DNA of 64,000 bases from Streptomyces sp. NBC_00250 (GTDB lineage: Bacteria > Actinomycetota > Actinomycetes > Streptomycetales > Streptomycetaceae). Location of the stretch: NCBI RefSeq assembly GCF_036192275.1, contig NZ_CP108089.1:47823-111822 (forward strand). Direction: 5' to 3'. Shown in pieces: positions 1 to 64,000 of the stretch (position 1 is the first letter of the stretch; each line of letters opens with the position of its first letter). The position numbers and the translations under genes were made by a program. Below the pieces are notes generated by a model that did not search any database, was not told the origin of the DNA, and worked only from the letters and a program-made list of their open reading frames with translations.

Positions 1-806
1 AGCCTGCCCTGGAGCGTGAGCGCGATGAGCTGCTCCAACGGCTCGCGCAGGCCTCCCGGTCGGGCCAGGGTGGGCCGCAGCCAGAAGCCGACGACGGCGG
101 CGTTGAGCCGGCTGAGCTTCGCCGGGTCGAGCGCGGCGAACGCGGTACGGGAGGCGTTGCCGTACGTCACGAGCCGGCCGAAGTCGGCGAGCGAGCCGAG
201 TGCGTGGTCGAACAGGTCGCCGCCGGCCGCGTCCAGGATCACGTCCGCACGCAGCGCCAGCGGATACCGGGCGACCTCGTCGGCGCCCAGCTCCAGGGCG
301 AGCTTCTCCTTCTCCGCCGTGGACGCCTGCGCCAGGACGCGGCCCGCCCCGAACTCCCGGGCCAGCTGGACCGCGAGGCTGCCCACCCCACCCGCGGCGG
401 AGTGCACGACGACGCTCTCGCCGTTCTGGAGCCGGGCCGCGGAGCGCAGCAGGTGCCAGGCGGTGAGCCCCTGCGTCAGCAGGGCGAGGGCCCGGGGGGC
501 GTCCAGCTCCTCGGGGACCTCGACCAGAGCGGACTCCCGGGCGACCACGCGTTCCGCGTATCCGTGGGTGACCTTGGCCAGGACCCGGCGGCCGTCCTCC
601 GTACGGCCGACGACCTCGCCGCCGGGGATGTGGGGAAGCAGGTCGGGGGAGAGATAGGACCCGTCCACCTGCAACGTGTCGGCGAAGTTGACGCCGGCCG
701 CCTCCACGGTGAGCAGGGTCTCGCCGGGCCCGGGGACCGGGACGGGCACGTCGATGGGCGTGAGCACTTCGGGACCGCCGAAACGGTCGAACCGTATCGC
801 GAGCAT
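1..806 (-). CDS. Zinc-independent quinone oxidoreductase-type dehydrogenase (MDR superfamily), 3' end outside window
   Basis: The reading frame is open from an ATG at 806 to the window edge, about 268 codons, so the C-terminus is missing. The N-terminus reads MLAIRFDRFGGPEVLTPIDV, the standard start of NADPH:quinone oxidoreductase-like medium-chain dehydrogenases. It is followed by a GroES-like catalytic domain (GVNFADTLQVDG) and a nucleotide-binding motif (HSAAGGVGSLAVQLA). No structural zinc-site cysteines are visible, as in the QOR subgroup. Expected activity is NAD(P)H-dependent reduction of a quinone or enone in the cytoplasm; the substrate cannot be predicted. A second member of the same family lies downstream at 1233-2243 on the same strand, but the two are too different to be a recent duplication. 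Confidence 0.85.
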   Translation of the reverse strand, partial: MLAIRFDRFGGPEVLTPIDVPVPVPGPGETLLTVEAAGVNFADTLQVDGSYLSPDLLPHIPGGEVVGRTEDGRRVLAKVTHGYAERVVARESALVEVPEELDAPRALALLTQGLTAWHLLRSAARLQNGESVVVHSAAGGVGSLAVQLAREFGAGRVLAQASTAEKEKLALELGADEVARYPLALRADVILDAAGGDLFDHALGSLADFGRLVTYGNASRTAFAALDPAKLSRLNAAVVGFWLRPTLARPGGLREPLEQLIALTLQGR

Positions 807-867
807 GATCAGGACGTTACCCGGCGGCCCTGAGCCGTGGGTGCCGTTCCGCCCTGCCCCTTGGGGA

Positions 868-966
868 GTTGCTTCGTCCGGGCCCGGTGGGGGTTGCTTC
901 GTCCGGGCCCCGTGGAGAGTTGCTCCGTCCGGACCCCGTGGGGCGCTTCGTCCGGATCCGTGGGGC
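868..966. repeat. Degenerate tandem repeat, about 22-27 bp units
   Basis: Four imperfect units with the core CTTCGTCCGGGCCCCGTGG follow one another in the 430-bp gap between two dehydrogenase genes. Nothing else convincing lies in the gap apart from the inverted repeat at 1155-1218. Confidence 0.5.
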
Positions 967-1154
967 GGTGGGGCGCGTGACTCCGCCTCCGTACCGCCAC
1001 TGGCTCAACGGCCTCGCGGTGCCCTGGATGTTCTGTCCCGGGAGGTCGTGGACGGGTAAGCCAGGTCTCGGCTGAGGGATCTTGAAGGGGTGTGACCCAG
1101 ATACGCCAGAAACCCGCCAGAACTTGATCTTGGGCCTGCTGGGTGCCTGACGCT

Positions 1155-1218
1155 GTCGGGGATCTTGGCGATGGCGGTCGGCCATGCCCTCGACATCTCA
1201 GTCTCCAAGATCCCCGAC
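1155..1218 (-). terminator. Inverted repeat with 14-bp perfect arms behind the dehydrogenase
   Basis: GTCGGGGATCTTGG (1155-1168) pairs perfectly with CCAAGATCCCCGAC (1205-1218), with a 36-nt loop. It sits 15 bp past the stop of the minus-strand gene 1233-2243. It may be a terminator, but GGATCTTG-like words recur nearby and a transposase remnant lies at 2284, so an insertion-sequence end is an alternative. Confidence 0.4.
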
Positions 1219-1232
1219 CTCGTCACCCGCGA

Positions 1233-2243
1233 TCAGCTCTGCGTCTCCTCGCGGCGTCCAATAGCGGCCGCATCGGGTACGACGAGCAGCTTGCCGGTGG
1301 TACGCCGAGCCTCCAGATCGCTGTGGGCCTGGGCGGCCTCGGACAATGCGTATCGGCCCGTTACGGTGACCTCGAGCGCCTTGGAGCGCACCCACTCGAA
1401 CACATCGGCGGCCCGTCGGAGCAGTTCGGACCGATCGGCGATGAAGTCCCCGAGGCTGGGCCGGATCAGGGTCAGCGAACCGCCGTGGGCGAGCCGAATC
1501 GGATCGAACGGCGGCACGGCACCGCTTGCCGCGCCGAAGAGCACGAGATGGCCGCGGGTTCGCAGGCTGGCGAGGCTCGCATCGAAGGTGTGCGCGCCGA
1601 CGCCGTCGAAGACAACCGGCAGTCCCTGACCGCCGTTGAGCCGCCTCACCTCGGCCGCGAGATCGTCGACTGCGGAGGAAAGGATCACCTCAGCGGCCCC
1701 GGCACGCTTCGCCAGCTCGGCCTTCGCCGTGGTCGACGTCGTGCCGATCACCCTGCCGCCGAGATGGGTGATGAGCTGGGTCAAAAGCAGCCCCATGCCG
1801 CCGGCAGCCGCATGCACGAGCACCGTGTCGCCTCCCTGAACCGGGTAGGCATCCTTGATGAGATAGTGCGCGGTCATGCCTTGCAGGAGCACGGCGGCGG
1901 CGGTCTCGAAGCCGATGTCGTCGGGCAGCGGCACCAGCCGGGAGGAGTCCACGACGGCCCGCTCGGCATACGTGCCGGGAATCTCCACCCAGCCGACCCG
2001 GTCCCCGACCGCGACGTCGGCGACGCCGGGTCCGACTTCGACGACCGTGCCGGCGCCCTCAGAGCCCGGGGTGAAGGGCAGCGGGTGGCTGTACCGGCCT
2101 TCGCGGTAGTAGACGTCGAGGAAGTTGACCCCGGATGCGGCGACCTCCACGACCGCCTCGCCCGGACCCGGCCGCGGCTGGTCCACCTCGGCCTCCTGCA
2201 GCACCTCGGGACCGCCCACTTCGTACACCTGAATCGCTCGCAT
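1233..2243 (-). CDS. NADPH:quinone oxidoreductase (zinc-independent MDR family)
   Basis: This is a complete 336-residue protein, the normal length for the QOR family. It starts MRAIQVYEVGGPEVLQ and has the GroES-like domain (GVNFLDVYYREGRY, residues about 38-52). The Rossmann motif HAAAGGMGLLLTQLI (about 148-162) binds NADPH, and FDGVGAHTFDASLASL is the typical QOR signature further on. It should catalyse one- or two-electron reduction of quinones or unsaturated carbonyls in the cytoplasm. It stands alone: upstream lies the IS481 remnant, downstream a repeat and a possible terminator, so nothing ties it to the polyketide cluster. Annotation to family level is safe; substrate is unknown. Confidence 0.9.
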   Translation of the reverse strand: MRAIQVYEVGGPEVLQEAEVDQPRPGPGEAVVEVAASGVNFLDVYYREGRYSHPLPFTPGSEGAGTVVEVGPGVADVAVGDRVGWVEIPGTYAERAVVDSSRLVPLPDDIGFETAAAVLLQGMTAHYLIKDAYPVQGGDTVLVHAAAGGMGLLLTQLITHLGGRVIGTTSTTAKAELAKRAGAAEVILSSAVDDLAAEVRRLNGGQGLPVVFDGVGAHTFDASLASLRTRGHLVLFGAASGAVPPFDPIRLAHGGSLTLIRPSLGDFIADRSELLRRAADVFEWVRSKALEVTVTGRYALSEAAQAHSDLEARRTTGKLLVVPDAAAIGRREETQS

Positions 2244-2283
2244 GACCCTCCAATAACGGCTAGTCCCCCACTAACCCCGTTGA

Positions 2284-2575
2284 CGGCGATCCGATTCCCG
2301 GCAAGGAACGCTGGCTACGGCTACCTGCACACCGCCGTCGACGACCACTCCCGCCTCGCCTACAGCGAGATCCACGCGGACGAGAAGAAGGAGACCGCCA
2401 CCGCCTTCTGGCAACGGGCCCACGCCTTCTTCACCGGCGCTGGGATCACCGTCGAACGGGTTCTGACCGACAACGGCTCCTGCTACCGCTCACGCGACTG
2501 GCGCGACAGCCTGGCGGCGGCCGGGATCACCCACAAACGAACCCGGCCCTACCGGCCCCAGACCACACGCAAGCC
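2284..2575 (+). pseudogene. IS481-family transposase fragment (integrase core, truncated both ends)
   Basis: An open stretch translates to an rve-type core: GYGYLHTAVDDHSRLAYSEI, then FWQRAHAFFTGAGITVERV, then LTDNGSCYRSRDW and KRTRPYRPQT. Two DDE aspartates are present (VDDHSR and LTDNGS). Homology stops immediately after RPYRPQT, just before the usual NGKVERFN with the catalytic Glu. The N-terminal HTH region is also missing. It is therefore an inactive remnant. It lies between a dehydrogenase and an MFS gene and marks a past insertion or recombination point at the left boundary of the cluster region. Confidence 0.85.
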
Positions 2576-2603
2576 GCGTCCCCAACCTGACGAGGCAATA
2601 CAC

Positions 2604-3890
2604 CTAGACAGCACGTTCCGGAACGCGGTCCCTGGATTCCGGGTGATCTTGATCATCGGCCGTGGCGGCGGCACGCAGCGCCGCCTCGACCCGACGGTTG
2701 CTGGTCATGGTGGCGGTGACGGCGGTCATGGTGAGGAGGAGGCCGGCGGCGGTGTAGAGCGGGGTGCGGACGTCGTACGTGGTGGCCAGCCAGCCGCCCA
2801 GGAAGGCGCCGAACGGGGCGGCGCACATGGCGAGCATGCGGGAGGTGGAGGCGACCCGGCCCATCAGGTGGGCGGGGACGATCGACTGCCGGAGGGAGGG
2901 GGCGAGCACCATCGTGGCGCCCATGCCCGCTCCGCAGACGGCGAGTGCGAGGCCGGCGACGTACGGGTTCGGGGCGGCGGCAAGGCCCAGGATGGCGAGT
3001 CCCTCGACTGCTGCCGTGCAGGTCAGCGCGGTGCCGGTGCCGAGTCGCCGACCGAGGAAGGAGGCGATGCCCGCGCCGAGCAGACCGCCGGTGGCCTCCG
3101 CCGTGAGGAGCAGGCCGAAGCCGAAGGTGCCGATGCCCAGACGATCGCGAGCGAAGAGGGCGAGCACGGTCTCCACGGCGAGGAAGGCGACGTTCCCGAC
3201 CGCCGGACGCAGCGCGAGCCCGAGCAGCAACCGATCCCGGAACACGTACGAGGCGCCGGCGCGTGCCTGCCGCAGCAGTGACTCACGGGCCTGCGGTACG
3301 GGCCGGGGTGCGGCGGGCAGCGAGCGTACGAGCAGTGCGGAGACCGCGAACGAGACAGCGTCGGCGAGCAGCGGAACCGCCCGCCCGAGCGCGAGCAGGG
3401 CACTGCCCGCGGGCGGCCCGGCGAAGCCCGACGCGGCGGTCTGGGTGCCGCGCAGGCGGGAGTTGGCGCGCTCCAGGAGCGCGGGGTCGCGGCCGAGCAG
3501 ATCCGGCAGATAGGCCGTGGCGGCCGTGTCGAAGAAGAGTCCGCCGAGGCCGAGGAGGAAGGCGACGGCCGCGAGCAGGGGAATGCTCAGCGCGTCGAGC
3601 GCGGCGGCTGCCGCCGGTATCGCGAGCAGCACCGCACGCACCGCGTCCGTGACCCACATCGTGCGCCGGCGGTCCCAGCGGTCCACCAGGGCACCGCCGA
3701 GCACCCCGAAGAGCAGCCACGGCAGTGTTCCGGCGGCCGCGACGACGGCGAGCGCCATCGGGTCCCGCGTCAACGTCAGCGCGAGCAGCGGCAGTGCGGC
3801 GTGCGACACCCCGTCACCGAGCGAGGATATTGTCTGCGCGGTCCACAGCCGTCCGAACCCGGTCGGCAGCTTCCGAAGGTCTGAATTCAC
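2604..3890 (-). CDS. MFS exporter (EntS/MFS_3-like)
   Basis: A 428-residue, strongly hydrophobic protein with about 12 predicted membrane spans. It opens with FGRLWTAQTISSLGDGVSHAALPLLALTLT, and the loop motif ALVDRWDRRRTMWVTD, typical of drug and siderophore exporters of the MFS_3 group, follows the second span. The start is GTG at 3890, overlapping the stop of the upstream regulator by 4 bp (GTGA) and preceded by a GGGGAG Shine-Dalgarno. The two genes form one operon, so the pump is most likely induced by relief of the ArsR-like repressor in response to a toxic small molecule. It may serve resistance or export for the neighbouring polyketide cluster, but that is inference from position only. 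Confidence 0.9.
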   Translation of the reverse strand: MNSDLRKLPTGFGRLWTAQTISSLGDGVSHAALPLLALTLTRDPMALAVVAAAGTLPWLLFGVLGGALVDRWDRRRTMWVTDAVRAVLLAIPAAAAALDALSIPLLAAVAFLLGLGGLFFDTAATAYLPDLLGRDPALLERANSRLRGTQTAASGFAGPPAGSALLALGRAVPLLADAVSFAVSALLVRSLPAAPRPVPQARESLLRQARAGASYVFRDRLLLGLALRPAVGNVAFLAVETVLALFARDRLGIGTFGFGLLLTAEATGGLLGAGIASFLGRRLGTGTALTCTAAVEGLAILGLAAAPNPYVAGLALAVCGAGMGATMVLAPSLRQSIVPAHLMGRVASTSRMLAMCAAPFGAFLGGWLATTYDVRTPLYTAAGLLLTMTAVTATMTSNRRVEAALRAAATADDQDHPESRDRVPERAV

Positions 3891-4426
3891 TTGGTCTCCC
3901 CTTCGGTCTGCGCGCGCGATGCCGGGTGGAACAGGGCGAAGACGAGTGACGCGTCCGGCAGCGACGGATCGGACAGCTCCCGGTACTCCTTCGCCAGTGC
4001 CTGCAGCCGCGCCCCCAGCTCCGCGAACTGCTCGTCGGTGAGTCGCAGATGCATCATCCCCACGTGCCGCTCGCCGTCCGCCGGCGCTGCCTCCAGGTCC
4101 GCCACCGCATGCCGCATCAGCATGTCCGGGCCTCCCTCGCCCGGATCCGGCAGCACGATCGACCGCGCGGCCATCGCGTAGTACCGCTCGGTGACCCCCC
4201 GGACCTTCCGGGTGCGGACCACCTTCACCAGGCCGGCCCGTTCGAGCAGCCGTACGTGGTAGCTGGAGCTCCCCTTCGCGAGGCCCACTCGCTCGGCGAT
4301 CTGCGTGATCGTCGCGGGCTCGAAGCGGAGCACGGCCATGATCCGGTGGCGCGTGAGGTTGGAGACGGCGCGTAGCTGCTCGTCAGTGGTGACGTGGAGC
4401 GCCTCGGGAACTTCGTCGGTAGGCAT
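3887..4426 (-). CDS. ArsR-like winged-helix transcriptional regulator
   Basis: A 179-residue protein. Residues 15-85 form a winged helix: LRAVSNLTRHRIMAVLRFEP, then ITQIAERVGLAKGSSSYHVR as helix-turn-helix, then LLERAGLVKVVRTRKVRG as wing. This is the ArsR/HTH_20 pattern; there are no clustered cysteines for metal sensing. The C-terminal half (LRLTDEQFAELGARLQALAKEYREL) is helical and probably holds the effector or dimer surface. It is the first gene of a two-gene operon with the MFS exporter. A perfect inverted repeat at 4433-4454, immediately upstream of the start codon, is the likely autoregulatory operator. Role inferred: repressor of the exporter. Confidence 0.9.
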   Translation of the reverse strand: MPTDEVPEALHVTTDEQLRAVSNLTRHRIMAVLRFEPATITQIAERVGLAKGSSSYHVRLLERAGLVKVVRTRKVRGVTERYYAMAARSIVLPDPGEGGPDMLMRHAVADLEAAPADGERHVGMMHLRLTDEQFAELGARLQALAKEYRELSDPSLPDASLVFALFHPASRAQTEGETK

Positions 4427-4432
4427 GAGCTA

Positions 4433-4454
4433 ATGGTCAACGTTTCTTGACCAT
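4433..4454. promoter_or_regulatory. Perfect 8-bp inverted repeat, probable operator of the regulator/exporter operon
   Basis: ATGGTCAA (4433-4440), a 6-bp spacer, then TTGACCAT (4447-4454). It lies 7 bp upstream of the regulator start at 4426, the place where an ArsR-type repressor would block transcription of its own operon. Confidence 0.7.
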
Positions 4455-4577
4455 TGGGCAAGGGGTTTTCGCTCCGACTTCCGGAATCAGCCATTCAGCA
4501 AGTGAGGGCGCTCCACGCGGGATTCAAGAGCCACTCGCCACTCTGGTCCCCGACAGGACAAGGGACGAGGGGCGGAG

Positions 4578-5669
4578 ATGGCGCACCAGCTCACCGGGGA
4601 ACGGCCGGCGACGGACACCGGGCAGGGGCACGCCGACACCCGGCACGGGGACAGCGACCCCGTCCCGGCCTGGTTCGCGAACGCCGTGTTCGGAAACCTG
4701 CCGCGCTCCGACCAGCGGCGCTGCGCCACCGCCTACCTCCGGGCGCTGCTCACCTCGCCCGGACGCAAGACCGTCCGCGCGATGGCGAACTCCACCACGG
4801 ACCTCCAGGCCCTCCAGCAGTTCGTCAACGCCAGCCCCTGGGACTGGCGGCCGGCCCGCCGGGCGCTCGGCCGCCTCGCGGCCGAGCGGATGAACCTGCG
4901 GGCCACCGTCGTCGACCTCGCCCTCGTCCCCAAGTACGGCGAGCAGATCGTGGGCGTCCACCGGCGGCCCACCCCCACCGGCGGCTCCGTCAACTGTCAG
5001 GTCTCGCTCGGCATGTTCCTCACCGAACGGGGCCGGAGCCTGCCCGTCGACTGGCGGCTCTACCTCAACCGCGCCTGGGGCGAGGACAAGGCGCACCGGC
5101 AGCGCGCCCGGGTCCCCGACGGGGTACGCCGCCGCCCCCTGGAGGAGCTGGCGCTCGAACTCCTCGACGAGGCGCCGGAGCCGCGGCGGGGCCGTACTCC
5201 GCCCGTGATCCTCGATCTGCGCGGCACCGGAGACACCTGCCGCGCCGCGGCCGGTCTCCTCGACCGCGGCGCGGACTTCCTGCTGTCCCTGGGTGAGGCC
5301 GAGCGGCGGCGGGCCAACCTGTTGAAGCCGCCGGTACGCGGACCCCTGGTGACTCTCGCCTCCCCGGCACGCCTCGACCTGCCGGGATACGGAGCGGGCC
5401 GCTTCCGGCTCCTCACCGAGTGGTCCCCGGCGCGCGACCGCCCCAGACAGGTGTGGCTGACCAACATCCTGGACGGTGCGTCGAACGACTTCCTCGCCCT
5501 GCTGCGGCTCAGGAACACTTCCGGCGGAGCGCTGACGGCCATCAGCGAGGACTACGGGATGGCGGACTTCACGGGCCGGTCGTTCCCCGGCTGGAACCAC
5601 CACATGACGCTGGTGTCCGCGGCGTACGCGGTGGACACGCTGGAGCTCGGCGACGACGACGTGCCGTAG
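4578..5669 (+). CDS. IS701-like transposase-family protein, probably domesticated
   Basis: A 363-residue protein with an AGGGGCGGAG ribosome site just before the ATG. It resembles IS701-type DDE transposases along most of its length: DQRRCATAYLRALL and GRKTVRAMA in the N-terminal region, VPKYGEQIVGVHRR in the core, NCQVSLGMFL followed by LPVDWRLYLNRAWGED, and GRSFPGWNHHMTLVSAA near the end. The family's catalytic DDTG motif reads DLAL here, so the second Asp is lost. No terminal inverted repeats or target duplications were seen around it. A distant relative with an even more altered motif lies at 45824-46993, and the two bracket the polyketide cluster. A non-transposing regulatory or DNA-binding role is possible but unproven. 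Confidence 0.75.
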   Translation: MAHQLTGERPATDTGQGHADTRHGDSDPVPAWFANAVFGNLPRSDQRRCATAYLRALLTSPGRKTVRAMANSTTDLQALQQFVNASPWDWRPARRALGRLAAERMNLRATVVDLALVPKYGEQIVGVHRRPTPTGGSVNCQVSLGMFLTERGRSLPVDWRLYLNRAWGEDKAHRQRARVPDGVRRRPLEELALELLDEAPEPRRGRTPPVILDLRGTGDTCRAAAGLLDRGADFLLSLGEAERRRANLLKPPVRGPLVTLASPARLDLPGYGAGRFRLLTEWSPARDRPRQVWLTNILDGASNDFLALLRLRNTSGGALTAISEDYGMADFTGRSFPGWNHHMTLVSAAYAVDTLELGDDDVP

Positions 5670-5694
5670 TGCCGTAACTCGCCCGCTCGTCGAC

Positions 5695-5728
5695 GAAGGG
5701 CCCGCAGGCGGTTGCCTGCGGGCCCTTC
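5695..5728. terminator. Bidirectional hairpin terminator between convergent genes
   Basis: GAAGGGCCCGCAGGC pairs perfectly with its complement across a GGTT tetraloop (15-bp stem). It sits between the ends of the IS701-like gene (plus strand) and the carboxylase gene (minus strand). Confidence 0.85.
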
Positions 5729-5750
5729 GTGCCGTGTTCGGCGTCTGCAG

Positions 5751-7505
5751 TCAGTCCTTGATGTCGCAGATCGCGGCGCCGGAGGTGACCGAGGCGCCGA
5801 CCTCGGCGGCCAGGTCCTTGATGGTGCCGGAGCGGTGGGCGTTGAGCGGCTGCTCCATCTTCATGGCCTCCAGGACGACGATCAGGTCGCCTTCCTTGAC
5901 CTCCTGGCCCTCCTCGACCGCGATCTTGACGATCGTGCCCTGCATCGGGGAGGCGAGGGTGTCGCCGGAGGCGGCCGGGCCGGACTTCTTGGCGGCGCGG
6001 CGCTTCGGCTTCGCACCCGCCGCGAGCCCGGTCCGGGCCAGCTTCATCCCCAGGGCGAAGGGGAGGGAGACTTCGAGGCGCTTGCCGCCGACCTCGACCA
6101 CGATCGTCTCGCGACCTGCCTCGTCCTCCTCCGTGTCCGCGCCGGCGGGGGCGAAGGGCTTGATGTCGTTGACGAACTCGGTCTCGATCCACCGGGTGTG
6201 GACCCGGAACGGGTCGGCGGTGAAGTCGGGGTCCACCACCACGGCCTGGTGGAACGGGATGGCGGTGGCCATGCCCTCGACCTTGAACTCGCCGAGCGCG
6301 CGGGCGGCGCGCTGCAGGGCCTGCTCGCGGGTGGCACCCGTCACGATCAGCTTGGCCAGGAGCGAGTCCCAGGCCGGGCCGATCACCGAGCCGGACTCCA
6401 CGCCCGCGTCGAGGCGGACGCCGGGGCCGGTCGGCGGGGCGAAGAGGGTGACGGTGCCGGGGGCGGGCAGGAAGCCGCGGCCCGGGTCCTCGCCGTTGAT
6501 GCGGAACTCGAACGAGTGACCCCTTATGGCCGGGTCGTCGTAGCCGAGCTCCTCGCCGTCGGCGATGCGGAACATCTCGCGGACGAGGTCGATGCCGGTG
6601 ACCTCTTCGGTGACCGGGTGTTCGACCTGGAGGCGGGTGTTGACCTCCAGGAAGGAGATCGTGCCGTCGGTGCCGACGAGGAACTCGACCGTGCCGGCGC
6701 CGACGTAGCCGGCTTCCTTCAGGATCGCCTTGGACGCCGCGTACAGCTCGGCGTTCTGCGCCTCGGACAGGAACGGCGCGGGGGCCTCCTCCACCAGCTT
6801 CTGGTGGCGGCGCTGCAGCGAGCAGTCACGGGTGGAGACGACGACCACGTTGCCGTGGGAGTCGGCCAGGCACTGCGTCTCGACGTGGCGGGGCTTGTCG
6901 AGGTAGCGCTCGACGAAGCACTCGCCCCGGCCGAACGCGGCAACGGCCTCACGCACGGCCGAGTCGTACAGCTCCGGGACCTCCTCCAGCGTCCGGGCGA
7001 CCTTCAGACCACGGCCGCCGCCGCCGAAGGCGGCCTTGATCGCGATCGGCAGCCCGTGCTCCTCGGCGAACGCCACGACCTCATCCGCACCCGAGACCGG
7101 GTCGGGGGTGCCCGCGACGAGCGGGGCACCGGCACGCTGGGCGATGTGACGGGCCGCCACCTTGTCACCCAGATCACGGATCGCCTGCGGCGGCGGACCG
7201 ATCCACGTCAGACCCGCGTCCAGCACGGCCTGCGCGAACTCGGCGTTCTCCGAAAGGAACCCGTAACCGGGGTGGACCGCGTCCGCACCCGAGTCCTTCG
7301 CCGCCTGCAACACCTTCGCCATGTCCAGATAACTGGTCGCCGGAGTGTCACCGCCCAGAGCGAACGCCTCATCAGCCGCCCGGACATGCAGAGCATCCCG
7401 GTCCGGCTCGGCGTACACGGCCACGCTGCCGATACCCGCATCCCGGCACGCCCGGGCCACACGGACAGCGATTTCGCCACGGTTGGCGATGAGCACCTTG
7501 CGCAC
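5751..7505 (-). CDS. Acyl-CoA carboxylase alpha subunit (biotin carboxylase + BCCP)
   Basis: A 584-residue fused biotin carboxylase and biotin carboxyl carrier protein, the usual actinobacterial acetyl/propionyl-CoA carboxylase A-chain. It starts [20 protein letters not shown]. The ATP-grasp domain includes [11 protein letters not shown] and [20 protein letters not shown] (about residues 115-330), and the C-terminal BCCP has [12 protein letters not shown] with biotinyl-Lys549. With an AccB-type beta chain, encoded elsewhere, it makes malonyl- or methylmalonyl-CoA. Inside a PKS cluster whose ATs all look malonyl-specific, its likely job is to raise malonyl-CoA supply, as the carboxylase genes in the coelimycin cluster do. 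A pair of 14-bp direct repeats lies directly upstream. Confidence 0.93.
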
Positions 7506-7516
7506 GACGGCTCCTC

Positions 7517-7553
7517 ATACCTGTTTCACGGCATACGTGATACCTGTTTCACG
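7517..7553. promoter_or_regulatory. Paired direct repeats in the carboxylase promoter
   Basis: ATACCTGTTTCACG occurs twice (7517-7530 and 7540-7553), 23 bp apart. Between them TCACG-GCATA-CGTGA (7526-7540) forms an inverted repeat. The block starts 12 bp upstream of the carboxylase start at 7505, so it is a candidate regulator-binding site in its leader. Confidence 0.55.
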
Positions 7554-7586
7554 ACAAACGGAATGTACGACGCATGTGGCGGGAAT

Positions 7587-8750
7587 TCATGCCACGGACG
7601 GGACCATCCGTGTCCCGTGCCGGTGCGGCTGAAGCGGCAGATGCGCTTCCACCTGGGTCCCGTGCCCCCGCGAGCTGCTCACGGTCAGCCGGCCGCCGGC
7701 GTCCTCCATCCGCTCCGTCATGGAACGGAAGCCCTGATGGGCGTGGCCGGGCCGCAGCACCCGCTCGACGTCGAACCCGCGACCGTCGTCCTCGACGCTC
7801 GCGTACGCCCACCAGCGGGTGGAGCGCACCGAGACCTTCACCCGCCCGGCCTTGGAGTGCGCGAAGCTGTTGCGCAGCGCCTCCCGGACCGTGAGGTACA
7901 GGTCCCGGCGCCGTACGTCGGGCAGGAGGCCCTCGTCGCCCGTCACCTTCACGGTGACCTGGACCCCGTCCGGCGCGGCCCCGACCGCGAACGCGCGCAG
8001 CGCCACGTCGAGCGGCGGGACGACGGACCGCTCCCGCACCCCGCCGACCAGGTCGCGCAGCCGCTGGTCCGTGGCCCGCAGTGCGTCCCGGGCGGCCGCG
8101 ATCCGGTCGGCGGTGACCGGATCCAGCGGCTCGTCGCAGTCCTCCAGGGCCTCCCGGGCCGCGGTGACGCCGTCGGCGACATCGTCGTGGAGCTCGCGGG
8201 AGATCCGGCGCTGCTCATGCCAGCAGCACTCGGACTGGTCCGCCGAGCCGGTGCTTTCGCCCGCCCGCCGGGCCGCCTCGCCGAGGACCCGCACAGATCC
8301 CTCGTCGAGGCGGCCGCTCTCCATCATCTGCAGCATGGCGCACTCCATGAGCAGGACGGCCGCCGCCGCGTTGTGGTGGGGTGCCAACGTCACCGGCGGG
8401 GTGGGGGGTGGCCCGGGGTCGGCCGCGAGGTCGGTGCCGAACGCGGCGGCCAGGACGGCACGGGCCCGGTCGTTCAGGGCCTGCCGTACGGAACTGTCCC
8501 AGCGGACAGCCTTGTTCAGCGTCGCCGGGAGCGCCGACTCGAACCGGCGCAGCACCGCGTCCAGGCATTCGGAACCCGGCCCCTCCGCGGAGCGCGCCGG
8601 CTTCCGGGGCACGAACTGCCGCGCGACGTGGGGCCCGGCCGGCCCGGGGGCCGCCTGCTGTGCCACACGGACGAGTCCTTCCTGCAGGGCCTCGGCGAAA
8701 CCGGGGCCGATGACGGACTCCCAGCCGCCGACCGCGACCTCGGCGGTCAT
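7587..8750 (-). CDS. Soluble sensor histidine kinase, HPK7/NarL-type, without adjacent response regulator
   Basis: 387 residues, translationally coupled to the upstream flavin reductase (ATGA overlap at 8747-8750). The dimerisation/phosphoacceptor segment is RRISRELHDDVADGV with His188. The ATPase domain has REALRNSFAHSKAGRVKVSV (N box), VEDDGRGFD (G1) and HQGFRSMTERMEDAGGRL (G2). No transmembrane helix is predicted; the N-terminal 150 residues are a cytoplasmic sensory region with no family I recognise. Kinases of this class normally pair with a LuxR-type response regulator, but none is encoded nearby. Coupling to a flavin reductase suggests that it might sense a flavin or redox state, but that is inference. 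Confidence 0.88.
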   Translation of the reverse strand: MTAEVAVGGWESVIGPGFAEALQEGLVRVAQQAAPGPAGPHVARQFVPRKPARSAEGPGSECLDAVLRRFESALPATLNKAVRWDSSVRQALNDRARAVLAAAFGTDLAADPGPPPTPPVTLAPHHNAAAAVLLMECAMLQMMESGRLDEGSVRVLGEAARRAGESTGSADQSECCWHEQRRISRELHDDVADGVTAAREALEDCDEPLDPVTADRIAAARDALRATDQRLRDLVGGVRERSVVPPLDVALRAFAVGAAPDGVQVTVKVTGDEGLLPDVRRRDLYLTVREALRNSFAHSKAGRVKVSVRSTRWWAYASVEDDGRGFDVERVLRPGHAHQGFRSMTERMEDAGGRLTVSSSRGHGTQVEAHLPLQPHRHGTRMVPSVA

Positions 8751-9283
8751 CGGGTCGGGGCGTCCGCGCGGTGGAACGCGCCGCCGAAGAACAGCAGCCC
8801 GTCCGCGCCGTCGCCACGGCTCGAACCGACCACGTCGCCGATGAACACGGTGTGGTCGCCTATCTCGTAGGCGGCGGAGACCTCGCACTCCAGCCAGGCC
8901 AGCGACCCGTTCAGGAGGGGGGCTCCCGTGGCGGGGCCGGGGACCCAGTCGACGCCGGTGAACTGGCTGGGTCCCAGGGGGCGCTTCTTGTCGGCGAAGA
9001 AGCGGGCCAGACCCTCCTGGCCGGCCCCCATGATCGAGACGCCGAAGTGCCCGGCGGAGGTGATCGCCTTGTACATGACCGCGCTGTGCGCGATGGAGCA
9101 CAGGACGGACGGCGGATCGAGAGAGATCGACGTGAAGGCGTTCGCCGTCATGCCGTGGATGTTCTCACCGCCGACCGACAGCACGGTGACACCGGTCGCG
9201 AACAGCGACATGACCTCCCGCAGCGGGGCGGGATGCGTCGCGGGCCCCGGGGAAACGGCGACGCCAGTGGATACGGAATTCAT
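8747..9283 (-). CDS. Flavin reductase (HpaC-like split-barrel, FMN/FAD:NAD(P)H)
   Basis: A 178-residue protein matching the flavin-reductase-like family: LREVMSLFATGVTVLSVGG, GMTANAFTSISLDPPSVLCS (flavin-binding strand-loop) and WLECEVSAAYEIGDHTVFIGDV. Start ATG 9283 is preceded by AAAGGCG. It should reduce free FMN or FAD with NAD(P)H and hand it to a partner monooxygenase. In streptazone- and coelimycin-type pathways such reductases feed flavin epoxidases, but no monooxygenase gene is visible in this window, so the partner must lie elsewhere. It is divergent from the aminotransferase across a 199-bp promoter region. Confidence 0.9.
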   Translation of the reverse strand: MNSVSTGVAVSPGPATHPAPLREVMSLFATGVTVLSVGGENIHGMTANAFTSISLDPPSVLCSIAHSAVMYKAITSAGHFGVSIMGAGQEGLARFFADKKRPLGPSQFTGVDWVPGPATGAPLLNGSLAWLECEVSAAYEIGDHTVFIGDVVGSSRGDGADGLLFFGGAFHRADAPTR

Positions 9284-9482
9284 GCCGCGCCTTTCATGTA
9301 ATCCATGGGGATAAATGTACGAGGGGAATCCGGCGGTCGAGGAACCGTCGAGTAACTGGCCGCTCAGCCGTGTGCGGGGGAGTGTCGGATTACCGTTCCA
9401 TGAGCGCCCGTTCACGAGGGGATGAGCGCTCCGTGGTTAGGATCTGGGCGTTTCGGTCAGGGCACCGTCAAAAAGGGGTGAC

Positions 9483-11072
9483 ATGAATAGCGTCTCTGCT
9501 GATCCGCAGCTCGCTGAACCGTATCTGCTCGGTTGGCTGGCCTCGCTCGGTCTCGACGTCGATTACGTACGGGCCGAAGGAAATACTCTGTATTACCTCG
9601 GTGCGAACGGCGCGGAGATTCCCGTACTCGATTTCGCGGGCGGGTACGGTTCCCTGATCCTGGGCCACAACCATCCGGAGATCACGGCGTACGCGCAGCG
9701 GCTCCTCGCGTCCCAGACGCCGGTGCACGCGCAGTTCTCCCGCCACCCGTACGCGAACGACGTCGCCGTCGCGCTCAACCGGATCCTCCAGCGCGAGCTG
9801 GGCACGGAGGAGAACTACTCCGCGATCTTCGCCAACACCGGTGCCGAGGCGGTGGAGGCGGCCGTCAAGCATGCCGAGCTCGACCGCGGGCTCCGGCTCG
9901 CCGAGCTCCGCGAGCAGCTCGACGCGAACCTGGCCGCCGCCCGCGCGGCGGTCGCGGACGGGGCGGTCGTCGCGGCGGAGGCGTACCGCCTCGTCGGTGT
10001 GGACGCGCAGGCCGGAACGGCCGGATTCGAGGCGCTGGCGGCGGCGGTCGCAGGGCACAACGCCGAGCAGACCGGCCGGCCGCCGGTGCTCCTGACCCTG
10101 GAGGGCGGGTTCCACGGCAAGCTGGTCGGCAGTGTCCAGCTCACCCACAACGAGGGCTACCGGGCCCCCTTCGCCGCCCTGGCGACGCCCGCCCGGTTCA
10201 TCCCCGCGGACAGCCCGCAGGCCCTCAAGGCCGTCCTGGAGAGCGAGCGGGCGACCGTGTTCGACCTGGTCGTCGAGGGCGGCACGGTGTCGGTGGCCGA
10301 GCGGAACTCCCCGGTGTTCTGCGCCTTCGTCCTGGAGCCCATCCAGGGCGAAGGCGGGATCCGCGTCCTCTCCGAGGAGTTCGCCCAGGAGATCCAGCGG
10401 GCCTGCGCCGAGGTCGACTGCCCGGTCATCGTCGACGAGGTGCAGAGCGGAATGGGCCGGAGCGGCGACTTCCTGGCGAGTTCGGCGCTGGGCCTGCGCG
10501 GCGACTACTACGCGCTCGCCAAGAGCCTGGGCGGCGGCATAGCGAAGACGTCCGTCATGCTCACCCGCCAGTCCCGCTACCGCTCCGAGTTCGAGCTCGT
10601 GCACAGCTCCACCTTCGCGAAGGACGCACTCTCGTGCTTCATCTCGCAGAAGGTCCTGGAGATCCTGGAAGCCGATGACGGGGCCGCGTACCGCACGGTC
10701 CGGGAGCGCGGCGCGAAGCTGCTCGGGATGCTGGAGGGCGTGCGCGCCGACTTCCCCGACGTGGTGAAGGACGTGCGGGGGCGGGGCCTGATGCTCGGCC
10801 TGGAGTTCCACGACCAGTCCGGCTCCGGCTCCGAGGCCATCCGCGAGAGCGCCCCGCTGCTGGGGTACACGGTCGCCGGGTATCTGATGCGCGAGCACCG
10901 GATCCGTACGTTCCCGACCGCGAGCGCCGTGAACACGCTCCGGTTCGAGCCCTCGCTGTACCTGACCGACGCCGAGATCGACCAGCTGGAGCGGGGCCTG
11001 CGGGGCGCCGCCCAGCTCTTCCGCACCCACGACGGGGCCGGTCTCACCGGCACGGCGGCGGACGCGGCCTGA
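9483..11072 (+). CDS. Class III (PLP-dependent) aminotransferase, probable polyketide-aldehyde aminase
   Basis: 529 residues with an AAAGGGGTGAC ribosome site before ATG 9483. Fold-type I aminotransferase landmarks are FANTGAEAVEAAVKHA (PLP phosphate region), VIVDEVQSGMGRSG with Asp318 (pyridine N contact) and YALAKSLGGGI with Lys347, the probable PLP lysine. It is about 70 residues longer than common class III enzymes because of an Ala-rich insertion around residues 130-190. In clusters with a terminal thioester reductase, such as coelimycin, streptazone and argimycin, an omega-transaminase of this family converts the released aldehyde to the primary amine. The reductase domain at the end of the third PKS makes that role the best prediction here. 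The amino donor is unknown. Confidence 0.9.
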   Translation: MNSVSADPQLAEPYLLGWLASLGLDVDYVRAEGNTLYYLGANGAEIPVLDFAGGYGSLILGHNHPEITAYAQRLLASQTPVHAQFSRHPYANDVAVALNRILQRELGTEENYSAIFANTGAEAVEAAVKHAELDRGLRLAELREQLDANLAAARAAVADGAVVAAEAYRLVGVDAQAGTAGFEALAAAVAGHNAEQTGRPPVLLTLEGGFHGKLVGSVQLTHNEGYRAPFAALATPARFIPADSPQALKAVLESERATVFDLVVEGGTVSVAERNSPVFCAFVLEPIQGEGGIRVLSEEFAQEIQRACAEVDCPVIVDEVQSGMGRSGDFLASSALGLRGDYYALAKSLGGGIAKTSVMLTRQSRYRSEFELVHSSTFAKDALSCFISQKVLEILEADDGAAYRTVRERGAKLLGMLEGVRADFPDVVKDVRGRGLMLGLEFHDQSGSGSEAIRESAPLLGYTVAGYLMREHRIRTFPTASAVNTLRFEPSLYLTDAEIDQLERGLRGAAQLFRTHDGAGLTGTAADAA

Positions 11073-11080
11073 CGCGCGAC

Positions 11081-11127
11081 GGTCCCCGGGCCGGCCGGTA
11101 CGCGATGCACCGGCGACCCGGGGACCG
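11081..11127. terminator. Large hairpin between convergent genes
   Basis: CGGTCCCCGGG (11081-11091) pairs perfectly with CCCGGGGACCG (11117-11127). Inside the loop GCCGGT (11095-11100) can pair with ACCGGC. It lies 8 bp after the aminotransferase stop. Confidence 0.7.
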
Positions 11128-11131
11128 GCAT

Positions 11132-11176
11132 GTCGGCGGGGTCGGCGGGGTCGGCGGGGTCGGCGGGGTCGGTGGG
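11132..11176. repeat. Five tandem copies of a 9-bp unit
   Basis: GTCGGCGGG is repeated four times exactly and once with one change, between the aminotransferase terminator and the 47-residue gene. No function is apparent. Confidence 0.8.
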
Positions 11177-11242
11177 ACGCGCCGGGCGCCCGGGTTCTGG
11201 GCGCGTCGACGCAACGCGCCGGCCGCCCGGGAGACCCGTACG

Positions 11243-11386
11243 TCAGTCCATGCCCCGCACGATGTGGGGCTCGCCGGGCTCCTCGTCCGCGCCGGCGAGC
11301 TGGAGCGGCGGGTAGCGCAGGACGTGCGCAAGGCCCTTGGGGAAGGCGTGGCCGAGGTCGGCGTCGTACGTGTCGTCGCGCATCAT
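11243..11386 (-). CDS. Small 47-residue protein of unknown function, coupled to the PPTase gene
   Basis: The short frame starts ATG ATG at 11386, preceded by a strong GGAGGAC site, and overlaps the phosphopantetheinyl transferase stop by 4 bp. The acidic product starts MMRDDTYDADLGHAFPKGLA and ends with GEPHIVRGMD. It has no membrane segment, signal peptide or cysteine motif, and I do not recognise a family. It is the last cistron of the five-gene operon 14638-11243. The ribosome site and coupling argue that it is translated. It does not look like an MbtH-type partner, which would be about 70 residues with conserved tryptophans. Confidence 0.7.
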   Translation of the reverse strand: MMRDDTYDADLGHAFPKGLAHVLRYPPLQLAGADEEPGEPHIVRGMD

Positions 11387-12120
11387 GTCCTCCGGTCGTC
11401 GAATGGAACGGCCCCGCCGCTCGCCGGCCCGGTCCGGGCGGACGTCGTGGACCGCACGGGCGGCCGCAGACCGATGGCGGTCACCACCAGCCCGTTGCCC
11501 GTACGCCACCGTCCGTCGAAGGCGGTGATCCGTACGCCGTCCACCACCGGTCCGGGGACCAGGAGTTCGGCGCGGAACGTGCCCGCCACGGGATCGGGTG
11601 TGATCACGGCCTCGTCGAAGTCCAGAGGCCGCCCGGTGAGCGGGAACCAGGTCTTGTAGACGCTCTCCTTGGCGCTGAACAGCAGCCGGTCCCAGGAGAC
11701 GGCCGGCCGCCGCGCGGTGAACTCGCGCAGCCAGACCCGCTCCTGGGGGAGCGATATCAGCTCCAGGATGTCCGGCGAGGGCAGTGGCGCGTTCGGCTCG
11801 GCGTCGCAGCCGACCGCCAGCAGATCCGTGGCCCGGGCCACGGCCGCCGCGCGGTAGCCCTGACAGTGCGTCATGCTGCCGACGACGCCCTCCGGCCACC
11901 GGGGCGCTCCGCGCGCGCCGGGCAGCAGCGGCGCCGGCGGCAGCCCGAGCCGGGCCAAAGCCTGCCGGGCACAGGCCCGGACCGAGGCGAACTCCCTGCG
12001 GCGCCCGGCGACGGCTCCCGCCACCACGCGCTCCTCCTCGGGGAACAGGCCGGGCGGCCCGGGAGGGTCGTGGAAGAGCTCGGCGGTGACGACCGGCGCG
12101 GGGAGCAGCGCGGCGATCAC
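11383..12120 (-). CDS. 4'-phosphopantetheinyl transferase (EntD/Sfp superfamily)
   Basis: 245 residues from a GTG at 12120 that overlaps the metallophosphoesterase stop (GTGA). Landmarks are SMTHCQGYRAAAVARATDLL, then VGCDAEPN (Mg2+/CoA-binding Asp and Glu), then FSAKESVYKTWFPLTG, the WxxKEAxxK-type motif of Sfp/EntD enzymes, then LDFDEAVI. It transfers the phosphopantetheine arm of CoA to the conserved Ser of carrier domains. Here the obvious substrates are the five ACPs of the PKS. It is encoded in a translationally coupled operon with the type II thioesterase, so ACP priming and ACP cleaning are co-expressed. Confidence 0.92.
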   Translation of the reverse strand: MIAALLPAPVVTAELFHDPPGPPGLFPEEERVVAGAVAGRRREFASVRACARQALARLGLPPAPLLPGARGAPRWPEGVVGSMTHCQGYRAAAVARATDLLAVGCDAEPNAPLPSPDILELISLPQERVWLREFTARRPAVSWDRLLFSAKESVYKTWFPLTGRPLDFDEAVITPDPVAGTFRAELLVPGPVVDGVRITAFDGRWRTGNGLVVTAIGLRPPVRSTTSARTGPASGGAVPFDDRRT

Positions 12121-13256
12121 GGCCGTTCTCCGGTGGGAGCGTCGGTGGGAGCGTCGGTGGGAGCGTCGGTGGGTGCGTCGGTGGGTGCGTCGGTGGGAGC
12201 GTCGGTGGGAGCGTCGGTGGGAGCGTCGGTGGGAGCGTCGGCGGGTGCCTCGGCGGCGAGGTCTGTCGGGGCCTCGGCCGGGGCCCCGGCGGGTGCTTCG
12301 GCGGGCGCTTCGGGCGGGATCCCTGTCGGGGCCGGGGCCGAGAAGCCCGGCAGGACCCGTGGAGCGTGGCCGGGGTCGGCTCGACGGCGCCATTCGCGCG
12401 GGTAGCCGAGGGACACCTCGTAGTGCGGTATCCCCTGCTTCCGTATCAGCCGGGGGATGTGCAGATGCCCGTAGACGACGGCGGCGGCCCGGTACCGGAC
12501 CGGCCAGTCGGCGGTGGCCTCCGTACCGCACCACAGGGCGAAGTCGGGGAAGCGCAGCACCTCCGTGGGCTCGCGCACCAGGGGGAAGTGGTTGACGAGG
12601 ACGGTCGGCAGGTCGGCGGGGAGCGCGTCGAGGCGCTCGGCGGTCCGCCGGAGGCGGGCCCGGCACCAGTCGGCGATGCCGGCGTACGGGTCGGGGTGGA
12701 GCAGGATCTCGTCGGTCGCGACGACCCCCGCTTCGTCCGCGAGCCGCAGCGCCTCCTCGGCGTTGCGGACGCCGGGGCGCCGGAAGCTGTAGTCGTACAG
12801 GAGGAACAGCGGCACGATCACCGCGGGGCCGCCCGCCCCGTGCCACACCGGGTAGGGGTCCTCGGGGGTGGTGACGCCCAGGCTCCGGCAGAGCTGGACC
12901 AGGGCGTCGTACCGGGCGGCGCCGCGTGTCTGGACCGGGTCGTCCGGAGGGGTCCACAGTTCGTGGTTGCCCGGCGCCCAGATGACCTTCCGGAACCGGC
13001 CGGCCAGCGTGGACAGCGCCCATTCGATGTCGGCCATGTGCTCCCCGACGTCGCCCGCGACGAGCAGCCAGTCCTCGTCCGAGGAGGGCCGCAGCGCCTC
13101 GACGACCGCCCGGTTCTCGTCGTAGCGCACATGGAGGTCGCTGAGGGCCAGCAGACTGCCGGGGGAGGAGTGGCCGTGGGGGTGGGCTTCGGCGCGACCC
13201 TCGGGGTGGCCCTTGGGATGACCTTCGGGATGGCCCTCAGGAGGTGGCGGTAGCAC
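12117..13256 (-). CDS. Calcineurin-like metallophosphoesterase with repetitive tail
   Basis: 379 residues. All metal-binding motifs are present in order: LSDLHVRYDEN (D-x-H), VAGDVGEHMAD (GD), WAPGNHELW (GNHE), LVNHFPLV (H) and VYGHLHIPR (GHxH). The first 28 residues are rich in Gly-His-Pro (HPEGHPKGHPEG). The last 75 or so are a low-complexity Ala-Pro-Glu/Asp tail built from APTD repeats, encoded by a 12-bp tandem repeat at the DNA level. It is predicted to hydrolyse a phosphomonoester or diester in the cytoplasm. It is sandwiched between the thioesterase (6-bp gap) and PPTase (overlap) genes. ACP hydrolase or CoA-derived phosphate removal are conceivable roles, but the sequence does not decide. 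Confidence 0.88.
   Translation of the reverse strand: MLPPPPEGHPEGHPKGHPEGRAEAHPHGHSSPGSLLALSDLHVRYDENRAVVEALRPSSDEDWLLVAGDVGEHMADIEWALSTLAGRFRKVIWAPGNHELWTPPDDPVQTRGAARYDALVQLCRSLGVTTPEDPYPVWHGAGGPAVIVPLFLLYDYSFRRPGVRNAEEALRLADEAGVVATDEILLHPDPYAGIADWCRARLRRTAERLDALPADLPTVLVNHFPLVREPTEVLRFPDFALWCGTEATADWPVRYRAAAVVYGHLHIPRLIRKQGIPHYEVSLGYPREWRRRADPGHAPRVLPGFSAPAPTGIPPEAPAEAPAGAPAEAPTDLAAEAPADAPTDAPTDAPTDAPTDAPTDAPTDAPTDAPTDAPTGERP
12132..12251. repeat. Ten tandem 12-bp units encoding APTD repeats
   Basis: The unit GGTGGGAGCGTC is repeated ten times in register with the reading frame of the metallophosphoesterase gene, with a few single-base variants. Copy number should be prone to slippage, changing the protein tail by four residues at a time without a frameshift. 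Confidence 0.9.
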
Positions 13257-13262
13257 GCCCGA

Positions 13263-14012
13263 TCACGCCGTGGAGCCCGCGACGAGCAGGCCGTCCGTGA
13301 TGATGTCGCGGACCTCGTCCGTACGGTCGTCCAGGTAGAAGTGGCCACCGGGCAGGATCCGCAGTTCGAAGTCGCCGCTGGTGTGGTCGTGCCAGGCCGC
13401 GGCCTCGTCGACGGCCACCACCGGGTCCGCGTCGCCGATCAGCACGGTGACGGGGGCGGCCAGCGGGACGCCGCCGCTCCAGCGGTACGCGCCGAGGGCG
13501 CCGTAGTCCGCGCGCAGCGCCGGCATCACCATGGCGAGCAGCTCGGGGTCGTCGAGCACCGCGTGGCCGGTCCCGCCGAGACCGCGCACCGCCCTGAGGA
13601 TCTCCGTGTCGCTGCCGAGCCGGTCGTGCGGGCTGGGCAGCGGCGAGGGCGCGCCGCGTCCGGAGAGGAACACCCGGCAGGGGCCCGGCCGCCCGGCGGC
13701 GACCAGACGACGGGCCGTCTCGTACGCGAGGACCGCCCCCATGCTGTGGCCGAAGAAGGCGTAGGGCTCGTCCGTCAGCGGAACCATGGCCTCGGCGAGG
13801 GCGTCGGCGTGGGCGTCGACGCTGCGGTACGGCTCCTCCCGCCGCCGGTCCTGACGGCCGGGGTACTGCACGGCGAGCACGTCGACGTGCTCGCCGAGCG
13901 CCCGCGACAGGGGAATGAACGCGCTGGCCGCGCCGCCCGCGTGCGGGAAGCACACCAACCGCACCGCGCCCTCACGGGCCGCTCCGAAGCGCCTGAACCA
14001 CGTGCTATCCAC
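13263..14012 (-). CDS. Type II (editing) thioesterase
   Basis: 249 residues from a GTG at 14012 that overlaps the TetR stop by one base, with AAAGGGAC upstream; this is the usual TEII length. Alpha/beta-hydrolase landmarks are RLVCFPHAGGAASAFIPL, then YPGRQDRRREEPY, then FFGHSMGAVLAYE with nucleophile Ser90, then IGDADPVV (acid) and LPGGHFYL (His). Such enzymes hydrolyse aberrant acyl groups from PKS ACPs, and counterparts accompany many modular PKS clusters (ScoT in the coelimycin cluster). There is no integrated thioesterase in this PKS, since chain release is reductive, so this protein should act only in editing or starter clearance. Confidence 0.93.
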   Translation of the reverse strand: MDSTWFRRFGAAREGAVRLVCFPHAGGAASAFIPLSRALGEHVDVLAVQYPGRQDRRREEPYRSVDAHADALAEAMVPLTDEPYAFFGHSMGAVLAYETARRLVAAGRPGPCRVFLSGRGAPSPLPSPHDRLGSDTEILRAVRGLGGTGHAVLDDPELLAMVMPALRADYGALGAYRWSGGVPLAAPVTVLIGDADPVVAVDEAAAWHDHTSGDFELRILPGGHFYLDDRTDEVRDIITDGLLVAGSTA

Positions 14013-14638
14013 TACGTCCCTTTCAGCGGGCCGGTACCCGGTGGCACCAGACGGGGGAGCATGAACTGCCAGAACCGGCCGAGCCGTTGCCGGGAGAGCC
14101 AGGTGGGATCCTTGCGGCCGAGGGCCTCGAAGCCGACGGTCGACGCCGCGACGACGGTCACGACGTCCTCCGGCTCGGTCCCGTCGGCGAGCGCGCCGAT
14201 CTTCGCCGCGTGCCGCAGCGTGCCGTCGATCCAGTCCCGCCACTGGCCGTGCAGGTCGACCGGGCTCGCCCAGGACGGTTCGCAGCCGAGCGTGAACCCG
14301 GCGCGCAGGATGACGTCGCTGTTCAGCCCGTCGAAGAGCTGGTGGGAGGTCTCGACGAGGTTCTGGATCAGGTCGACGTCACCATGGGATCCACGGCCCT
14401 CGGATCCGTCCGGCGCCGGACCGGTGATACACCACAGCCGCTGGACGGCCGCCTGCTCGATGGCCTCCGCGAGGGCGCTCTTGTTGGCGAAGTGGAAGTG
14501 CAGGGCACCGCTGCTCACTCCGGCCCGGTGCGAGATGGCGGAGAGGGAGGCCGATACGAAACCGTCGGTGTCGAAGATCTCCGCCGCGGATCGGAGCACC
14601 GTCGCTCGTGTACGGACAGCGCGTTCCTGTTTAGCCAT
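14012..14638 (-). CDS. TetR-family regulator of the gamma-butyrolactone-receptor type (ScbR/ArpA-like)
   Basis: 208 residues from ATG 14638. The N-terminus MAKQERAVRTRATVLRSAA and the helix-turn-helix SLSAISHRAGVSSGALHFHF, followed by ANKSALAEAI, are the signature of the ArpA/ScbR/BarA family. The C-terminal ligand domain ends WLSRQRLGRFWQFMLPRLVP. It heads a five-gene operon with the thioesterase, metallophosphoesterase, PPTase and the small protein. A perfect ACCG-N6-CGGT site of the family's operator type lies 62 bp upstream of its start. With a butyrolactone synthase homologue encoded at 43207-44115 and a sibling regulator at 44233-44898, it should be part of a local autoregulator circuit. 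Whether it binds ligand or is a pseudo-receptor cannot be told from sequence. Confidence 0.9.
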   Translation of the reverse strand: MAKQERAVRTRATVLRSAAEIFDTDGFVSASLSAISHRAGVSSGALHFHFANKSALAEAIEQAAVQRLWCITGPAPDGSEGRGSHGDVDLIQNLVETSHQLFDGLNSDVILRAGFTLGCEPSWASPVDLHGQWRDWIDGTLRHAAKIGALADGTEPEDVVTVVAASTVGFEALGRKDPTWLSRQRLGRFWQFMLPRLVPPGTGPLKGT

Positions 14639-14699
14639 GTGCACTCCGTGGATGCCTGGGGGCGCTGCTGACGGCCCCTCAAGAACGTCCAGCGTAATG

Positions 14700-14715
14700 A
14701 ACCGCAACGGCGGTT
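14700..14715. promoter_or_regulatory. ARE-like operator upstream of the first receptor gene
   Basis: AACCGC-AACG-GCGGTT is a perfect inverted repeat, containing ACCG-N6-CGGT at 14701-14714. This matches the spacing of the autoregulatory elements bound by ArpA/ScbR-type receptors. It lies between the TetR start (14638) and the SnoaL genes and probably mediates autoregulation. Confidence 0.65.
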
Positions 14716-14832
14716 TTCTATCGGCCCGGATCGAGTTCGTCTTGAAAAGGCCACCCGTCGGACGGCCCGGAATCCGGAGCCTGGCCTGCCCGAGCGGGGG
14801 GAAGGATCGGACAGGCCAGGAGAAGGGGGGAC

Positions 14833-15258
14833 CTACTCCGGGAGCAGGGTGCCGGCGACCGGACGGTCGATGGACATGAGCCAGCGGCCGTCCTCGCCAC
14901 GACGCAGTACGTCGGTGCAGTTGCCTTCGATACGGACGGGCTCGCCCTCGGGCCCCGTGCTGTCGACGCTGAACTTCACGCCGATCAGGGCCACGTCGCC
15001 GGCCACGTACGCGTGCGTGATCTCGGCCTTGAGGAACGGCTTCGGCGCGAGGAACTCCTTGAAGAACTCCAGGCGCTCCTTCCCGGTGAGCGGGGAGCCG
15101 GAGAAGTTCGATATCGCGTCCTCGCGGTAGAGGAGGTCGAACAGGGCTCCGTCACCGGAATTGAAGAGCTGGATGAAGATCTCGTTCTGAGTATCCGCGT
15201 CCGCGGTCAGATCGGGGTTGTCGACGTCGAAGTCGACCGTGATACCGGGAATGCTCAT
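14833..15258 (-). CDS. SnoaL-like (NTF2-fold) protein 1
   Basis: 141 residues from ATG 15258; an in-frame GTG at 15273 would add five residues. It has the SnoaL/ketosteroid-isomerase-like pattern: TQNEIFIQLFNSGDGALFDLLY, SNFSGSPLTGKERLEFFKEFL, GDVALIGVKFSVD and TDVLRRGEDGRWLMSIDRP. Members of this fold act as aldol cyclases, isomerases or oxygenase-like enzymes in polyketide pathways, but the catalytic residues differ too much to assign one. It is clearly related to the neighbouring protein 2, so the two arose by tandem duplication. It is transcribed away from the PKS genes, 87 bp downstream of protein 2, and probably cotranscribed with it. Confidence 0.82.
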   Translation of the reverse strand: MSIPGITVDFDVDNPDLTADADTQNEIFIQLFNSGDGALFDLLYREDAISNFSGSPLTGKERLEFFKEFLAPKPFLKAEITHAYVAGDVALIGVKFSVDSTGPEGEPVRIEGNCTDVLRRGEDGRWLMSIDRPVAGTLLPE

Positions 15259-15344
15259 GGTCTGCGACACCACTTTCTTGGGTCTGGGGGTGCCTCCGCG
15301 CCGGGCACGGAGACGCGCGGGTTACTGCTGCTCGCCGTACGGGG

Positions 15345-15725
15345 TTACTTCTTCTCGCCGTACGGCTCGTCGATGGCGTAGCGCCAGTTGCCGTCCGCAC
15401 CCTTGCGCAGCACGTCGACCCCGACGCCCGTCAGCAGCTCGGGGATGCCCGCGTCGTCCACGGTGGCGATGGACCAGTCCACGATCAGGAGCGCGGTGTC
15501 TCCGGTCTCGAAGACCTGGCGCGGCTTGGCGCTCATCTTCGGCGAGCGGGCCAGGAACTCCTTGACGGCGTCCTTGCGGGCCTGGCCCGTGAGCGGCTTG
15601 CCCGGTTCCCAGACCGCGACGGCCTCGTCGGTGTACATCTCGTTCACGGCGTCGGCGTCGCCCGCGTTGAAGGCCGCCTCGTACAGCGCGGTGTGCTGGG
15701 CGACATCGCTGGTCAGATTACTCAT
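15345..15725 (-). CDS. SnoaL-like (NTF2-fold) protein 2
   Basis: 126 residues from ATG 15725, with AGGAACGG upstream. The pattern matches protein 1: [52 protein letters not shown] and [22 protein letters not shown]2-fold proteins form small dimeric cones with a hydrophobic pocket. Here it might cyclise or isomerise the amine or imine formed from the released polyketide, but no assigned catalytic Asp/His pair can be pointed to. Its start faces the first PKS gene across a 271-bp divergent promoter, so it is likely controlled with the PKS. Confidence 0.82.
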
Positions 15726-15901
15726 GGTGAGACCGTTCCTGCTTTCTTCCGGCATGACACCCGGGAATTCGAGGAGTTTCACGCAGATCTGTCCAGAACG
15801 TAACCGGCCAACCTCACCGGCCGCCCACCGACAAGTAACGGACCGTCCACCCCGTTGCCGAATCGGGCGGTTACCCGTGCATGACCGGGTGTTGAGAAGA
15901 A

Positions 15902-15919
15902 ACAGGTCGGCCGGTCTTA
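15902..15919. promoter_or_regulatory. Imperfect ARE-like site upstream of the PKS genes
   Basis: ACAG-GTCGGC-CGGT (15902-15915) keeps one intact half-site (GGCCGGTCTTA) of the ArpA-type operator and the same N6 spacing as the two perfect copies. It lies about 80 bp before the first PKS start. This is weaker evidence than for the sites at 14700 and 44173. Confidence 0.35.
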
Positions 15920-15996
15920 GGGTCGAAAATGCGGGGTTCCATATCCGGGATACTCAGGCCGCTTCGATATCAGTCAGGAAAGGGCAGTCGAGCGCC

Positions 15997-29934
<13,938 letters not shown>

Positions 29935-30006
29935 CCCCCAGGGCACGCGCCGCCCACGGCGCGCACACGGCAATCGGACACACCACCACACGGGAGCTGA
30001 ATTCAC

Positions 30007-33000
30007 GTGGCTGACGAGGTACAACTCCGCGAATACCTCAAGAGGGCCATCGCCGACGCCCGAGACGCACGCAAGCGTCTGCGCGAGGTCGAGGACAAGG
30101 AACAGGAGCCGATCGCCATCGTCTCCATGGCCTGCCGGTACCCGGGAGGCGTCGCCTCGCCCGAGGACCTGTGGCAGCTGGTCGCCGACGGCGTCGACGC
30201 GGTCTCCTACTTCCCCACCGACCGCGGCTGGGACCTGGAGCGCCTCTACGACCCCGACCCGGAGAAGACCGGCACCTCCTACTCCCGCGAGGGCGGATTC
30301 CTCTACGACGCCGACCTCTTCGACCCCGAACTGTTCGGGATGTCCCCGCGCGAGGCGCTGGCGGCCGACCCGCAGCAGCGGCTCCTCCTGGAGACCGCCT
30401 GGGAGACCTTCGAGCGCGCCGGCATCGACCCGGTGTCGCTCAAGGGCACCCGGACCGGTGTGTTCGCCGGCGTCATGTACAACGACTACGGCTCGCGCCC
30501 CCACCTCCCCCCGGAGGACTTCGAGGGCTACCTCTTCAGCGGCAGCGCGGGCTCGATCGCCTCCGGCCGCGTCGCCTACACGTACGGCCTCGAAGGCCCG
30601 GCCGTCACCGTCGACACCGCCTGCTCCTCCTCCCTGGTCGCCCTGCACCTCGCGGCCAACGCCCTGCGCCGCGGCGAGTGCGACCTCGCCCTGGCCGGCG
30701 GTGTCACCGTGATGTCGACACCGGTCGCCTTCGTGGAGTTCTCCCGGCTGCGCGGGCTCGCCGCCGACGGCCGCAGCAAGTCCTTCTCCGCGGCCGCGGA
30801 CGGCACCGGCTGGGCCGAGGGCGTCGGCCTCCTCCTCGTGGAGAAGCTGTCGGATGCCCGTCGCAACGGCCATCGGGTCCTCGCCGTGATGCGCGGTTCG
30901 GCCGTCAACCAGGACGGTGCGTCGAACGGTCTGACCGCCCCCAACGGTCCGGCGCAGGAACGCGTCATCCGCCAGGCCCTCGCCGGCGCGGGCCTCACCA
31001 CCGCCGACGTCGACGTCGTGGAGGCCCACGGCACCGGAACGCGGCTCGGCGACCCGATCGAGGCCCAGGCACTCCTCGCCACCTACGGCCAGGACCGCCC
31101 CGAGGGCCGCCCGCTGTACCTCGGCTCCCTCAAGTCGAACATCGCCCACGCCCAGGCCGCGGCAGGAGTCGGCGGCGTCATCAAGATGATCCAGGCCATG
31201 GAGCACGGCGTGATGCCTCGCACCCTGCACAGCGATCAGCCGACCACCCACGTCGAATGGGACGAGGGCGCCGTCTCCCTGCTCAACGAGGCCAGGCCCT
31301 GGCCCGAGACCGGGGCCCCGCGCCGCGCGGCCGTCTCCTCCTTCGGCTTCGGCGGCACGAACGCCCACGTCATCATCGAGGAACCGCCCGCGGCGGCCGA
31401 GGAGACCACGGAGAAGCCCCGGGAGGCGTCGGCGGCGCTCCCCGTCGTGCCGTGGATCATCTCCGGCAAGACGGCCACCGCCCTCCGCGACCAGGCACGA
31501 CGGCTGAACGCCCGCCTCACGGCGGACCTCGCCGTGTCCCCCCTGGACATCGGTTTCTCCCTGGCGACGGGGCGGGCGTCTTTGGACCATCGTGCGGTGG
31601 TGACGGGCCGGGACCGTGGCGAGCTCCTCGCCGGGGTGCGAGCACTGGCCGAGGGTGGGACGGCTCCGGGCCTGGTGCACGGTGAGCGGGCCGGGGGCCG
31701 TACGGGCTTCCTGTTCACGGGTCAGGGGGCTCAGCGTGCCGGAATGGCGCAGGAGCTGTACGCCTCCTTCCCGGTGTTCGCGGCGGCGTTCGACGAGGTC
31801 TGCGGCCTTTTCGATGCGGCGGTGGGCGGTTCTCTGCGTGAGGTGATCGTCTCGGGCGAGGGCCTGGACGAGACGGGCTGGACGCAGCCGGCGCTGTTCG
31901 CGGTCGAGGTCGCACTGTTCCGTCTGGTGGAGTCGTGGGGCGTACGCCCGGACTTCGTGACAGGACATTCGATCGGTGAGATCGCGGCCGCGCACGTGGC
32001 GGGCGTGTTCTCCCTTGAGGACGCGGTACGTCTGGTGGTGGCACGTGCCGGTCTGATGCAGGCGCTCCCGCGTGGTGGTGCGATGGTCGCCGTGGAGGCG
32101 ACGGAGGCCGAGGTCGTCGGGCTTCTGGAGGGCCGGGTCGCGATCGCGGCGGTCAACGGTCCCCGCTCGGTCGTCGTATCCGGTGAAGAGGAAGCGGTCC
32201 ACGAGGTCGCGCGGAAGGTCGGTGAGCTGGGCGGCAGGACCCGTCGTCTGACGGTGAGCCACGCCTTCCACTCGCCGCTGATGGATCCGATGCTGGCCGA
32301 GTTCAAGGCCGTCGCCGCCCAGCTGACGTACGAGGCACCCCGTATCGCGGTGGTCTCCACCGTCACCGGCAAGGTCGCCACCGGCGACGACCTCCGTAGC
32401 GCCGAGTACTGGGCCGACCAGGTCCGTGGCACGGTCCGCTTCGCCGACGCCGTCGAGACGATGGCCGCCGAGGGCGTCACCTCGTACCTGGAGGTGGGTC
32501 CCGACGGTGTGCTGTCGGCACTGGCCGAGGGTGCCGTTCCGGCGCTCCGCCGGGGCCGCGACGAGACCGCGACCCTGCTGTCGGCCGTGGGAACGCTCTT
32601 CACCCGGGGCGTCACGGTCGACTGGCGGACGCTGTACGAGGGAACCGGCGCCCGCCAGGTGCCGCTGCCCACGTACGCCTTCCAGCGCCGCCGCTACTGG
32701 CTCGAATCCCGCCCCGCCCCCGAGATCCACGGCCACGACGCCCCCACCACCGGCCACCCGGTCCTCGGCTCGCCCATCACGGTGGCCGGCTTCAACCAGA
32801 TCCTGTTCACCAGCCGCCTCTCCCTGGAGAGCCACCCGTGGCTCGCCGACCACGTCGTCCTCGGCTCGCCCGTCCTCCCGGCGTCCGCACTCGTCGAACT
32901 CGCCATCCACGCGGGCGACCTGATCGGCCACCCGGCGCTCGACGAGCTCAACCTCCAGGTGCCGCTGGTGCTCCCGGAGGAGGGCAACATCCAGCTCCAG

Positions 33001-35499
33001 GTCAGGGCCGGCACTCCGGACGACACCGGACGGCACTGCTTGTGCCTGTACTCCCGCCCCGACGACTTCGACGCGCCGTGGACCATGCACGCCGAGGGCT
33101 GGTACCTCACGGAGGAGCCCGAGGTCGCCGCCTCCCTCGCCTGGGACGACGACGCGACGGGCCGGACCACCGAGATCCAGCTCCCCGACGGCCTCCAGAC
33201 CGACGCCGGACGGTACGGGCTGCACCCGGTCCTGCTGCAGGCGGCCCTGCCCGTCCGCCCCGAGGACCCGGCCGCCGGTACGGTCCCGGTCCCCGCCGAC
33301 TGGTACGGGGTACGGCTCCACGCCACCGGGGCGACCGCCGTCAAGGCGCGGGTCACGGAGATCGACGAGGGCGCCTTCTCGCTCCAGCTGGCCGACGCGG
33401 CCGGCGACCTGGTCGTCTCGGTGGAGTCCATCGTCTTCCGCGACATGCCCAACGAGCAGTTCAGGGCCGCCGTGGGCGGCGACAGCACGGGACGCGAATC
33501 GCTCTTCCACGTCGACTGGACGCCCACCACCCTGCCGGAGCCGGCCGAACCGCTCACGTGGGCCGTCCTGGACCCGGACGGCACCGGCGGGCAGAACGGC
33601 ACCGGCGAGAACAGGTACGCGCACCCCACCGAGGTGGCCGCGGCCGTCGCCGCCGGCACCCGCGTCGATGCCGTCCTGCTGCCCTGGCCCCCCGCGGATC
33701 CCGGCGCCGACCAGGCCGCCGCCACGCACACGGCCACGCGGAAGACCCTCGCGCTGGTACGGGAGTGGCTGGCCGACGAGCGCCTTGAAGGGACCCGGCT
33801 CGTGGTGGTCACCTCGGGCGCGGTCGCCACCGACGACGGGGAGGACGTCACCGACCTGGCGGGCGCCGCCGTCTGGGGCCTGCTCCGCTCGGCCCAGTCG
33901 GAAGCCCCCGACCGCATCGTCCTCATCGACACGGACACGGACACGGACACGGACACGGGCACGGGCACGGGCAGCGGTACGGGTACGGGTACGGGCGCCG
34001 GCACCGAGGGGACGCTCTCCCTCCTCGCCGCCGGTGAACCCCAAGCCGCCCTGCGCGACGGCAAGACGCTCCTGCCCCGCCTGCGACGAGTCCCCGTCAC
34101 CGACAAGCCCGCCGGCCGACCCCCCGTCTGGAAGCACGGCACCGTCCTCGTCACCGGCGGCACCGGCACCCTCGGCGCCGAGTTCGCCCGCCACCTCGTC
34201 GCCGAGCACGGCGCCACCCGTCTCCTCCTGCTCTCCCGTACCGGGGAACAGGCCGACGGCACGGCAGGGCTCCTGGACGACCTGCGGGGCATCGGCGCCC
34301 ACGTCACCGTCGCCACCTGCGACGTCGCCGATCGCGACGCGCTCGCCCGGGTGCTCGCGGGCATCCCGGAGGAGCACCCGCTGACCGCGGTCGTGCACAC
34401 CGCCGGCGTACTCGACAACGGACTGCTCCCCGCGCTCACCGACGACCGGCTCACCGACGTGCTGCGGCCCAAGGCGGACGCGGCCTGGCACCTGCACGAG
34501 CTGACCCGTCACCTGGAACTGGAGGCGTTCGTGACGTTCTCCTCCACCGTGGGCGTCCTCGGCGGCCCCGGCCAGGCCAACTACGCGGCGGCCAACGCCT
34601 TCCTGGACGCCCTCGCCGCCCACCGGCGCGCCCAGGGCCTGCCGGCGACCTCCATCGCCTGGGGCCTGTGGCAGCTCGGCGGCATCAACGCCCACCTCGC
34701 CGAGAGCGACCTCAACCGCTTCGCCCGCGACGGCTTCCGGCCGATCGCCCGCGTCGAAGGCCTCTCCCTGTTCGACCGGGCCACCGCCGACGGCCGGGCC
34801 GCCCTCGTCGCGACCCCGGTGGGCGTGACCGCCGTACGGGCCCAGGCCCGGATCCCCGCCCTCCTGAGCGAGCTCGCGGCCCTGCCGGGCCGCCGCGTCG
34901 CCCGGTCCGGGCCCGCCGACCACGCCGCCGACCCGGCGGCCGGCCTCGCCGCACGACTGGGCGAGCTGAGCGAGGTGGAGCAGGAGCAGTTCCTCCTCAC
35001 CCTCGTGCGCACCGACGTCGCCGCGGTCCTCGGCCGTACCGACGCCGAGTCCATCGCCCCGGAACGCGCCTTCCAGGACCTCGGCTTCGACTCGCTCACC
35101 GCGGTCGACCTGCGCAACCGGATCGGCACCGCCACCGGCGTCAAACTTCCCGCCACCCTCGTGTTCGACCACCCCACCCCGGCGGCCCTCGTCGCGTTCC
35201 TGCGGGACCGCCTCACCCCCCAGGCACCCGACGCCCGCCAGGCGCTCCTCGACGAACTGGACGAGGTGGAACGGAAGCTGGCCGCCGTGTCCCAGGGCGA
35301 CCAGGACCGGTCCGCCGTCTCCGCCCGCCTCCGTGCCCTGCTGTCCCGGGTCGAGGGGGCCGACGGTACGGCCGCGGTGCCCGGCGCCGGCACGTACGAC
35401 CCGTCCGACGCGGCCGACGATTCCGACGCCATCGAGTCGGCCTCCGTCGACGAGCTTCTCAGCTTCATCGACAACGAACTCGGCAGCTCCACCCCCTAG
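30007..35499 (+). CDS. Type I modular PKS: module 3 (KS-AT-degenerate DH-KR-ACP)
   Basis: 1830 residues from GTG 30007, 72 bp after the first PKS. The N-terminal coiled coil ([20 protein letters not shown]) is a docking helix. KS Cys206; AT Ser655 with HAFH at 752 (malonyl type). The DH keeps His949 in [10 protein letters not shown], but the position of the catalytic Asp is Gln1078 ([10 protein letters not shown]), and roughly 45 residues including the YGxxFQGL region are missing compared with the other modules. KR has GGTGTLG and Tyr1526, so reduction should work; its loop reads LDN. ACP Ser1696; C-terminal docking region [11 protein letters not shown]. Predicted result: chain extension to C8 with the hydroxyl retained, becoming C5-OH in the final product. 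Confidence 0.95.
31545..32570. repeat. Near-identical AT segment, copy 2 (module 3)
   Basis: Matches module 4 from 37259 onward, including the KS-AT linker, and matches the loading AT from 31699 onward. Same atypical GT-rich codons as the other copies. Confidence 0.9.
33928..33999. repeat. Hexanucleotide repeat inside the module 3 KR region
   Basis: Five GACACG units followed by GGCACG and GGTACG variants encode a DTDTDTDT...GTGTG stretch. Equivalent positions in module 4 (39716-39760) encode a DADPDADP stretch, and module 2 has a related low-complexity insert at 28425-28490. Confidence 0.85.
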
Positions 35500-35734
35500 G
35501 TCGCGCCCGGTATGCCCCACCCGGAAAGCCCCACCCGGCCCGCGATGCCTGGCCGGCGATGCCGGCTCGCGAAGCCCGGCTCGCGATGCCCGGCCCTTCG
35601 ATGCCCGGCATGACCTAGTGCCCGCTCCGCCGTCGCCCCCGGCGGCGGACGGGTCCCAGAGCCGGTCCGGCGGCCCCCTTCCGCCGGACCGGCCCCCTGC
35701 CACTCAGCCTTCGCCCGAGGAGAGCACGAACCCG

Positions 35735-38700
35735 ATGTCCAACCCGTCGAACGAAGAGAAGCTGGTCGAGTACCTGAAGCGGGTCACGGTCGACCTGCAG
35801 AAGGCGCATCGCAAGATCGCCGCACTGGAGGCCGCCGACTCCGAGCCGATCGCCGTCGTCGGCATGGCCTGCCGCTTCCCCGGAGGAGTGGCCTCCCCCG
35901 ACGACCTGTGGCGACTTGTCGACTCCGGCACCGACGCCATCACCGACTTCCCCACCGACCGCGGCTGGGACCTGGAGCGCCTCTACGACCCCGACCCGGG
36001 CCGCGCGGGCACCTCCTACACCCGCAAGGCCGGCTTCCTGCACGACGCCGCCCTCTTCGACGCCGGGTTCTTCGGGATCTCGCCCCGCGAGGCCCTCGCC
36101 ATGGACCCGCAGCAGCGCCTCCTCCTGGAGACCTCGTGGGAGGCGTTCGAGCAGGCGGGCATCGACCCCGACACCCTGCGCGGAAGCCGTACGGGCGTCT
36201 TCGCGGGCATCATCGAGCAGAGCTACCTCGGCCTGGACGGACCCGAGGAGTTCGAGGGCTATCTGCTGACGAGCAAGCTCAGCAGCGTCGCCTCCGGCCG
36301 GGTCGCCTACAGCCTCGGTCTCGAAGGCCCCGCCCTCTCCGTCGACACCGCCTGCTCCTCCTCGCTCGTCGCCCTCCACCTGGCGATCCAGTCGCTGCGC
36401 TCCGGCGAGTCCGACCTGGCCCTGGCCGGCGGTGTCACGGTGACCGCGACGCCGGGCGGATTCGTCGACTTCTCCCGGCAGAGCGGCCTGGCGCCCGACG
36501 GCCGGATCAAGTCCTTCTCCGCCGACGCGGACGGCACCTCGTGGTCGGAGGGCGTCGGCATGCTCCTCGTCGAGAAGCTGTCCGACGCCCGCCGCAACGG
36601 CCACCAGGTCCTGGCCGTCATCCGGGGCTCGGCCGTCAACCAGGACGGTGCGTCGAACGGTCTGACCGCCCCCAACGGCCCCTCGCAGGAGCGGGTCATC
36701 CGCCAGGCCCTCGCGGACGCGGGCCTCACCACCGCGGACGTCGACGTCGTCGAGGCGCACGGCACCGGGACCCGGCTCGGCGACCCGATCGAGGCACAGG
36801 CCCTGCTCGCCACCTACGGCCAGGGCCGCCCGGAGGGCCGCCCGCTCTACCTCGGCTCCCTCAAGTCGAACATCGGCCACACCGTCGCCGCCGCCGGTGT
36901 CGGCGGCGTCATCAAGATGATCCAGGCCATGGAACACGGCGTGCTGCCCCGCACCCTGCACGTGGAGAGCCCCACGCCGATGGCGGACTGGGACTCCGGC
37001 GCCGTCGAGCTGCTCACCGAGGCCCGGGACTGGCCGGCCACCGAGCGCGCCCGTAGGGCCGCCGTCTCCGCCTTCGGCGTCAGCGGCACGAACGCGCACG
37101 TGATCATCGAGCAGCCGCCCGTGGAGGAACCCGCGCAGGCCGAGACGGCCGAACTGCCCGTGGTTCCCTGGCTGCTGTCGGGCCGGACGCCGGACGCCCT
37201 GCGCGAGCAGGCCCGCCGCTTCCACGACCACGTCTCGGCCGACGCCACCCACTCCCCCCTGGACATCGGTTTCTCCCTGGCGACGGGGCGGGCGTCCCTG
37301 GACCACCGAGCGGTGGTGACGGGCCGGGACCGTGGCGAGCTCCTCGCCGGGGTGCGAGCGCTGGCCGAGGGTGGGACGGCTCCGGGCCTGGTGCACGGTG
37401 AGCGGGCCGGGGGCCGTACGGGCTTCCTGTTCACGGGTCAGGGGGCTCAGCGTGCCGGAATGGCGCAGGAGCTGTACGCGTCGTTCCCGGTGTTCGCGGC
37501 GGCGTTCGACGAGGTCTGCGGCCTTTTCGATGCGGCGGTGGGTGGTTCTCTGCGTGAGGTGATCGTCTCGGGCGAGGGCCTGGACGAGACGGGCTGGACG
37601 CAGCCGGCGCTGTTCGCGGTCGAGGTCGCACTGTTCCGTCTGGTGGAGTCGTGGGGTGTGCGTCCGGACTTCGTGGCGGGGCATTCGATCGGTGAGATCG
37701 CGGCCGCGCACGTGGCGGGCGTGTTCTCCCTTGAGGACGCGGTGCGTCTGGTGGTGGCGCGTGCCGGTCTGATGCAGGCGTTGCCGCGTGGTGGTGCGAT
37801 GGTCGCCGTGGAGGCGACGGAGGCCGAGGTCGTCGGGCTTCTGGAGGGCCGGGTCGCGATCGCGGCGGTCAACGGTCCCCGCTCGGTCGTCGTATCCGGC
37901 GAGGAGACGGCCGTTCTCGAAGTCGGCCGCAAGGTCGAGGAGCTGGGCGGTCGCATACGCCGCCTGACGGTGAGCCACGCCTTCCACTCTCCGCTCATGG
38001 ACCCGATGCTGGCCGAGTTCAAGGCCGTCGCCGCCCAGCTGACGTACGAGGCTCCCCGTATCGCGGTGGTCTCCACGGTCACCGGCAAGGTCGCGACGGG
38101 CAAGGAGCTCCGTTCGGCCGACTACTGGGCCGACCAGGTCCGCGGTACGGTCCGCTTCGCCGACGCCGTCGAGACGATGGTCTCCCAGGGCGTCACCGCG
38201 ACCCTGGAACTCGGCCCCGACGGCGTCCTGTCCGCCCTCGCGGCCGAGCTCGTCCCCTCCGCCGTCGCCCTGCTGCGCCGCGACCGGCCCGAGGCCGACA
38301 CGGCCGTCGGCGCGCTCGGCCGCCTCCACCGGCACGGCGTCCCCGTCGACTGGGCGGGGTTCTTCGCCGGCACCGGTGCCCGCCGGGTCCCCCTGCCCAC
38401 GTACGCCTTCCAGCACCAGCGCTACTGGGTGGAGTCGGCGGCCGTCGCCCCCGACGCCGCCGGGCTCGGCATGCGGTCGACCGGCCACCCGCTGCTCGGC
38501 GCCGCCGTCGTCCTCGCGGGCGCCGACCGGACCGTGTTCACCAGCACCTTCTCCCCCCGAACCCTTCCGTGGCTCGCCGACCACACCGTCTCCGGTTCCG
38601 TGGTGCTGCCGCCCGCCGCGCTCGTGGAGCTCGTCGTCCGGGCCGGGGACGAGTCGGGGGCGACCACCCTCGACGAACTCGTCCTGGACACCCCGCTCGT

Positions 38701-41700
38701 CCTCGGCAAGGGCGGCACCCACCAGCTCCAGGTCGCCGTGGGCGCCCCCGACGCCACCGGCCGCCGCCCGGTCACCGTGCACGGCCGCCCCGACGACCCC
38801 GACGCGACGTGGACCGCGCACGCCCACGGCACGTTGAGCGTCACCGCCCAGGGCCCCGGGTTCGAGCCGGTCGAGTGGCCGCCCGCCGACGCCGAGGAGA
38901 CCGCCCTCGAAGAGCTGTACGCCGGTCTCGCCGACGCGGGCCTCGCGTACGGCCCGGCGTTCCAGGGCCTCACCGCCGCCTGGCGCCGTGGCGACGAGCT
39001 CTTCGCCGAGGTCGCGCTGCCCGAGCAGGCGACCGGCGCCGAGGACTTCACCCTGCACCCCGCGCTCCTCGACGCGGCGGTACGGCCCCTCCTGCCCGCC
39101 GTACCGGAGGGTGCTCCGCTCGCCGGGCACTGGCGCGGCGTACGGCTGCACGCGACCGGCGCCACCGCGCTCCGGGTCCGTATCGCCCCGGGGGCCGGTG
39201 GCGGCGCGCGCGTCGAACTCGCCGACCCGTCGGGGCAGCCCGTCGCCGTCGTCGCCGAGACGGCGGTGCGCGGTGTCGACGACGGCGCGTTCGCGACGGC
39301 CGCCGGTCGGCACGACGACGCGCTGTTCCACATGGGCTGGACGCCGCTGGGCGTGCGGCCGGCGGGGGAGACCCGTCCGGCCACGCTCGGCGACGAGGGC
39401 GACTTCACGAGCCCCGGCGAGGTGGCCGCGGCCGTCGCCGCCGGACGGGAGGTACCCGTCGTCGTCCTCCGTGTCCGGCCGGAACCGGCGGGCTCGCTGC
39501 CCGGTTCGGTCCACGCCACGACGGAGAAGGCACTCGGCCTGGTGGGTGAGTGGTTGGCCGACGAGCGTCTTGAAGGGACCCGGCTCGTGGTGGTCACCTC
39601 GGGTGCGGTCGCCACCGCCGACGGGGAGGACGTCACCGACCTGGCGGGCGCCGCCGTCTGGGGCCTGCTCCGCTCGGCCCAGTCCGAGCACACCGGCCGC
39701 ATCGTCCTCGTCGACGCCGACCCCGACGCCGACCCCGATGCCGATCCGGACACCGGCCACGTCACCGGCCTGGTCACGGCCCTCGCCGTCTCCGGCGAAC
39801 CCCAGGCAGCCCTGCGCGCCGGACAGGTGTACGTCCCCCGGCTCGCGAGGGCCGTCGTACCCGCTCCCGGCACCGCCCCGGCCTGGAACCCCGACGGCAC
39901 GGTCCTGATCACCGGCGGCACCGGCAGCCTCGGCGCCCTCTTCGCCCGCCACCTCGTCACCGCGCACGGGGTGCGTCACCTCCTGCTCACCAGCCGCAGC
40001 GGCCCGGCCGCCGCCGGTGCGAAGGAGCTGTCGGCCGAACTGACCGCCCTGGGCGCCCGGGTCACCGTCGCCGCCTGCGACACGGCCGACCACACGGCGC
40101 TCGCCGAGCTCCTCGACACGATCCCCGCCGACCTCCCGCTCACCGGCGTCGTACACGCCGCCGGCATCCTGGACGACGGCCTCCTCACCACCCTCACCCC
40201 CGAGCGGCTGCACGCCGTACTGCGGCCCAAGGTCGACGCCGCCTGGAACCTGCACCGCCTCACCCAGGACAAGGACCTCACCGCCTTCGTCCTCTTCTCC
40301 TCGATCGCCGCGGTCGTCGGCGGCCCCGGCCAGTCCAACTACGCCGCCGCCAACCAGTTCCTCGACGCCCTCGCCCAGCACCGGCACGCGCGCGCCCTGC
40401 CCGCCACCTCGGTCGCCTGGGGCCTCTGGGAGCAGTCCGGCGGCATGAGCGGCCACCTCAGCGAGACCGACCTCGGCCGCATCGCCCGCAGCGGCTTCCG
40501 CCCCGTCCCCCAGGCCCAGGGGCCCGCGCTGCTCGACCGGGCGATCGCCCTCGGACACCCGGCCGTCGTCGCGACCCCGCTGGACATCGCGGTCCTGCGC
40601 GAACAGCCCGGCCGCATCCCGGCGGTCCTCACCGGGCTCGCCCCCGCCCCGCTGCGCCGGGCCGCCGCCGGGGAGGGCGCGGCCGCGACCGCCTCGCTCG
40701 CCGACCTGGTCGCCGGGCTCGACGGGCCCGAGCGCGAACAGGCCGTCCTGGACGCGGTGCTCGAACTCAGCGCGGCCGTACTCGGCCATGCCGACACCTC
40801 CGGCATCCAGCCCGGACAGCCGCTGACCAAACTCGGCTTCGACTCGCTGACCTCGGTCGAGCTCCGCAACCGGCTGAGCGCCCTGGTCGACTCCAAGCTG
40901 CCCGCGACGCTGGTCTTCGACCACCCCACGCCCGCCGCCCTCGCCGCCTTCGTCTCAGGCCAGCTCGCCGGCGGGCCGGGTGCGGACGCCGCCCCGGCGC
41001 TCCCCGCCGTGGACTACGCGGTCGAGGTGCGCCTCGCCGACGACATCCGCCCGGCGGTCGAGGTCGTCACGTCGGCGGCGGAGCCGCGGTCGATCCTGCT
41101 GACCGGAGCCACCGGCTTCCTCGGCGCGTTCCTGCTGCGCGACCTGATGCGGACGACCACGGCGACGATCCACTGCCTGGTCCGCGGCGCCGACCAGGAC
41201 GAGGCGATGAAGCGGCTGCGGACCAACATGGAGTGGTACCGGCTGTGGGACGAGGTCGACGAGAGCCGGCTCTCGCCCGTCCTCGGCGACCTGGCCGAGG
41301 AGCGGCTCGGCCTCACGGAGGAGCACTTCGACGACCTGGCGCGGACGGTGGACGCCGTCTACCACAACGGCGCCCGGGTCCACTGGCTGCACCCGTACAC
41401 GGCGCTGCGCGACGCCAACGTCCGCGGCACCGAGGAGGTGCTGCGCCTGGCAGCCCGTCACCGCACCGTCCCCGTCCACTACGTGTCCACCGTCGGCGTC
41501 TTCGACGGGGTACGGGAGGAGGGCGTCCCGCTCAAGGTGACCGACCCGACCGGCCCCGCCGAGGCCCTGCCCAGCGGCTACCTCCAGAGCAAGTGGGTCG
41601 CCGAGCAGCTCATCGGCACCGCCCGCGACCGGGGGCTGCCCGTCTCCGTCTACCGCGTCGACGTGATCTCCGGCGACACCCGGACCGGCGCCTGCCAGAC

Positions 41701-42196
41701 CCGCGACTTCGTCTGGCTCAGCCTCAAGGGCATCCTGCAGTCGGCGGCGGTGCCCGCCGGTACCAGCGGCCGGTTCCACCTGCTGCCCGTCGACTACGTC
41801 AGCGCCGCCATCACCACCCTCTCCCGGCAGCGGGACACCGCCGGCCGTACCTTCCACCTGTTCAACCAGAGCTCCCTCAGCCTCGCCCAGTGCGTGGAGA
41901 ACCTGCGGGCGTACGGGTACGCGCTGGACGAGCGGGACCGGCGGAGCTGGCACGAGGAGGTCGGCGCGAGCAGCGACAACGCGCTGCGCCCGCTGCTCCA
42001 CGCCTTCGAGATGATGACCTCCGACACCGACGGCTTCTACCCGCCGATCGACACCTCGGAGACCCTCGCGGCCCTCGCGGGGACCGGCGTCGACTGCCCG
42101 CCGCTGACCGCCGAGCTCTTCGCCCGGTACGTCGACTTCTTCGTCGAGGTGGGCCACTTCCCGCCCGTGCCGGACCGCGAGCCGGCGCGCGTGTGA
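35735..42196 (+). CDS. Type I modular PKS: module 4 (KS-AT-DH-KR-ACP) with terminal thioester reductase
   Basis: 2153 residues from ATG 35735 with a GAGGAGAG site. The N-terminal docking helix reads [21 protein letters not shown] Cys207; AT Ser651 with HAFH at 748; DH His950 and Asp1113 with YGPAFQGL intact; KR GGTGSLG and Tyr1536 with an LDD loop (B-type); ACP Ser1704. Residues from about 1785 to the end are a thioester reductase of the SDR superfamily: [14 protein letters not shown] (NADPH), then [15 protein letters not shown], then [12 protein letters not shown], then YLQSK with Tyr1949 and Lys1953. No thioesterase follows, so the chain should leave as an aldehyde. The gap after the second PKS gene (35500-35734) holds only short GATGCCCGGC-like repeats. 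Confidence 0.95.
37259..38170. repeat. Near-identical AT segment, copy 3 (module 4)
   Basis: Same sequence family as copies 1 and 2. Identity to module 3 starts already in the linker (37259), while divergence resumes near 38170, inside the C-terminal part of the AT. Confidence 0.9.
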
Positions 42197-42364
42197 CGGG
42201 ACGTCAGGGCCGGGATCCGACGCGCACATGACGGGAGGTCAGGGCCGGGGCCCGACGAAGTGCCCCGGCCCGGACCTCTTGACCCACCCTTGACCTGACA
42301 TACCTTCCCTTTACCTCGGGGGAAGACGGCAGGTGACGGACTGCCAGATGGCAGCATCGGCGCC

Positions 42365-43135
42365 ATGAGCGATACGGGTGGGTTACTGCAGGACAAGGTC
42401 ATTCTGGTCACGGGGGCGAGCAGCGGAATCGGTGCGGCGGCCGCGTACCTCTTCGCCCGCGAAGGCGCGTCGGTGGTCCTCGCCGCGCGCCGGGAGGAGA
42501 GGCTCACCGCCTTCGTGGCGGAGCTGACGGCCAAGGGGTTCGAAGCCTCGTCGGTGGTGTGCGACGTGACGCGCGCCGAGGACGCGCGGCGGGCGGTCGC
42601 ACACGCGACGGAACGTTTCGGCAGGCTTGACGGCGCTTTCAACAACGCGGGCATCGGCGGGGACCAGGCCCCCCTCCACGAGATGGGGGACGAGGTCTAC
42701 GACACCATCCTCGACACCAATGTGCGGGGACTGTGGAACTGCCTGCGCGCCGAGGTCGGCGCGATGCTCGCGAGCGGCGGCGGCGCCATCGTCAACAACA
42801 GCAGCGTGGGCGGCCTGGTGGCGATAGCCACCGCCGCCCCTTACGTGGCGTCCAAGCACGCGGTGGTCGGCTTCACCCGCGCCGCGGCCGACGAGTACGC
42901 GAGGCAGGGCATCCGCGTGAACGCGGTGGCACCCGGTCCGACCCGCAGCGAGATCACGGTCGGCTGGTTCGCGCGCAACCCCGGTCTGGAGCAGACGGTC
43001 GAGGCGGCCACCTCCCAGCGGCGCACCGCCGCACCCGAGGAGGTGGCCGAGGCCGCGGCCTGGCTGCTCAGCGACAGGTCCTCGTACGTCACCGGTGTCG
43101 TCATGCCGGTGGACGGCGGCTACCTCAACCACTGA
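42365..43135 (+). CDS. Short-chain dehydrogenase/reductase (SDR), candidate C5-alcohol oxidase
   Basis: 256 residues, classical SDR: LVTGASSGIGAAAAYLF (cofactor), NNAGIGG, IVNNSSVGG and the catalytic YVASK with Tyr160 and Lys164, then the C-terminal VVMPVDGGYLNH. The Ala-Ala-Arg-Arg after the second beta strand (LAARREERL) favours NADP(H). It follows the last PKS gene by 168 bp on the same strand and converges with the AfsA gene. With the module 3 dehydratase disabled, the chain should carry a 5-hydroxyl. Oxidation by this enzyme would give the ketone needed to close a six-membered cyclic imine with the terminal amine. The enzyme class is certain; that assignment is inference. Confidence 0.92.
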   Translation: MSDTGGLLQDKVILVTGASSGIGAAAAYLFAREGASVVLAARREERLTAFVAELTAKGFEASSVVCDVTRAEDARRAVAHATERFGRLDGAFNNAGIGGDQAPLHEMGDEVYDTILDTNVRGLWNCLRAEVGAMLASGGGAIVNNSSVGGLVAIATAAPYVASKHAVVGFTRAAADEYARQGIRVNAVAPGPTRSEITVGWFARNPGLEQTVEAATSQRRTAAPEEVAEAAAWLLSDRSSYVTGVVMPVDGGYLNH

Positions 43136-43159
43136 GCGCGGCCGGGCCGGTAAGGAACA

Positions 43160-43192
43160 GGGGCGGTGCCGGTCCACGGACCGCACCGCCCC
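43160..43192. terminator. Bidirectional hairpin between SDR and AfsA genes
   Basis: GGGGCGGTGC pairs with GCACCGCCCC, with an inner GGTCC-AC-GGACC stem. It lies between two convergent genes. Confidence 0.8.
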
Positions 43193-43206
43193 GCACGCCG
43201 GCATCG

Positions 43207-44115
43207 CTACCGTGCGCAGTCCATGGAGACGGAGAAGGCGCGTCCGCCGTTCTGCACCCCGGTGATCTCGACGTGCAGGACACCCTCGTCGGGTGCGGGG
43301 ACGACGGAAGCGTCGATCCACAACGGGGCGTCGAACTCGACGTAGCGGTTGAAGGTGCTCATCACACGGATGGGATGGCAGTCCGGTGCGGTGACCGCGT
43401 GCGCGGCCTGGTAGGCGGCCTCGACCAGCACCAGGCCGGGCACGTGGTCGACCCGGTGGTCGTACAGCGCGAGGTTGGACACGTCCGTGCGCAGCTGCCA
43501 GCGGTTCGGGAGGCCGCTCGGGGCGAGGAGGACCTCGCGCTCATGGGTGCGCCCGACCGTGTGCGCGAGGACCGGAGCGGGTGAGGTCACGTCTTCCCAG
43601 GCGACCTCGGCGTGCGCGCCGCGCAGCCTGCGGTAGGCCGCGGGGGCGATCCCGCTGTAGTCGAGACGTGCCTCCACGACCAGCCGTCCTTCGGACAGGA
43701 TCGACTGCTCGATGCGCAGGGAGCGCGGATTGTTGCGCTTGGCTGTCACCAGAATGAACAGGTTGTCCGGTTTGTTTTTTGGATCGTAAAAATCGCCGGA
43801 GACGCTGAAGTCCATCAGCTCCATGAGCGTCTGGTGCGACAGCGGGACCGATAACTCCGCGTGCCCTATGAGCAGGGCGCACTGACGGACCGTCTGGGCG
43901 AGCAGCAGTGGCACGGAGCCGCCGTAGACCCCGGCCTCGGGCCAGTGTGCGGTCACGGCGAAGCGGTCCGACCCCAATGAGGACCACTTCGTGAGGAGGA
44001 CGGCGTCCTCGTCGTGCAGATGCACGTACTCCTTGGGAACGTTCCGGACGGGCGCGGCGATCCGATGGACGACGTTGGTGTGTCGTCGGCGATCGGAGAG
44101 CAGGGCTTTGGGCAT
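43207..44115 (-). CDS. AfsA-family gamma-butyrolactone biosynthesis protein
   Basis: 302 residues from ATG 44115, preceded by GGGGGGATC; a longer upstream frame is open but would run through the promoter and operator. It contains two AfsA hot-dog repeats: KEYVHLHDEDAVLLTKWSSL ... GVYGGSVPLLLAQTVRQCA, and HEREVLLAP ... YDHRVDHVPGLVLVEAAYQA. AfsA-type enzymes (AfsA, ScbA) join a beta-ketoacyl thioester to dihydroxyacetone phosphate, the first step of autoregulator synthesis. The gene is divergent from the TetR gene 44233-44898, the usual arrangement for a synthase/receptor pair, with an ARE-like site between them. A short AT-richer patch (FYDPKNKPDN, 43745-43800) stands out from the GC-rich background. 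Confidence 0.92.
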   Translation of the reverse strand: MPKALLSDRRRHTNVVHRIAAPVRNVPKEYVHLHDEDAVLLTKWSSLGSDRFAVTAHWPEAGVYGGSVPLLLAQTVRQCALLIGHAELSVPLSHQTLMELMDFSVSGDFYDPKNKPDNLFILVTAKRNNPRSLRIEQSILSEGRLVVEARLDYSGIAPAAYRRLRGAHAEVAWEDVTSPAPVLAHTVGRTHEREVLLAPSGLPNRWQLRTDVSNLALYDHRVDHVPGLVLVEAAYQAAHAVTAPDCHPIRVMSTFNRYVEFDAPLWIDASVVPAPDEGVLHVEITGVQNGGRAFSVSMDCAR

Positions 44116-44172
44116 GATCCCCCCCTGGGTCAGGCCTAGATTGAGGTGCCGGGTTCCGACACGGGATAAGAT

Positions 44173-44186
44173 ACCGGCTAAGCGGT
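44173..44186. promoter_or_regulatory. ARE-like operator in the AfsA/TetR divergent promoter
   Basis: ACCG-GCTAAG-CGGT, embedded in AGATACC...GGTCCTT, has the same ACCG-N6-CGGT geometry as the site at 14700. Its position 47-60 bp ahead of the TetR start and about 58 bp ahead of the AfsA start fits receptor-controlled expression of both genes. Confidence 0.7.
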
Positions 44187-44232
44187 CCTTTTCAAGGAAC
44201 AGTTTCAAAGCACAAGTACTGAGAGGTGGCCT

Positions 44233-44898
44233 GTGGCGCAGCAGGAACGTGCGATCCGTACCCGGCGGATCATCCTGGAGGCCGCTGCCGAGATGTTCGA
44301 CGAGCGCGGCTACGAGTCGACGACCATCGCCGAGATCCTGGAGCGGGCGGATGTGACCAAGGGAGCCCTGTACTTCCACTTCCCCTCCAAGAGCGATCTG
44401 GCGCGCGGCGTCCTCGCCGCCGCCGTGACCACCGACGGCGTCCGCCCGCAGGAGCTCAAGCTCCAGGAGATGGTCGACACCCTGCTGCTGCTGGCCTACC
44501 GGCTACCCCGCGAGCCGATGCTCAGCGCGGCGCTGCGGATGGCGGTCGATCTCCAGTCCCGTCGGCAGTTCGGCACGGCCTGGCCGGACTGGACCGAGCT
44601 GCTCGCCGGATTCCTCAAGGACGCCAAGGCCCGGGGAGAGGTCCTTCCGTACATCGACGAGGCGGACATCGCCCGCATGATCGTGAGCACCTGGACCGGC
44701 GTCCGGGTGGTGTCCGAGGGACTTCCGGGTACCTACGACCTGGCCGCCGAGATCGCTCTGCTCCTCCAGCTCCTGCTGCACGCGATCACGACCCCCGCCG
44801 TCCTGCCCCGCCTGGAGATCTCGGCCGCCCGGGCCGCCCACCTCTACGACGACATGCCGGCCTGGCGCGCCACGTCCGAGGCCGTCGGCGCCGGCTGA
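44233..44898 (+). CDS. TetR-family regulator of the gamma-butyrolactone-receptor type, paired with AfsA
   Basis: 221 residues from GTG 44233 with GAGAGGTGG upstream. N-terminus MAQQERAIRTRRIILEAAAE; helix-turn-helix TTIAEILERADVTKGALYFHFPSKSDLARG. Both are textbook features of ScbR/BarA/ArpA receptors. The rest is a helical ligand-binding and dimerisation domain that includes WTGVRVVSEGLPGTYDL, with the Trp that commonly lines the butyrolactone pocket. It is divergent from the AfsA gene and therefore likely the cognate receptor, whereas the homologue at 14012-14638 may be the second or pseudo-receptor. Expected action: repress the AfsA gene, itself and probably the SARP until ligand accumulates. 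Confidence 0.92.
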   Translation: MAQQERAIRTRRIILEAAAEMFDERGYESTTIAEILERADVTKGALYFHFPSKSDLARGVLAAAVTTDGVRPQELKLQEMVDTLLLLAYRLPREPMLSAALRMAVDLQSRRQFGTAWPDWTELLAGFLKDAKARGEVLPYIDEADIARMIVSTWTGVRVVSEGLPGTYDLAAEIALLLQLLLHAITTPAVLPRLEISAARAAHLYDDMPAWRATSEAVGAG

Positions 44899-44921
44899 GG
44901 CCCTCCCGGGCCGACCGGCGC

Positions 44922-45749
44922 TCACCCCGTGCGGGTCGACTCCCACAGGGGTACCACCACACCACCGCGCGGGACGGGGGGTGCCGCCGGGCCCCGGGGC
45001 GGGCTGAGCACCCTCTCGTGCAACCACTGGATGTCGGGCGACGGTTCGAGCCCCAGCTCCTCCCGCAGGATGCGCCGGACCTTCTGGTAGGCGTCCAGCG
45101 CCTCGGCGCGCCGGCCCGCCTGGTGCAGGGCGGCGATCAGCTGGCCGTGGAACCACTCGTTGAGCGGGTAGTCGTGCACGAGCGTCCGCAGCTCGGGGAC
45201 GAGTTCACGAAGCCGCCCGAGCAGCCGCATGGCCTCGATCCGCAGTTCGAGCGCCCTGATCCGCAACTCCTCCAGATGGACGATCCGGCCGGCGAGCACA
45301 TCGCCGGTCGGCACGTTGGACAGCACGGGGCCGCGCCACAGGTCGAGCGCCATGCCGAGGGCGTCGGCCGCAGCCTCGTACCGGCCCGCCCGGAGCTCGT
45401 CCTTCCCCCGGGCGACGAGCCGTTCGAAGGTCTTGATGTCGATCGCGGCGTCGTCGACGTGCATCGTGTACCCGCCGAAGCGCGTGGTCAGCAGGGAGTG
45501 CTCGGTGTCCGGACGGGCGTCGTCCGTGAGCAGTCTCCGCGCGTGGTGCACATAGGTCTGCACCGTGTTGAGGGCCGAGCGCGGCGGGCTGTGCTGCCAC
45601 AGCTCCTGGATGAAGGTGTCCGGCGTCACGAGGTCGTTGGCATGGGTGAGGAGTACGGCCAGGATCTGGGAGACCTTGGGGGTACCCACCGGAAGGACCG
45701 CACCGCTGTCGGCGACGATCTGGAACGGTCCGATGAGGTTGAAACGCAT
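44922..45749 (-). CDS. SARP-family pathway-specific activator (AfsR/DnrI/RedD type)
   Basis: 275 residues from ATG 45749 with a GGAGAG site; the frame is open further upstream but that part lies over the IS701-like gene. Residues 1-95 are an OmpR-like winged helix (MRFNLIGPFQIVADSGAVLP ... GTPKVSQILAVLLTHANDLV ... NTVQTYVHHARRLL). Residues about 100-250 are the bacterial transcriptional activator domain (HLEELRIRALELRIEAMRLL ... EWFHGQLIAALHQAGRRAEALDAYQ). SARPs bind direct heptamer repeats in antibiotic promoters and recruit RNA polymerase, so this is the probable direct activator of the PKS genes. It is convergent with the receptor gene and 74 bp downstream of the IS701-like protein on the same strand. 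Confidence 0.93.
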   Translation of the reverse strand: MRFNLIGPFQIVADSGAVLPVGTPKVSQILAVLLTHANDLVTPDTFIQELWQHSPPRSALNTVQTYVHHARRLLTDDARPDTEHSLLTTRFGGYTMHVDDAAIDIKTFERLVARGKDELRAGRYEAAADALGMALDLWRGPVLSNVPTGDVLAGRIVHLEELRIRALELRIEAMRLLGRLRELVPELRTLVHDYPLNEWFHGQLIAALHQAGRRAEALDAYQKVRRILREELGLEPSPDIQWLHERVLSPPRGPAAPPVPRGGVVVPLWESTRTG

Positions 45750-45823
45750 GACGCACTCTCCTTCGGGGCGAACGTCTCGGGTGGTGCGGGACGGCTGGTC
45801 GGCTGCCGGCGAGGCAGGGCGGC

Positions 45824-46993
45824 TCAGCCGGCCCCGAGGAGCAGCGGCCTCATGGCCGTTCGGTGCGGTACGGCGTCTCCGATGACCGCCCGCACGCAGG
45901 CGAGGTGGGCCACCGAGGCCAGCGTGATGTGACGGTGCCAGCCCTGGAAGGACCGTCCGGCGAAGTCCCGCAGCCCCACGCGCGTGGCCACCAGACCGTC
46001 GTCGCGGTCCACGACCTCCGCGAGCCCGGCCAGCGACAGCACGGGGCCGTGGCGCATCCGGCCGTCCGCCAGCCACAACCGCGCCGCGGACAGGTCGGAT
46101 TCGGGCCACTCGGCCACCAGGAGCCGCGGTCCGCCGGCGGGTGCCCCCGGCAGCATCACGGGAACGGCCATGGACAGGCCCCTGCCTCCCGTGACGAGCC
46201 GGGCACGGGGCCGCCAGAGGTGGCGCATCGAGCCGATGAGCCCCGCCGCGGTGAGCGGCAGATCGCCGTGGCCGGGCAACACCAAGGGGTCCACCCGCAG
46301 CCGGAGCCGCCGCTCGACGCGCTGGATCAGCGGGATCCCGGCCTCCCCGAAGAGCCGCCCCATCCGCAGCGGATCGAGTCCCGGCGCGTCGAGGACCACG
46401 GGAAGGGGAGCCCCGGAGAGGGAGCGCGCGGCACGCAGGGCGACGTCGCCCGCGTTCTCCTCCGGACTCAGTGCCCGGCTGGTCGCCGGGATGTGGGCCC
46501 GTAACCGCCGGGAGCGGTCCTCGATCCAGTCGGCCGGCAGGACGAGCTGCCAGTTCACCGGCACGCCCGCGGCCGGCGAGGCCAGCCAGGCGCCGAACGA
46601 CTGCTGCCCGGTGACGGTCCGTCCGAGCTGCGGCGCGTAGTACTCCGCCACGCCGACCGAGTGCCCGCCGGCCTTGGGCACGACGGTGGGGCGCACCACC
46701 ACGGCCCGGGACCCGAGCAGTTCGTCCGTACGGCGGGCGAGGCCGCGGCGTACGGGCTCCCACTCCCACGAGGACGCGCTGATGAAGTGGTGGACGCTCT
46801 GCTTGCGCGCCGCCTGCCCGCCCAACTGGTCGGCCACGTTGCGCAGGGTCTTGCGCCCGTGCGCGCCCAGCAGCCCCACCACGTACTCGCCGGCCTTCAG
46901 CCGCTGGTCGTTCCTCGGCAGGGAGTCGAACAGGTCGAGGGGTATCCCGGCGAGCGTCTCGTGGAACGTCGGACCGATCGAGGGCGAGTGCAT
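45824..46993 (-). CDS. IS701-like transposase-family protein, catalytic motif lost
   Basis: 389 residues from ATG 46993 with GGGAG upstream. Family features are LPRNDQRLKAGEYVVGLLGAH, GRKTLRNVADQLGG, FISASSWEWEPVRRGLARR, VPKAGGHSVGVAEYY, GVPVNWQLVLPADWIED and GRSFQGWHRHITLASVA. The motif that is DDTG in active IS701 transposases reads RPTV here, so both catalytic Asp positions are replaced. No terminal repeats flank the gene. It is upstream of and co-oriented with the SARP gene and may be cotranscribed with it. A domesticated, possibly regulatory role is more likely than mobility; related to but clearly distinct from the protein at 4578-5669. Confidence 0.75.
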   Translation of the reverse strand: MHSPSIGPTFHETLAGIPLDLFDSLPRNDQRLKAGEYVVGLLGAHGRKTLRNVADQLGGQAARKQSVHHFISASSWEWEPVRRGLARRTDELLGSRAVVVRPTVVPKAGGHSVGVAEYYAPQLGRTVTGQQSFGAWLASPAAGVPVNWQLVLPADWIEDRSRRLRAHIPATSRALSPEENAGDVALRAARSLSGAPLPVVLDAPGLDPLRMGRLFGEAGIPLIQRVERRLRLRVDPLVLPGHGDLPLTAAGLIGSMRHLWRPRARLVTGGRGLSMAVPVMLPGAPAGGPRLLVAEWPESDLSAARLWLADGRMRHGPVLSLAGLAEVVDRDDGLVATRVGLRDFAGRSFQGWHRHITLASVAHLACVRAVIGDAVPHRTAMRPLLLGAG

Positions 46994-47099
46994 GTCCAGT
47001 TACTCCCTGCGAAACCGTGGTGTCCTGTGTGTCGGTCGTGGCACGCCGGAGGAGAGCCGCGCCGAGCGAGGAGCTGTGTGGCGAGCCGCAAGTAAATGA

Positions 47100-47127
47100 A
47101 ACCACACAGCCGGTTTGTTGTGTGGTT
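47100..47127. promoter_or_regulatory. Inverted repeat between the IS701-like and tap genes, with ARE-like half-site
   Basis: AACCACACA (47100-47108) and TGTGTGGTT (47119-47127) form 9-bp arms around a 10-bp centre. Inside lies ACCA-CACAGC-CGGT (47101-47114), and AGCCGGTTTGT fits the butyrolactone-receptor half-site at nearly every position. It could control the IS701-like/SARP transcript, tap, or both. Confidence 0.5.
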
Positions 47128-47276
47128 CCCGTGTGCACCAAACCGCGAGTGCGCGAAGGGGAGGCGCCGGGAAGGGAATTCGTACGCGATTCGTACGCGA
47201 CATGCCCGACCGATGCGCGCCATGAGCACGCGAAGCGTGCGGTTCATGGGATAGGTTGCCAGGTAGGAGGTATGGC

Positions 47277-49529
47277 ATGTCCGAGTTGTTCGACGCGGTC
47301 GACGCACTGCTCGCGTCCCGCGCCACGCTGCCGTCGCCGGAAGAGCGCAAGCGGCTGCGCAGGGCCCACGGGCTGACGGTCGACGAGGTCGCGACGGCGC
47401 TGAAGGTACGTCGTGCCACGGTCAGCTACTGGGAGTCCGGCAGGACCGAGCCGAGGCCGCCGGAGCGCGACGCGTACGCGCGTCTCCTCGAAGGTCTCGC
47501 GAAGCTCTACCCCGCAGACGCGGCCGCGCCCGAACTGCCCGAGCCGCAGGAGCCGTCGGAGGCACCGCTGCCCGAGCCGCCCGCGGACACCACCGCCACC
47601 GCTGCGGCCACCGTCCCACCCGCCGCTCAAGCCACCTCCGCAACCACCGCACCGCCCCCGCCCCGGACCACCAGGCCGCCACTGAGCCCGACGCCGGCTC
47701 CGACGTCGGCGTCGGCGACGCGCCGCGCGCCCACCAGGAAGCCCGCCCCGGCGGGCACCCGGGCCGCATCCCCCGCGAGCACCCCCACCGACGCCGACCC
47801 GCGCTTCGCGAACGGCCCGCTCGCCGTGGTCGACGTAGCCGCCGACGGCCAGGTCTTCGCGTACTGCACCGGTGGCCTGGTCCTGGACGTACCGGCGAAG
47901 TCGCTGCCGGCCCTCGTCGAGTGGACCCTGACGGAGGGAAGGCTCGGGCAGCCGAAGCTCGCCGGGCCCGGCAGGAGCGCGGACCCGCTGATCGTGCTCA
48001 CCGAAGCCGCGCTGGAGCGCTACGGCCTGCCGACCACCCTCACCGAGCAGGAGCGGGTCGCCGGACGGATTCCGGAGGGCCACAAGGTCATCAAGCAGCT
48101 GACCCGGCAGGACTGGCAGCTGACGAAGCGCGGCTTCGGCCCATGGGCGCGGATCTACCGCCCCGCCACCGGCTCGGAGCGGGCCTGCGTCCAGCTGTGC
48201 ATCCCGTCGTGGGACGCGCTCGACACCCGCCACTGGGGCGACGCCGCCGGCCTCGCCCCGGCGGAGCTCGCCCGACTCCTCGGCACGTACGCGGAACGGG
48301 TGATGACACCGCGCGGGTCGACCGCGGTGACGGGCCTGGAACTGATGACCGCGCTGCACCCGCCGACCCGCGCCTCCGAGCCCGACGCCGACGGCAAGCG
48401 CCACTCCGAGCACAACCCCGGGAGCCTGGGCAAGGACCCGGTCGACCCGGCGCCGTGCGAGGCCCCCGACGGCCACCCGCTGCTGGCGGACCTGCCGCGG
48501 TTCCACGTCCGCGGCCCGGCGGAGAAGCTGTTCGAGGAGGCGTACGACTGGGCGCGGCCGATGACGGACGCCGAGTGCACCCGCCGGCACCTGGTCGGCA
48601 TCGACGTGAACATGGCCTTCGCCGCCGGTGCCAACGGCCTGATCGTCGGCACCGGCGCGCCGACACACGTCAAGGAGCCGGTGTTCGACCCGAAGCTGCC
48701 CGGCTCGTGGCTGGTCGACCTCTCCCACGTCGACCTCTCCCGGGTGAAGGTCGCCAAGGACAAGTGGGTGCGACTGGACGGCAGCCGGCTGCCGAGCCCG
48801 TTCACGCCGAAGGGCGAGCACCCGCAGGGCCCGGCCTGGTACGCGACGCCGACCGTGGCGTACGCGGTGGAGCTCGGCTACGACGTCGCGCCGACCGAGG
48901 CGTACGTACGGCACGAGAACGGCCGCTACCTGGACGGCTGGTACAACCGGCTCCGCGACGCCTACCTCGCCACGATGGCCGACCTCGGCGTGGCCGCGGA
49001 CCTGCCGCCCGAGGACTTCCTGACGGCGATGGACAGCCACAAGAGCCGCGACCCCGAACTGGCGATCGTCGTCTCGGCGATCAAGGCGACGGTCAAGGGC
49101 GGCCTGGGCAAGCTGCGCGAGCGCCCCCGCGGGGAGGGCTGGCGGCCGGGCGAGCCGTGGCGGGCCCTGGCCCGGCCCACCTGGCGGCCGGACATCCGCG
49201 CGGCGGTCATCTCCCGCACCCGGATCAACCTGCACCGCAAGATCGTCAAGCACGCCGCCTTCACCGACGACTACCCGATCGCGGTCCTGTCCGACTGCGT
49301 CGTGTACGCCGCCGACGGCACCTCGCCGCTGGACTTCCTGCCCTACCGCGAGGGCAAGCCGCTGCCCGGCGGCTTCAAGCTCGGCATCAACCCCGGCCTG
49401 GTCAAGCACGAGGGCACCCAGACCGTCCTGTGGGGCGAAGAGGTCCGCGAGCGGTTCGACGCACCGGAACTCAACCTCGCCCGGTACATCAAGGACGGCA
49501 CCGTCACCGATGCCGACAACGGGGAGTAG
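47277..49529 (+). CDS. tap: Telomere-associated protein Tap
   Basis: 750 residues; ATG 47277 sits 6 bp behind a strong AGGTAGGAGG site, so the further-upstream TTG is not needed. N-terminal Xre-type helix-turn-helix (LRRAHGLTVDEVATALKVRR then ATVSYWESGRTEP, residues about 20-55), a Pro/Ala/Thr-rich linker (about 85-170), then a large conserved C-terminal region (DPRFANGPLAVVDVAADGQV ... LVGIDVNMAFAAGANGL ... HPQGPAWYATPTVAYAVELG). Tap binds the 3' overhang at the ends of linear Streptomyces replicons and recruits the terminal protein for end patching. Length and the 6-bp spacing to tpg match the archetypal tap-tpg operon. It lies 16.7 kb from the right edge of the window. Confidence 0.93.
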   Translation: MSELFDAVDALLASRATLPSPEERKRLRRAHGLTVDEVATALKVRRATVSYWESGRTEPRPPERDAYARLLEGLAKLYPADAAAPELPEPQEPSEAPLPEPPADTTATAAATVPPAAQATSATTAPPPPRTTRPPLSPTPAPTSASATRRAPTRKPAPAGTRAASPASTPTDADPRFANGPLAVVDVAADGQVFAYCTGGLVLDVPAKSLPALVEWTLTEGRLGQPKLAGPGRSADPLIVLTEAALERYGLPTTLTEQERVAGRIPEGHKVIKQLTRQDWQLTKRGFGPWARIYRPATGSERACVQLCIPSWDALDTRHWGDAAGLAPAELARLLGTYAERVMTPRGSTAVTGLELMTALHPPTRASEPDADGKRHSEHNPGSLGKDPVDPAPCEAPDGHPLLADLPRFHVRGPAEKLFEEAYDWARPMTDAECTRRHLVGIDVNMAFAAGANGLIVGTGAPTHVKEPVFDPKLPGSWLVDLSHVDLSRVKVAKDKWVRLDGSRLPSPFTPKGEHPQGPAWYATPTVAYAVELGYDVAPTEAYVRHENGRYLDGWYNRLRDAYLATMADLGVAADLPPEDFLTAMDSHKSRDPELAIVVSAIKATVKGGLGKLRERPRGEGWRPGEPWRALARPTWRPDIRAAVISRTRINLHRKIVKHAAFTDDYPIAVLSDCVVYAADGTSPLDFLPYREGKPLPGGFKLGINPGLVKHEGTQTVLWGEEVRERFDAPELNLARYIKDGTVTDADNGE

Positions 49530-49535
49530 CAGCCG

Positions 49536-50093
49536 ATGAGCATGTTCGGGGACGGCCTCGAAAAGGCGGTGCAGAAGGCGTTCACCCGCCCGGCGCCCAA
49601 GAGCGCCGGCGCGCAGATGAGGTACCTGGTCAAGCAGCTCAAGGGCACCAAGGCGGTCGCCCAGATGCTGCGGATCTCCCAGCGCACCGTCGAGCGGTAC
49701 GTGAAGGACCAGATCAAGAAGCCCCGCGCGGAACTCGCCGCCCGCCTGGAGGCCGAGGTCAAGAAGCGGTGGCAGCCGCAGATCCGGGCGAAGGCCAAGG
49801 AGAAGGCGTCGAGCACCGGCGGCATCATCATCGACACCCAGGCCCGGCTCGGCTACACCGCCCCGATCGGCTCGACCGACCAGGACCGCATCCGCCACCT
49901 GACCGTGGCCCTGCCCCCGCAGTACGCCGCACGCCTCTTCCGGGCCCAGGACGCCGGCGCCACCGACACCGAGCTCCAGCAGATCGCGGCCGAAGGCCTC
50001 AAGGAGATCTACTTCCAGGACGGCGGCCGCCGAGCCGGCTCGCTGGAAGAAGTCCGCTTCACGGACATCGAGCACCTGGAATTCGACCTGTAG
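49536..50093 (+). CDS. tpg: Telomere terminal protein Tpg
   Basis: 185 residues, the size of archetypal Tpg. It starts MSMFGDGLEKAVQKAFTRPA, has a helix-turn-helix-like segment (AQMLRISQRTVERYVKDQIK, residues about 45-65) and ends with the conserved HLTVALPPQYAARLFRAQD and RFTDIEHLEFDL. Tpg is covalently attached to the 5' ends of linear Streptomyces DNA and primes telomere patching. It is co-transcribed with tap (GGGGAG site overlapping the tap stop). Archetypal Tpg works with archetypal telomeres, which agrees with the palindromes recognised at 63748-63820. Confidence 0.95.
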   Translation: MSMFGDGLEKAVQKAFTRPAPKSAGAQMRYLVKQLKGTKAVAQMLRISQRTVERYVKDQIKKPRAELAARLEAEVKKRWQPQIRAKAKEKASSTGGIIIDTQARLGYTAPIGSTDQDRIRHLTVALPPQYAARLFRAQDAGATDTELQQIAAEGLKEIYFQDGGRRAGSLEEVRFTDIEHLEFDL

Positions 50094-50114
50094 ACCCCGC
50101 ACTTCGCACGACCG

Positions 50115-50146
50115 GCGAGCCCCGGACCAGTCGGTCCGGGGCTCGC
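50115..50146 (+). terminator. Hairpin terminator of the tap-tpg operon
   Basis: GCGAGCCCCGGACC and GGTCCGGGGCTCGC form a perfect 14-bp stem with an AGTC loop, 21 bp after the tpg stop. Confidence 0.85.
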
Positions 50147-50203
50147 TGACGTATCGCGGGTGTCGGCGTCCGTATCGGGGAGCGCGCTGTCGGGGGAAGG
50201 CGT

Positions 50204-50890
50204 TCAGTGGCTTCGGCGGTAGTGGCCGGCGATCAGGGAGATCGAGAACATCGCGGTCATGACGCCCACGGCCAGGGTCAGCGTGCCCGCCGTGCCGCCG
50301 CCCATCGACCAGCCGTTGCCGAGCAGGAGGGCGGTGCCGCCGATGCGGGCGAGGACGGCGTACCCACGGTTGCCGACGCGGCTGAAGTGACGGGCCAGGA
50401 CGTAGCACGCGGCGATCATCGAGAGGAAGGTGATCGAACCGGCGGCGAAGTGGGCGTAGCTGTGCCAGGTGAGTTCGGCGGGCATTCCGTAAGGGGTGCC
50501 GACCGGGAAACCGTCGGCCGGGTCCATGACGAACACGCCCGCCGCGATCATGCCGAGGCCGGAGACCCGTACCAGCCGCGGCGCCCAGGTGCCCCCCGGA
50601 GTGCCGTGCAGGGCCCGGCGCAGGCCGGTCGCCCCGAGGGCGAACAGGGCACCGACGGCCAGGAAGTTGGCGATCTGGAGCCAGCCGAGGGAGCCGTTGC
50701 TCAGCGCGCTCAGCGGGTGGCGGGTGATGTCGAAGCCGTCCCGGGTGGCGGCCTGGGTCAGGGCGACGACCGTCCACAGCGGAGACGCCAGGACCGCACA
50801 GGTGAGCAGGGAGCGGGTGGCGCCCCGGGTGGCCGGGGTGCCGGTGGCAGCGGCGGCGGAAAGGGTGCTGCGGTGGTCGACGGTGGTCAT
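50204..50890 (-). CDS. DUF998-type integral membrane protein
   Basis: 228 residues from ATG 50890 with GGAGGAC upstream. Six hydrophobic stretches are visible, starting with LLTCAVLASPLWTVVALTQA and including LQIANFLAVGALFALGATGL, VSGLGMIAAGVFVMDP and SITFLSMIAACYVLARHFSR. The pattern with ITRHPLSALSNGSLGWLQIA and FPVGTPYGMP is characteristic of the DUF998 family of bacterial membrane proteins, whose function is unknown. It is divergent from the DGPF/ECF gene pair across a 196-bp region that contains a 16-bp-arm palindrome, so it may belong to the same regulon. Confidence 0.88.
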   Translation of the reverse strand: MTTVDHRSTLSAAAATGTPATRGATRSLLTCAVLASPLWTVVALTQAATRDGFDITRHPLSALSNGSLGWLQIANFLAVGALFALGATGLRRALHGTPGGTWAPRLVRVSGLGMIAAGVFVMDPADGFPVGTPYGMPAELTWHSYAHFAAGSITFLSMIAACYVLARHFSRVGNRGYAVLARIGGTALLLGNGWSMGGGTAGTLTLAVGVMTAMFSISLIAGHYRRSH

Positions 50891-50947
50891 GGCGGGTGTC
50901 CTCCGGGGTGCGTCGTGTTCGGTTCTCGATGACACGTCGATCCAGCG

Positions 50948-50982
50948 ATGTGACAGGGAATGGAACCCATTCCCTGTCACAT
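50948..50982. promoter_or_regulatory. Perfect 16-bp-arm palindrome in a divergent promoter region
   Basis: ATGTGACAGGGAATGG (50948-50963), AAC, then CCATTCCCTGTCACAT (50967-50982). It lies between the divergent DUF998 and DGPF genes, 58 bp and 104 bp from their starts. Being upstream of both genes, it is more likely an operator than a terminator. Confidence 0.6.
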
Positions 50983-51086
50983 GAGGTCGTTCGACGTGTA
51001 GGCAGACGGCGACCACCGCACCGCACGGTCACCGCACCGAAGTCACCGCACGACGAAGTCACCGCACGACGAGAAGAGAGAACCCC

Positions 51087-51410
51087 ATGCGCTACCTGAT
51101 GACGACCAGGCCTTCCGACACCGCCCCCGACGAGCAGCTGTACGCCGAGATGGGCAAGTTCGTCGAGGAGCTGACGGCCGCCGGTGTGCTGCTGGCCACC
51201 GGCGGCCTCGCGCCGGGCGGCATCCTGGTGAGCTCCGCCGGCGACGAGATCACGGTGACGGACGGACCGTTCGCCGAGGCCAAGGAAGCCGTGGCCGGCT
51301 TCGCGCTGATCGAGGTCCGGTCCAAGGAGGAGGCGATCGAACTGGCCCGCCGCTTCCGCAGGATCGTCGGCGACGGCGAGAGCGTGGTCCAGGAGGTCTT
51401 CGGCCCCTGA
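51087..51410 (+). CDS. DGPF/YCII-domain protein, partner of the ECF42-type sigma factor
   Basis: 107 residues starting MRYLMTTRPSDTAPDEQLYA, with the family motif VTDGPFAEAKEAVAGFALIE. YCII-like proteins adopt a ferredoxin-like fold with a conserved His/Asp pocket; DGPF members are the standard genomic partner of ECF42 sigma factors and are reported as their target genes in Streptomyces. The sigma factor gene follows at 51602. The role of DGPF proteins is not established. The next 140 bp (51411-51549) is a proline-codon-rich spacer with repeated CCCCTGAACCG-like words and no credible gene. Confidence 0.9.
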   Translation: MRYLMTTRPSDTAPDEQLYAEMGKFVEELTAAGVLLATGGLAPGGILVSSAGDEITVTDGPFAEAKEAVAGFALIEVRSKEEAIELARRFRRIVGDGESVVQEVFGP

Positions 51411-51549
51411 ACCGCCGACACCCCTGAACCGACCAACCCCAGGACCTGCCGGCCCCTGAACCGCCGACACCCGGACCTGCCGCCCCCTGTAACCACCGGC
51501 CCCCGGACGACCTGCCGGCCACCAGCCCCGGCCCCCGGCTCCGACCAGC

Positions 51550-51601
51550 GATGACAGCACCCGCCCCGGCTTGCGAGCGAGCCGGGGCAGGTGCTGTCAT
51601 C
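51550..51601 (+). terminator. Long imperfect hairpin directly ahead of the sigma factor gene
   Basis: GATGACAGCAC (51550-51560) pairs with GTGCTGTCATC (51591-51601), and CCCCGGCT (51564-51571) with AGCCGGGG (51580-51587): a roughly 22-bp stem with one internal mismatch and an 8-nt loop. It could terminate or attenuate the DGPF transcript. It overlaps the first possible ATG (51551), which argues for a later start. Confidence 0.65.
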
Positions 51602-53587
51602 GTGCCTGTGCTCGATGCCCATCGCACCATTGACGCGGTCTGGAAACTCGAATCGGCCAAGATCATCGCCGGGCTCACCCGGATGGTGCGCGACGTCGGA
51701 CTCGCCGAGGAACTGGCCCAGGACGCGCTCGTCGCCGCGCTCGAACAGTGGCCCGGCTCCGGCATCCCGGACAACCCCGCGGCATGGCTGATGACCACCG
51801 CCAAAAGACGCGCCGTCGACCACATCCGGCGCTCCGAGCGCCTGACGCGCAAACAGCAGCAGCTCGCCCACGAGCTCGAACAGCAGCAGGACACCGAGGA
51901 GCGGGAGACCCCCGAACAGGACGACGTCCTGCGACTGATGCTCCTCTCCTGCCACCCGGTCCTACCGACCGAGGCCCGCGCCGCACTGACACTCCGACTG
52001 CTCGGCGGACTGACCGCCGAGGAGATCGCGCGGGCCTTCCTCGTCACCGGGACGGTGATCACCCAACGCATCGCCGCGGCCAAGCGGACGCTGGCCGAGC
52101 AACGCGTACCGTTCGACCTGCCGGACGAAGCGGAGCTGGCCGAACGCCTCTCGTCCGTCCTCGAGGTCATCTACCTGATCTTCAACGAGGGGTACTCGGC
52201 GACCTCCGGCGACGACCTGATGAGGCCCGGCCTCTGCCTCGAAGCACTACGACTGGGCCGCCTGCTGGCCGAGTCGGCACCCCAGGAAGCCGAAGTGCAC
52301 GCGCTCGTCGCTCTGATGGAGATCCAGGCCTCGCGCTCGGCCGCACGCACCGGCCCGTCCGGCGAGCCCGTCCAACTGCACGAACAGAACCGGGGACGCT
52401 GGGACCAACTCCTCATCCGCCGCGGCTTCACCGCGATGCTGCGCGCCCGAGAAGCCGGTGGAACACCCGGCCCGTACCTGCTGCAGGCGGCGATCGCCGT
52501 GACCCACGCCCAGGCGCGTACCGCCGAGGACACCGACTGGGCGCGGATCGCCGACCTGTACGGGGCGCTGGCGCGGCTGCTGCCGACACCGATCGTCCAG
52601 CTCAACCGGGCGGTCGCACTCGGAATGGCGCACGGACCACAGGCGGGCCTCGACCTGGTCGACTCCCTGACCACCGACCCCGCGCTGCGCGACTACCACC
52701 TCCTGCCCAGCGTCAGAGGAGATCTGCTCCTCCGCCTGGACCGGCGCCAGGAAGCGCGGCTGGAGTTCCTCCGGGCCGTGGCACTCACCGGGAACGCCTC
52801 CGAACGCGCCTTCCTGCGTCGGCGCGCGGAGCAGATCACCGTCACCGGACCCTCCCTCCCGACCCTCGGACAGGCCGCGCACGACTTCCTGAGCCGCGAC
52901 GCCCTGAACGCCGCGACCGTCCACTCGTACGGACAGACCCTCCGGCGCCTGTGCCGCGCCCTCGGCGAACACACCCCTCTGGCCGCCCTGACGGCCGACC
53001 AGGTGGCGCAGACGTTCGCGACGGCCTGGGGAGGCACCGAGGCCAGCACCTGGAACCGCCACCGCTCGGCCGTCCGCTCCTTCAGCACCTGGACGTCGGC
53101 GAACGACCTCGCGGCACAGCTGGACCGCCGCACCGAGACCCGCCCCCGCGCCCGGGCACTGACAGCGGAACAACTCGACGAGCTGTGGAGCCACCCGGAC
53201 CTGCCCTTGCGCGAACGGACGCTGTGGCGCCTCCTCCACGAGTCCGCGGCCGGAGTGAAGGCCGTCCTGTCCCTCGACATCGAGAACCTGGACCTGGACG
53301 ACCGCCGGGCCCGCACGAGCCGCGGCTGGGTGAACTGGCGCGCCGGAACCGCCCGTCTCCTGCCCCGGCTGCTGGCCGACCGGACCCGCGGCCCGGTCTT
53401 CCTCTCCGACCGACGCCCCGGCCCTGCCCGGACGCCCGAGCCCGCGGATCTCTGCCCGGACACAGGCCGCAGGCGCCTGTCCTACGAGCGGGCCGAGTAC
53501 CTGTTCAAGGAGCGGACGAAATCCCTCGACCCGACACACCACGGCTACACCCTCCGCCGGCTCAAGCCCCCACCGGAACCGCACTGA
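51602..53587 (+). CDS. ECF42-type sigma factor fused to a degenerate tyrosine-recombinase-like domain
   Basis: An uninterrupted frame of about 661 residues. I chose GTG 51602 because ATG 51551 falls in a hairpin; homologous N-termini resemble HRTIDAVWKLESAKIIAGLT. Sigma region 2 (GLAEELAQDALVAALEQWPG) and region 4 (LLGGLTAEEIARAFLVTGTV) are followed by the long TPR-like tail of ECF42 factors to about residue 410. Residues 415-661 instead resemble a phage integrase: SAM-like AATVHSYGQTLRRLCRALGE and NRHRSAVRSFSTW, then catalytic-core-like LLHESAAGVKAVLSLDIENL, GPVFLSDRRPGPA and YERAEYLFKERT. The catalytic Arg after ESAA is missing, and the final HxxR-Tyr part is absent (ends YTLRRLKPPPEPH). 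So a sigma factor plus a non-catalytic recombinase module, unusual and possibly a DNA-binding or regulatory extension. Confidence 0.88.
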   Translation: MPVLDAHRTIDAVWKLESAKIIAGLTRMVRDVGLAEELAQDALVAALEQWPGSGIPDNPAAWLMTTAKRRAVDHIRRSERLTRKQQQLAHELEQQQDTEERETPEQDDVLRLMLLSCHPVLPTEARAALTLRLLGGLTAEEIARAFLVTGTVITQRIAAAKRTLAEQRVPFDLPDEAELAERLSSVLEVIYLIFNEGYSATSGDDLMRPGLCLEALRLGRLLAESAPQEAEVHALVALMEIQASRSAARTGPSGEPVQLHEQNRGRWDQLLIRRGFTAMLRAREAGGTPGPYLLQAAIAVTHAQARTAEDTDWARIADLYGALARLLPTPIVQLNRAVALGMAHGPQAGLDLVDSLTTDPALRDYHLLPSVRGDLLLRLDRRQEARLEFLRAVALTGNASERAFLRRRAEQITVTGPSLPTLGQAAHDFLSRDALNAATVHSYGQTLRRLCRALGEHTPLAALTADQVAQTFATAWGGTEASTWNRHRSAVRSFSTWTSANDLAAQLDRRTETRPRARALTAEQLDELWSHPDLPLRERTLWRLLHESAAGVKAVLSLDIENLDLDDRRARTSRGWVNWRAGTARLLPRLLADRTRGPVFLSDRRPGPARTPEPADLCPDTGRRRLSYERAEYLFKERTKSLDPTHHGYTLRRLKPPPEPH

Positions 53588-53628
53588 ACCGGCTCTGCGC
53601 GACCTCGTACTCCGTTAGCGTCGAACCC

Positions 53629-54153
53629 ATGATCGTATGGCTCAACGGCACCCACGGCGCGGGCAAGACGACGACCAGCGCACTCGTACAGCAGCTGATC
53701 CCGGACTCACGGGTGCTCGACGCCGAGAAGGTCGGCGAGACCCTCATGGACATCACCCCGGGGCTGCCGAGAACGGACAACTTCCAGCACTGGCCGCCGT
53801 GGCGCCCCCTCGTGGTCGAGACCGCCCGCCGCGTACTCGACTACACCGGCGGCACTCTGGTGATGCCCATGACGGTCCTGGTCGAGCGGTACTGGCGCGA
53901 GATCAGCGAGGGCCTCGCCCACCACACGATCCCGGTACGCCACTTCGTCCTCCACGCCGACCGGAAAACCCTCCGCGAGCGCATCGCGAACGACACCGTG
54001 GTCGGCCCCGACTCCCCGTTCCGCCTCACCTACCTGGAGCCCTACGCCGAGGCGGCGCGCACATGGCTGCACCGCGAGGCCGAGGTCGTCGACACCACGC
54101 ACCTCACACCCGCGCAGACCGCCCGGCGGATCGCCGAGGCGGTCAAGGGCTGA
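53629..54153 (+). CDS. P-loop NTPase, TmrB/adenylate-kinase-like
   Basis: 174 residues from ATG 53629. The N-terminus MIVWLNGTHGAGKTTTSALV is a Walker A loop, followed by DSRVLDAEKVGETLMDI and a nucleoside-kinase-like lid region (FVLHADRKTLRERIANDTVV). The closest family I recognise is TmrB-like ATP-binding proteins (tunicamycin resistance) and related uncharacterised AAA/kinase proteins. It probably phosphorylates or binds a small molecule in the cytoplasm; the substrate is unknown. The gene starts 41 bp after the sigma-factor fusion, with a weak ribosome site, and converges with the hydrolase. Confidence 0.85.
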   Translation: MIVWLNGTHGAGKTTTSALVQQLIPDSRVLDAEKVGETLMDITPGLPRTDNFQHWPPWRPLVVETARRVLDYTGGTLVMPMTVLVERYWREISEGLAHHTIPVRHFVLHADRKTLRERIANDTVVGPDSPFRLTYLEPYAEAARTWLHREAEVVDTTHLTPAQTARRIAEAVKG

Positions 54154-54237
54154 TGGACCGAGCCCCACGCGCAGGATGTCGTTGCAGCGGGCGTCATCTG
54201 CGGTGCGGAGGCCGAGATCACCGTCTTCGGACACCGC

Positions 54238-54264
54238 GGGCCCCTGCCGACCCGGCAGGGGCCC
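54238..54264. terminator. Hairpin between convergent NTPase and hydrolase genes
   Basis: GGGCCCCTGCCG and CGGCAGGGGCCC form a perfect 12-bp stem around a 3-nt loop, between 54153 and 54278. Confidence 0.8.
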
Positions 54265-54277
54265 TGACGGCCCGGCG

Positions 54278-55000
54278 TTACCTCAGGTGCCGGTCGTAGA
54301 ACCGGTTCCCGTCCTCCACCTCGAACCAAGGGGTGCCGACGTGCCCGCCCAGATTGGCGTGCAGCGTCTTCTCCTTGCTGCCGAAGGCGTCGAACAGGTC
54401 CAGAGCCCGCTGCCGGGGGTTCCCTTCGTCGTCCCACTGCAGAAGGAACAGCAGCGGAACGGTGACCTGCCGCGCCTCCTCGCGCTGGGCGAGGGGAACG
54501 TACCCCCCGGCGAAGAGCCCGGCGGCCGCGATACGCGGCTCGGCCACCGCCAGCCGAATGCCGACGGCCGCCCACCCCGAATACCCGACGGGACCGCCGA
54601 TCTCGGGCAGCGCAAGGAGGCCGTCCAGGGTGGTCCGCCATTCCGGGACCGCCTTTTCGACCAGCGGGCCGATGAAGGACTCGAAGATCTCGTCGACCGG
54701 CTCACCGGCCTGCATCGCCCGCCAGAGGTCGGCGCGGGCCTGCTCGTCGGCGGCGGAACGGGGCCGGTCACCGCACCCGGGAGCGTCGATCGAGGCCACC
54801 GCGTAGCCGCAAGCCGCAGAATGCCGGGCCCGGGCCACCAACCGGGATGCCGCCCTGGGCAGGCCGTTGTTGTGGGCCATCAGGATCAGCGGGGCCGGTG
54901 CGGCGGATTCAGGCGTCCACAGGGTGCCGGGAATCTCGCCGAGGGTGAATTCGCGCTCAAGGACGCCGTCGTCGAGACGCTGTTCGGAAATGAACTGCAT
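54278..55000 (-). CDS. Alpha/beta hydrolase, dienelactone-hydrolase-like
   Basis: 240 residues from ATG 55000. The fold is supported by PLILMAHNNGLPRAASRLVA (oxyanion strand), GYAVASIDAPGCGDRP, PVGYSGWAAVGIRLAV (nucleophile elbow with Ser), LLFLLQWDDEG (acid) and LHANLGGHVGTPWFE (His). The elbow reads G-Y-S-G-W rather than the strict GxSxG. It probably hydrolyses an ester or lactone in the cytoplasm; no signal peptide is present. It stands alone, with an operator-like palindrome at 55083-55099 upstream. Substrate unknown. Confidence 0.85.
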   Translation of the reverse strand: MQFISEQRLDDGVLEREFTLGEIPGTLWTPESAAPAPLILMAHNNGLPRAASRLVARARHSAACGYAVASIDAPGCGDRPRSAADEQARADLWRAMQAGEPVDEIFESFIGPLVEKAVPEWRTTLDGLLALPEIGGPVGYSGWAAVGIRLAVAEPRIAAAGLFAGGYVPLAQREEARQVTVPLLFLLQWDDEGNPRQRALDLFDAFGSKEKTLHANLGGHVGTPWFEVEDGNRFYDRHLR

Positions 55001-55082
55001 GGTCGTGCCTTTCGGGAGGGCTCAGAGACGGCGCTCCCGGACGACCTATCGCCCGACCGTGACCCCGGAGGAGAGCACCCAT

Positions 55083-55099
55083 GTGAATACTGTGTTCAC
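55083..55099. promoter_or_regulatory. Operator-like palindrome upstream of the hydrolase
   Basis: GTGAATACTGTGTTCAC is a 17-bp palindrome with 7 of 8 base pairs matched about a central T, 83 bp from the hydrolase start. It is typical of TetR/MarR/GntR-size sites. No regulator gene is adjacent. Confidence 0.45.
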
Positions 55100-55203
55100 G
55101 GGTACCACCTCCTCGTTCGATCGCACGGCCTCGGAAAAAATAGCAGTGCCCGCAGCGGTCCACCAACGGGTTTTACGCCCCCTCCGGGACGCACCACGCG
55201 GTT

Positions 55204-55845
55204 CTACCAACTCGCCGGTACGGCCGCCGCGGGCAGATCGAGAACGCGCGCGAGGGCGGCAACGACGGGGACGGAGTGGTCGGCCAGGTGCCTGGAGCTC
55301 CAGTCGGATGCCAGCGCGAGGAAGTCGGCCAGGTCGCGCTCGACCCCTCCCAAGAGCCGGCGAAGCGCGGTGGCCGACAACTCGATCAACGGGCTGTCAC
55401 TCTGCTCGATGTCGACGATCAGACGGACGGTGTCACCGAAGCGCTCGGCCACCGGGTCAGGGGCATGGCCGAAGGAGACCGGCCCGCTGCCGCTGACGAC
55501 CGTGTGCCAGTCACGCCACTCCTCCAGCCCGTTGCAGCATCCGGGAAGGAACGTGATGCCTGCGGAGCTGTCCGTGACTCTCAGGCCACCGGCCGCGAAA
55601 AGGCTGTCGAAGGTGAGCAGTCCGTGCAGGAACGACCCGAGCGGGTCAGCGGGCCGGGGCGGGCGGTCGTCCCCCGCGTTCGGATCGGGGTCGATGTCGT
55701 TGCATGCGGCGATGCTCATCACCGCTGTCCCGACCTCGGCAGCGGTGAGCTCACCGCTGAGTGCCATGTACGAGAACGGCTCCCCGTCGGCAACGGGCCA
55801 GAAGGGGAAGCCCTCGGGACGGCGTATCTCCACGACGGGTTGCAT
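55204..55845 (-). CDS. Hypothetical protein, 213 residues
   Basis: Start taken at ATG 55845; a GTG three codons earlier is possible and the ribosome site is weak. The sequence starts MQPVVEIRRPEGFPFWPVAD and has LHGLLTFDSLFAAGGLRVTD, a Cys-Cys pair (LPGCCNGLEEWRDWH) and an acidic central patch. No membrane spans, signal peptide or nucleotide-binding motif were seen, and I do not recognise the family. It looks like a soluble immunity- or SUKH-like small domain protein only in general composition, which is not enough to assign it. Third-position GC is typical of a real gene. Confidence 0.7.
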   Translation of the reverse strand: MQPVVEIRRPEGFPFWPVADGEPFSYMALSGELTAAEVGTAVMSIAACNDIDPDPNAGDDRPPRPADPLGSFLHGLLTFDSLFAAGGLRVTDSSAGITFLPGCCNGLEEWRDWHTVVSGSGPVSFGHAPDPVAERFGDTVRLIVDIEQSDSPLIELSATALRRLLGGVERDLADFLALASDWSSRHLADHSVPVVAALARVLDLPAAAVPASW

Positions 55846-55971
55846 CACGATCACCCGGCAGAGTGTCGCCCATCCCCTCCCGTACGCGCCTCCCGATTGC
55901 CCGGGGCCGGGCGCAGACGGGGCCCTTCGGCCGGAGGCGTGGCGGAGGTGTCAGGTGGTGCTGCCCGGGGG

Positions 55972-56349
55972 TCAGCTGGCCGTGGGCCAGCTCCGCAGCA
56001 AGCCGGCGATTCTCCCGGCACTGCAGGCGGGGTCGAGGAGCAGGTCCTTCAGGGCGACGGCGTCCTCGCGGGCGGGCTTGACGGAGATTCCGGCGGCTTC
56101 GAGGTACATGACGCCGGTCGCCGCGGCGACGGCAAGGTTGGAGCGCTCCAGCCAGCGGCACCGTCCCAGGGTGTGTATCAGGGCGGCGGCTTTGGCGTAG
56201 GGGCCGTCGTAGACGGGCTGCTCGAACAGCTCAGCCCTGTGACGGGCGACGGCCGCGACCGGGACGCCGTAGTCGTCGGGGGCCGGGTCATCGGCTCCGG
56301 CCGCCTCGGCGACCTGCAGGATCCAGGGAACGTCGATGTTCAGTTCCAT
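55972..56349 (-). CDS. Doc/Fic-like toxin component, catalytic motif degenerate
   Basis: 125 residues starting MELNIDVPWILQVAEAAGAD. The pattern VAAVARHRAELFEQPVYDGPYAKAAALIHTL then NLAVAAATGVMYLEAAGISV aligns with death-on-curing family toxins (first helices and the helix after the active loop). The canonical HxFxDGNKR loop is replaced by RCRWLERSN, so AMP or phosphate transfer of the usual kind is doubtful. It overlaps the antitoxin stop by one base (TGATG), and the pair is preceded by a palindromic operator. Such arrangements are stability modules on plasmids and chromosome ends; this one may be inactive or have a diverged activity. Confidence 0.75.
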   Translation of the reverse strand: MELNIDVPWILQVAEAAGADDPAPDDYGVPVAAVARHRAELFEQPVYDGPYAKAAALIHTLGRCRWLERSNLAVAAATGVMYLEAAGISVKPAREDAVALKDLLLDPACSAGRIAGLLRSWPTAS

Positions 56350-56588
56350 CAGGCAGCGCGCGCTCCCCGACGAGTCTGCTGGGAGTGCTCGGCCTCGTCG
56401 AAGACCGCCTGGTGCTCGGCCAGGAAACGGGCGGCCGCGTCCACCGCTCGGGCGCGCAGGCCGCTGGCATCGTCCTGAACCAGCCGGGCCAGGTAGTCCC
56501 CGACGCTCAGCCCCAGGTCGGCGGCGCGCTTCCTCGCGAGTTCCGCGACGTCCTCATCCACACGCGCACCCAGCTGTGTCTTCGCCAT
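56349..56588 (-). CDS. Antitoxin of the Doc-like pair (ribbon-helix-helix type)
   Basis: 79 residues from ATG 56588. MAKTQLGARVDEDVAELARK followed by RAADLGLSVGDYLARLV is the beta-strand, helix, helix arrangement of a MetJ/Arc-type DNA-binding domain. The C-terminal helical tail would wrap the toxin. It is the first gene of the module and should repress its own promoter through the palindrome at 56597-56612, only 8 bp upstream of the start. Confidence 0.82.
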   Translation of the reverse strand: MAKTQLGARVDEDVAELARKRAADLGLSVGDYLARLVQDDASGLRARAVDAAARFLAEHQAVFDEAEHSQQTRRGARAA

Positions 56589-56596
56589 AGCAGGAT

Positions 56597-56612
56597 GGTA
56601 ACACCTGTTACC
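56597..56612. promoter_or_regulatory. Perfect palindrome, toxin-antitoxin operator
   Basis: GGTAACA-CC-TGTTACC, immediately upstream of the antitoxin start; the expected position for autorepression by the ribbon-helix-helix protein. Confidence 0.75.
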
Positions 56613-57099
56613 GCTCTGGCCCATGCTCCGAGCCCACCCTGGATGCCGCCCCGGACGTGGACATCGCTCCGGTACACGGCCGGCGCCACTGGCAAGACCT
56701 GGGCGGCGGGCCACTTGGCGGACTGGTGTGCGAGTGATGGTCTGGTCGTGCGAAGAAAGGTGCAGAACGTCTGTTACCTACCCTGATCACGTATTTGGCG
56801 CAATGCGGCGGTAGGTGCTGCCAGTAGTGCGGCAGAGTATGTAAGGGCTTGTGGTTGATCGCTCAAGGGATGGGTGTAGCGGTCAGTGAATGTCAGGGTC
56901 GCGTCTGCGGCATATGCGTGCCCCACGCAGGCGACAGTTACGGAAATGTCCGCACTTGGCAACGGACCCCGTCGGGGATTCCGGCGCGGTCGACGGGACG
57001 GCAGAGTTCGGGTCCTCGGCCAGTACCGGACCGGGACCCGCACCGCTCTCACCAGCAGTAATCGGCTGGTGGAGCACCGTTTTTGAGGAGACATCACCC
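56613..57099. other. Gene-free spacer of lower GC content
   Basis: No frame here has convincing coding features. The stretch 56720-56960 is visibly less GC-rich than its surroundings. I see no tRNA, riboswitch core or insertion-sequence end. The last part must hold the promoter of the secreted protein at 57100. Confidence 0.5.
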
Positions 57100-57567
57100 A
57101 TGTCTGCTTCTTCGACCGCCCGTCGTATCGCCGCGACCGTCCTCGCGGCCGGCGCCATGGTGTCCGTCGCCGCCCTGCCGGCCTCCGCCCATGACGGCGA
57201 CCGTCACCGGACGCCGAAGGTGGAGATCAGCCGTGTCCAGGCCGACAGCCCCGGACGTGACAACCGCAGTGTGCGGTCGCTGAACGCCGAGTGGGTCGAG
57301 ATCACCAACAACTCCCGCCACGCGATCAACCTCGACGGCTGGACCCTGAAGGACGAGGACGGCCACCGCTACAAGTTCGACGACTTCCGTCTCGCCGGCC
57401 GCTCCACGGTCCGCGTCCACACGGGTGAGGGCCGCGACACCCGCACGGACCTGTTCCAGGACCGCCGCAACTACGTGTGGGACAACCACTCCGACACCGC
57501 GATCCTCCGCGACGACCGCGGCCGCACCGTAGACACCGAGTCCTGGGGCCACCGCCACCACCGCTGA
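57100..57567 (+). CDS. Secreted lamin-tail-domain (LTD) protein
   Basis: 155 residues from ATG 57100 with a GAGGAG site 9 bp upstream. Signal peptide: MSASSTARRIAATVLAAGAM ... LPASAHDGD, with signal peptidase cleavage likely after ASA (about residue 30). The mature part is a lamin-tail-like beta sandwich: SLNAEWVEITNNSRHAINLD, GWTLKDEDGHRYKFDDF, STVRVHTGEGRDTRTDLFQD and NYVWDNHSDTAILRDDRG. LTD proteins are common small exported proteins of Streptomyces of unknown function; the domain is often appended to nucleases or surface proteins. It stands alone, with a terminator hairpin downstream. Confidence 0.9.
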   Translation: MSASSTARRIAATVLAAGAMVSVAALPASAHDGDRHRTPKVEISRVQADSPGRDNRSVRSLNAEWVEITNNSRHAINLDGWTLKDEDGHRYKFDDFRLAGRSTVRVHTGEGRDTRTDLFQDRRNYVWDNHSDTAILRDDRGRTVDTESWGHRHHR

Positions 57568-57577
57568 CCCTCCCGTT

Positions 57578-57621
57578 GCTGCCCCGTCTCCCGCCAAGTC
57601 CACAGCGGAAGGCGGGGCAGC
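57578..57621 (+). terminator. Hairpin after the LTD gene
   Basis: GCTGCCCCG (57578-57586) pairs with CGGGGCAGC (57613-57621), 10 bp after the stop. The loop is long but contains further complementary bases. Confidence 0.6.
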
Positions 57622-57815
57622 GGCATGTCTGGATCTGCGTGAACCATCGATCTCGATTCGCGATGGACCCGAGTGGGCGCGACGGTGCGGGTCCTCCCTC
57701 CTGCGGAAAGGGTTCACGCTCTCCGGATCACCGAACCACGCAGGAGGAACTCGATGGCAGCATCGTCCGCGGATATGCGAGCCTCCTGCTCCCGGATACC
57801 GATCGAGAGACTGTG

Positions 57816-58325
57816 ATGACCTACGACGACGCCCTCGAACAGCTCAGCCACATCGCACGCGAGAGGGCGTTCGGCAGGCACGTCGGGTCTCACCGGCTCA
57901 TCGAGGCAGGGCTGAACGCGCTGATGGCCGGGGTCGAGAGCCCTTCCCTGGCCATGCTGGCCGGCCTCCTCCGAAGCGAAGAGCCCGAAGCTCCCGCACT
58001 CTTCGACCAGGTGCTGGAGGAGTTGGGACTGCTCTTCCACCCGCCTGCCGACCCTCGGGCTGCGAAGTGGGAGCTGGCCTACTGGGTCGCCGGTCAGATC
58101 GCCGGCGGATCCCTGGATCCCGCCACCGGCACCCACCTCATCTGGGCAGACGTCGCCTATGACCTCGGCTACCCCGAAGCGCTGAAACCGCTCGTCCGTT
58201 GCGCGCACAACCTGGACGGCTGGGAGGAGAGCTGGGGAGTCTCCATCGAGGAACTCCAGGGGGAAGCGGTCGAGGCAGCGAAGCAGTTCCTGAGCAAGCG
58301 GCCGGCAGCGGAGTCGCGGCAGTGA
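57816..58325 (+). CDS. Hypothetical helical protein, 169 residues
   Basis: ATG 57816 after GAGAGA. The protein starts MTYDDALEQLSHIARERAFG and is almost entirely helical and acidic. It contains LIEAGLNALMAGVESPSLAM, GLLRSEEPEAPALFDQVLEE, then AAKWELAYWVAGQIAGGSLD and a C-terminal VEAAKQFLSKRPAAESRQ. It resembles uncharacterised actinobacterial proteins in layout but I cannot name the family. The C-terminal half suggests a small alpha-helical repeat. No neighbours suggest a role. Confidence 0.75.
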   Translation: MTYDDALEQLSHIARERAFGRHVGSHRLIEAGLNALMAGVESPSLAMLAGLLRSEEPEAPALFDQVLEELGLLFHPPADPRAAKWELAYWVAGQIAGGSLDPATGTHLIWADVAYDLGYPEALKPLVRCAHNLDGWEESWGVSIEELQGEAVEAAKQFLSKRPAAESRQ

Positions 58326-58397
58326 CCACGGGTTCATTCACACCACCGGGATGGGCCACCAGCCACCAGGCCCCGCCACCTCAACCTCTCACCCGGC

Positions 58398-59294
58398 TTA
58401 GAAGAGGTCCCGGTACTGCTGGAAGCCGTGACCGATCTTGACGCGAGTCTTGAACGGGGCGGAAGCCACGCGGGTGCCCTTGTAGAGCCACAGGCCGCCC
58501 TGAGGATCGCGAGCGAGGAGGTCGCTTCGCCCGTCTGCGTCGACGTCGCCTGTGGCGATCAGCTTGTTGAACAGGTTCCAGCCGCTGCCGACCCGGCTGC
58601 GCGAAGCGAACGGCTTGCTCCCGTCACCCGTGCCCTTGTACAGCCAGAGGATGCCCTCCTTGTCACGGGCGACGATGTCCGGCTTGGTGTCGCCGGAGAG
58701 ATCGCCGACTCCGGTGATCTGCGAGTACGCGTTCCAGCCGCCGCCGACACGGACGCGCGGGGCCATCGTGCCGTCCGCCTTGAGCTGGAACCGCCACAGG
58801 ACGCCTTGCTTGTCACGGGCCAGCAGATCGGGGTGGGTGGTGCGGGCCAGAGTGCCGGGCGAGAGGACACTCGTGTACTGCTGCCATCCGGTGGCCACCT
58901 GCTTCAGGTGCCCACCGCGCCACTGGTTGACGACCCCGCTGGACATGACGTGGTACGCGCCGTCCTGGCTCCCGGTCAGGTCGGGGTCCACGGATACGGC
59001 GCGCGTCAGCCCCGGCCAGACATAGGCACCCGAGCGGGAGTCGAAGCCACCGGCCCCGTCGCGCATGTAGACGTACATCTGACCTGAGGGAAGGATCCCG
59101 CTCAGGAAGAAGCTCGGCGCGAGGGGCGTCGGTTGCACGGCCGTGGCTGCGCTCGGGACAGAGGACCGCGTCGCGGCGGACACGGCAGGGGTGCCCGCGA
59201 CGGCGGTGCCGGCGAAGGTCGACGCCAGGGCGACAGCCGTGGCCACGAAACCCAGGCTCGCGAGCCCACGCCGGTGCCGAGTGGAACGCTGCAA
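58398..59294 (-). CDS. Secreted FG-GAP/VCBS-repeat protein
   Basis: 298 residues from a TTG at 59294 that follows GGAG and places a normal signal peptide first (QRSTRHRRGLASLGFVATAV, cleavage near AGTAVA/GTPA); a TTG at 59381 is also in frame but would bury that signal. The mature part has four blade-like repeats of the FG-GAP/VCBS type, with calcium-binding loops such as GDLSGDTKPDIVARDKEGIL and GDVDADGRSDLLARDPQGGL, each followed by WLYKGTG. It forms an incomplete beta-propeller. Exported proteins of this family are frequent in Streptomyces and of unknown function. No catalytic domain is attached. Confidence 0.85.
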   Translation of the reverse strand: MQRSTRHRRGLASLGFVATAVALASTFAGTAVAGTPAVSAATRSSVPSAATAVQPTPLAPSFFLSGILPSGQMYVYMRDGAGGFDSRSGAYVWPGLTRAVSVDPDLTGSQDGAYHVMSSGVVNQWRGGHLKQVATGWQQYTSVLSPGTLARTTHPDLLARDKQGVLWRFQLKADGTMAPRVRVGGGWNAYSQITGVGDLSGDTKPDIVARDKEGILWLYKGTGDGSKPFASRSRVGSGWNLFNKLIATGDVDADGRSDLLARDPQGGLWLYKGTRVASAPFKTRVKIGHGFQQYRDLF

Positions 59295-59605
59295 AAGAAG
59301 CTCCAGAATCAAAAGGGAGGGAACGGCCGTTTTGTGGCGCCCCACGACAGTCGGCAGCAATCCGGAGCAAGCGCTCTGCAAGATGGCATGCCACCTCCGC
59401 GGCGCCCTGGACGGAAATCATAGAAGAGCTTTTGGAACGGATGTTCGGCGGCATCGACTCGGGGCGAACGCGGGTCGGCTCGGGCGGAGTGGCCCGACGT
59501 CGCCGGTACAGCCAGGTGCCGGCGCTGGTGGCGACCAGAAGCACGGCGAGCACAAACTGGCCCAAGGCCGTGCCGAGAAGCTGGGCGGGGCATCAACCGC
59601 GATGC

Positions 59606-59827
59606 TCACTCCGGAGGGACGGGTGTCCTCCGAGAGGTGTGGTTCCTCCACAGCTTCACGCCCCAGCGCCAGGCGCCGACGGCCAGGGCTACGAGGATTG
59701 CGGCGGCCACGTTGCCGACGACGTCGTGCACGAAGAAGGACGTCATGGCTTCGGTCTGCCGAGGCGTCAGGAAGGTTGTGGCGAGGATCTTCGGGGAGAC
59801 GTGGGTGGTTGCTTCGAATGGCGTCAT
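59606..59827 (-). CDS. Small single-span membrane protein, hypothetical
   Basis: 73 residues from ATG 59827. One hydrophobic helix (VGNVAAAILVALAVGAWRWG) is followed by a basic patch (KLWRNHTSRRTP), so the C-terminus should be cytoplasmic. The ribosome site is poor and I recognise no family. The 310-bp stretch between 59295 and 59605 could encode another short membrane segment on the same strand (QFVLAVLLVATSAGTWLYRR) but lacks a convincing start. Confidence 0.45.
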   Translation of the reverse strand: MTPFEATTHVSPKILATTFLTPRQTEAMTSFFVHDVVGNVAAAILVALAVGAWRWGVKLWRNHTSRRTPVPPE

Positions 59828-60035
59828 GCCTGCAGCAAACTGCCCTCGCCACCTGAACTCCCAGTGTTTCAGATGACCCCGGAAACACTCGGACGCCGCA
59901 GTTCGGAGGCCGTATGAACCCGGCCGCTGTCGAACGGCACCGTCGTTCAGAAACGTTCAACCCGTTCCGCGGACGCCCTGGCAGCGCCTCCCCTACGGTG
60001 GATGCCGCGCCATGACATGGGACGGGGGAGAAGCT

Positions 60036-61175
60036 GTGACGCAGGTCGAGATCGGGGCGGATCCGGAGGACGTCGAGGCCATCGCCGCGTATGAGGAAGC
60101 GCTCCAGGCCTTCGTCTTCGACCTGAACAAACTGCACATTCAGTTCGGTGCCCCGTCCTACTCCCAGATCGTCGGAGCCTCGGTTCGGCCCAAGCTCACC
60201 AAGGCCGGCCTGAACGAGGTGCTGTCCGGCAAGAGGCTTCCCTCGCGTGAGGCGCTGCTGGAGTTCGTACGAGTGGTGAGCAATCCGGTGCCCACTCCGG
60301 TGGGGACCCGGGCGGGGCATGTCGCCAACCGGCAGCTCATGGACCACTGGCGCGACAGGTGGGGAGCGGTCAAGCTCCTGCAGCGGCAGGTCCAGGCCCC
60401 CTGGAAGCGTCTCAAGAACACGGTCAAGGAAGCCCTGGAGCAAGCCGTGAGCGATGCCGAGAGCGTCCGCAACGCGGCACGTGAGCAAGCTGACCGGGTG
60501 CGCAGCGACGCTCTGGCGGAGGCCGATGCCATCCGCGCGGCGGCACGCGAGGAAGCGGCCCGGATCGTGAACACAGCCGCCCAGCGCTCCAGCGGCACCG
60601 AGATCGGGCAGGTGGATGTCGCTGCCTTGTTCCGTGCCAAGTGGAAGCCCTTCGAGGCGGCTGAGTCCCTAGTCTCCATCAACACGGAATACGACCCTCC
60701 GCCGCCTCCTTTCTGGTTCTCGCTACTGGACTCCCGCCCTCTGCTGCCGGAGGGCGGCGGGGTGGAACCCGTCGCCCAGCTCTCGCCCGGCACCTGGTAC
60801 TTGGCGCTCGAACGGCAGGGAAAGGGGCTTGTCGCGGAAACTGACGACGGTGCGAGGGGGGTGCTTCATGACGCATCCGGCATCCAGCGAGACTTCGTGA
60901 TCAGAGATAAGCAGGGCTGGGCGGCCTTGGCGGTCGGCAACGCGCCCAAGTCCCTCTTCCTGAGGAACGAGGAGCGTGTCCCTCGGTCCTTCTGGTTCGC
61001 CGTACCTGATTCCCGCCCGCTGATGCCGGAGGATGGCAGCTCGGAGCCCGTTGACCAGCTTTCGCCTGGTACCTGGTACCTGGCGCTCGAACGGCAAGGG
61101 CAACACCTTCTGGTGGAGACGGTTGAGGGCACGCGAGGCGTCCTCAGAAGCACGCTCGGTATTCAGCGCGGCTGA
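60036..61175 (+). CDS. Putative DNA-binding protein with coiled coil and duplicated C-terminal module
   Basis: 379 residues from GTG 60036, chosen because GGGGGAG lies 5 bp upstream; an ATG at 60012 has no ribosome site. Residues about 30-75 look like a helix-turn-helix (SYSQIVGASVRPKLTKAGLN then VLSGKRLPSREALLEFVRVV), a layout common in Streptomyces proteins with appended sensor domains. Residues 125-185 form a long Ala/Arg/Glu heptad coiled coil (AREQADRVRSDALAEADAIR). The C-terminus carries the same 60-residue module twice: DSRPLLPEGG ... LSPGTWYLALERQGKGLVAE and DSRPLMPEDG ... LSPGTWYLALERQGQHLLVE. I do not recognise the module. It may bind a ligand or peptidic partner. Confidence 0.75.
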   Translation: MTQVEIGADPEDVEAIAAYEEALQAFVFDLNKLHIQFGAPSYSQIVGASVRPKLTKAGLNEVLSGKRLPSREALLEFVRVVSNPVPTPVGTRAGHVANRQLMDHWRDRWGAVKLLQRQVQAPWKRLKNTVKEALEQAVSDAESVRNAAREQADRVRSDALAEADAIRAAAREEAARIVNTAAQRSSGTEIGQVDVAALFRAKWKPFEAAESLVSINTEYDPPPPPFWFSLLDSRPLLPEGGGVEPVAQLSPGTWYLALERQGKGLVAETDDGARGVLHDASGIQRDFVIRDKQGWAALAVGNAPKSLFLRNEERVPRSFWFAVPDSRPLMPEDGSSEPVDQLSPGTWYLALERQGQHLLVETVEGTRGVLRSTLGIQRG

Positions 61176-61249
61176 CCCACGTCGTCCTGCTCCTGAGGGC
61201 TGTCCCGTAAACGATCTTCAGGTCGCCCGAACATGCTTGGCTGCAGTGC

Positions 61250-61364
61250 AGCCCGCTGCTCCATCCGGCGAGGGCGAGGCTGTGCATGCGGGCGATGCAG
61301 AGCATGGCGCGGTGGATGCCGTCGTCCTTGAGGCGGCAGTCGCGGAGGGTCGTACCCCGCAAGG
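61250..61364 (-). pseudogene. C-terminal remnant of an IS5-family transposase
   Basis: The minus strand encodes LRGTTLRDCRLKDDGIHRAM followed by LCIARMHSLALAGW, the typical C-terminus of Streptomyces IS5-type transposases. Just beyond it, GGGCTGTCCCGTAAACGATC (61198-61217) resembles a terminal inverted repeat of such elements. The rest of the transposase is absent, so this is a relic marking a past insertion. Confidence 0.65.
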
Positions 61365-61393
61365 CCGTCGCGCGGGGCGGCTATGCGAGGTGT

Positions 61394-61813
61394 TCAGCCG
61401 GCGGTGGTCAGGTTGGCGACCTGGGCGGCGTACCGGGCTCGTCGTTGCTCGGTGAAGCGGGCGGGTTCGGCGGCTTTGATCTCTGGGATCCGCATGACGG
61501 GGGAGGAGACCGCGCCGCCGGTGAGCAGTGGGTGGAGTTGGTAGAGGCCGTCCTGAAGGTTCCAGACGAGTCCGGACTCGCGGAGTTCCTTGAAGCCCCG
61601 GTTCACGGTCGGCTTGCTGGCGCCCAGTTCGGTACACATCTCGTTCTGGCTGATCTGAGCGGTGCCGGTCTGCGGGTCACTCAGGTACAGGAGCTCGTCG
61701 AGGACGCGGCGCCCGGCGGTTGAGATGTCTACGAGGGCCAGAAGGCGCAGGACGTTGCGGGGGATCGTAACGGGGGCATCGGTCGGGGGGCCGGGTGTGT
61801 AAGAGCTGCTCAC
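61394..61813 (-). CDS. Winged-helix RepL-like protein 2
   Basis: 139 residues from GTG 61813, overlapping the stop of the upstream gene by 4 bp. The core TAQISQNEMCTELGASKPTV followed by NRGFKELRESGLVWNLQDGL is a winged helix, and the final YQLHPLLTGG is the short beta-turn seen at the same place in RepL-type plasmid proteins (normally LNP then a Gly). The C-terminal tail is basic. Together with protein 1 it forms a two-gene operon behind three operator-like repeats. A role in replication initiation or copy control of a linear plasmid is possible; a plain transcription factor is the alternative. Confidence 0.7.
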   Translation of the reverse strand: MSSSYTPGPPTDAPVTIPRNVLRLLALVDISTAGRRVLDELLYLSDPQTGTAQISQNEMCTELGASKPTVNRGFKELRESGLVWNLQDGLYQLHPLLTGGAVSSPVMRIPEIKAAEPARFTEQRRARYAAQVANLTTAG

Positions 61814-62490
61814 GGAGCCTCACCGCTTCCGATCAGGTCGACGTTGGAACGAGGATATGCCGCTCGTGGTCCTGCGCTCGCCTTGCGTACCGGACGCCGC
61901 TGGCGCAACGCGACGACCTTCTCCTTGCGGTGCGCGGTCTCGATCGCCTTCTTCTCTGCAGTCCGCGCTTCGCGCCACTCGGTGGGGTAGTTGGGGTGAG
62001 GGATGATGCAGGCGGGGCCCTTGGCGTCGTTCCATAGCTTCTGCCAATTCTCCTGCTCGCCGGAGGTACCGGCCACCGTCAGCCACGGGTTCAGCTGGAG
62101 GATGCCGCGCTTGGCGGTACGCATCCACCCGATGTGGGCGAAGAACTGGCTGGCCTCGTTCACGGAGGCAGCCGACAGGTTGCACTGGTCCTGGAGGCCT
62201 CGCTGCGTGATACGGACGAAGCCACGGGCGGTGGCCCGGGTCTGGTCGTCGGCTCGGTTGGCATTCTGACTGGCCACCAGCTTGCACCATACCTGGAACC
62301 AGGAGCCGGGCATCTTGAGGCTGCCGAGTACGTCCATCAGTAGCCGGGCGTCCAGCACGTAGCCGCTGCACTTCGCGCTTGCGGCGAACTCCCGGCCCTT
62401 GATCTTCTCCACACCTAGGACCAGGCCGCCCTTGCCGTCCGACCGTGTGACCACGCGCTCGCCGGGGCGGACGATCGGCAGCTGCTCCAT
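61810..62490 (-). CDS. Winged-helix RepL-like protein 1
   Basis: 226 residues from ATG 62490 with GGAGGACCG upstream. The central winged helix reads FVRITQRGLQDQCNLSAASV then NEASQFFAHIGWMRTAKRGI, ending in LQLNPWLTVAG, the LNP-type ending shared with Firmicute RepL proteins. The C-terminal 70 residues are basic (RKEKVVALRQRRPVRKASAG) and could contact DNA. Upstream are three near-identical inverted repeats (62552-62675). In linear Streptomyces plasmids replication genes and iterons often lie together, so this is a candidate replication or copy-control protein. I have no close named homologue in mind. Confidence 0.72.
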   Translation of the reverse strand: MEQLPIVRPGERVVTRSDGKGGLVLGVEKIKGREFAASAKCSGYVLDARLLMDVLGSLKMPGSWFQVWCKLVASQNANRADDQTRATARGFVRITQRGLQDQCNLSAASVNEASQFFAHIGWMRTAKRGILQLNPWLTVAGTSGEQENWQKLWNDAKGPACIIPHPNYPTEWREARTAEKKAIETAHRKEKVVALRQRRPVRKASAGPRAAYPRSNVDLIGSGEAP

Positions 62491-62551
62491 CGGAACGGTC
62501 CTCCAGGATGATCACCGCTTTGGACAGCACGGTAGCACTAGGTAAACCGGA

Positions 62552-62675
62552 TTGTTCTGGACACCTAGAACAAGCAGTGGCCCACAGTTGCCTGACGATC
62601 CGTCAGGGATGGACTGTGTTTGTTCTAGATTTCCAGAACACTCGGGAGCGGTTTGTTCTGGAAATCTAGAACAAA
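62552..62675. repeat. Three operator/iteron-like inverted repeats upstream of the RepL-like genes
   Basis: Site 1: TTGTTCT (62552-62558) ... AGAACAA (62567-62573). Site 2: TTGTTCT (62620-62626) ... AGAACA (62635-62640). Site 3: CGGTTTGTTCT (62649-62659) ... AGAACAAACCG (62668-62678), with 11-bp perfect arms. All have 8-bp centres. Sites 2 and 3 are exact reverse complements of each other over 22 bp. They begin 62 bp ahead of the start at 62490 and look like binding sites for the encoded winged-helix proteins or an origin element. Confidence 0.8.
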
Positions 62676-62679
62676 CCGT

Positions 62680-63369
62680 TTCACATCACTGCAGGTCAGA
62701 GCCACTTTCTGCGCGGAGCGCTCTTATCTATTACTAGAGCTCCACCACAGGCAACAGGCCCCAGCACCTCACGGGATGAACAGCGGGCAGTAGCGGGGTA
62801 CGTCGGCCACCAAAACCACCCGATCGAGGGGCCTACCGCCTTGACTGACCGTTGACCGACCTCGCTTCGCGTGCGGCACCGTGGCTCGGTGCGGGGACGG
62901 TAGTGCTGTTCGGCAGGTTCACTGGTGCTGGGCTGGGGTGCGGCGGTCCTGGGGTGCTGTTTGGTGGGTGGGGTGTTTGTCGCCCCTGTGGGCGGGTGTG
63001 ACGGGCCGTCTGTTGAGCGACACGCTGACTGCCACGGGGCCGGTGGGTCTGTGGCAGTGGTCTTGTTCCTGGTGTCACCGGTCAGTTCCGGGCACGGTTG
63101 TGCAGGTTGGTTGAGCGTTGCGCAGTTTCACTGACCGGCAACAGCAAGAGTGAGGGGTTTGGTCCGGTGGGGGTGGTACGCCCGCTCCAGTATCTAGCTT
63201 GCCCTAAAAATGAAGCACAGGCTGTGGCTGGCGCGCCTGGGCAGTTGACGGACTGCCGACGGGGGTGTGGTGAGGGTGTTCACTCTTTCGCCGGCAGCCT
63301 GGAGAGTTCTGCCGGAAGGATGAATTACGTACTGCCGGGCGTCTGGCCAGCGTTTGTTTTGGAGCACAG
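62680..63369. other. Gene-free subtelomeric spacer
   Basis: About 690 bp with no credible gene in any frame. It is G/T-rich on the plus strand between 62900 and 63170 (GGGGTGCTGTTTGGTGGGTG-like runs) and lacks the palindromes of the terminal 450 bp. It must contain the promoter of the cold-shock gene remnant at 63370. Confidence 0.5.
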
Positions 63370-63424
63370 ATGACTGAGGTTCAGGGCATGGTCAAGCGGT
63401 TCAACGCGGAGAAGGGGTACGAGG
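63370..63424 (+). pseudogene. Cold-shock protein gene, truncated after about 18 codons
   Basis: ATG 63370 follows TTGGAG. The first residues MTEVQGMVKRFNAEKGYEV match the N-terminal beta strand of CspA-type proteins (usual form GTVKWFNxEKGFGFI). Similarity stops at about 63424, and the frame then reads into GGGGCCGGCCCCTC-type terminal repeat DNA. The RNP motifs and the rest of the 67-residue domain are missing, so the gene is cut by the junction with the terminal sequence. Confidence 0.65.
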
Positions 63425-63440
63425 TTCGTCACTCTGGACG

Positions 63441-64000
63441 GGGCCGGCCCCTCTTGGGTCGCCAGAGCGCAGCGGAGGGACTGCCTGACTGTGCCTGGGA
63501 TGGGGTGCATAGCAGCCTAGGGGTTCTTTTCGTTCTTGGGCTGTGCAAGTAGTGCCTCGTGCGCAGCACGGAACTGGGTGCGCAGTGTGGGCGGGTAAGC
63601 GCAGCGTCCCGCCCATACAACAGTCCCCTCCTTGAGGCTCGCGCAGCGAGCTTTTCCATTTCGAGGCTCGCGCAGCGAGCCTTTTCGGGGCTTGCGCAGC
63701 GAGCCTTTCCATCCATTCCAGGCTCGCGTAGCGAGCCCTCTCCACCAGCGCTCCCGCAGAGCGGGAGCGCAACCACCGCGCGCAGCGCGGTGGTTCGCTG
63801 GCACATTGCGCAGCAATGTGGTCCCGCCCTAAACACGCCCCCTCTTTGAGGCTCGCGCAGCGAGCCTTCCCCACCCGCAACCCGGACCGCGCAGCGGGCC
63901 GGCCCCTCAGTCCCCGGAGCGCAGCGGAGCGCTCACCGCTACGCGGGGTGCGGTGAGCGCAGCGAACCGCTGCGCTTGCTTAGCGCGCAGCGCTAAGGGA
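63441..64000. repeat. Telomere-like palindrome array at the right end
   Basis: At least eleven palindromes with 3-nt loops, mostly GCA: CGTGC at 63558; GGCTCGC-type at 63637, 63665, 63689, 63721 and 63849; 63748-63770; 63771-63795; 63802-63820; 63957-63975; and CTTAGCGC-GCA-GCGCTAAG at 63979-63997, 3 bp from the edge. Another has 11-bp arms and a 10-nt loop (63929-63960). GGGCCGGCCCCTC and GAGCGCAGCGGAG each occur twice (63441, 63896; 63465, 63917). Such arrays fold into the 3' overhang structures bound by Tap/Tpg at ends of linear Streptomyces DNA. Confidence 0.88.
63748..63820 (-). repeat. Core resembling archetypal Streptomyces telomere palindromes II-IV
   Basis: Read on the minus strand the order is ACATTGC-TGC-GCAATGT, then AACCACCGCGC-TGC-GCGCGGTGGTT, then GCGCTCCCGC-TCT-GCGGGAGCGC. 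From memory this is the order, spacing and partly the sequence of palindromes II-IV of archetypal telomeres. Palindrome I (CCCGCGGAGCGGG) is not present; only a GCGGGACC remnant precedes, followed outward by 180 bp of other palindromes. Confidence 0.7.

Follow-up and report, generated by a model that had tools for sequence, protein, structure and literature searches.

The argimycin P (arp) cluster of Streptomyces argillaceus couples a three-protein polyketide synthase (PKS), with a KSQ loading module and a terminal thioester reductase (TR), to an ArpN-type aminotransferase, a pair of NTF2 proteins, a flavin reductase, an acyl-CoA-dehydrogenase-like (ACAD-like) enzyme, an imine reductase, a type II thioesterase and regulators of the SARP and TetR types. 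In its penultimate module the LDD motif of the ketoreductase (KR) has changed to N and the dehydratase (DH) is inactive; six ketide units give a C12 chain, and the FAD oxidase ArpO is encoded (PMC5300972, PMC5820336). Returning arpN to an S. argillaceus deletion spanning arpO to arpHII restored nigrifactin (PMC5300972, PMC5820336), and since arpN alone does so, the first ring needs no other gene of that block. The streptazone E (stz) cluster of Streptomyces sp. MSC090213JE08 (Ohno 2015), compared here by its description in PMC5300972 and PMC5820336, likewise has six units, two NTF2 cyclases (StzE, StzF) and tailoring oxidoreductases, among them StzK, which has been implicated in epoxide formation for streptazone E. 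The coelimycin (cpk) cluster of S. coelicolor follows the same logic of PKS, TR and aminotransferase and is described with scbA/scbR control, an extra acetyl-CoA carboxylase alpha subunit and a putative histidine kinase gene (PMC8062868, PMC11632069), but builds a 12-carbon chain and uses the flavin oxidases ScF, CpkH and CpkD. As far as the account in PMC9733639 goes, cpk and arp have in common only PKS, aminotransferase and type II thioesterase genes, so that cpk would have no NTF2 pair. A type I PKS cluster of Streptomyces sp. A4420 is named as that of streptazolin in PMC11127301, and for Streptomyces sp. FORM5, PMC4077424 describes C10 pentadienyl piperidines occurring together with streptazolin and streptopyridines that incorporated up to five acetate units.

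The gene cluster considered here is carried by a linear plasmid (111.8 kb) of Streptomyces sp. NBC_00250 and very probably makes a ten-carbon piperidine alkaloid of the streptazone/abikoviromycin group. Within the window, the whole stretch of 64,000 nucleotides that was analysed, three open frames on the forward strand encode the PKS: PKS1 (15997..29934, 4645 aa from an ATG) holds a KSQ-AT-ACP loading module and modules 1 and 2, each KS-AT-DH-KR-ACP; PKS2 (30007..35499, 1830 aa) is module 3, with a dead DH and an LDN-type KR between AT and ACP; and PKS3 (35735..42196, 2153 aa) joins module 4, KS-AT-DH-KR-ACP with a doubtful DH, to a TR. By Pfam (best E 2.1e-264) and motifs they total five KS, five AT, four DH, four KR and five ACP domains and one TR. 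The loading KS reads DAAQSSS at its active site and all four extension KSs DTACSSS, and each of the five ATs carries the malonyl-type HAFH. Five KS and five AT domains make a five-unit PKS, as against the six units (C12) of the argimycin P and streptazone E clusters. The TR (PF07993, E 9.6e-74) retains GATGFLG and, in YLQSK, the YxxxK motif; its closest solved relative is 8v1x (612 bits). A class III aminotransferase of the ArpN/CpkG type (9483..11072, forward strand; PF00202 E 4.7e-62; tree) has CrmG (5dds) as its closest solved relative, with no NCBIfam equivalog above cut-off among the 25 of 67 matches listed. It is 63% identical to that of locus L049 of NRRL S-1022, a maker of most argimycins P per PMC5300972 that stood in for arp in sequence comparisons, and both fall in one tree; of 219 stretches that matched the aminotransferase, the best 80 were kept. 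The original prediction had placed KSQ loading, four extension modules, malonyl-type ATs, a terminal TR, a class III aminotransferase and an SDR between 9483 and 43135, and Pfam and motifs bear out all of these.

Further genes of the window lie around this core. On the reverse strand lie an extra copy of the acetyl-CoA carboxylase alpha subunit (5751..7505; biotin carboxylase plus BCCP by Pfam; 98% to the chromosomal copy), a histidine-kinase-like ATPase (7608..8750; Pfam HATPase_c/HisKA_3 on ORF 7587-9101) with homologs in S. exfoliatus, S. termitum and S. omiyaensis, and an ArpK-like flavin reductase (8747..9283; PF01613 E 3.8e-38 on ORF 8747-9415; 84% to S. exfoliatus). Between the aminotransferase and PKS1, also in reverse, are a 4'-phosphopantetheinyl transferase (PPTase; 11440..12120; 86% to the annotated S. 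exfoliatus PPTase), a metallophosphoesterase with a repetitive C-terminus (12117..13256; PF00149), an ArpT-like thioesterase (13263..13964; PF00975 on ORF 13263-14243, the start set by the S. exfoliatus match), a TetR-family regulator (14012..14638; 77% to the annotated S. exfoliatus TetR) and two NTF2/SnoaL-like cyclases, a (14833..15273; PF12680; 96% to S. exfoliatus; weak matches only in a PDB search) and b (15348..15755; 88% to the annotated S. exfoliatus NTF2 protein). The thioesterase was considered and rejected as the chain-release enzyme, being type II, and PKS3 terminates in a TR. To the right of PKS3 follow the SDR (42365..43135, forward; PF13561 E 8.9e-64), a ScbA-type gamma-butyrolactone synthase (43207..44115, reverse; NCBIfam NF041195 above cut-off on ORF 43207-44379), a ScbR-type butyrolactone receptor (44233..44898, forward; NF041196 above cut-off) and a small SARP-type regulator (44928..45749, reverse; 88% to the annotated S. 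exfoliatus AfsR/SARP regulator). Pfam places transposases at 4578-5669 and 45824-46993. Beyond the left edge of the window, at a distance of 5-13 kb, the plasmid carries genes for two ACAD-like proteins (plasmid contig 34916-36100 and 41397-42581), an imine reductase (39552-40493) and a SARP; it also encodes an NmrA-like protein and, again left of the window, a PNPOx-like protein. The original prediction had left out the NTF2/SnoaL pair, flavin reductase, type II thioesterase, PPTase, biotin carboxylase, scbA/scbR, the TetR-family regulator, the defect in the module-3 DH and the part of the cluster outside the window.

This inventory largely contradicts the earlier view of a tailoring set unlike that of known clusters: two NTF2 cyclases, a flavin reductase, ACAD-like enzymes and an imine reductase amount to the arp/stz set minus the FAD oxidase, and all the arp features listed above are shared except the sixth unit and a full-length ArpO homolog. 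What is extra relative to arp is the scbA/scbR/SDR block, the biotin carboxylase and the histidine-kinase-like gene. The cluster is a further example of a widespread known kind, and the kind of pathway is not new. On the linear plasmid NZ_CP108239.1 of S. exfoliatus NBC_00077 the gene order is largely the same, which argues against a chance pattern; its PKSs are 84.6-85.4% and its aminotransferase 92-93% identical. It differs in having a SARP and the PNPOx gene between aminotransferase and PPTase, and, right of scbR, genes for an FAD oxidase, a P450, a ferredoxin and a glutamate dehydrogenase that find no match on the present plasmid at 1e-6. Streptomyces abikoensis, represented by JCM 4002, is a producer of abikoviromycin. 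It shares KSQ loading, four modules and a TR, the NTF2 pair, the SDR, scbA and scbR, with identities of 67% for the aminotransferase, 67 and 74% for the NTF2 proteins and 67-77% across these, the SDR and the TR, but 37% for ScbA; unlike here, an FAD amine oxidase gene lies between its NTF2 genes. Among the clusters compared, neither this one nor its close relatives has a known product.

In module 3 the catalytic Asp of the DH has become Gln and the GYxYGPxFQG segment is gone, and the KR reads LDN for LDD, with Lys, Ser and Tyr retained. The penultimate-module KR was compared across 14 complete-module clusters, a convenience sample of 12 from aminotransferase-related loci together with the window and the S. 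exfoliatus plasmid: it is absent from four, has LDD changed to xxN in nine and goes unmatched in one, and none shows LDD. For this sample 40 of the 80 kept loci were taken for TR positions and 39 were searched, many being set aside, mostly for having TR and aminotransferase on separate contigs or on short ones; S. sp. ISL-94 (seemingly collapsed in its module region), S. sp. D2-8 and Kitasatospora SUK 42 (last two modules only) and the partial S. griseoluteus, S. omiyaensis and S. apocyni clusters were left out of the count. Eleven of the 14, counting the window and S. abikoensis, have a five-unit PKS. Collapsed assembly of module 3 in S. seoulensis, S. sedi and S. physcomitrii is disfavoured, the identical bare module being found in all three complete clusters and in the partial one of D2-8; the tree has weak forks as to a single or repeated origin of this bare module. 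In S. caniscabiei the module-3 motif goes unmatched, and S. viridochromogenes B is missing its module-1 KR. Because the DH is dead, the KR reads LDN, none of the 14 penultimate modules shows LDD and four of them have no KR at all, module 3 probably leaves a carbonyl at C5, although with its catalytic residues intact the KR may still be working.

The cluster quite likely belongs, as a pentaketide member, to the argimycin/streptazone/coelimycin kind, in which the chain of a modular PKS is released reductively, transaminated and closed to a piperideine. The chemistry, its control and the product we infer from domain content, motifs, synteny and gene presence or absence. KSQ would decarboxylate malonyl-CoA to an acetyl starter for four extensions, modules 1 and 2 setting the 8,9 and 6,7 double bonds, module 3 leaving the C5 ketone and module 4 reducing C3, its hydroxyl probably retained. 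The TR would then release 3-hydroxy-5-oxodeca-6,8-dienal, the aminotransferase convert C1 to the amine, and the amine attack C5, yielding 2-(pentadienyl)-4-hydroxy-1-piperideine. If the later steps resemble those of arp, the imine reductase may reduce the imine, an ACAD-like flavoenzyme with the flavin reductase form an epoxide, and the NTF2 cyclase pair, which points to a second ring, close a five-membered one (the bond placed at C4-C8) with epoxide opening. The end point would be a C10 cyclopenta[b]pyridine that bears a side chain of two carbons, of the dihydroabikoviromycin/streptazone type, probably controlled by SARP, TetR and a butyrolactone system (ScbA/ScbR/SDR). A more specific version is put forward tentatively, as the less probable outcome: that this plasmid, with two ACAD-like enzymes, one NmrA-like and one PNPOx-like protein and no ArpO/StzK-type oxidase, yields a C10 [4.3.0] piperidine alkaloid not described before, related to abikoviromycin but with the amine reduced, and that the retained C5 ketone is a selected trait, as the graded decay of the penultimate reducing loop among relatives (dead DH with LDN KR; KR only; bare KS-AT-ACP) would suggest.

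The original prediction had favoured a coelimycin-like 5-hydroxydeca-2,6,8-trienal, made by an active module-3 KR and module-4 DH, then transaminated, oxidised at C5 by a dehydrogenase and cyclised. The intact catalytic residues of KR3 speak for it, as do the position of the SDR next to PKS3 and, by the account in PMC9733639, the contrast of CpkB module 4 (for the KR) and CpkC module 5 (for the DH) with inactive counterparts in arp. The 2-ene is nevertheless doubtful: the module-4 DH lacks the LPFxW motif as well as the Q/H of DxxxQ/H, but with the catalytic His and Asp still in place a 2-ene may yet form. On chemical grounds an E-2-ene should be unable to close a six-membered ring unaided, which would impede the route, and no coelimycin-type flavin oxidase or isomerase was found among the Pfam-scanned proteins. 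With LDN in KR3 and no penultimate KR in four of the 14 clusters, a 5-hydroxy chain fits poorly. As for the SDR, a survey of its 30 best loci, the window and one same-species genome among them, found a ScbR-like gene beside it in all 30 and scbA beside it in 25, with a partial ScbA-like match near it in three and neither in two; the aminotransferase is absent at 1e-130 from 20 of the 30 genomes, and 12 of 20 cyclase-carrying genomes lack such an SDR. Since the locus adjoins scbR/scbA and persists in those 20 genomes, the SDR is most likely a gamma-butyrolactone pathway dehydrogenase, though it may be bifunctional; one NCBIfam subfamily cut-off is passed, with no equivalog above cut-off among the 25 of 228 matches listed. 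As the C5 dehydrogenase it was rejected, going with scbR/scbA and not with alkaloid genes. The trienal route thus appears distinctly unlikely, and 3-hydroxy-5-oxodeca-6,8-dienal is the better prediction for the chain.

It is also conceivable, if unlikely, that the cluster is decayed or silent and yields monocyclic pentadienyl piperidines only, or nothing. Insertion elements, marked by the two transposases, speak for this, as does the FAD oxidase not found here; in S. exfoliatus such a gene lies right of the IS that comes after scbR and a SARP gene. The S. abikoensis homolog of the ArpO/StzK-type oxidase gave no match at 1e-8 in the genome of NBC_00250, the same query matching all six control genomes, and the S. 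exfoliatus and NRRL S-1022 homologs found nothing full-length, only stretches of 54-112 residues in the FAD-binding part (best E 2.5e-8), all chromosomal. With this oxidase not found and StzK implicated in epoxide formation, ring fusion may be absent here. Against decay, the reading frames of all three PKS genes and of the tailoring genes are open, and a same-species genome (G025) retains aminotransferase, SDR and cyclase a at 97-100%. Least probable of the readings weighed is a streptazolin cluster in which N-carboxylation would turn the bicyclic amine into a cyclic carbamate, the plasmid biotin carboxylase taking part. For streptazolin, a pentaketide origin with amine N-carboxylation was proposed earlier, as PMC4077424 describes it, and the carboxylase gene sits inside a block common to S. 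exfoliatus (93%) and S. griseoluteus (94%). However, no carbamoyl-transfer domain was found among the Pfam-scanned proteins, and because the protein shares 98% identity with the chromosomal alpha subunit, resembling the AccA1/AccA2 pair of S. coelicolor (AccA1 in the cpk cluster), malonyl-CoA supply is its simpler and probable role; a dedicated carbamate enzyme is unlikely.

On the preferred reading, reductive release of a C5-keto pentaketide, the locus supplies a set of genes for the C10 branch among such alkaloids, borne on a linear plasmid; related clusters occur in several Streptomyces species. The argimycin, coelimycin and, as described, streptazone E clusters represent the C12 branch. 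By the sequence argument, the C5 ketone would come from module 3 without an oxidase, which redirects the search for the ring-forming enzymes and marks the neighbouring SDR as a signalling gene.

The three polyketide synthase genes of the window, PKS1 (window 15997-29934), PKS2 (30007-35499) and PKS3 (35735-42196), together encode a KSQ-AT-ACP loading module, four KS-AT-DH-KR-ACP extension modules and a terminal thioester reductase (TR), and the malonyl motif HAFH is present in all five ATs. Given this module count and the malonyl motif throughout, a chain of five units released as a C10 aldehyde is well supported. The original observation is confirmed, and the prediction drawn from it, a C10 amino-polyketide closing to a piperidine-type imine, holds up in class, size and first ring. 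Among the 14 clusters for which every module was available, 11 are five-unit and three are six-unit (R302, S. cyaneochromogenes and S. viridochromogenes A).

The origin of the C5 ketone most likely lies in module 3, the penultimate module. Measured from the HAEG landmark to AEV/TEI, its DH falls short of the module 2 DH by about 34 residues; it is also without the GYxYGPxFQG motif, and its catalytic Asp is replaced by Gln (Asn in S. abikoensis). The KR, with Lys, Ser and Tyr intact, reads LDN instead of LDD. For argimycin, Asn is reported at the same Asp position of KR4, where a keto group is inferred (PMC5300972). When penultimate KRs were surveyed by motif pattern matching in the same 14 clusters, window included, none carried LDD. 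Nine have xxN (the window, S. lushanensis, NBC_00083, S. viridochromogenes A and B, S. abikoensis, S. cyaneochromogenes, S. exfoliatus and S. termitum), with an additional Tyr to His change in S. cyaneochromogenes; four penultimate modules have no KR at all (S. sedi, S. physcomitrii, S. seoulensis and the hexaketide R302), and that of S. caniscabiei was unmatched by the pattern used. Judged from these motifs, a dead-type DH, an LDN-type KR and the absence of LDD across the survey, the chain most likely retains a ketone from module 3, so that no oxidase would be needed; the oxidation at C5 originally predicted is probably wrong.

Module 4 is more evenly balanced. Its DH keeps the catalytic His, the Asp and one 10-residue segment, LPFxW is lost, and the DxxxQ/H position reads DAAVR; the Asp is Glu or Gln in S. 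physcomitrii, S. lushanensis, S. caniscabiei, S. viridochromogenes A, D2-8 and SUK 42. In published accounts, the last DH is called inactive for argimycin and active for streptazone E (PMC5300972, PMC5820336). Retention of the C3 hydroxyl is somewhat favoured over a 2-ene, and would lead to 2-pentadienyl-4-hydroxy-1-piperideine, which has been tentatively reported in FORM5, a producer of streptazolin, alongside further piperidines of the C10 pentadienyl type (PMC4077424).

The SDR (window 42365-43135) adjoins scbA (43207-44115) and scbR (44233-44898), and close homologs (1e-85) occur in 44 of 295 Streptomyces genomes. In the 30 best loci, the window and a same-species genome included and each viewed as a piece of about 3.75 kb, a ScbR-like gene lies nearby in all 30 (26 at 56% or more, four at 38-43%) and scbA over most of its length in 25, with a partial ScbA-like match in three and none in two. 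The aminotransferase (1e-130) is found in 10 of these 30 genomes and absent from 20, and, conversely, among the 20 genomes that carry cyclase a, an NTF2/SnoaL-like gene (window 14833-15273), 12 lack a close SDR. A short-chain dehydrogenase is described as reducing C6 of 6-dehydro-butyrolactones in some species (PMC5735094). Because the SDR tracks ScbR and scbA, mostly without the aminotransferase, and such a dehydrogenase has precedent, it most likely belongs to the butyrolactone signalling locus.

Tailoring genes inside the window are those for the aminotransferase (9483-11072), a flavin reductase and a pair of NTF2-like proteins. A further tailoring/SARP group (C2:34916-42581) sits 5-13 kb to the left on the same plasmid, C2 (NZ_CP108089.1): ACAD-like gene 1 (34916-36100), an NmrA-like gene (36221-37063), a SARP gene (37264-39399), a RedAm-type imine reductase gene (39552-40493), a PNPOx-like gene (40623-41111) and ACAD-like gene 2 (41397-42581). 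Since plasmid genes, other genes and an IS intervene before the cluster core, a pathway role for these left-hand genes rests on homology. According to published work on argimycin mutants, an ACAD-like enzyme, an imine reductase and two NTF2 proteins act before or at second-ring closure (PMC5820336). The original prediction of a differing tailoring set did not hold: ACAD-like, imine reductase, flavin reductase and paired NTF2 genes are present as in argimycin. The PNPOx-like protein is 95% identical to S. termitum/S. omiyaensis homologs, the aminotransferase only 79-81%. A metallophosphoesterase has a PT-rich tail of short GTGGGAGCGTCG-like repeats (window 12130-12260). A histidine-kinase-like gene (window 7608-8750) adjoins the flavin reductase, with no neighbouring response regulator seen; a putative histidine kinase gene is likewise noted in the coelimycin cluster (PMC8062868, PMC11632069).

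The piece missing from this gene set is an FAD oxidase of the ArpO/StzK type (argimycin/streptazone E). The S. abikoensis homolog, which as a query matched six of six control genomes, had no match in the whole NBC_00250 genome at 1e-8; the S. exfoliatus and NRRL S-1022 homologs gave only chromosomal matches there, of 54-112 residues (best E 2.5e-8). The query from NRRL S-1022, an argimycin producer, is a PF01593 protein of 483 aa, the length also given for ArpO (PMC5300972, PMC5820336). An amine-to-imine oxidation has been reported for abikoviromycin, and candidate enzymes for this step are the FAD amine oxidases (PF01593) encoded in the clusters of S. abikoensis (L103:8267-9565, between its NTF2 genes) and S. 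exfoliatus (plasmid L150:4689-6134, right of scbR).

The genome comprises two contigs (9.27 Mb), and the window is bases 47,823-111,822 of C2 (111,822 bases). C2 most likely represents a linear plasmid in full, since it ends in 223-bp terminal inverted repeats (97.8% identical), has short hairpin-type palindromes at both tips (right end, window 63000-64000) and carries the telomere-associated gene tap (window 47256-49529) and, after it, one of the tpg-like kind (pair, 47256-50093). Two DDE_5 transposase genes (window 4578-5669 and 45824-46993) lie one on each side of the cluster core, and both have relatives (83% and 75%) beside the cluster on the S. exfoliatus plasmid, which is typed non-mobilizable (PLSDB) and holds a second, deoxysugar-type biosynthesis set (L150:18568-29306). 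The frame of an ECF-sigma-like protein (window 51551-53587) contains a second match, to a phage-integrase SAM-like domain, and may represent a fusion or a pair of genes sharing that frame.

In a sample of 295 Streptomyces genomes, 35 have the aminotransferase (1e-130) and 20 cyclase a (1e-30), both counts including the genome of the window; a 100% identical aminotransferase also occurs in a second record, Streptomyces sp. NBC_00572. Five-unit and six-unit clusters are intermixed in the aminotransferase tree, where a clade of six, well supported, unites the window's cluster with those of S. exfoliatus, S. griseoluteus, ISL-94, S. omiyaensis and S. termitum. The [4.3.0] piperidine alkaloids and their biosyntheses have reportedly been reviewed by Wormer and Poulsen in 2021. 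A literature search, with most subscription papers outside its reach, found no published five-unit cluster; a streptazolin cluster is named in strain A4420 (PMC11127301). The window's cluster adds to an already known kind of alkaloid cluster.
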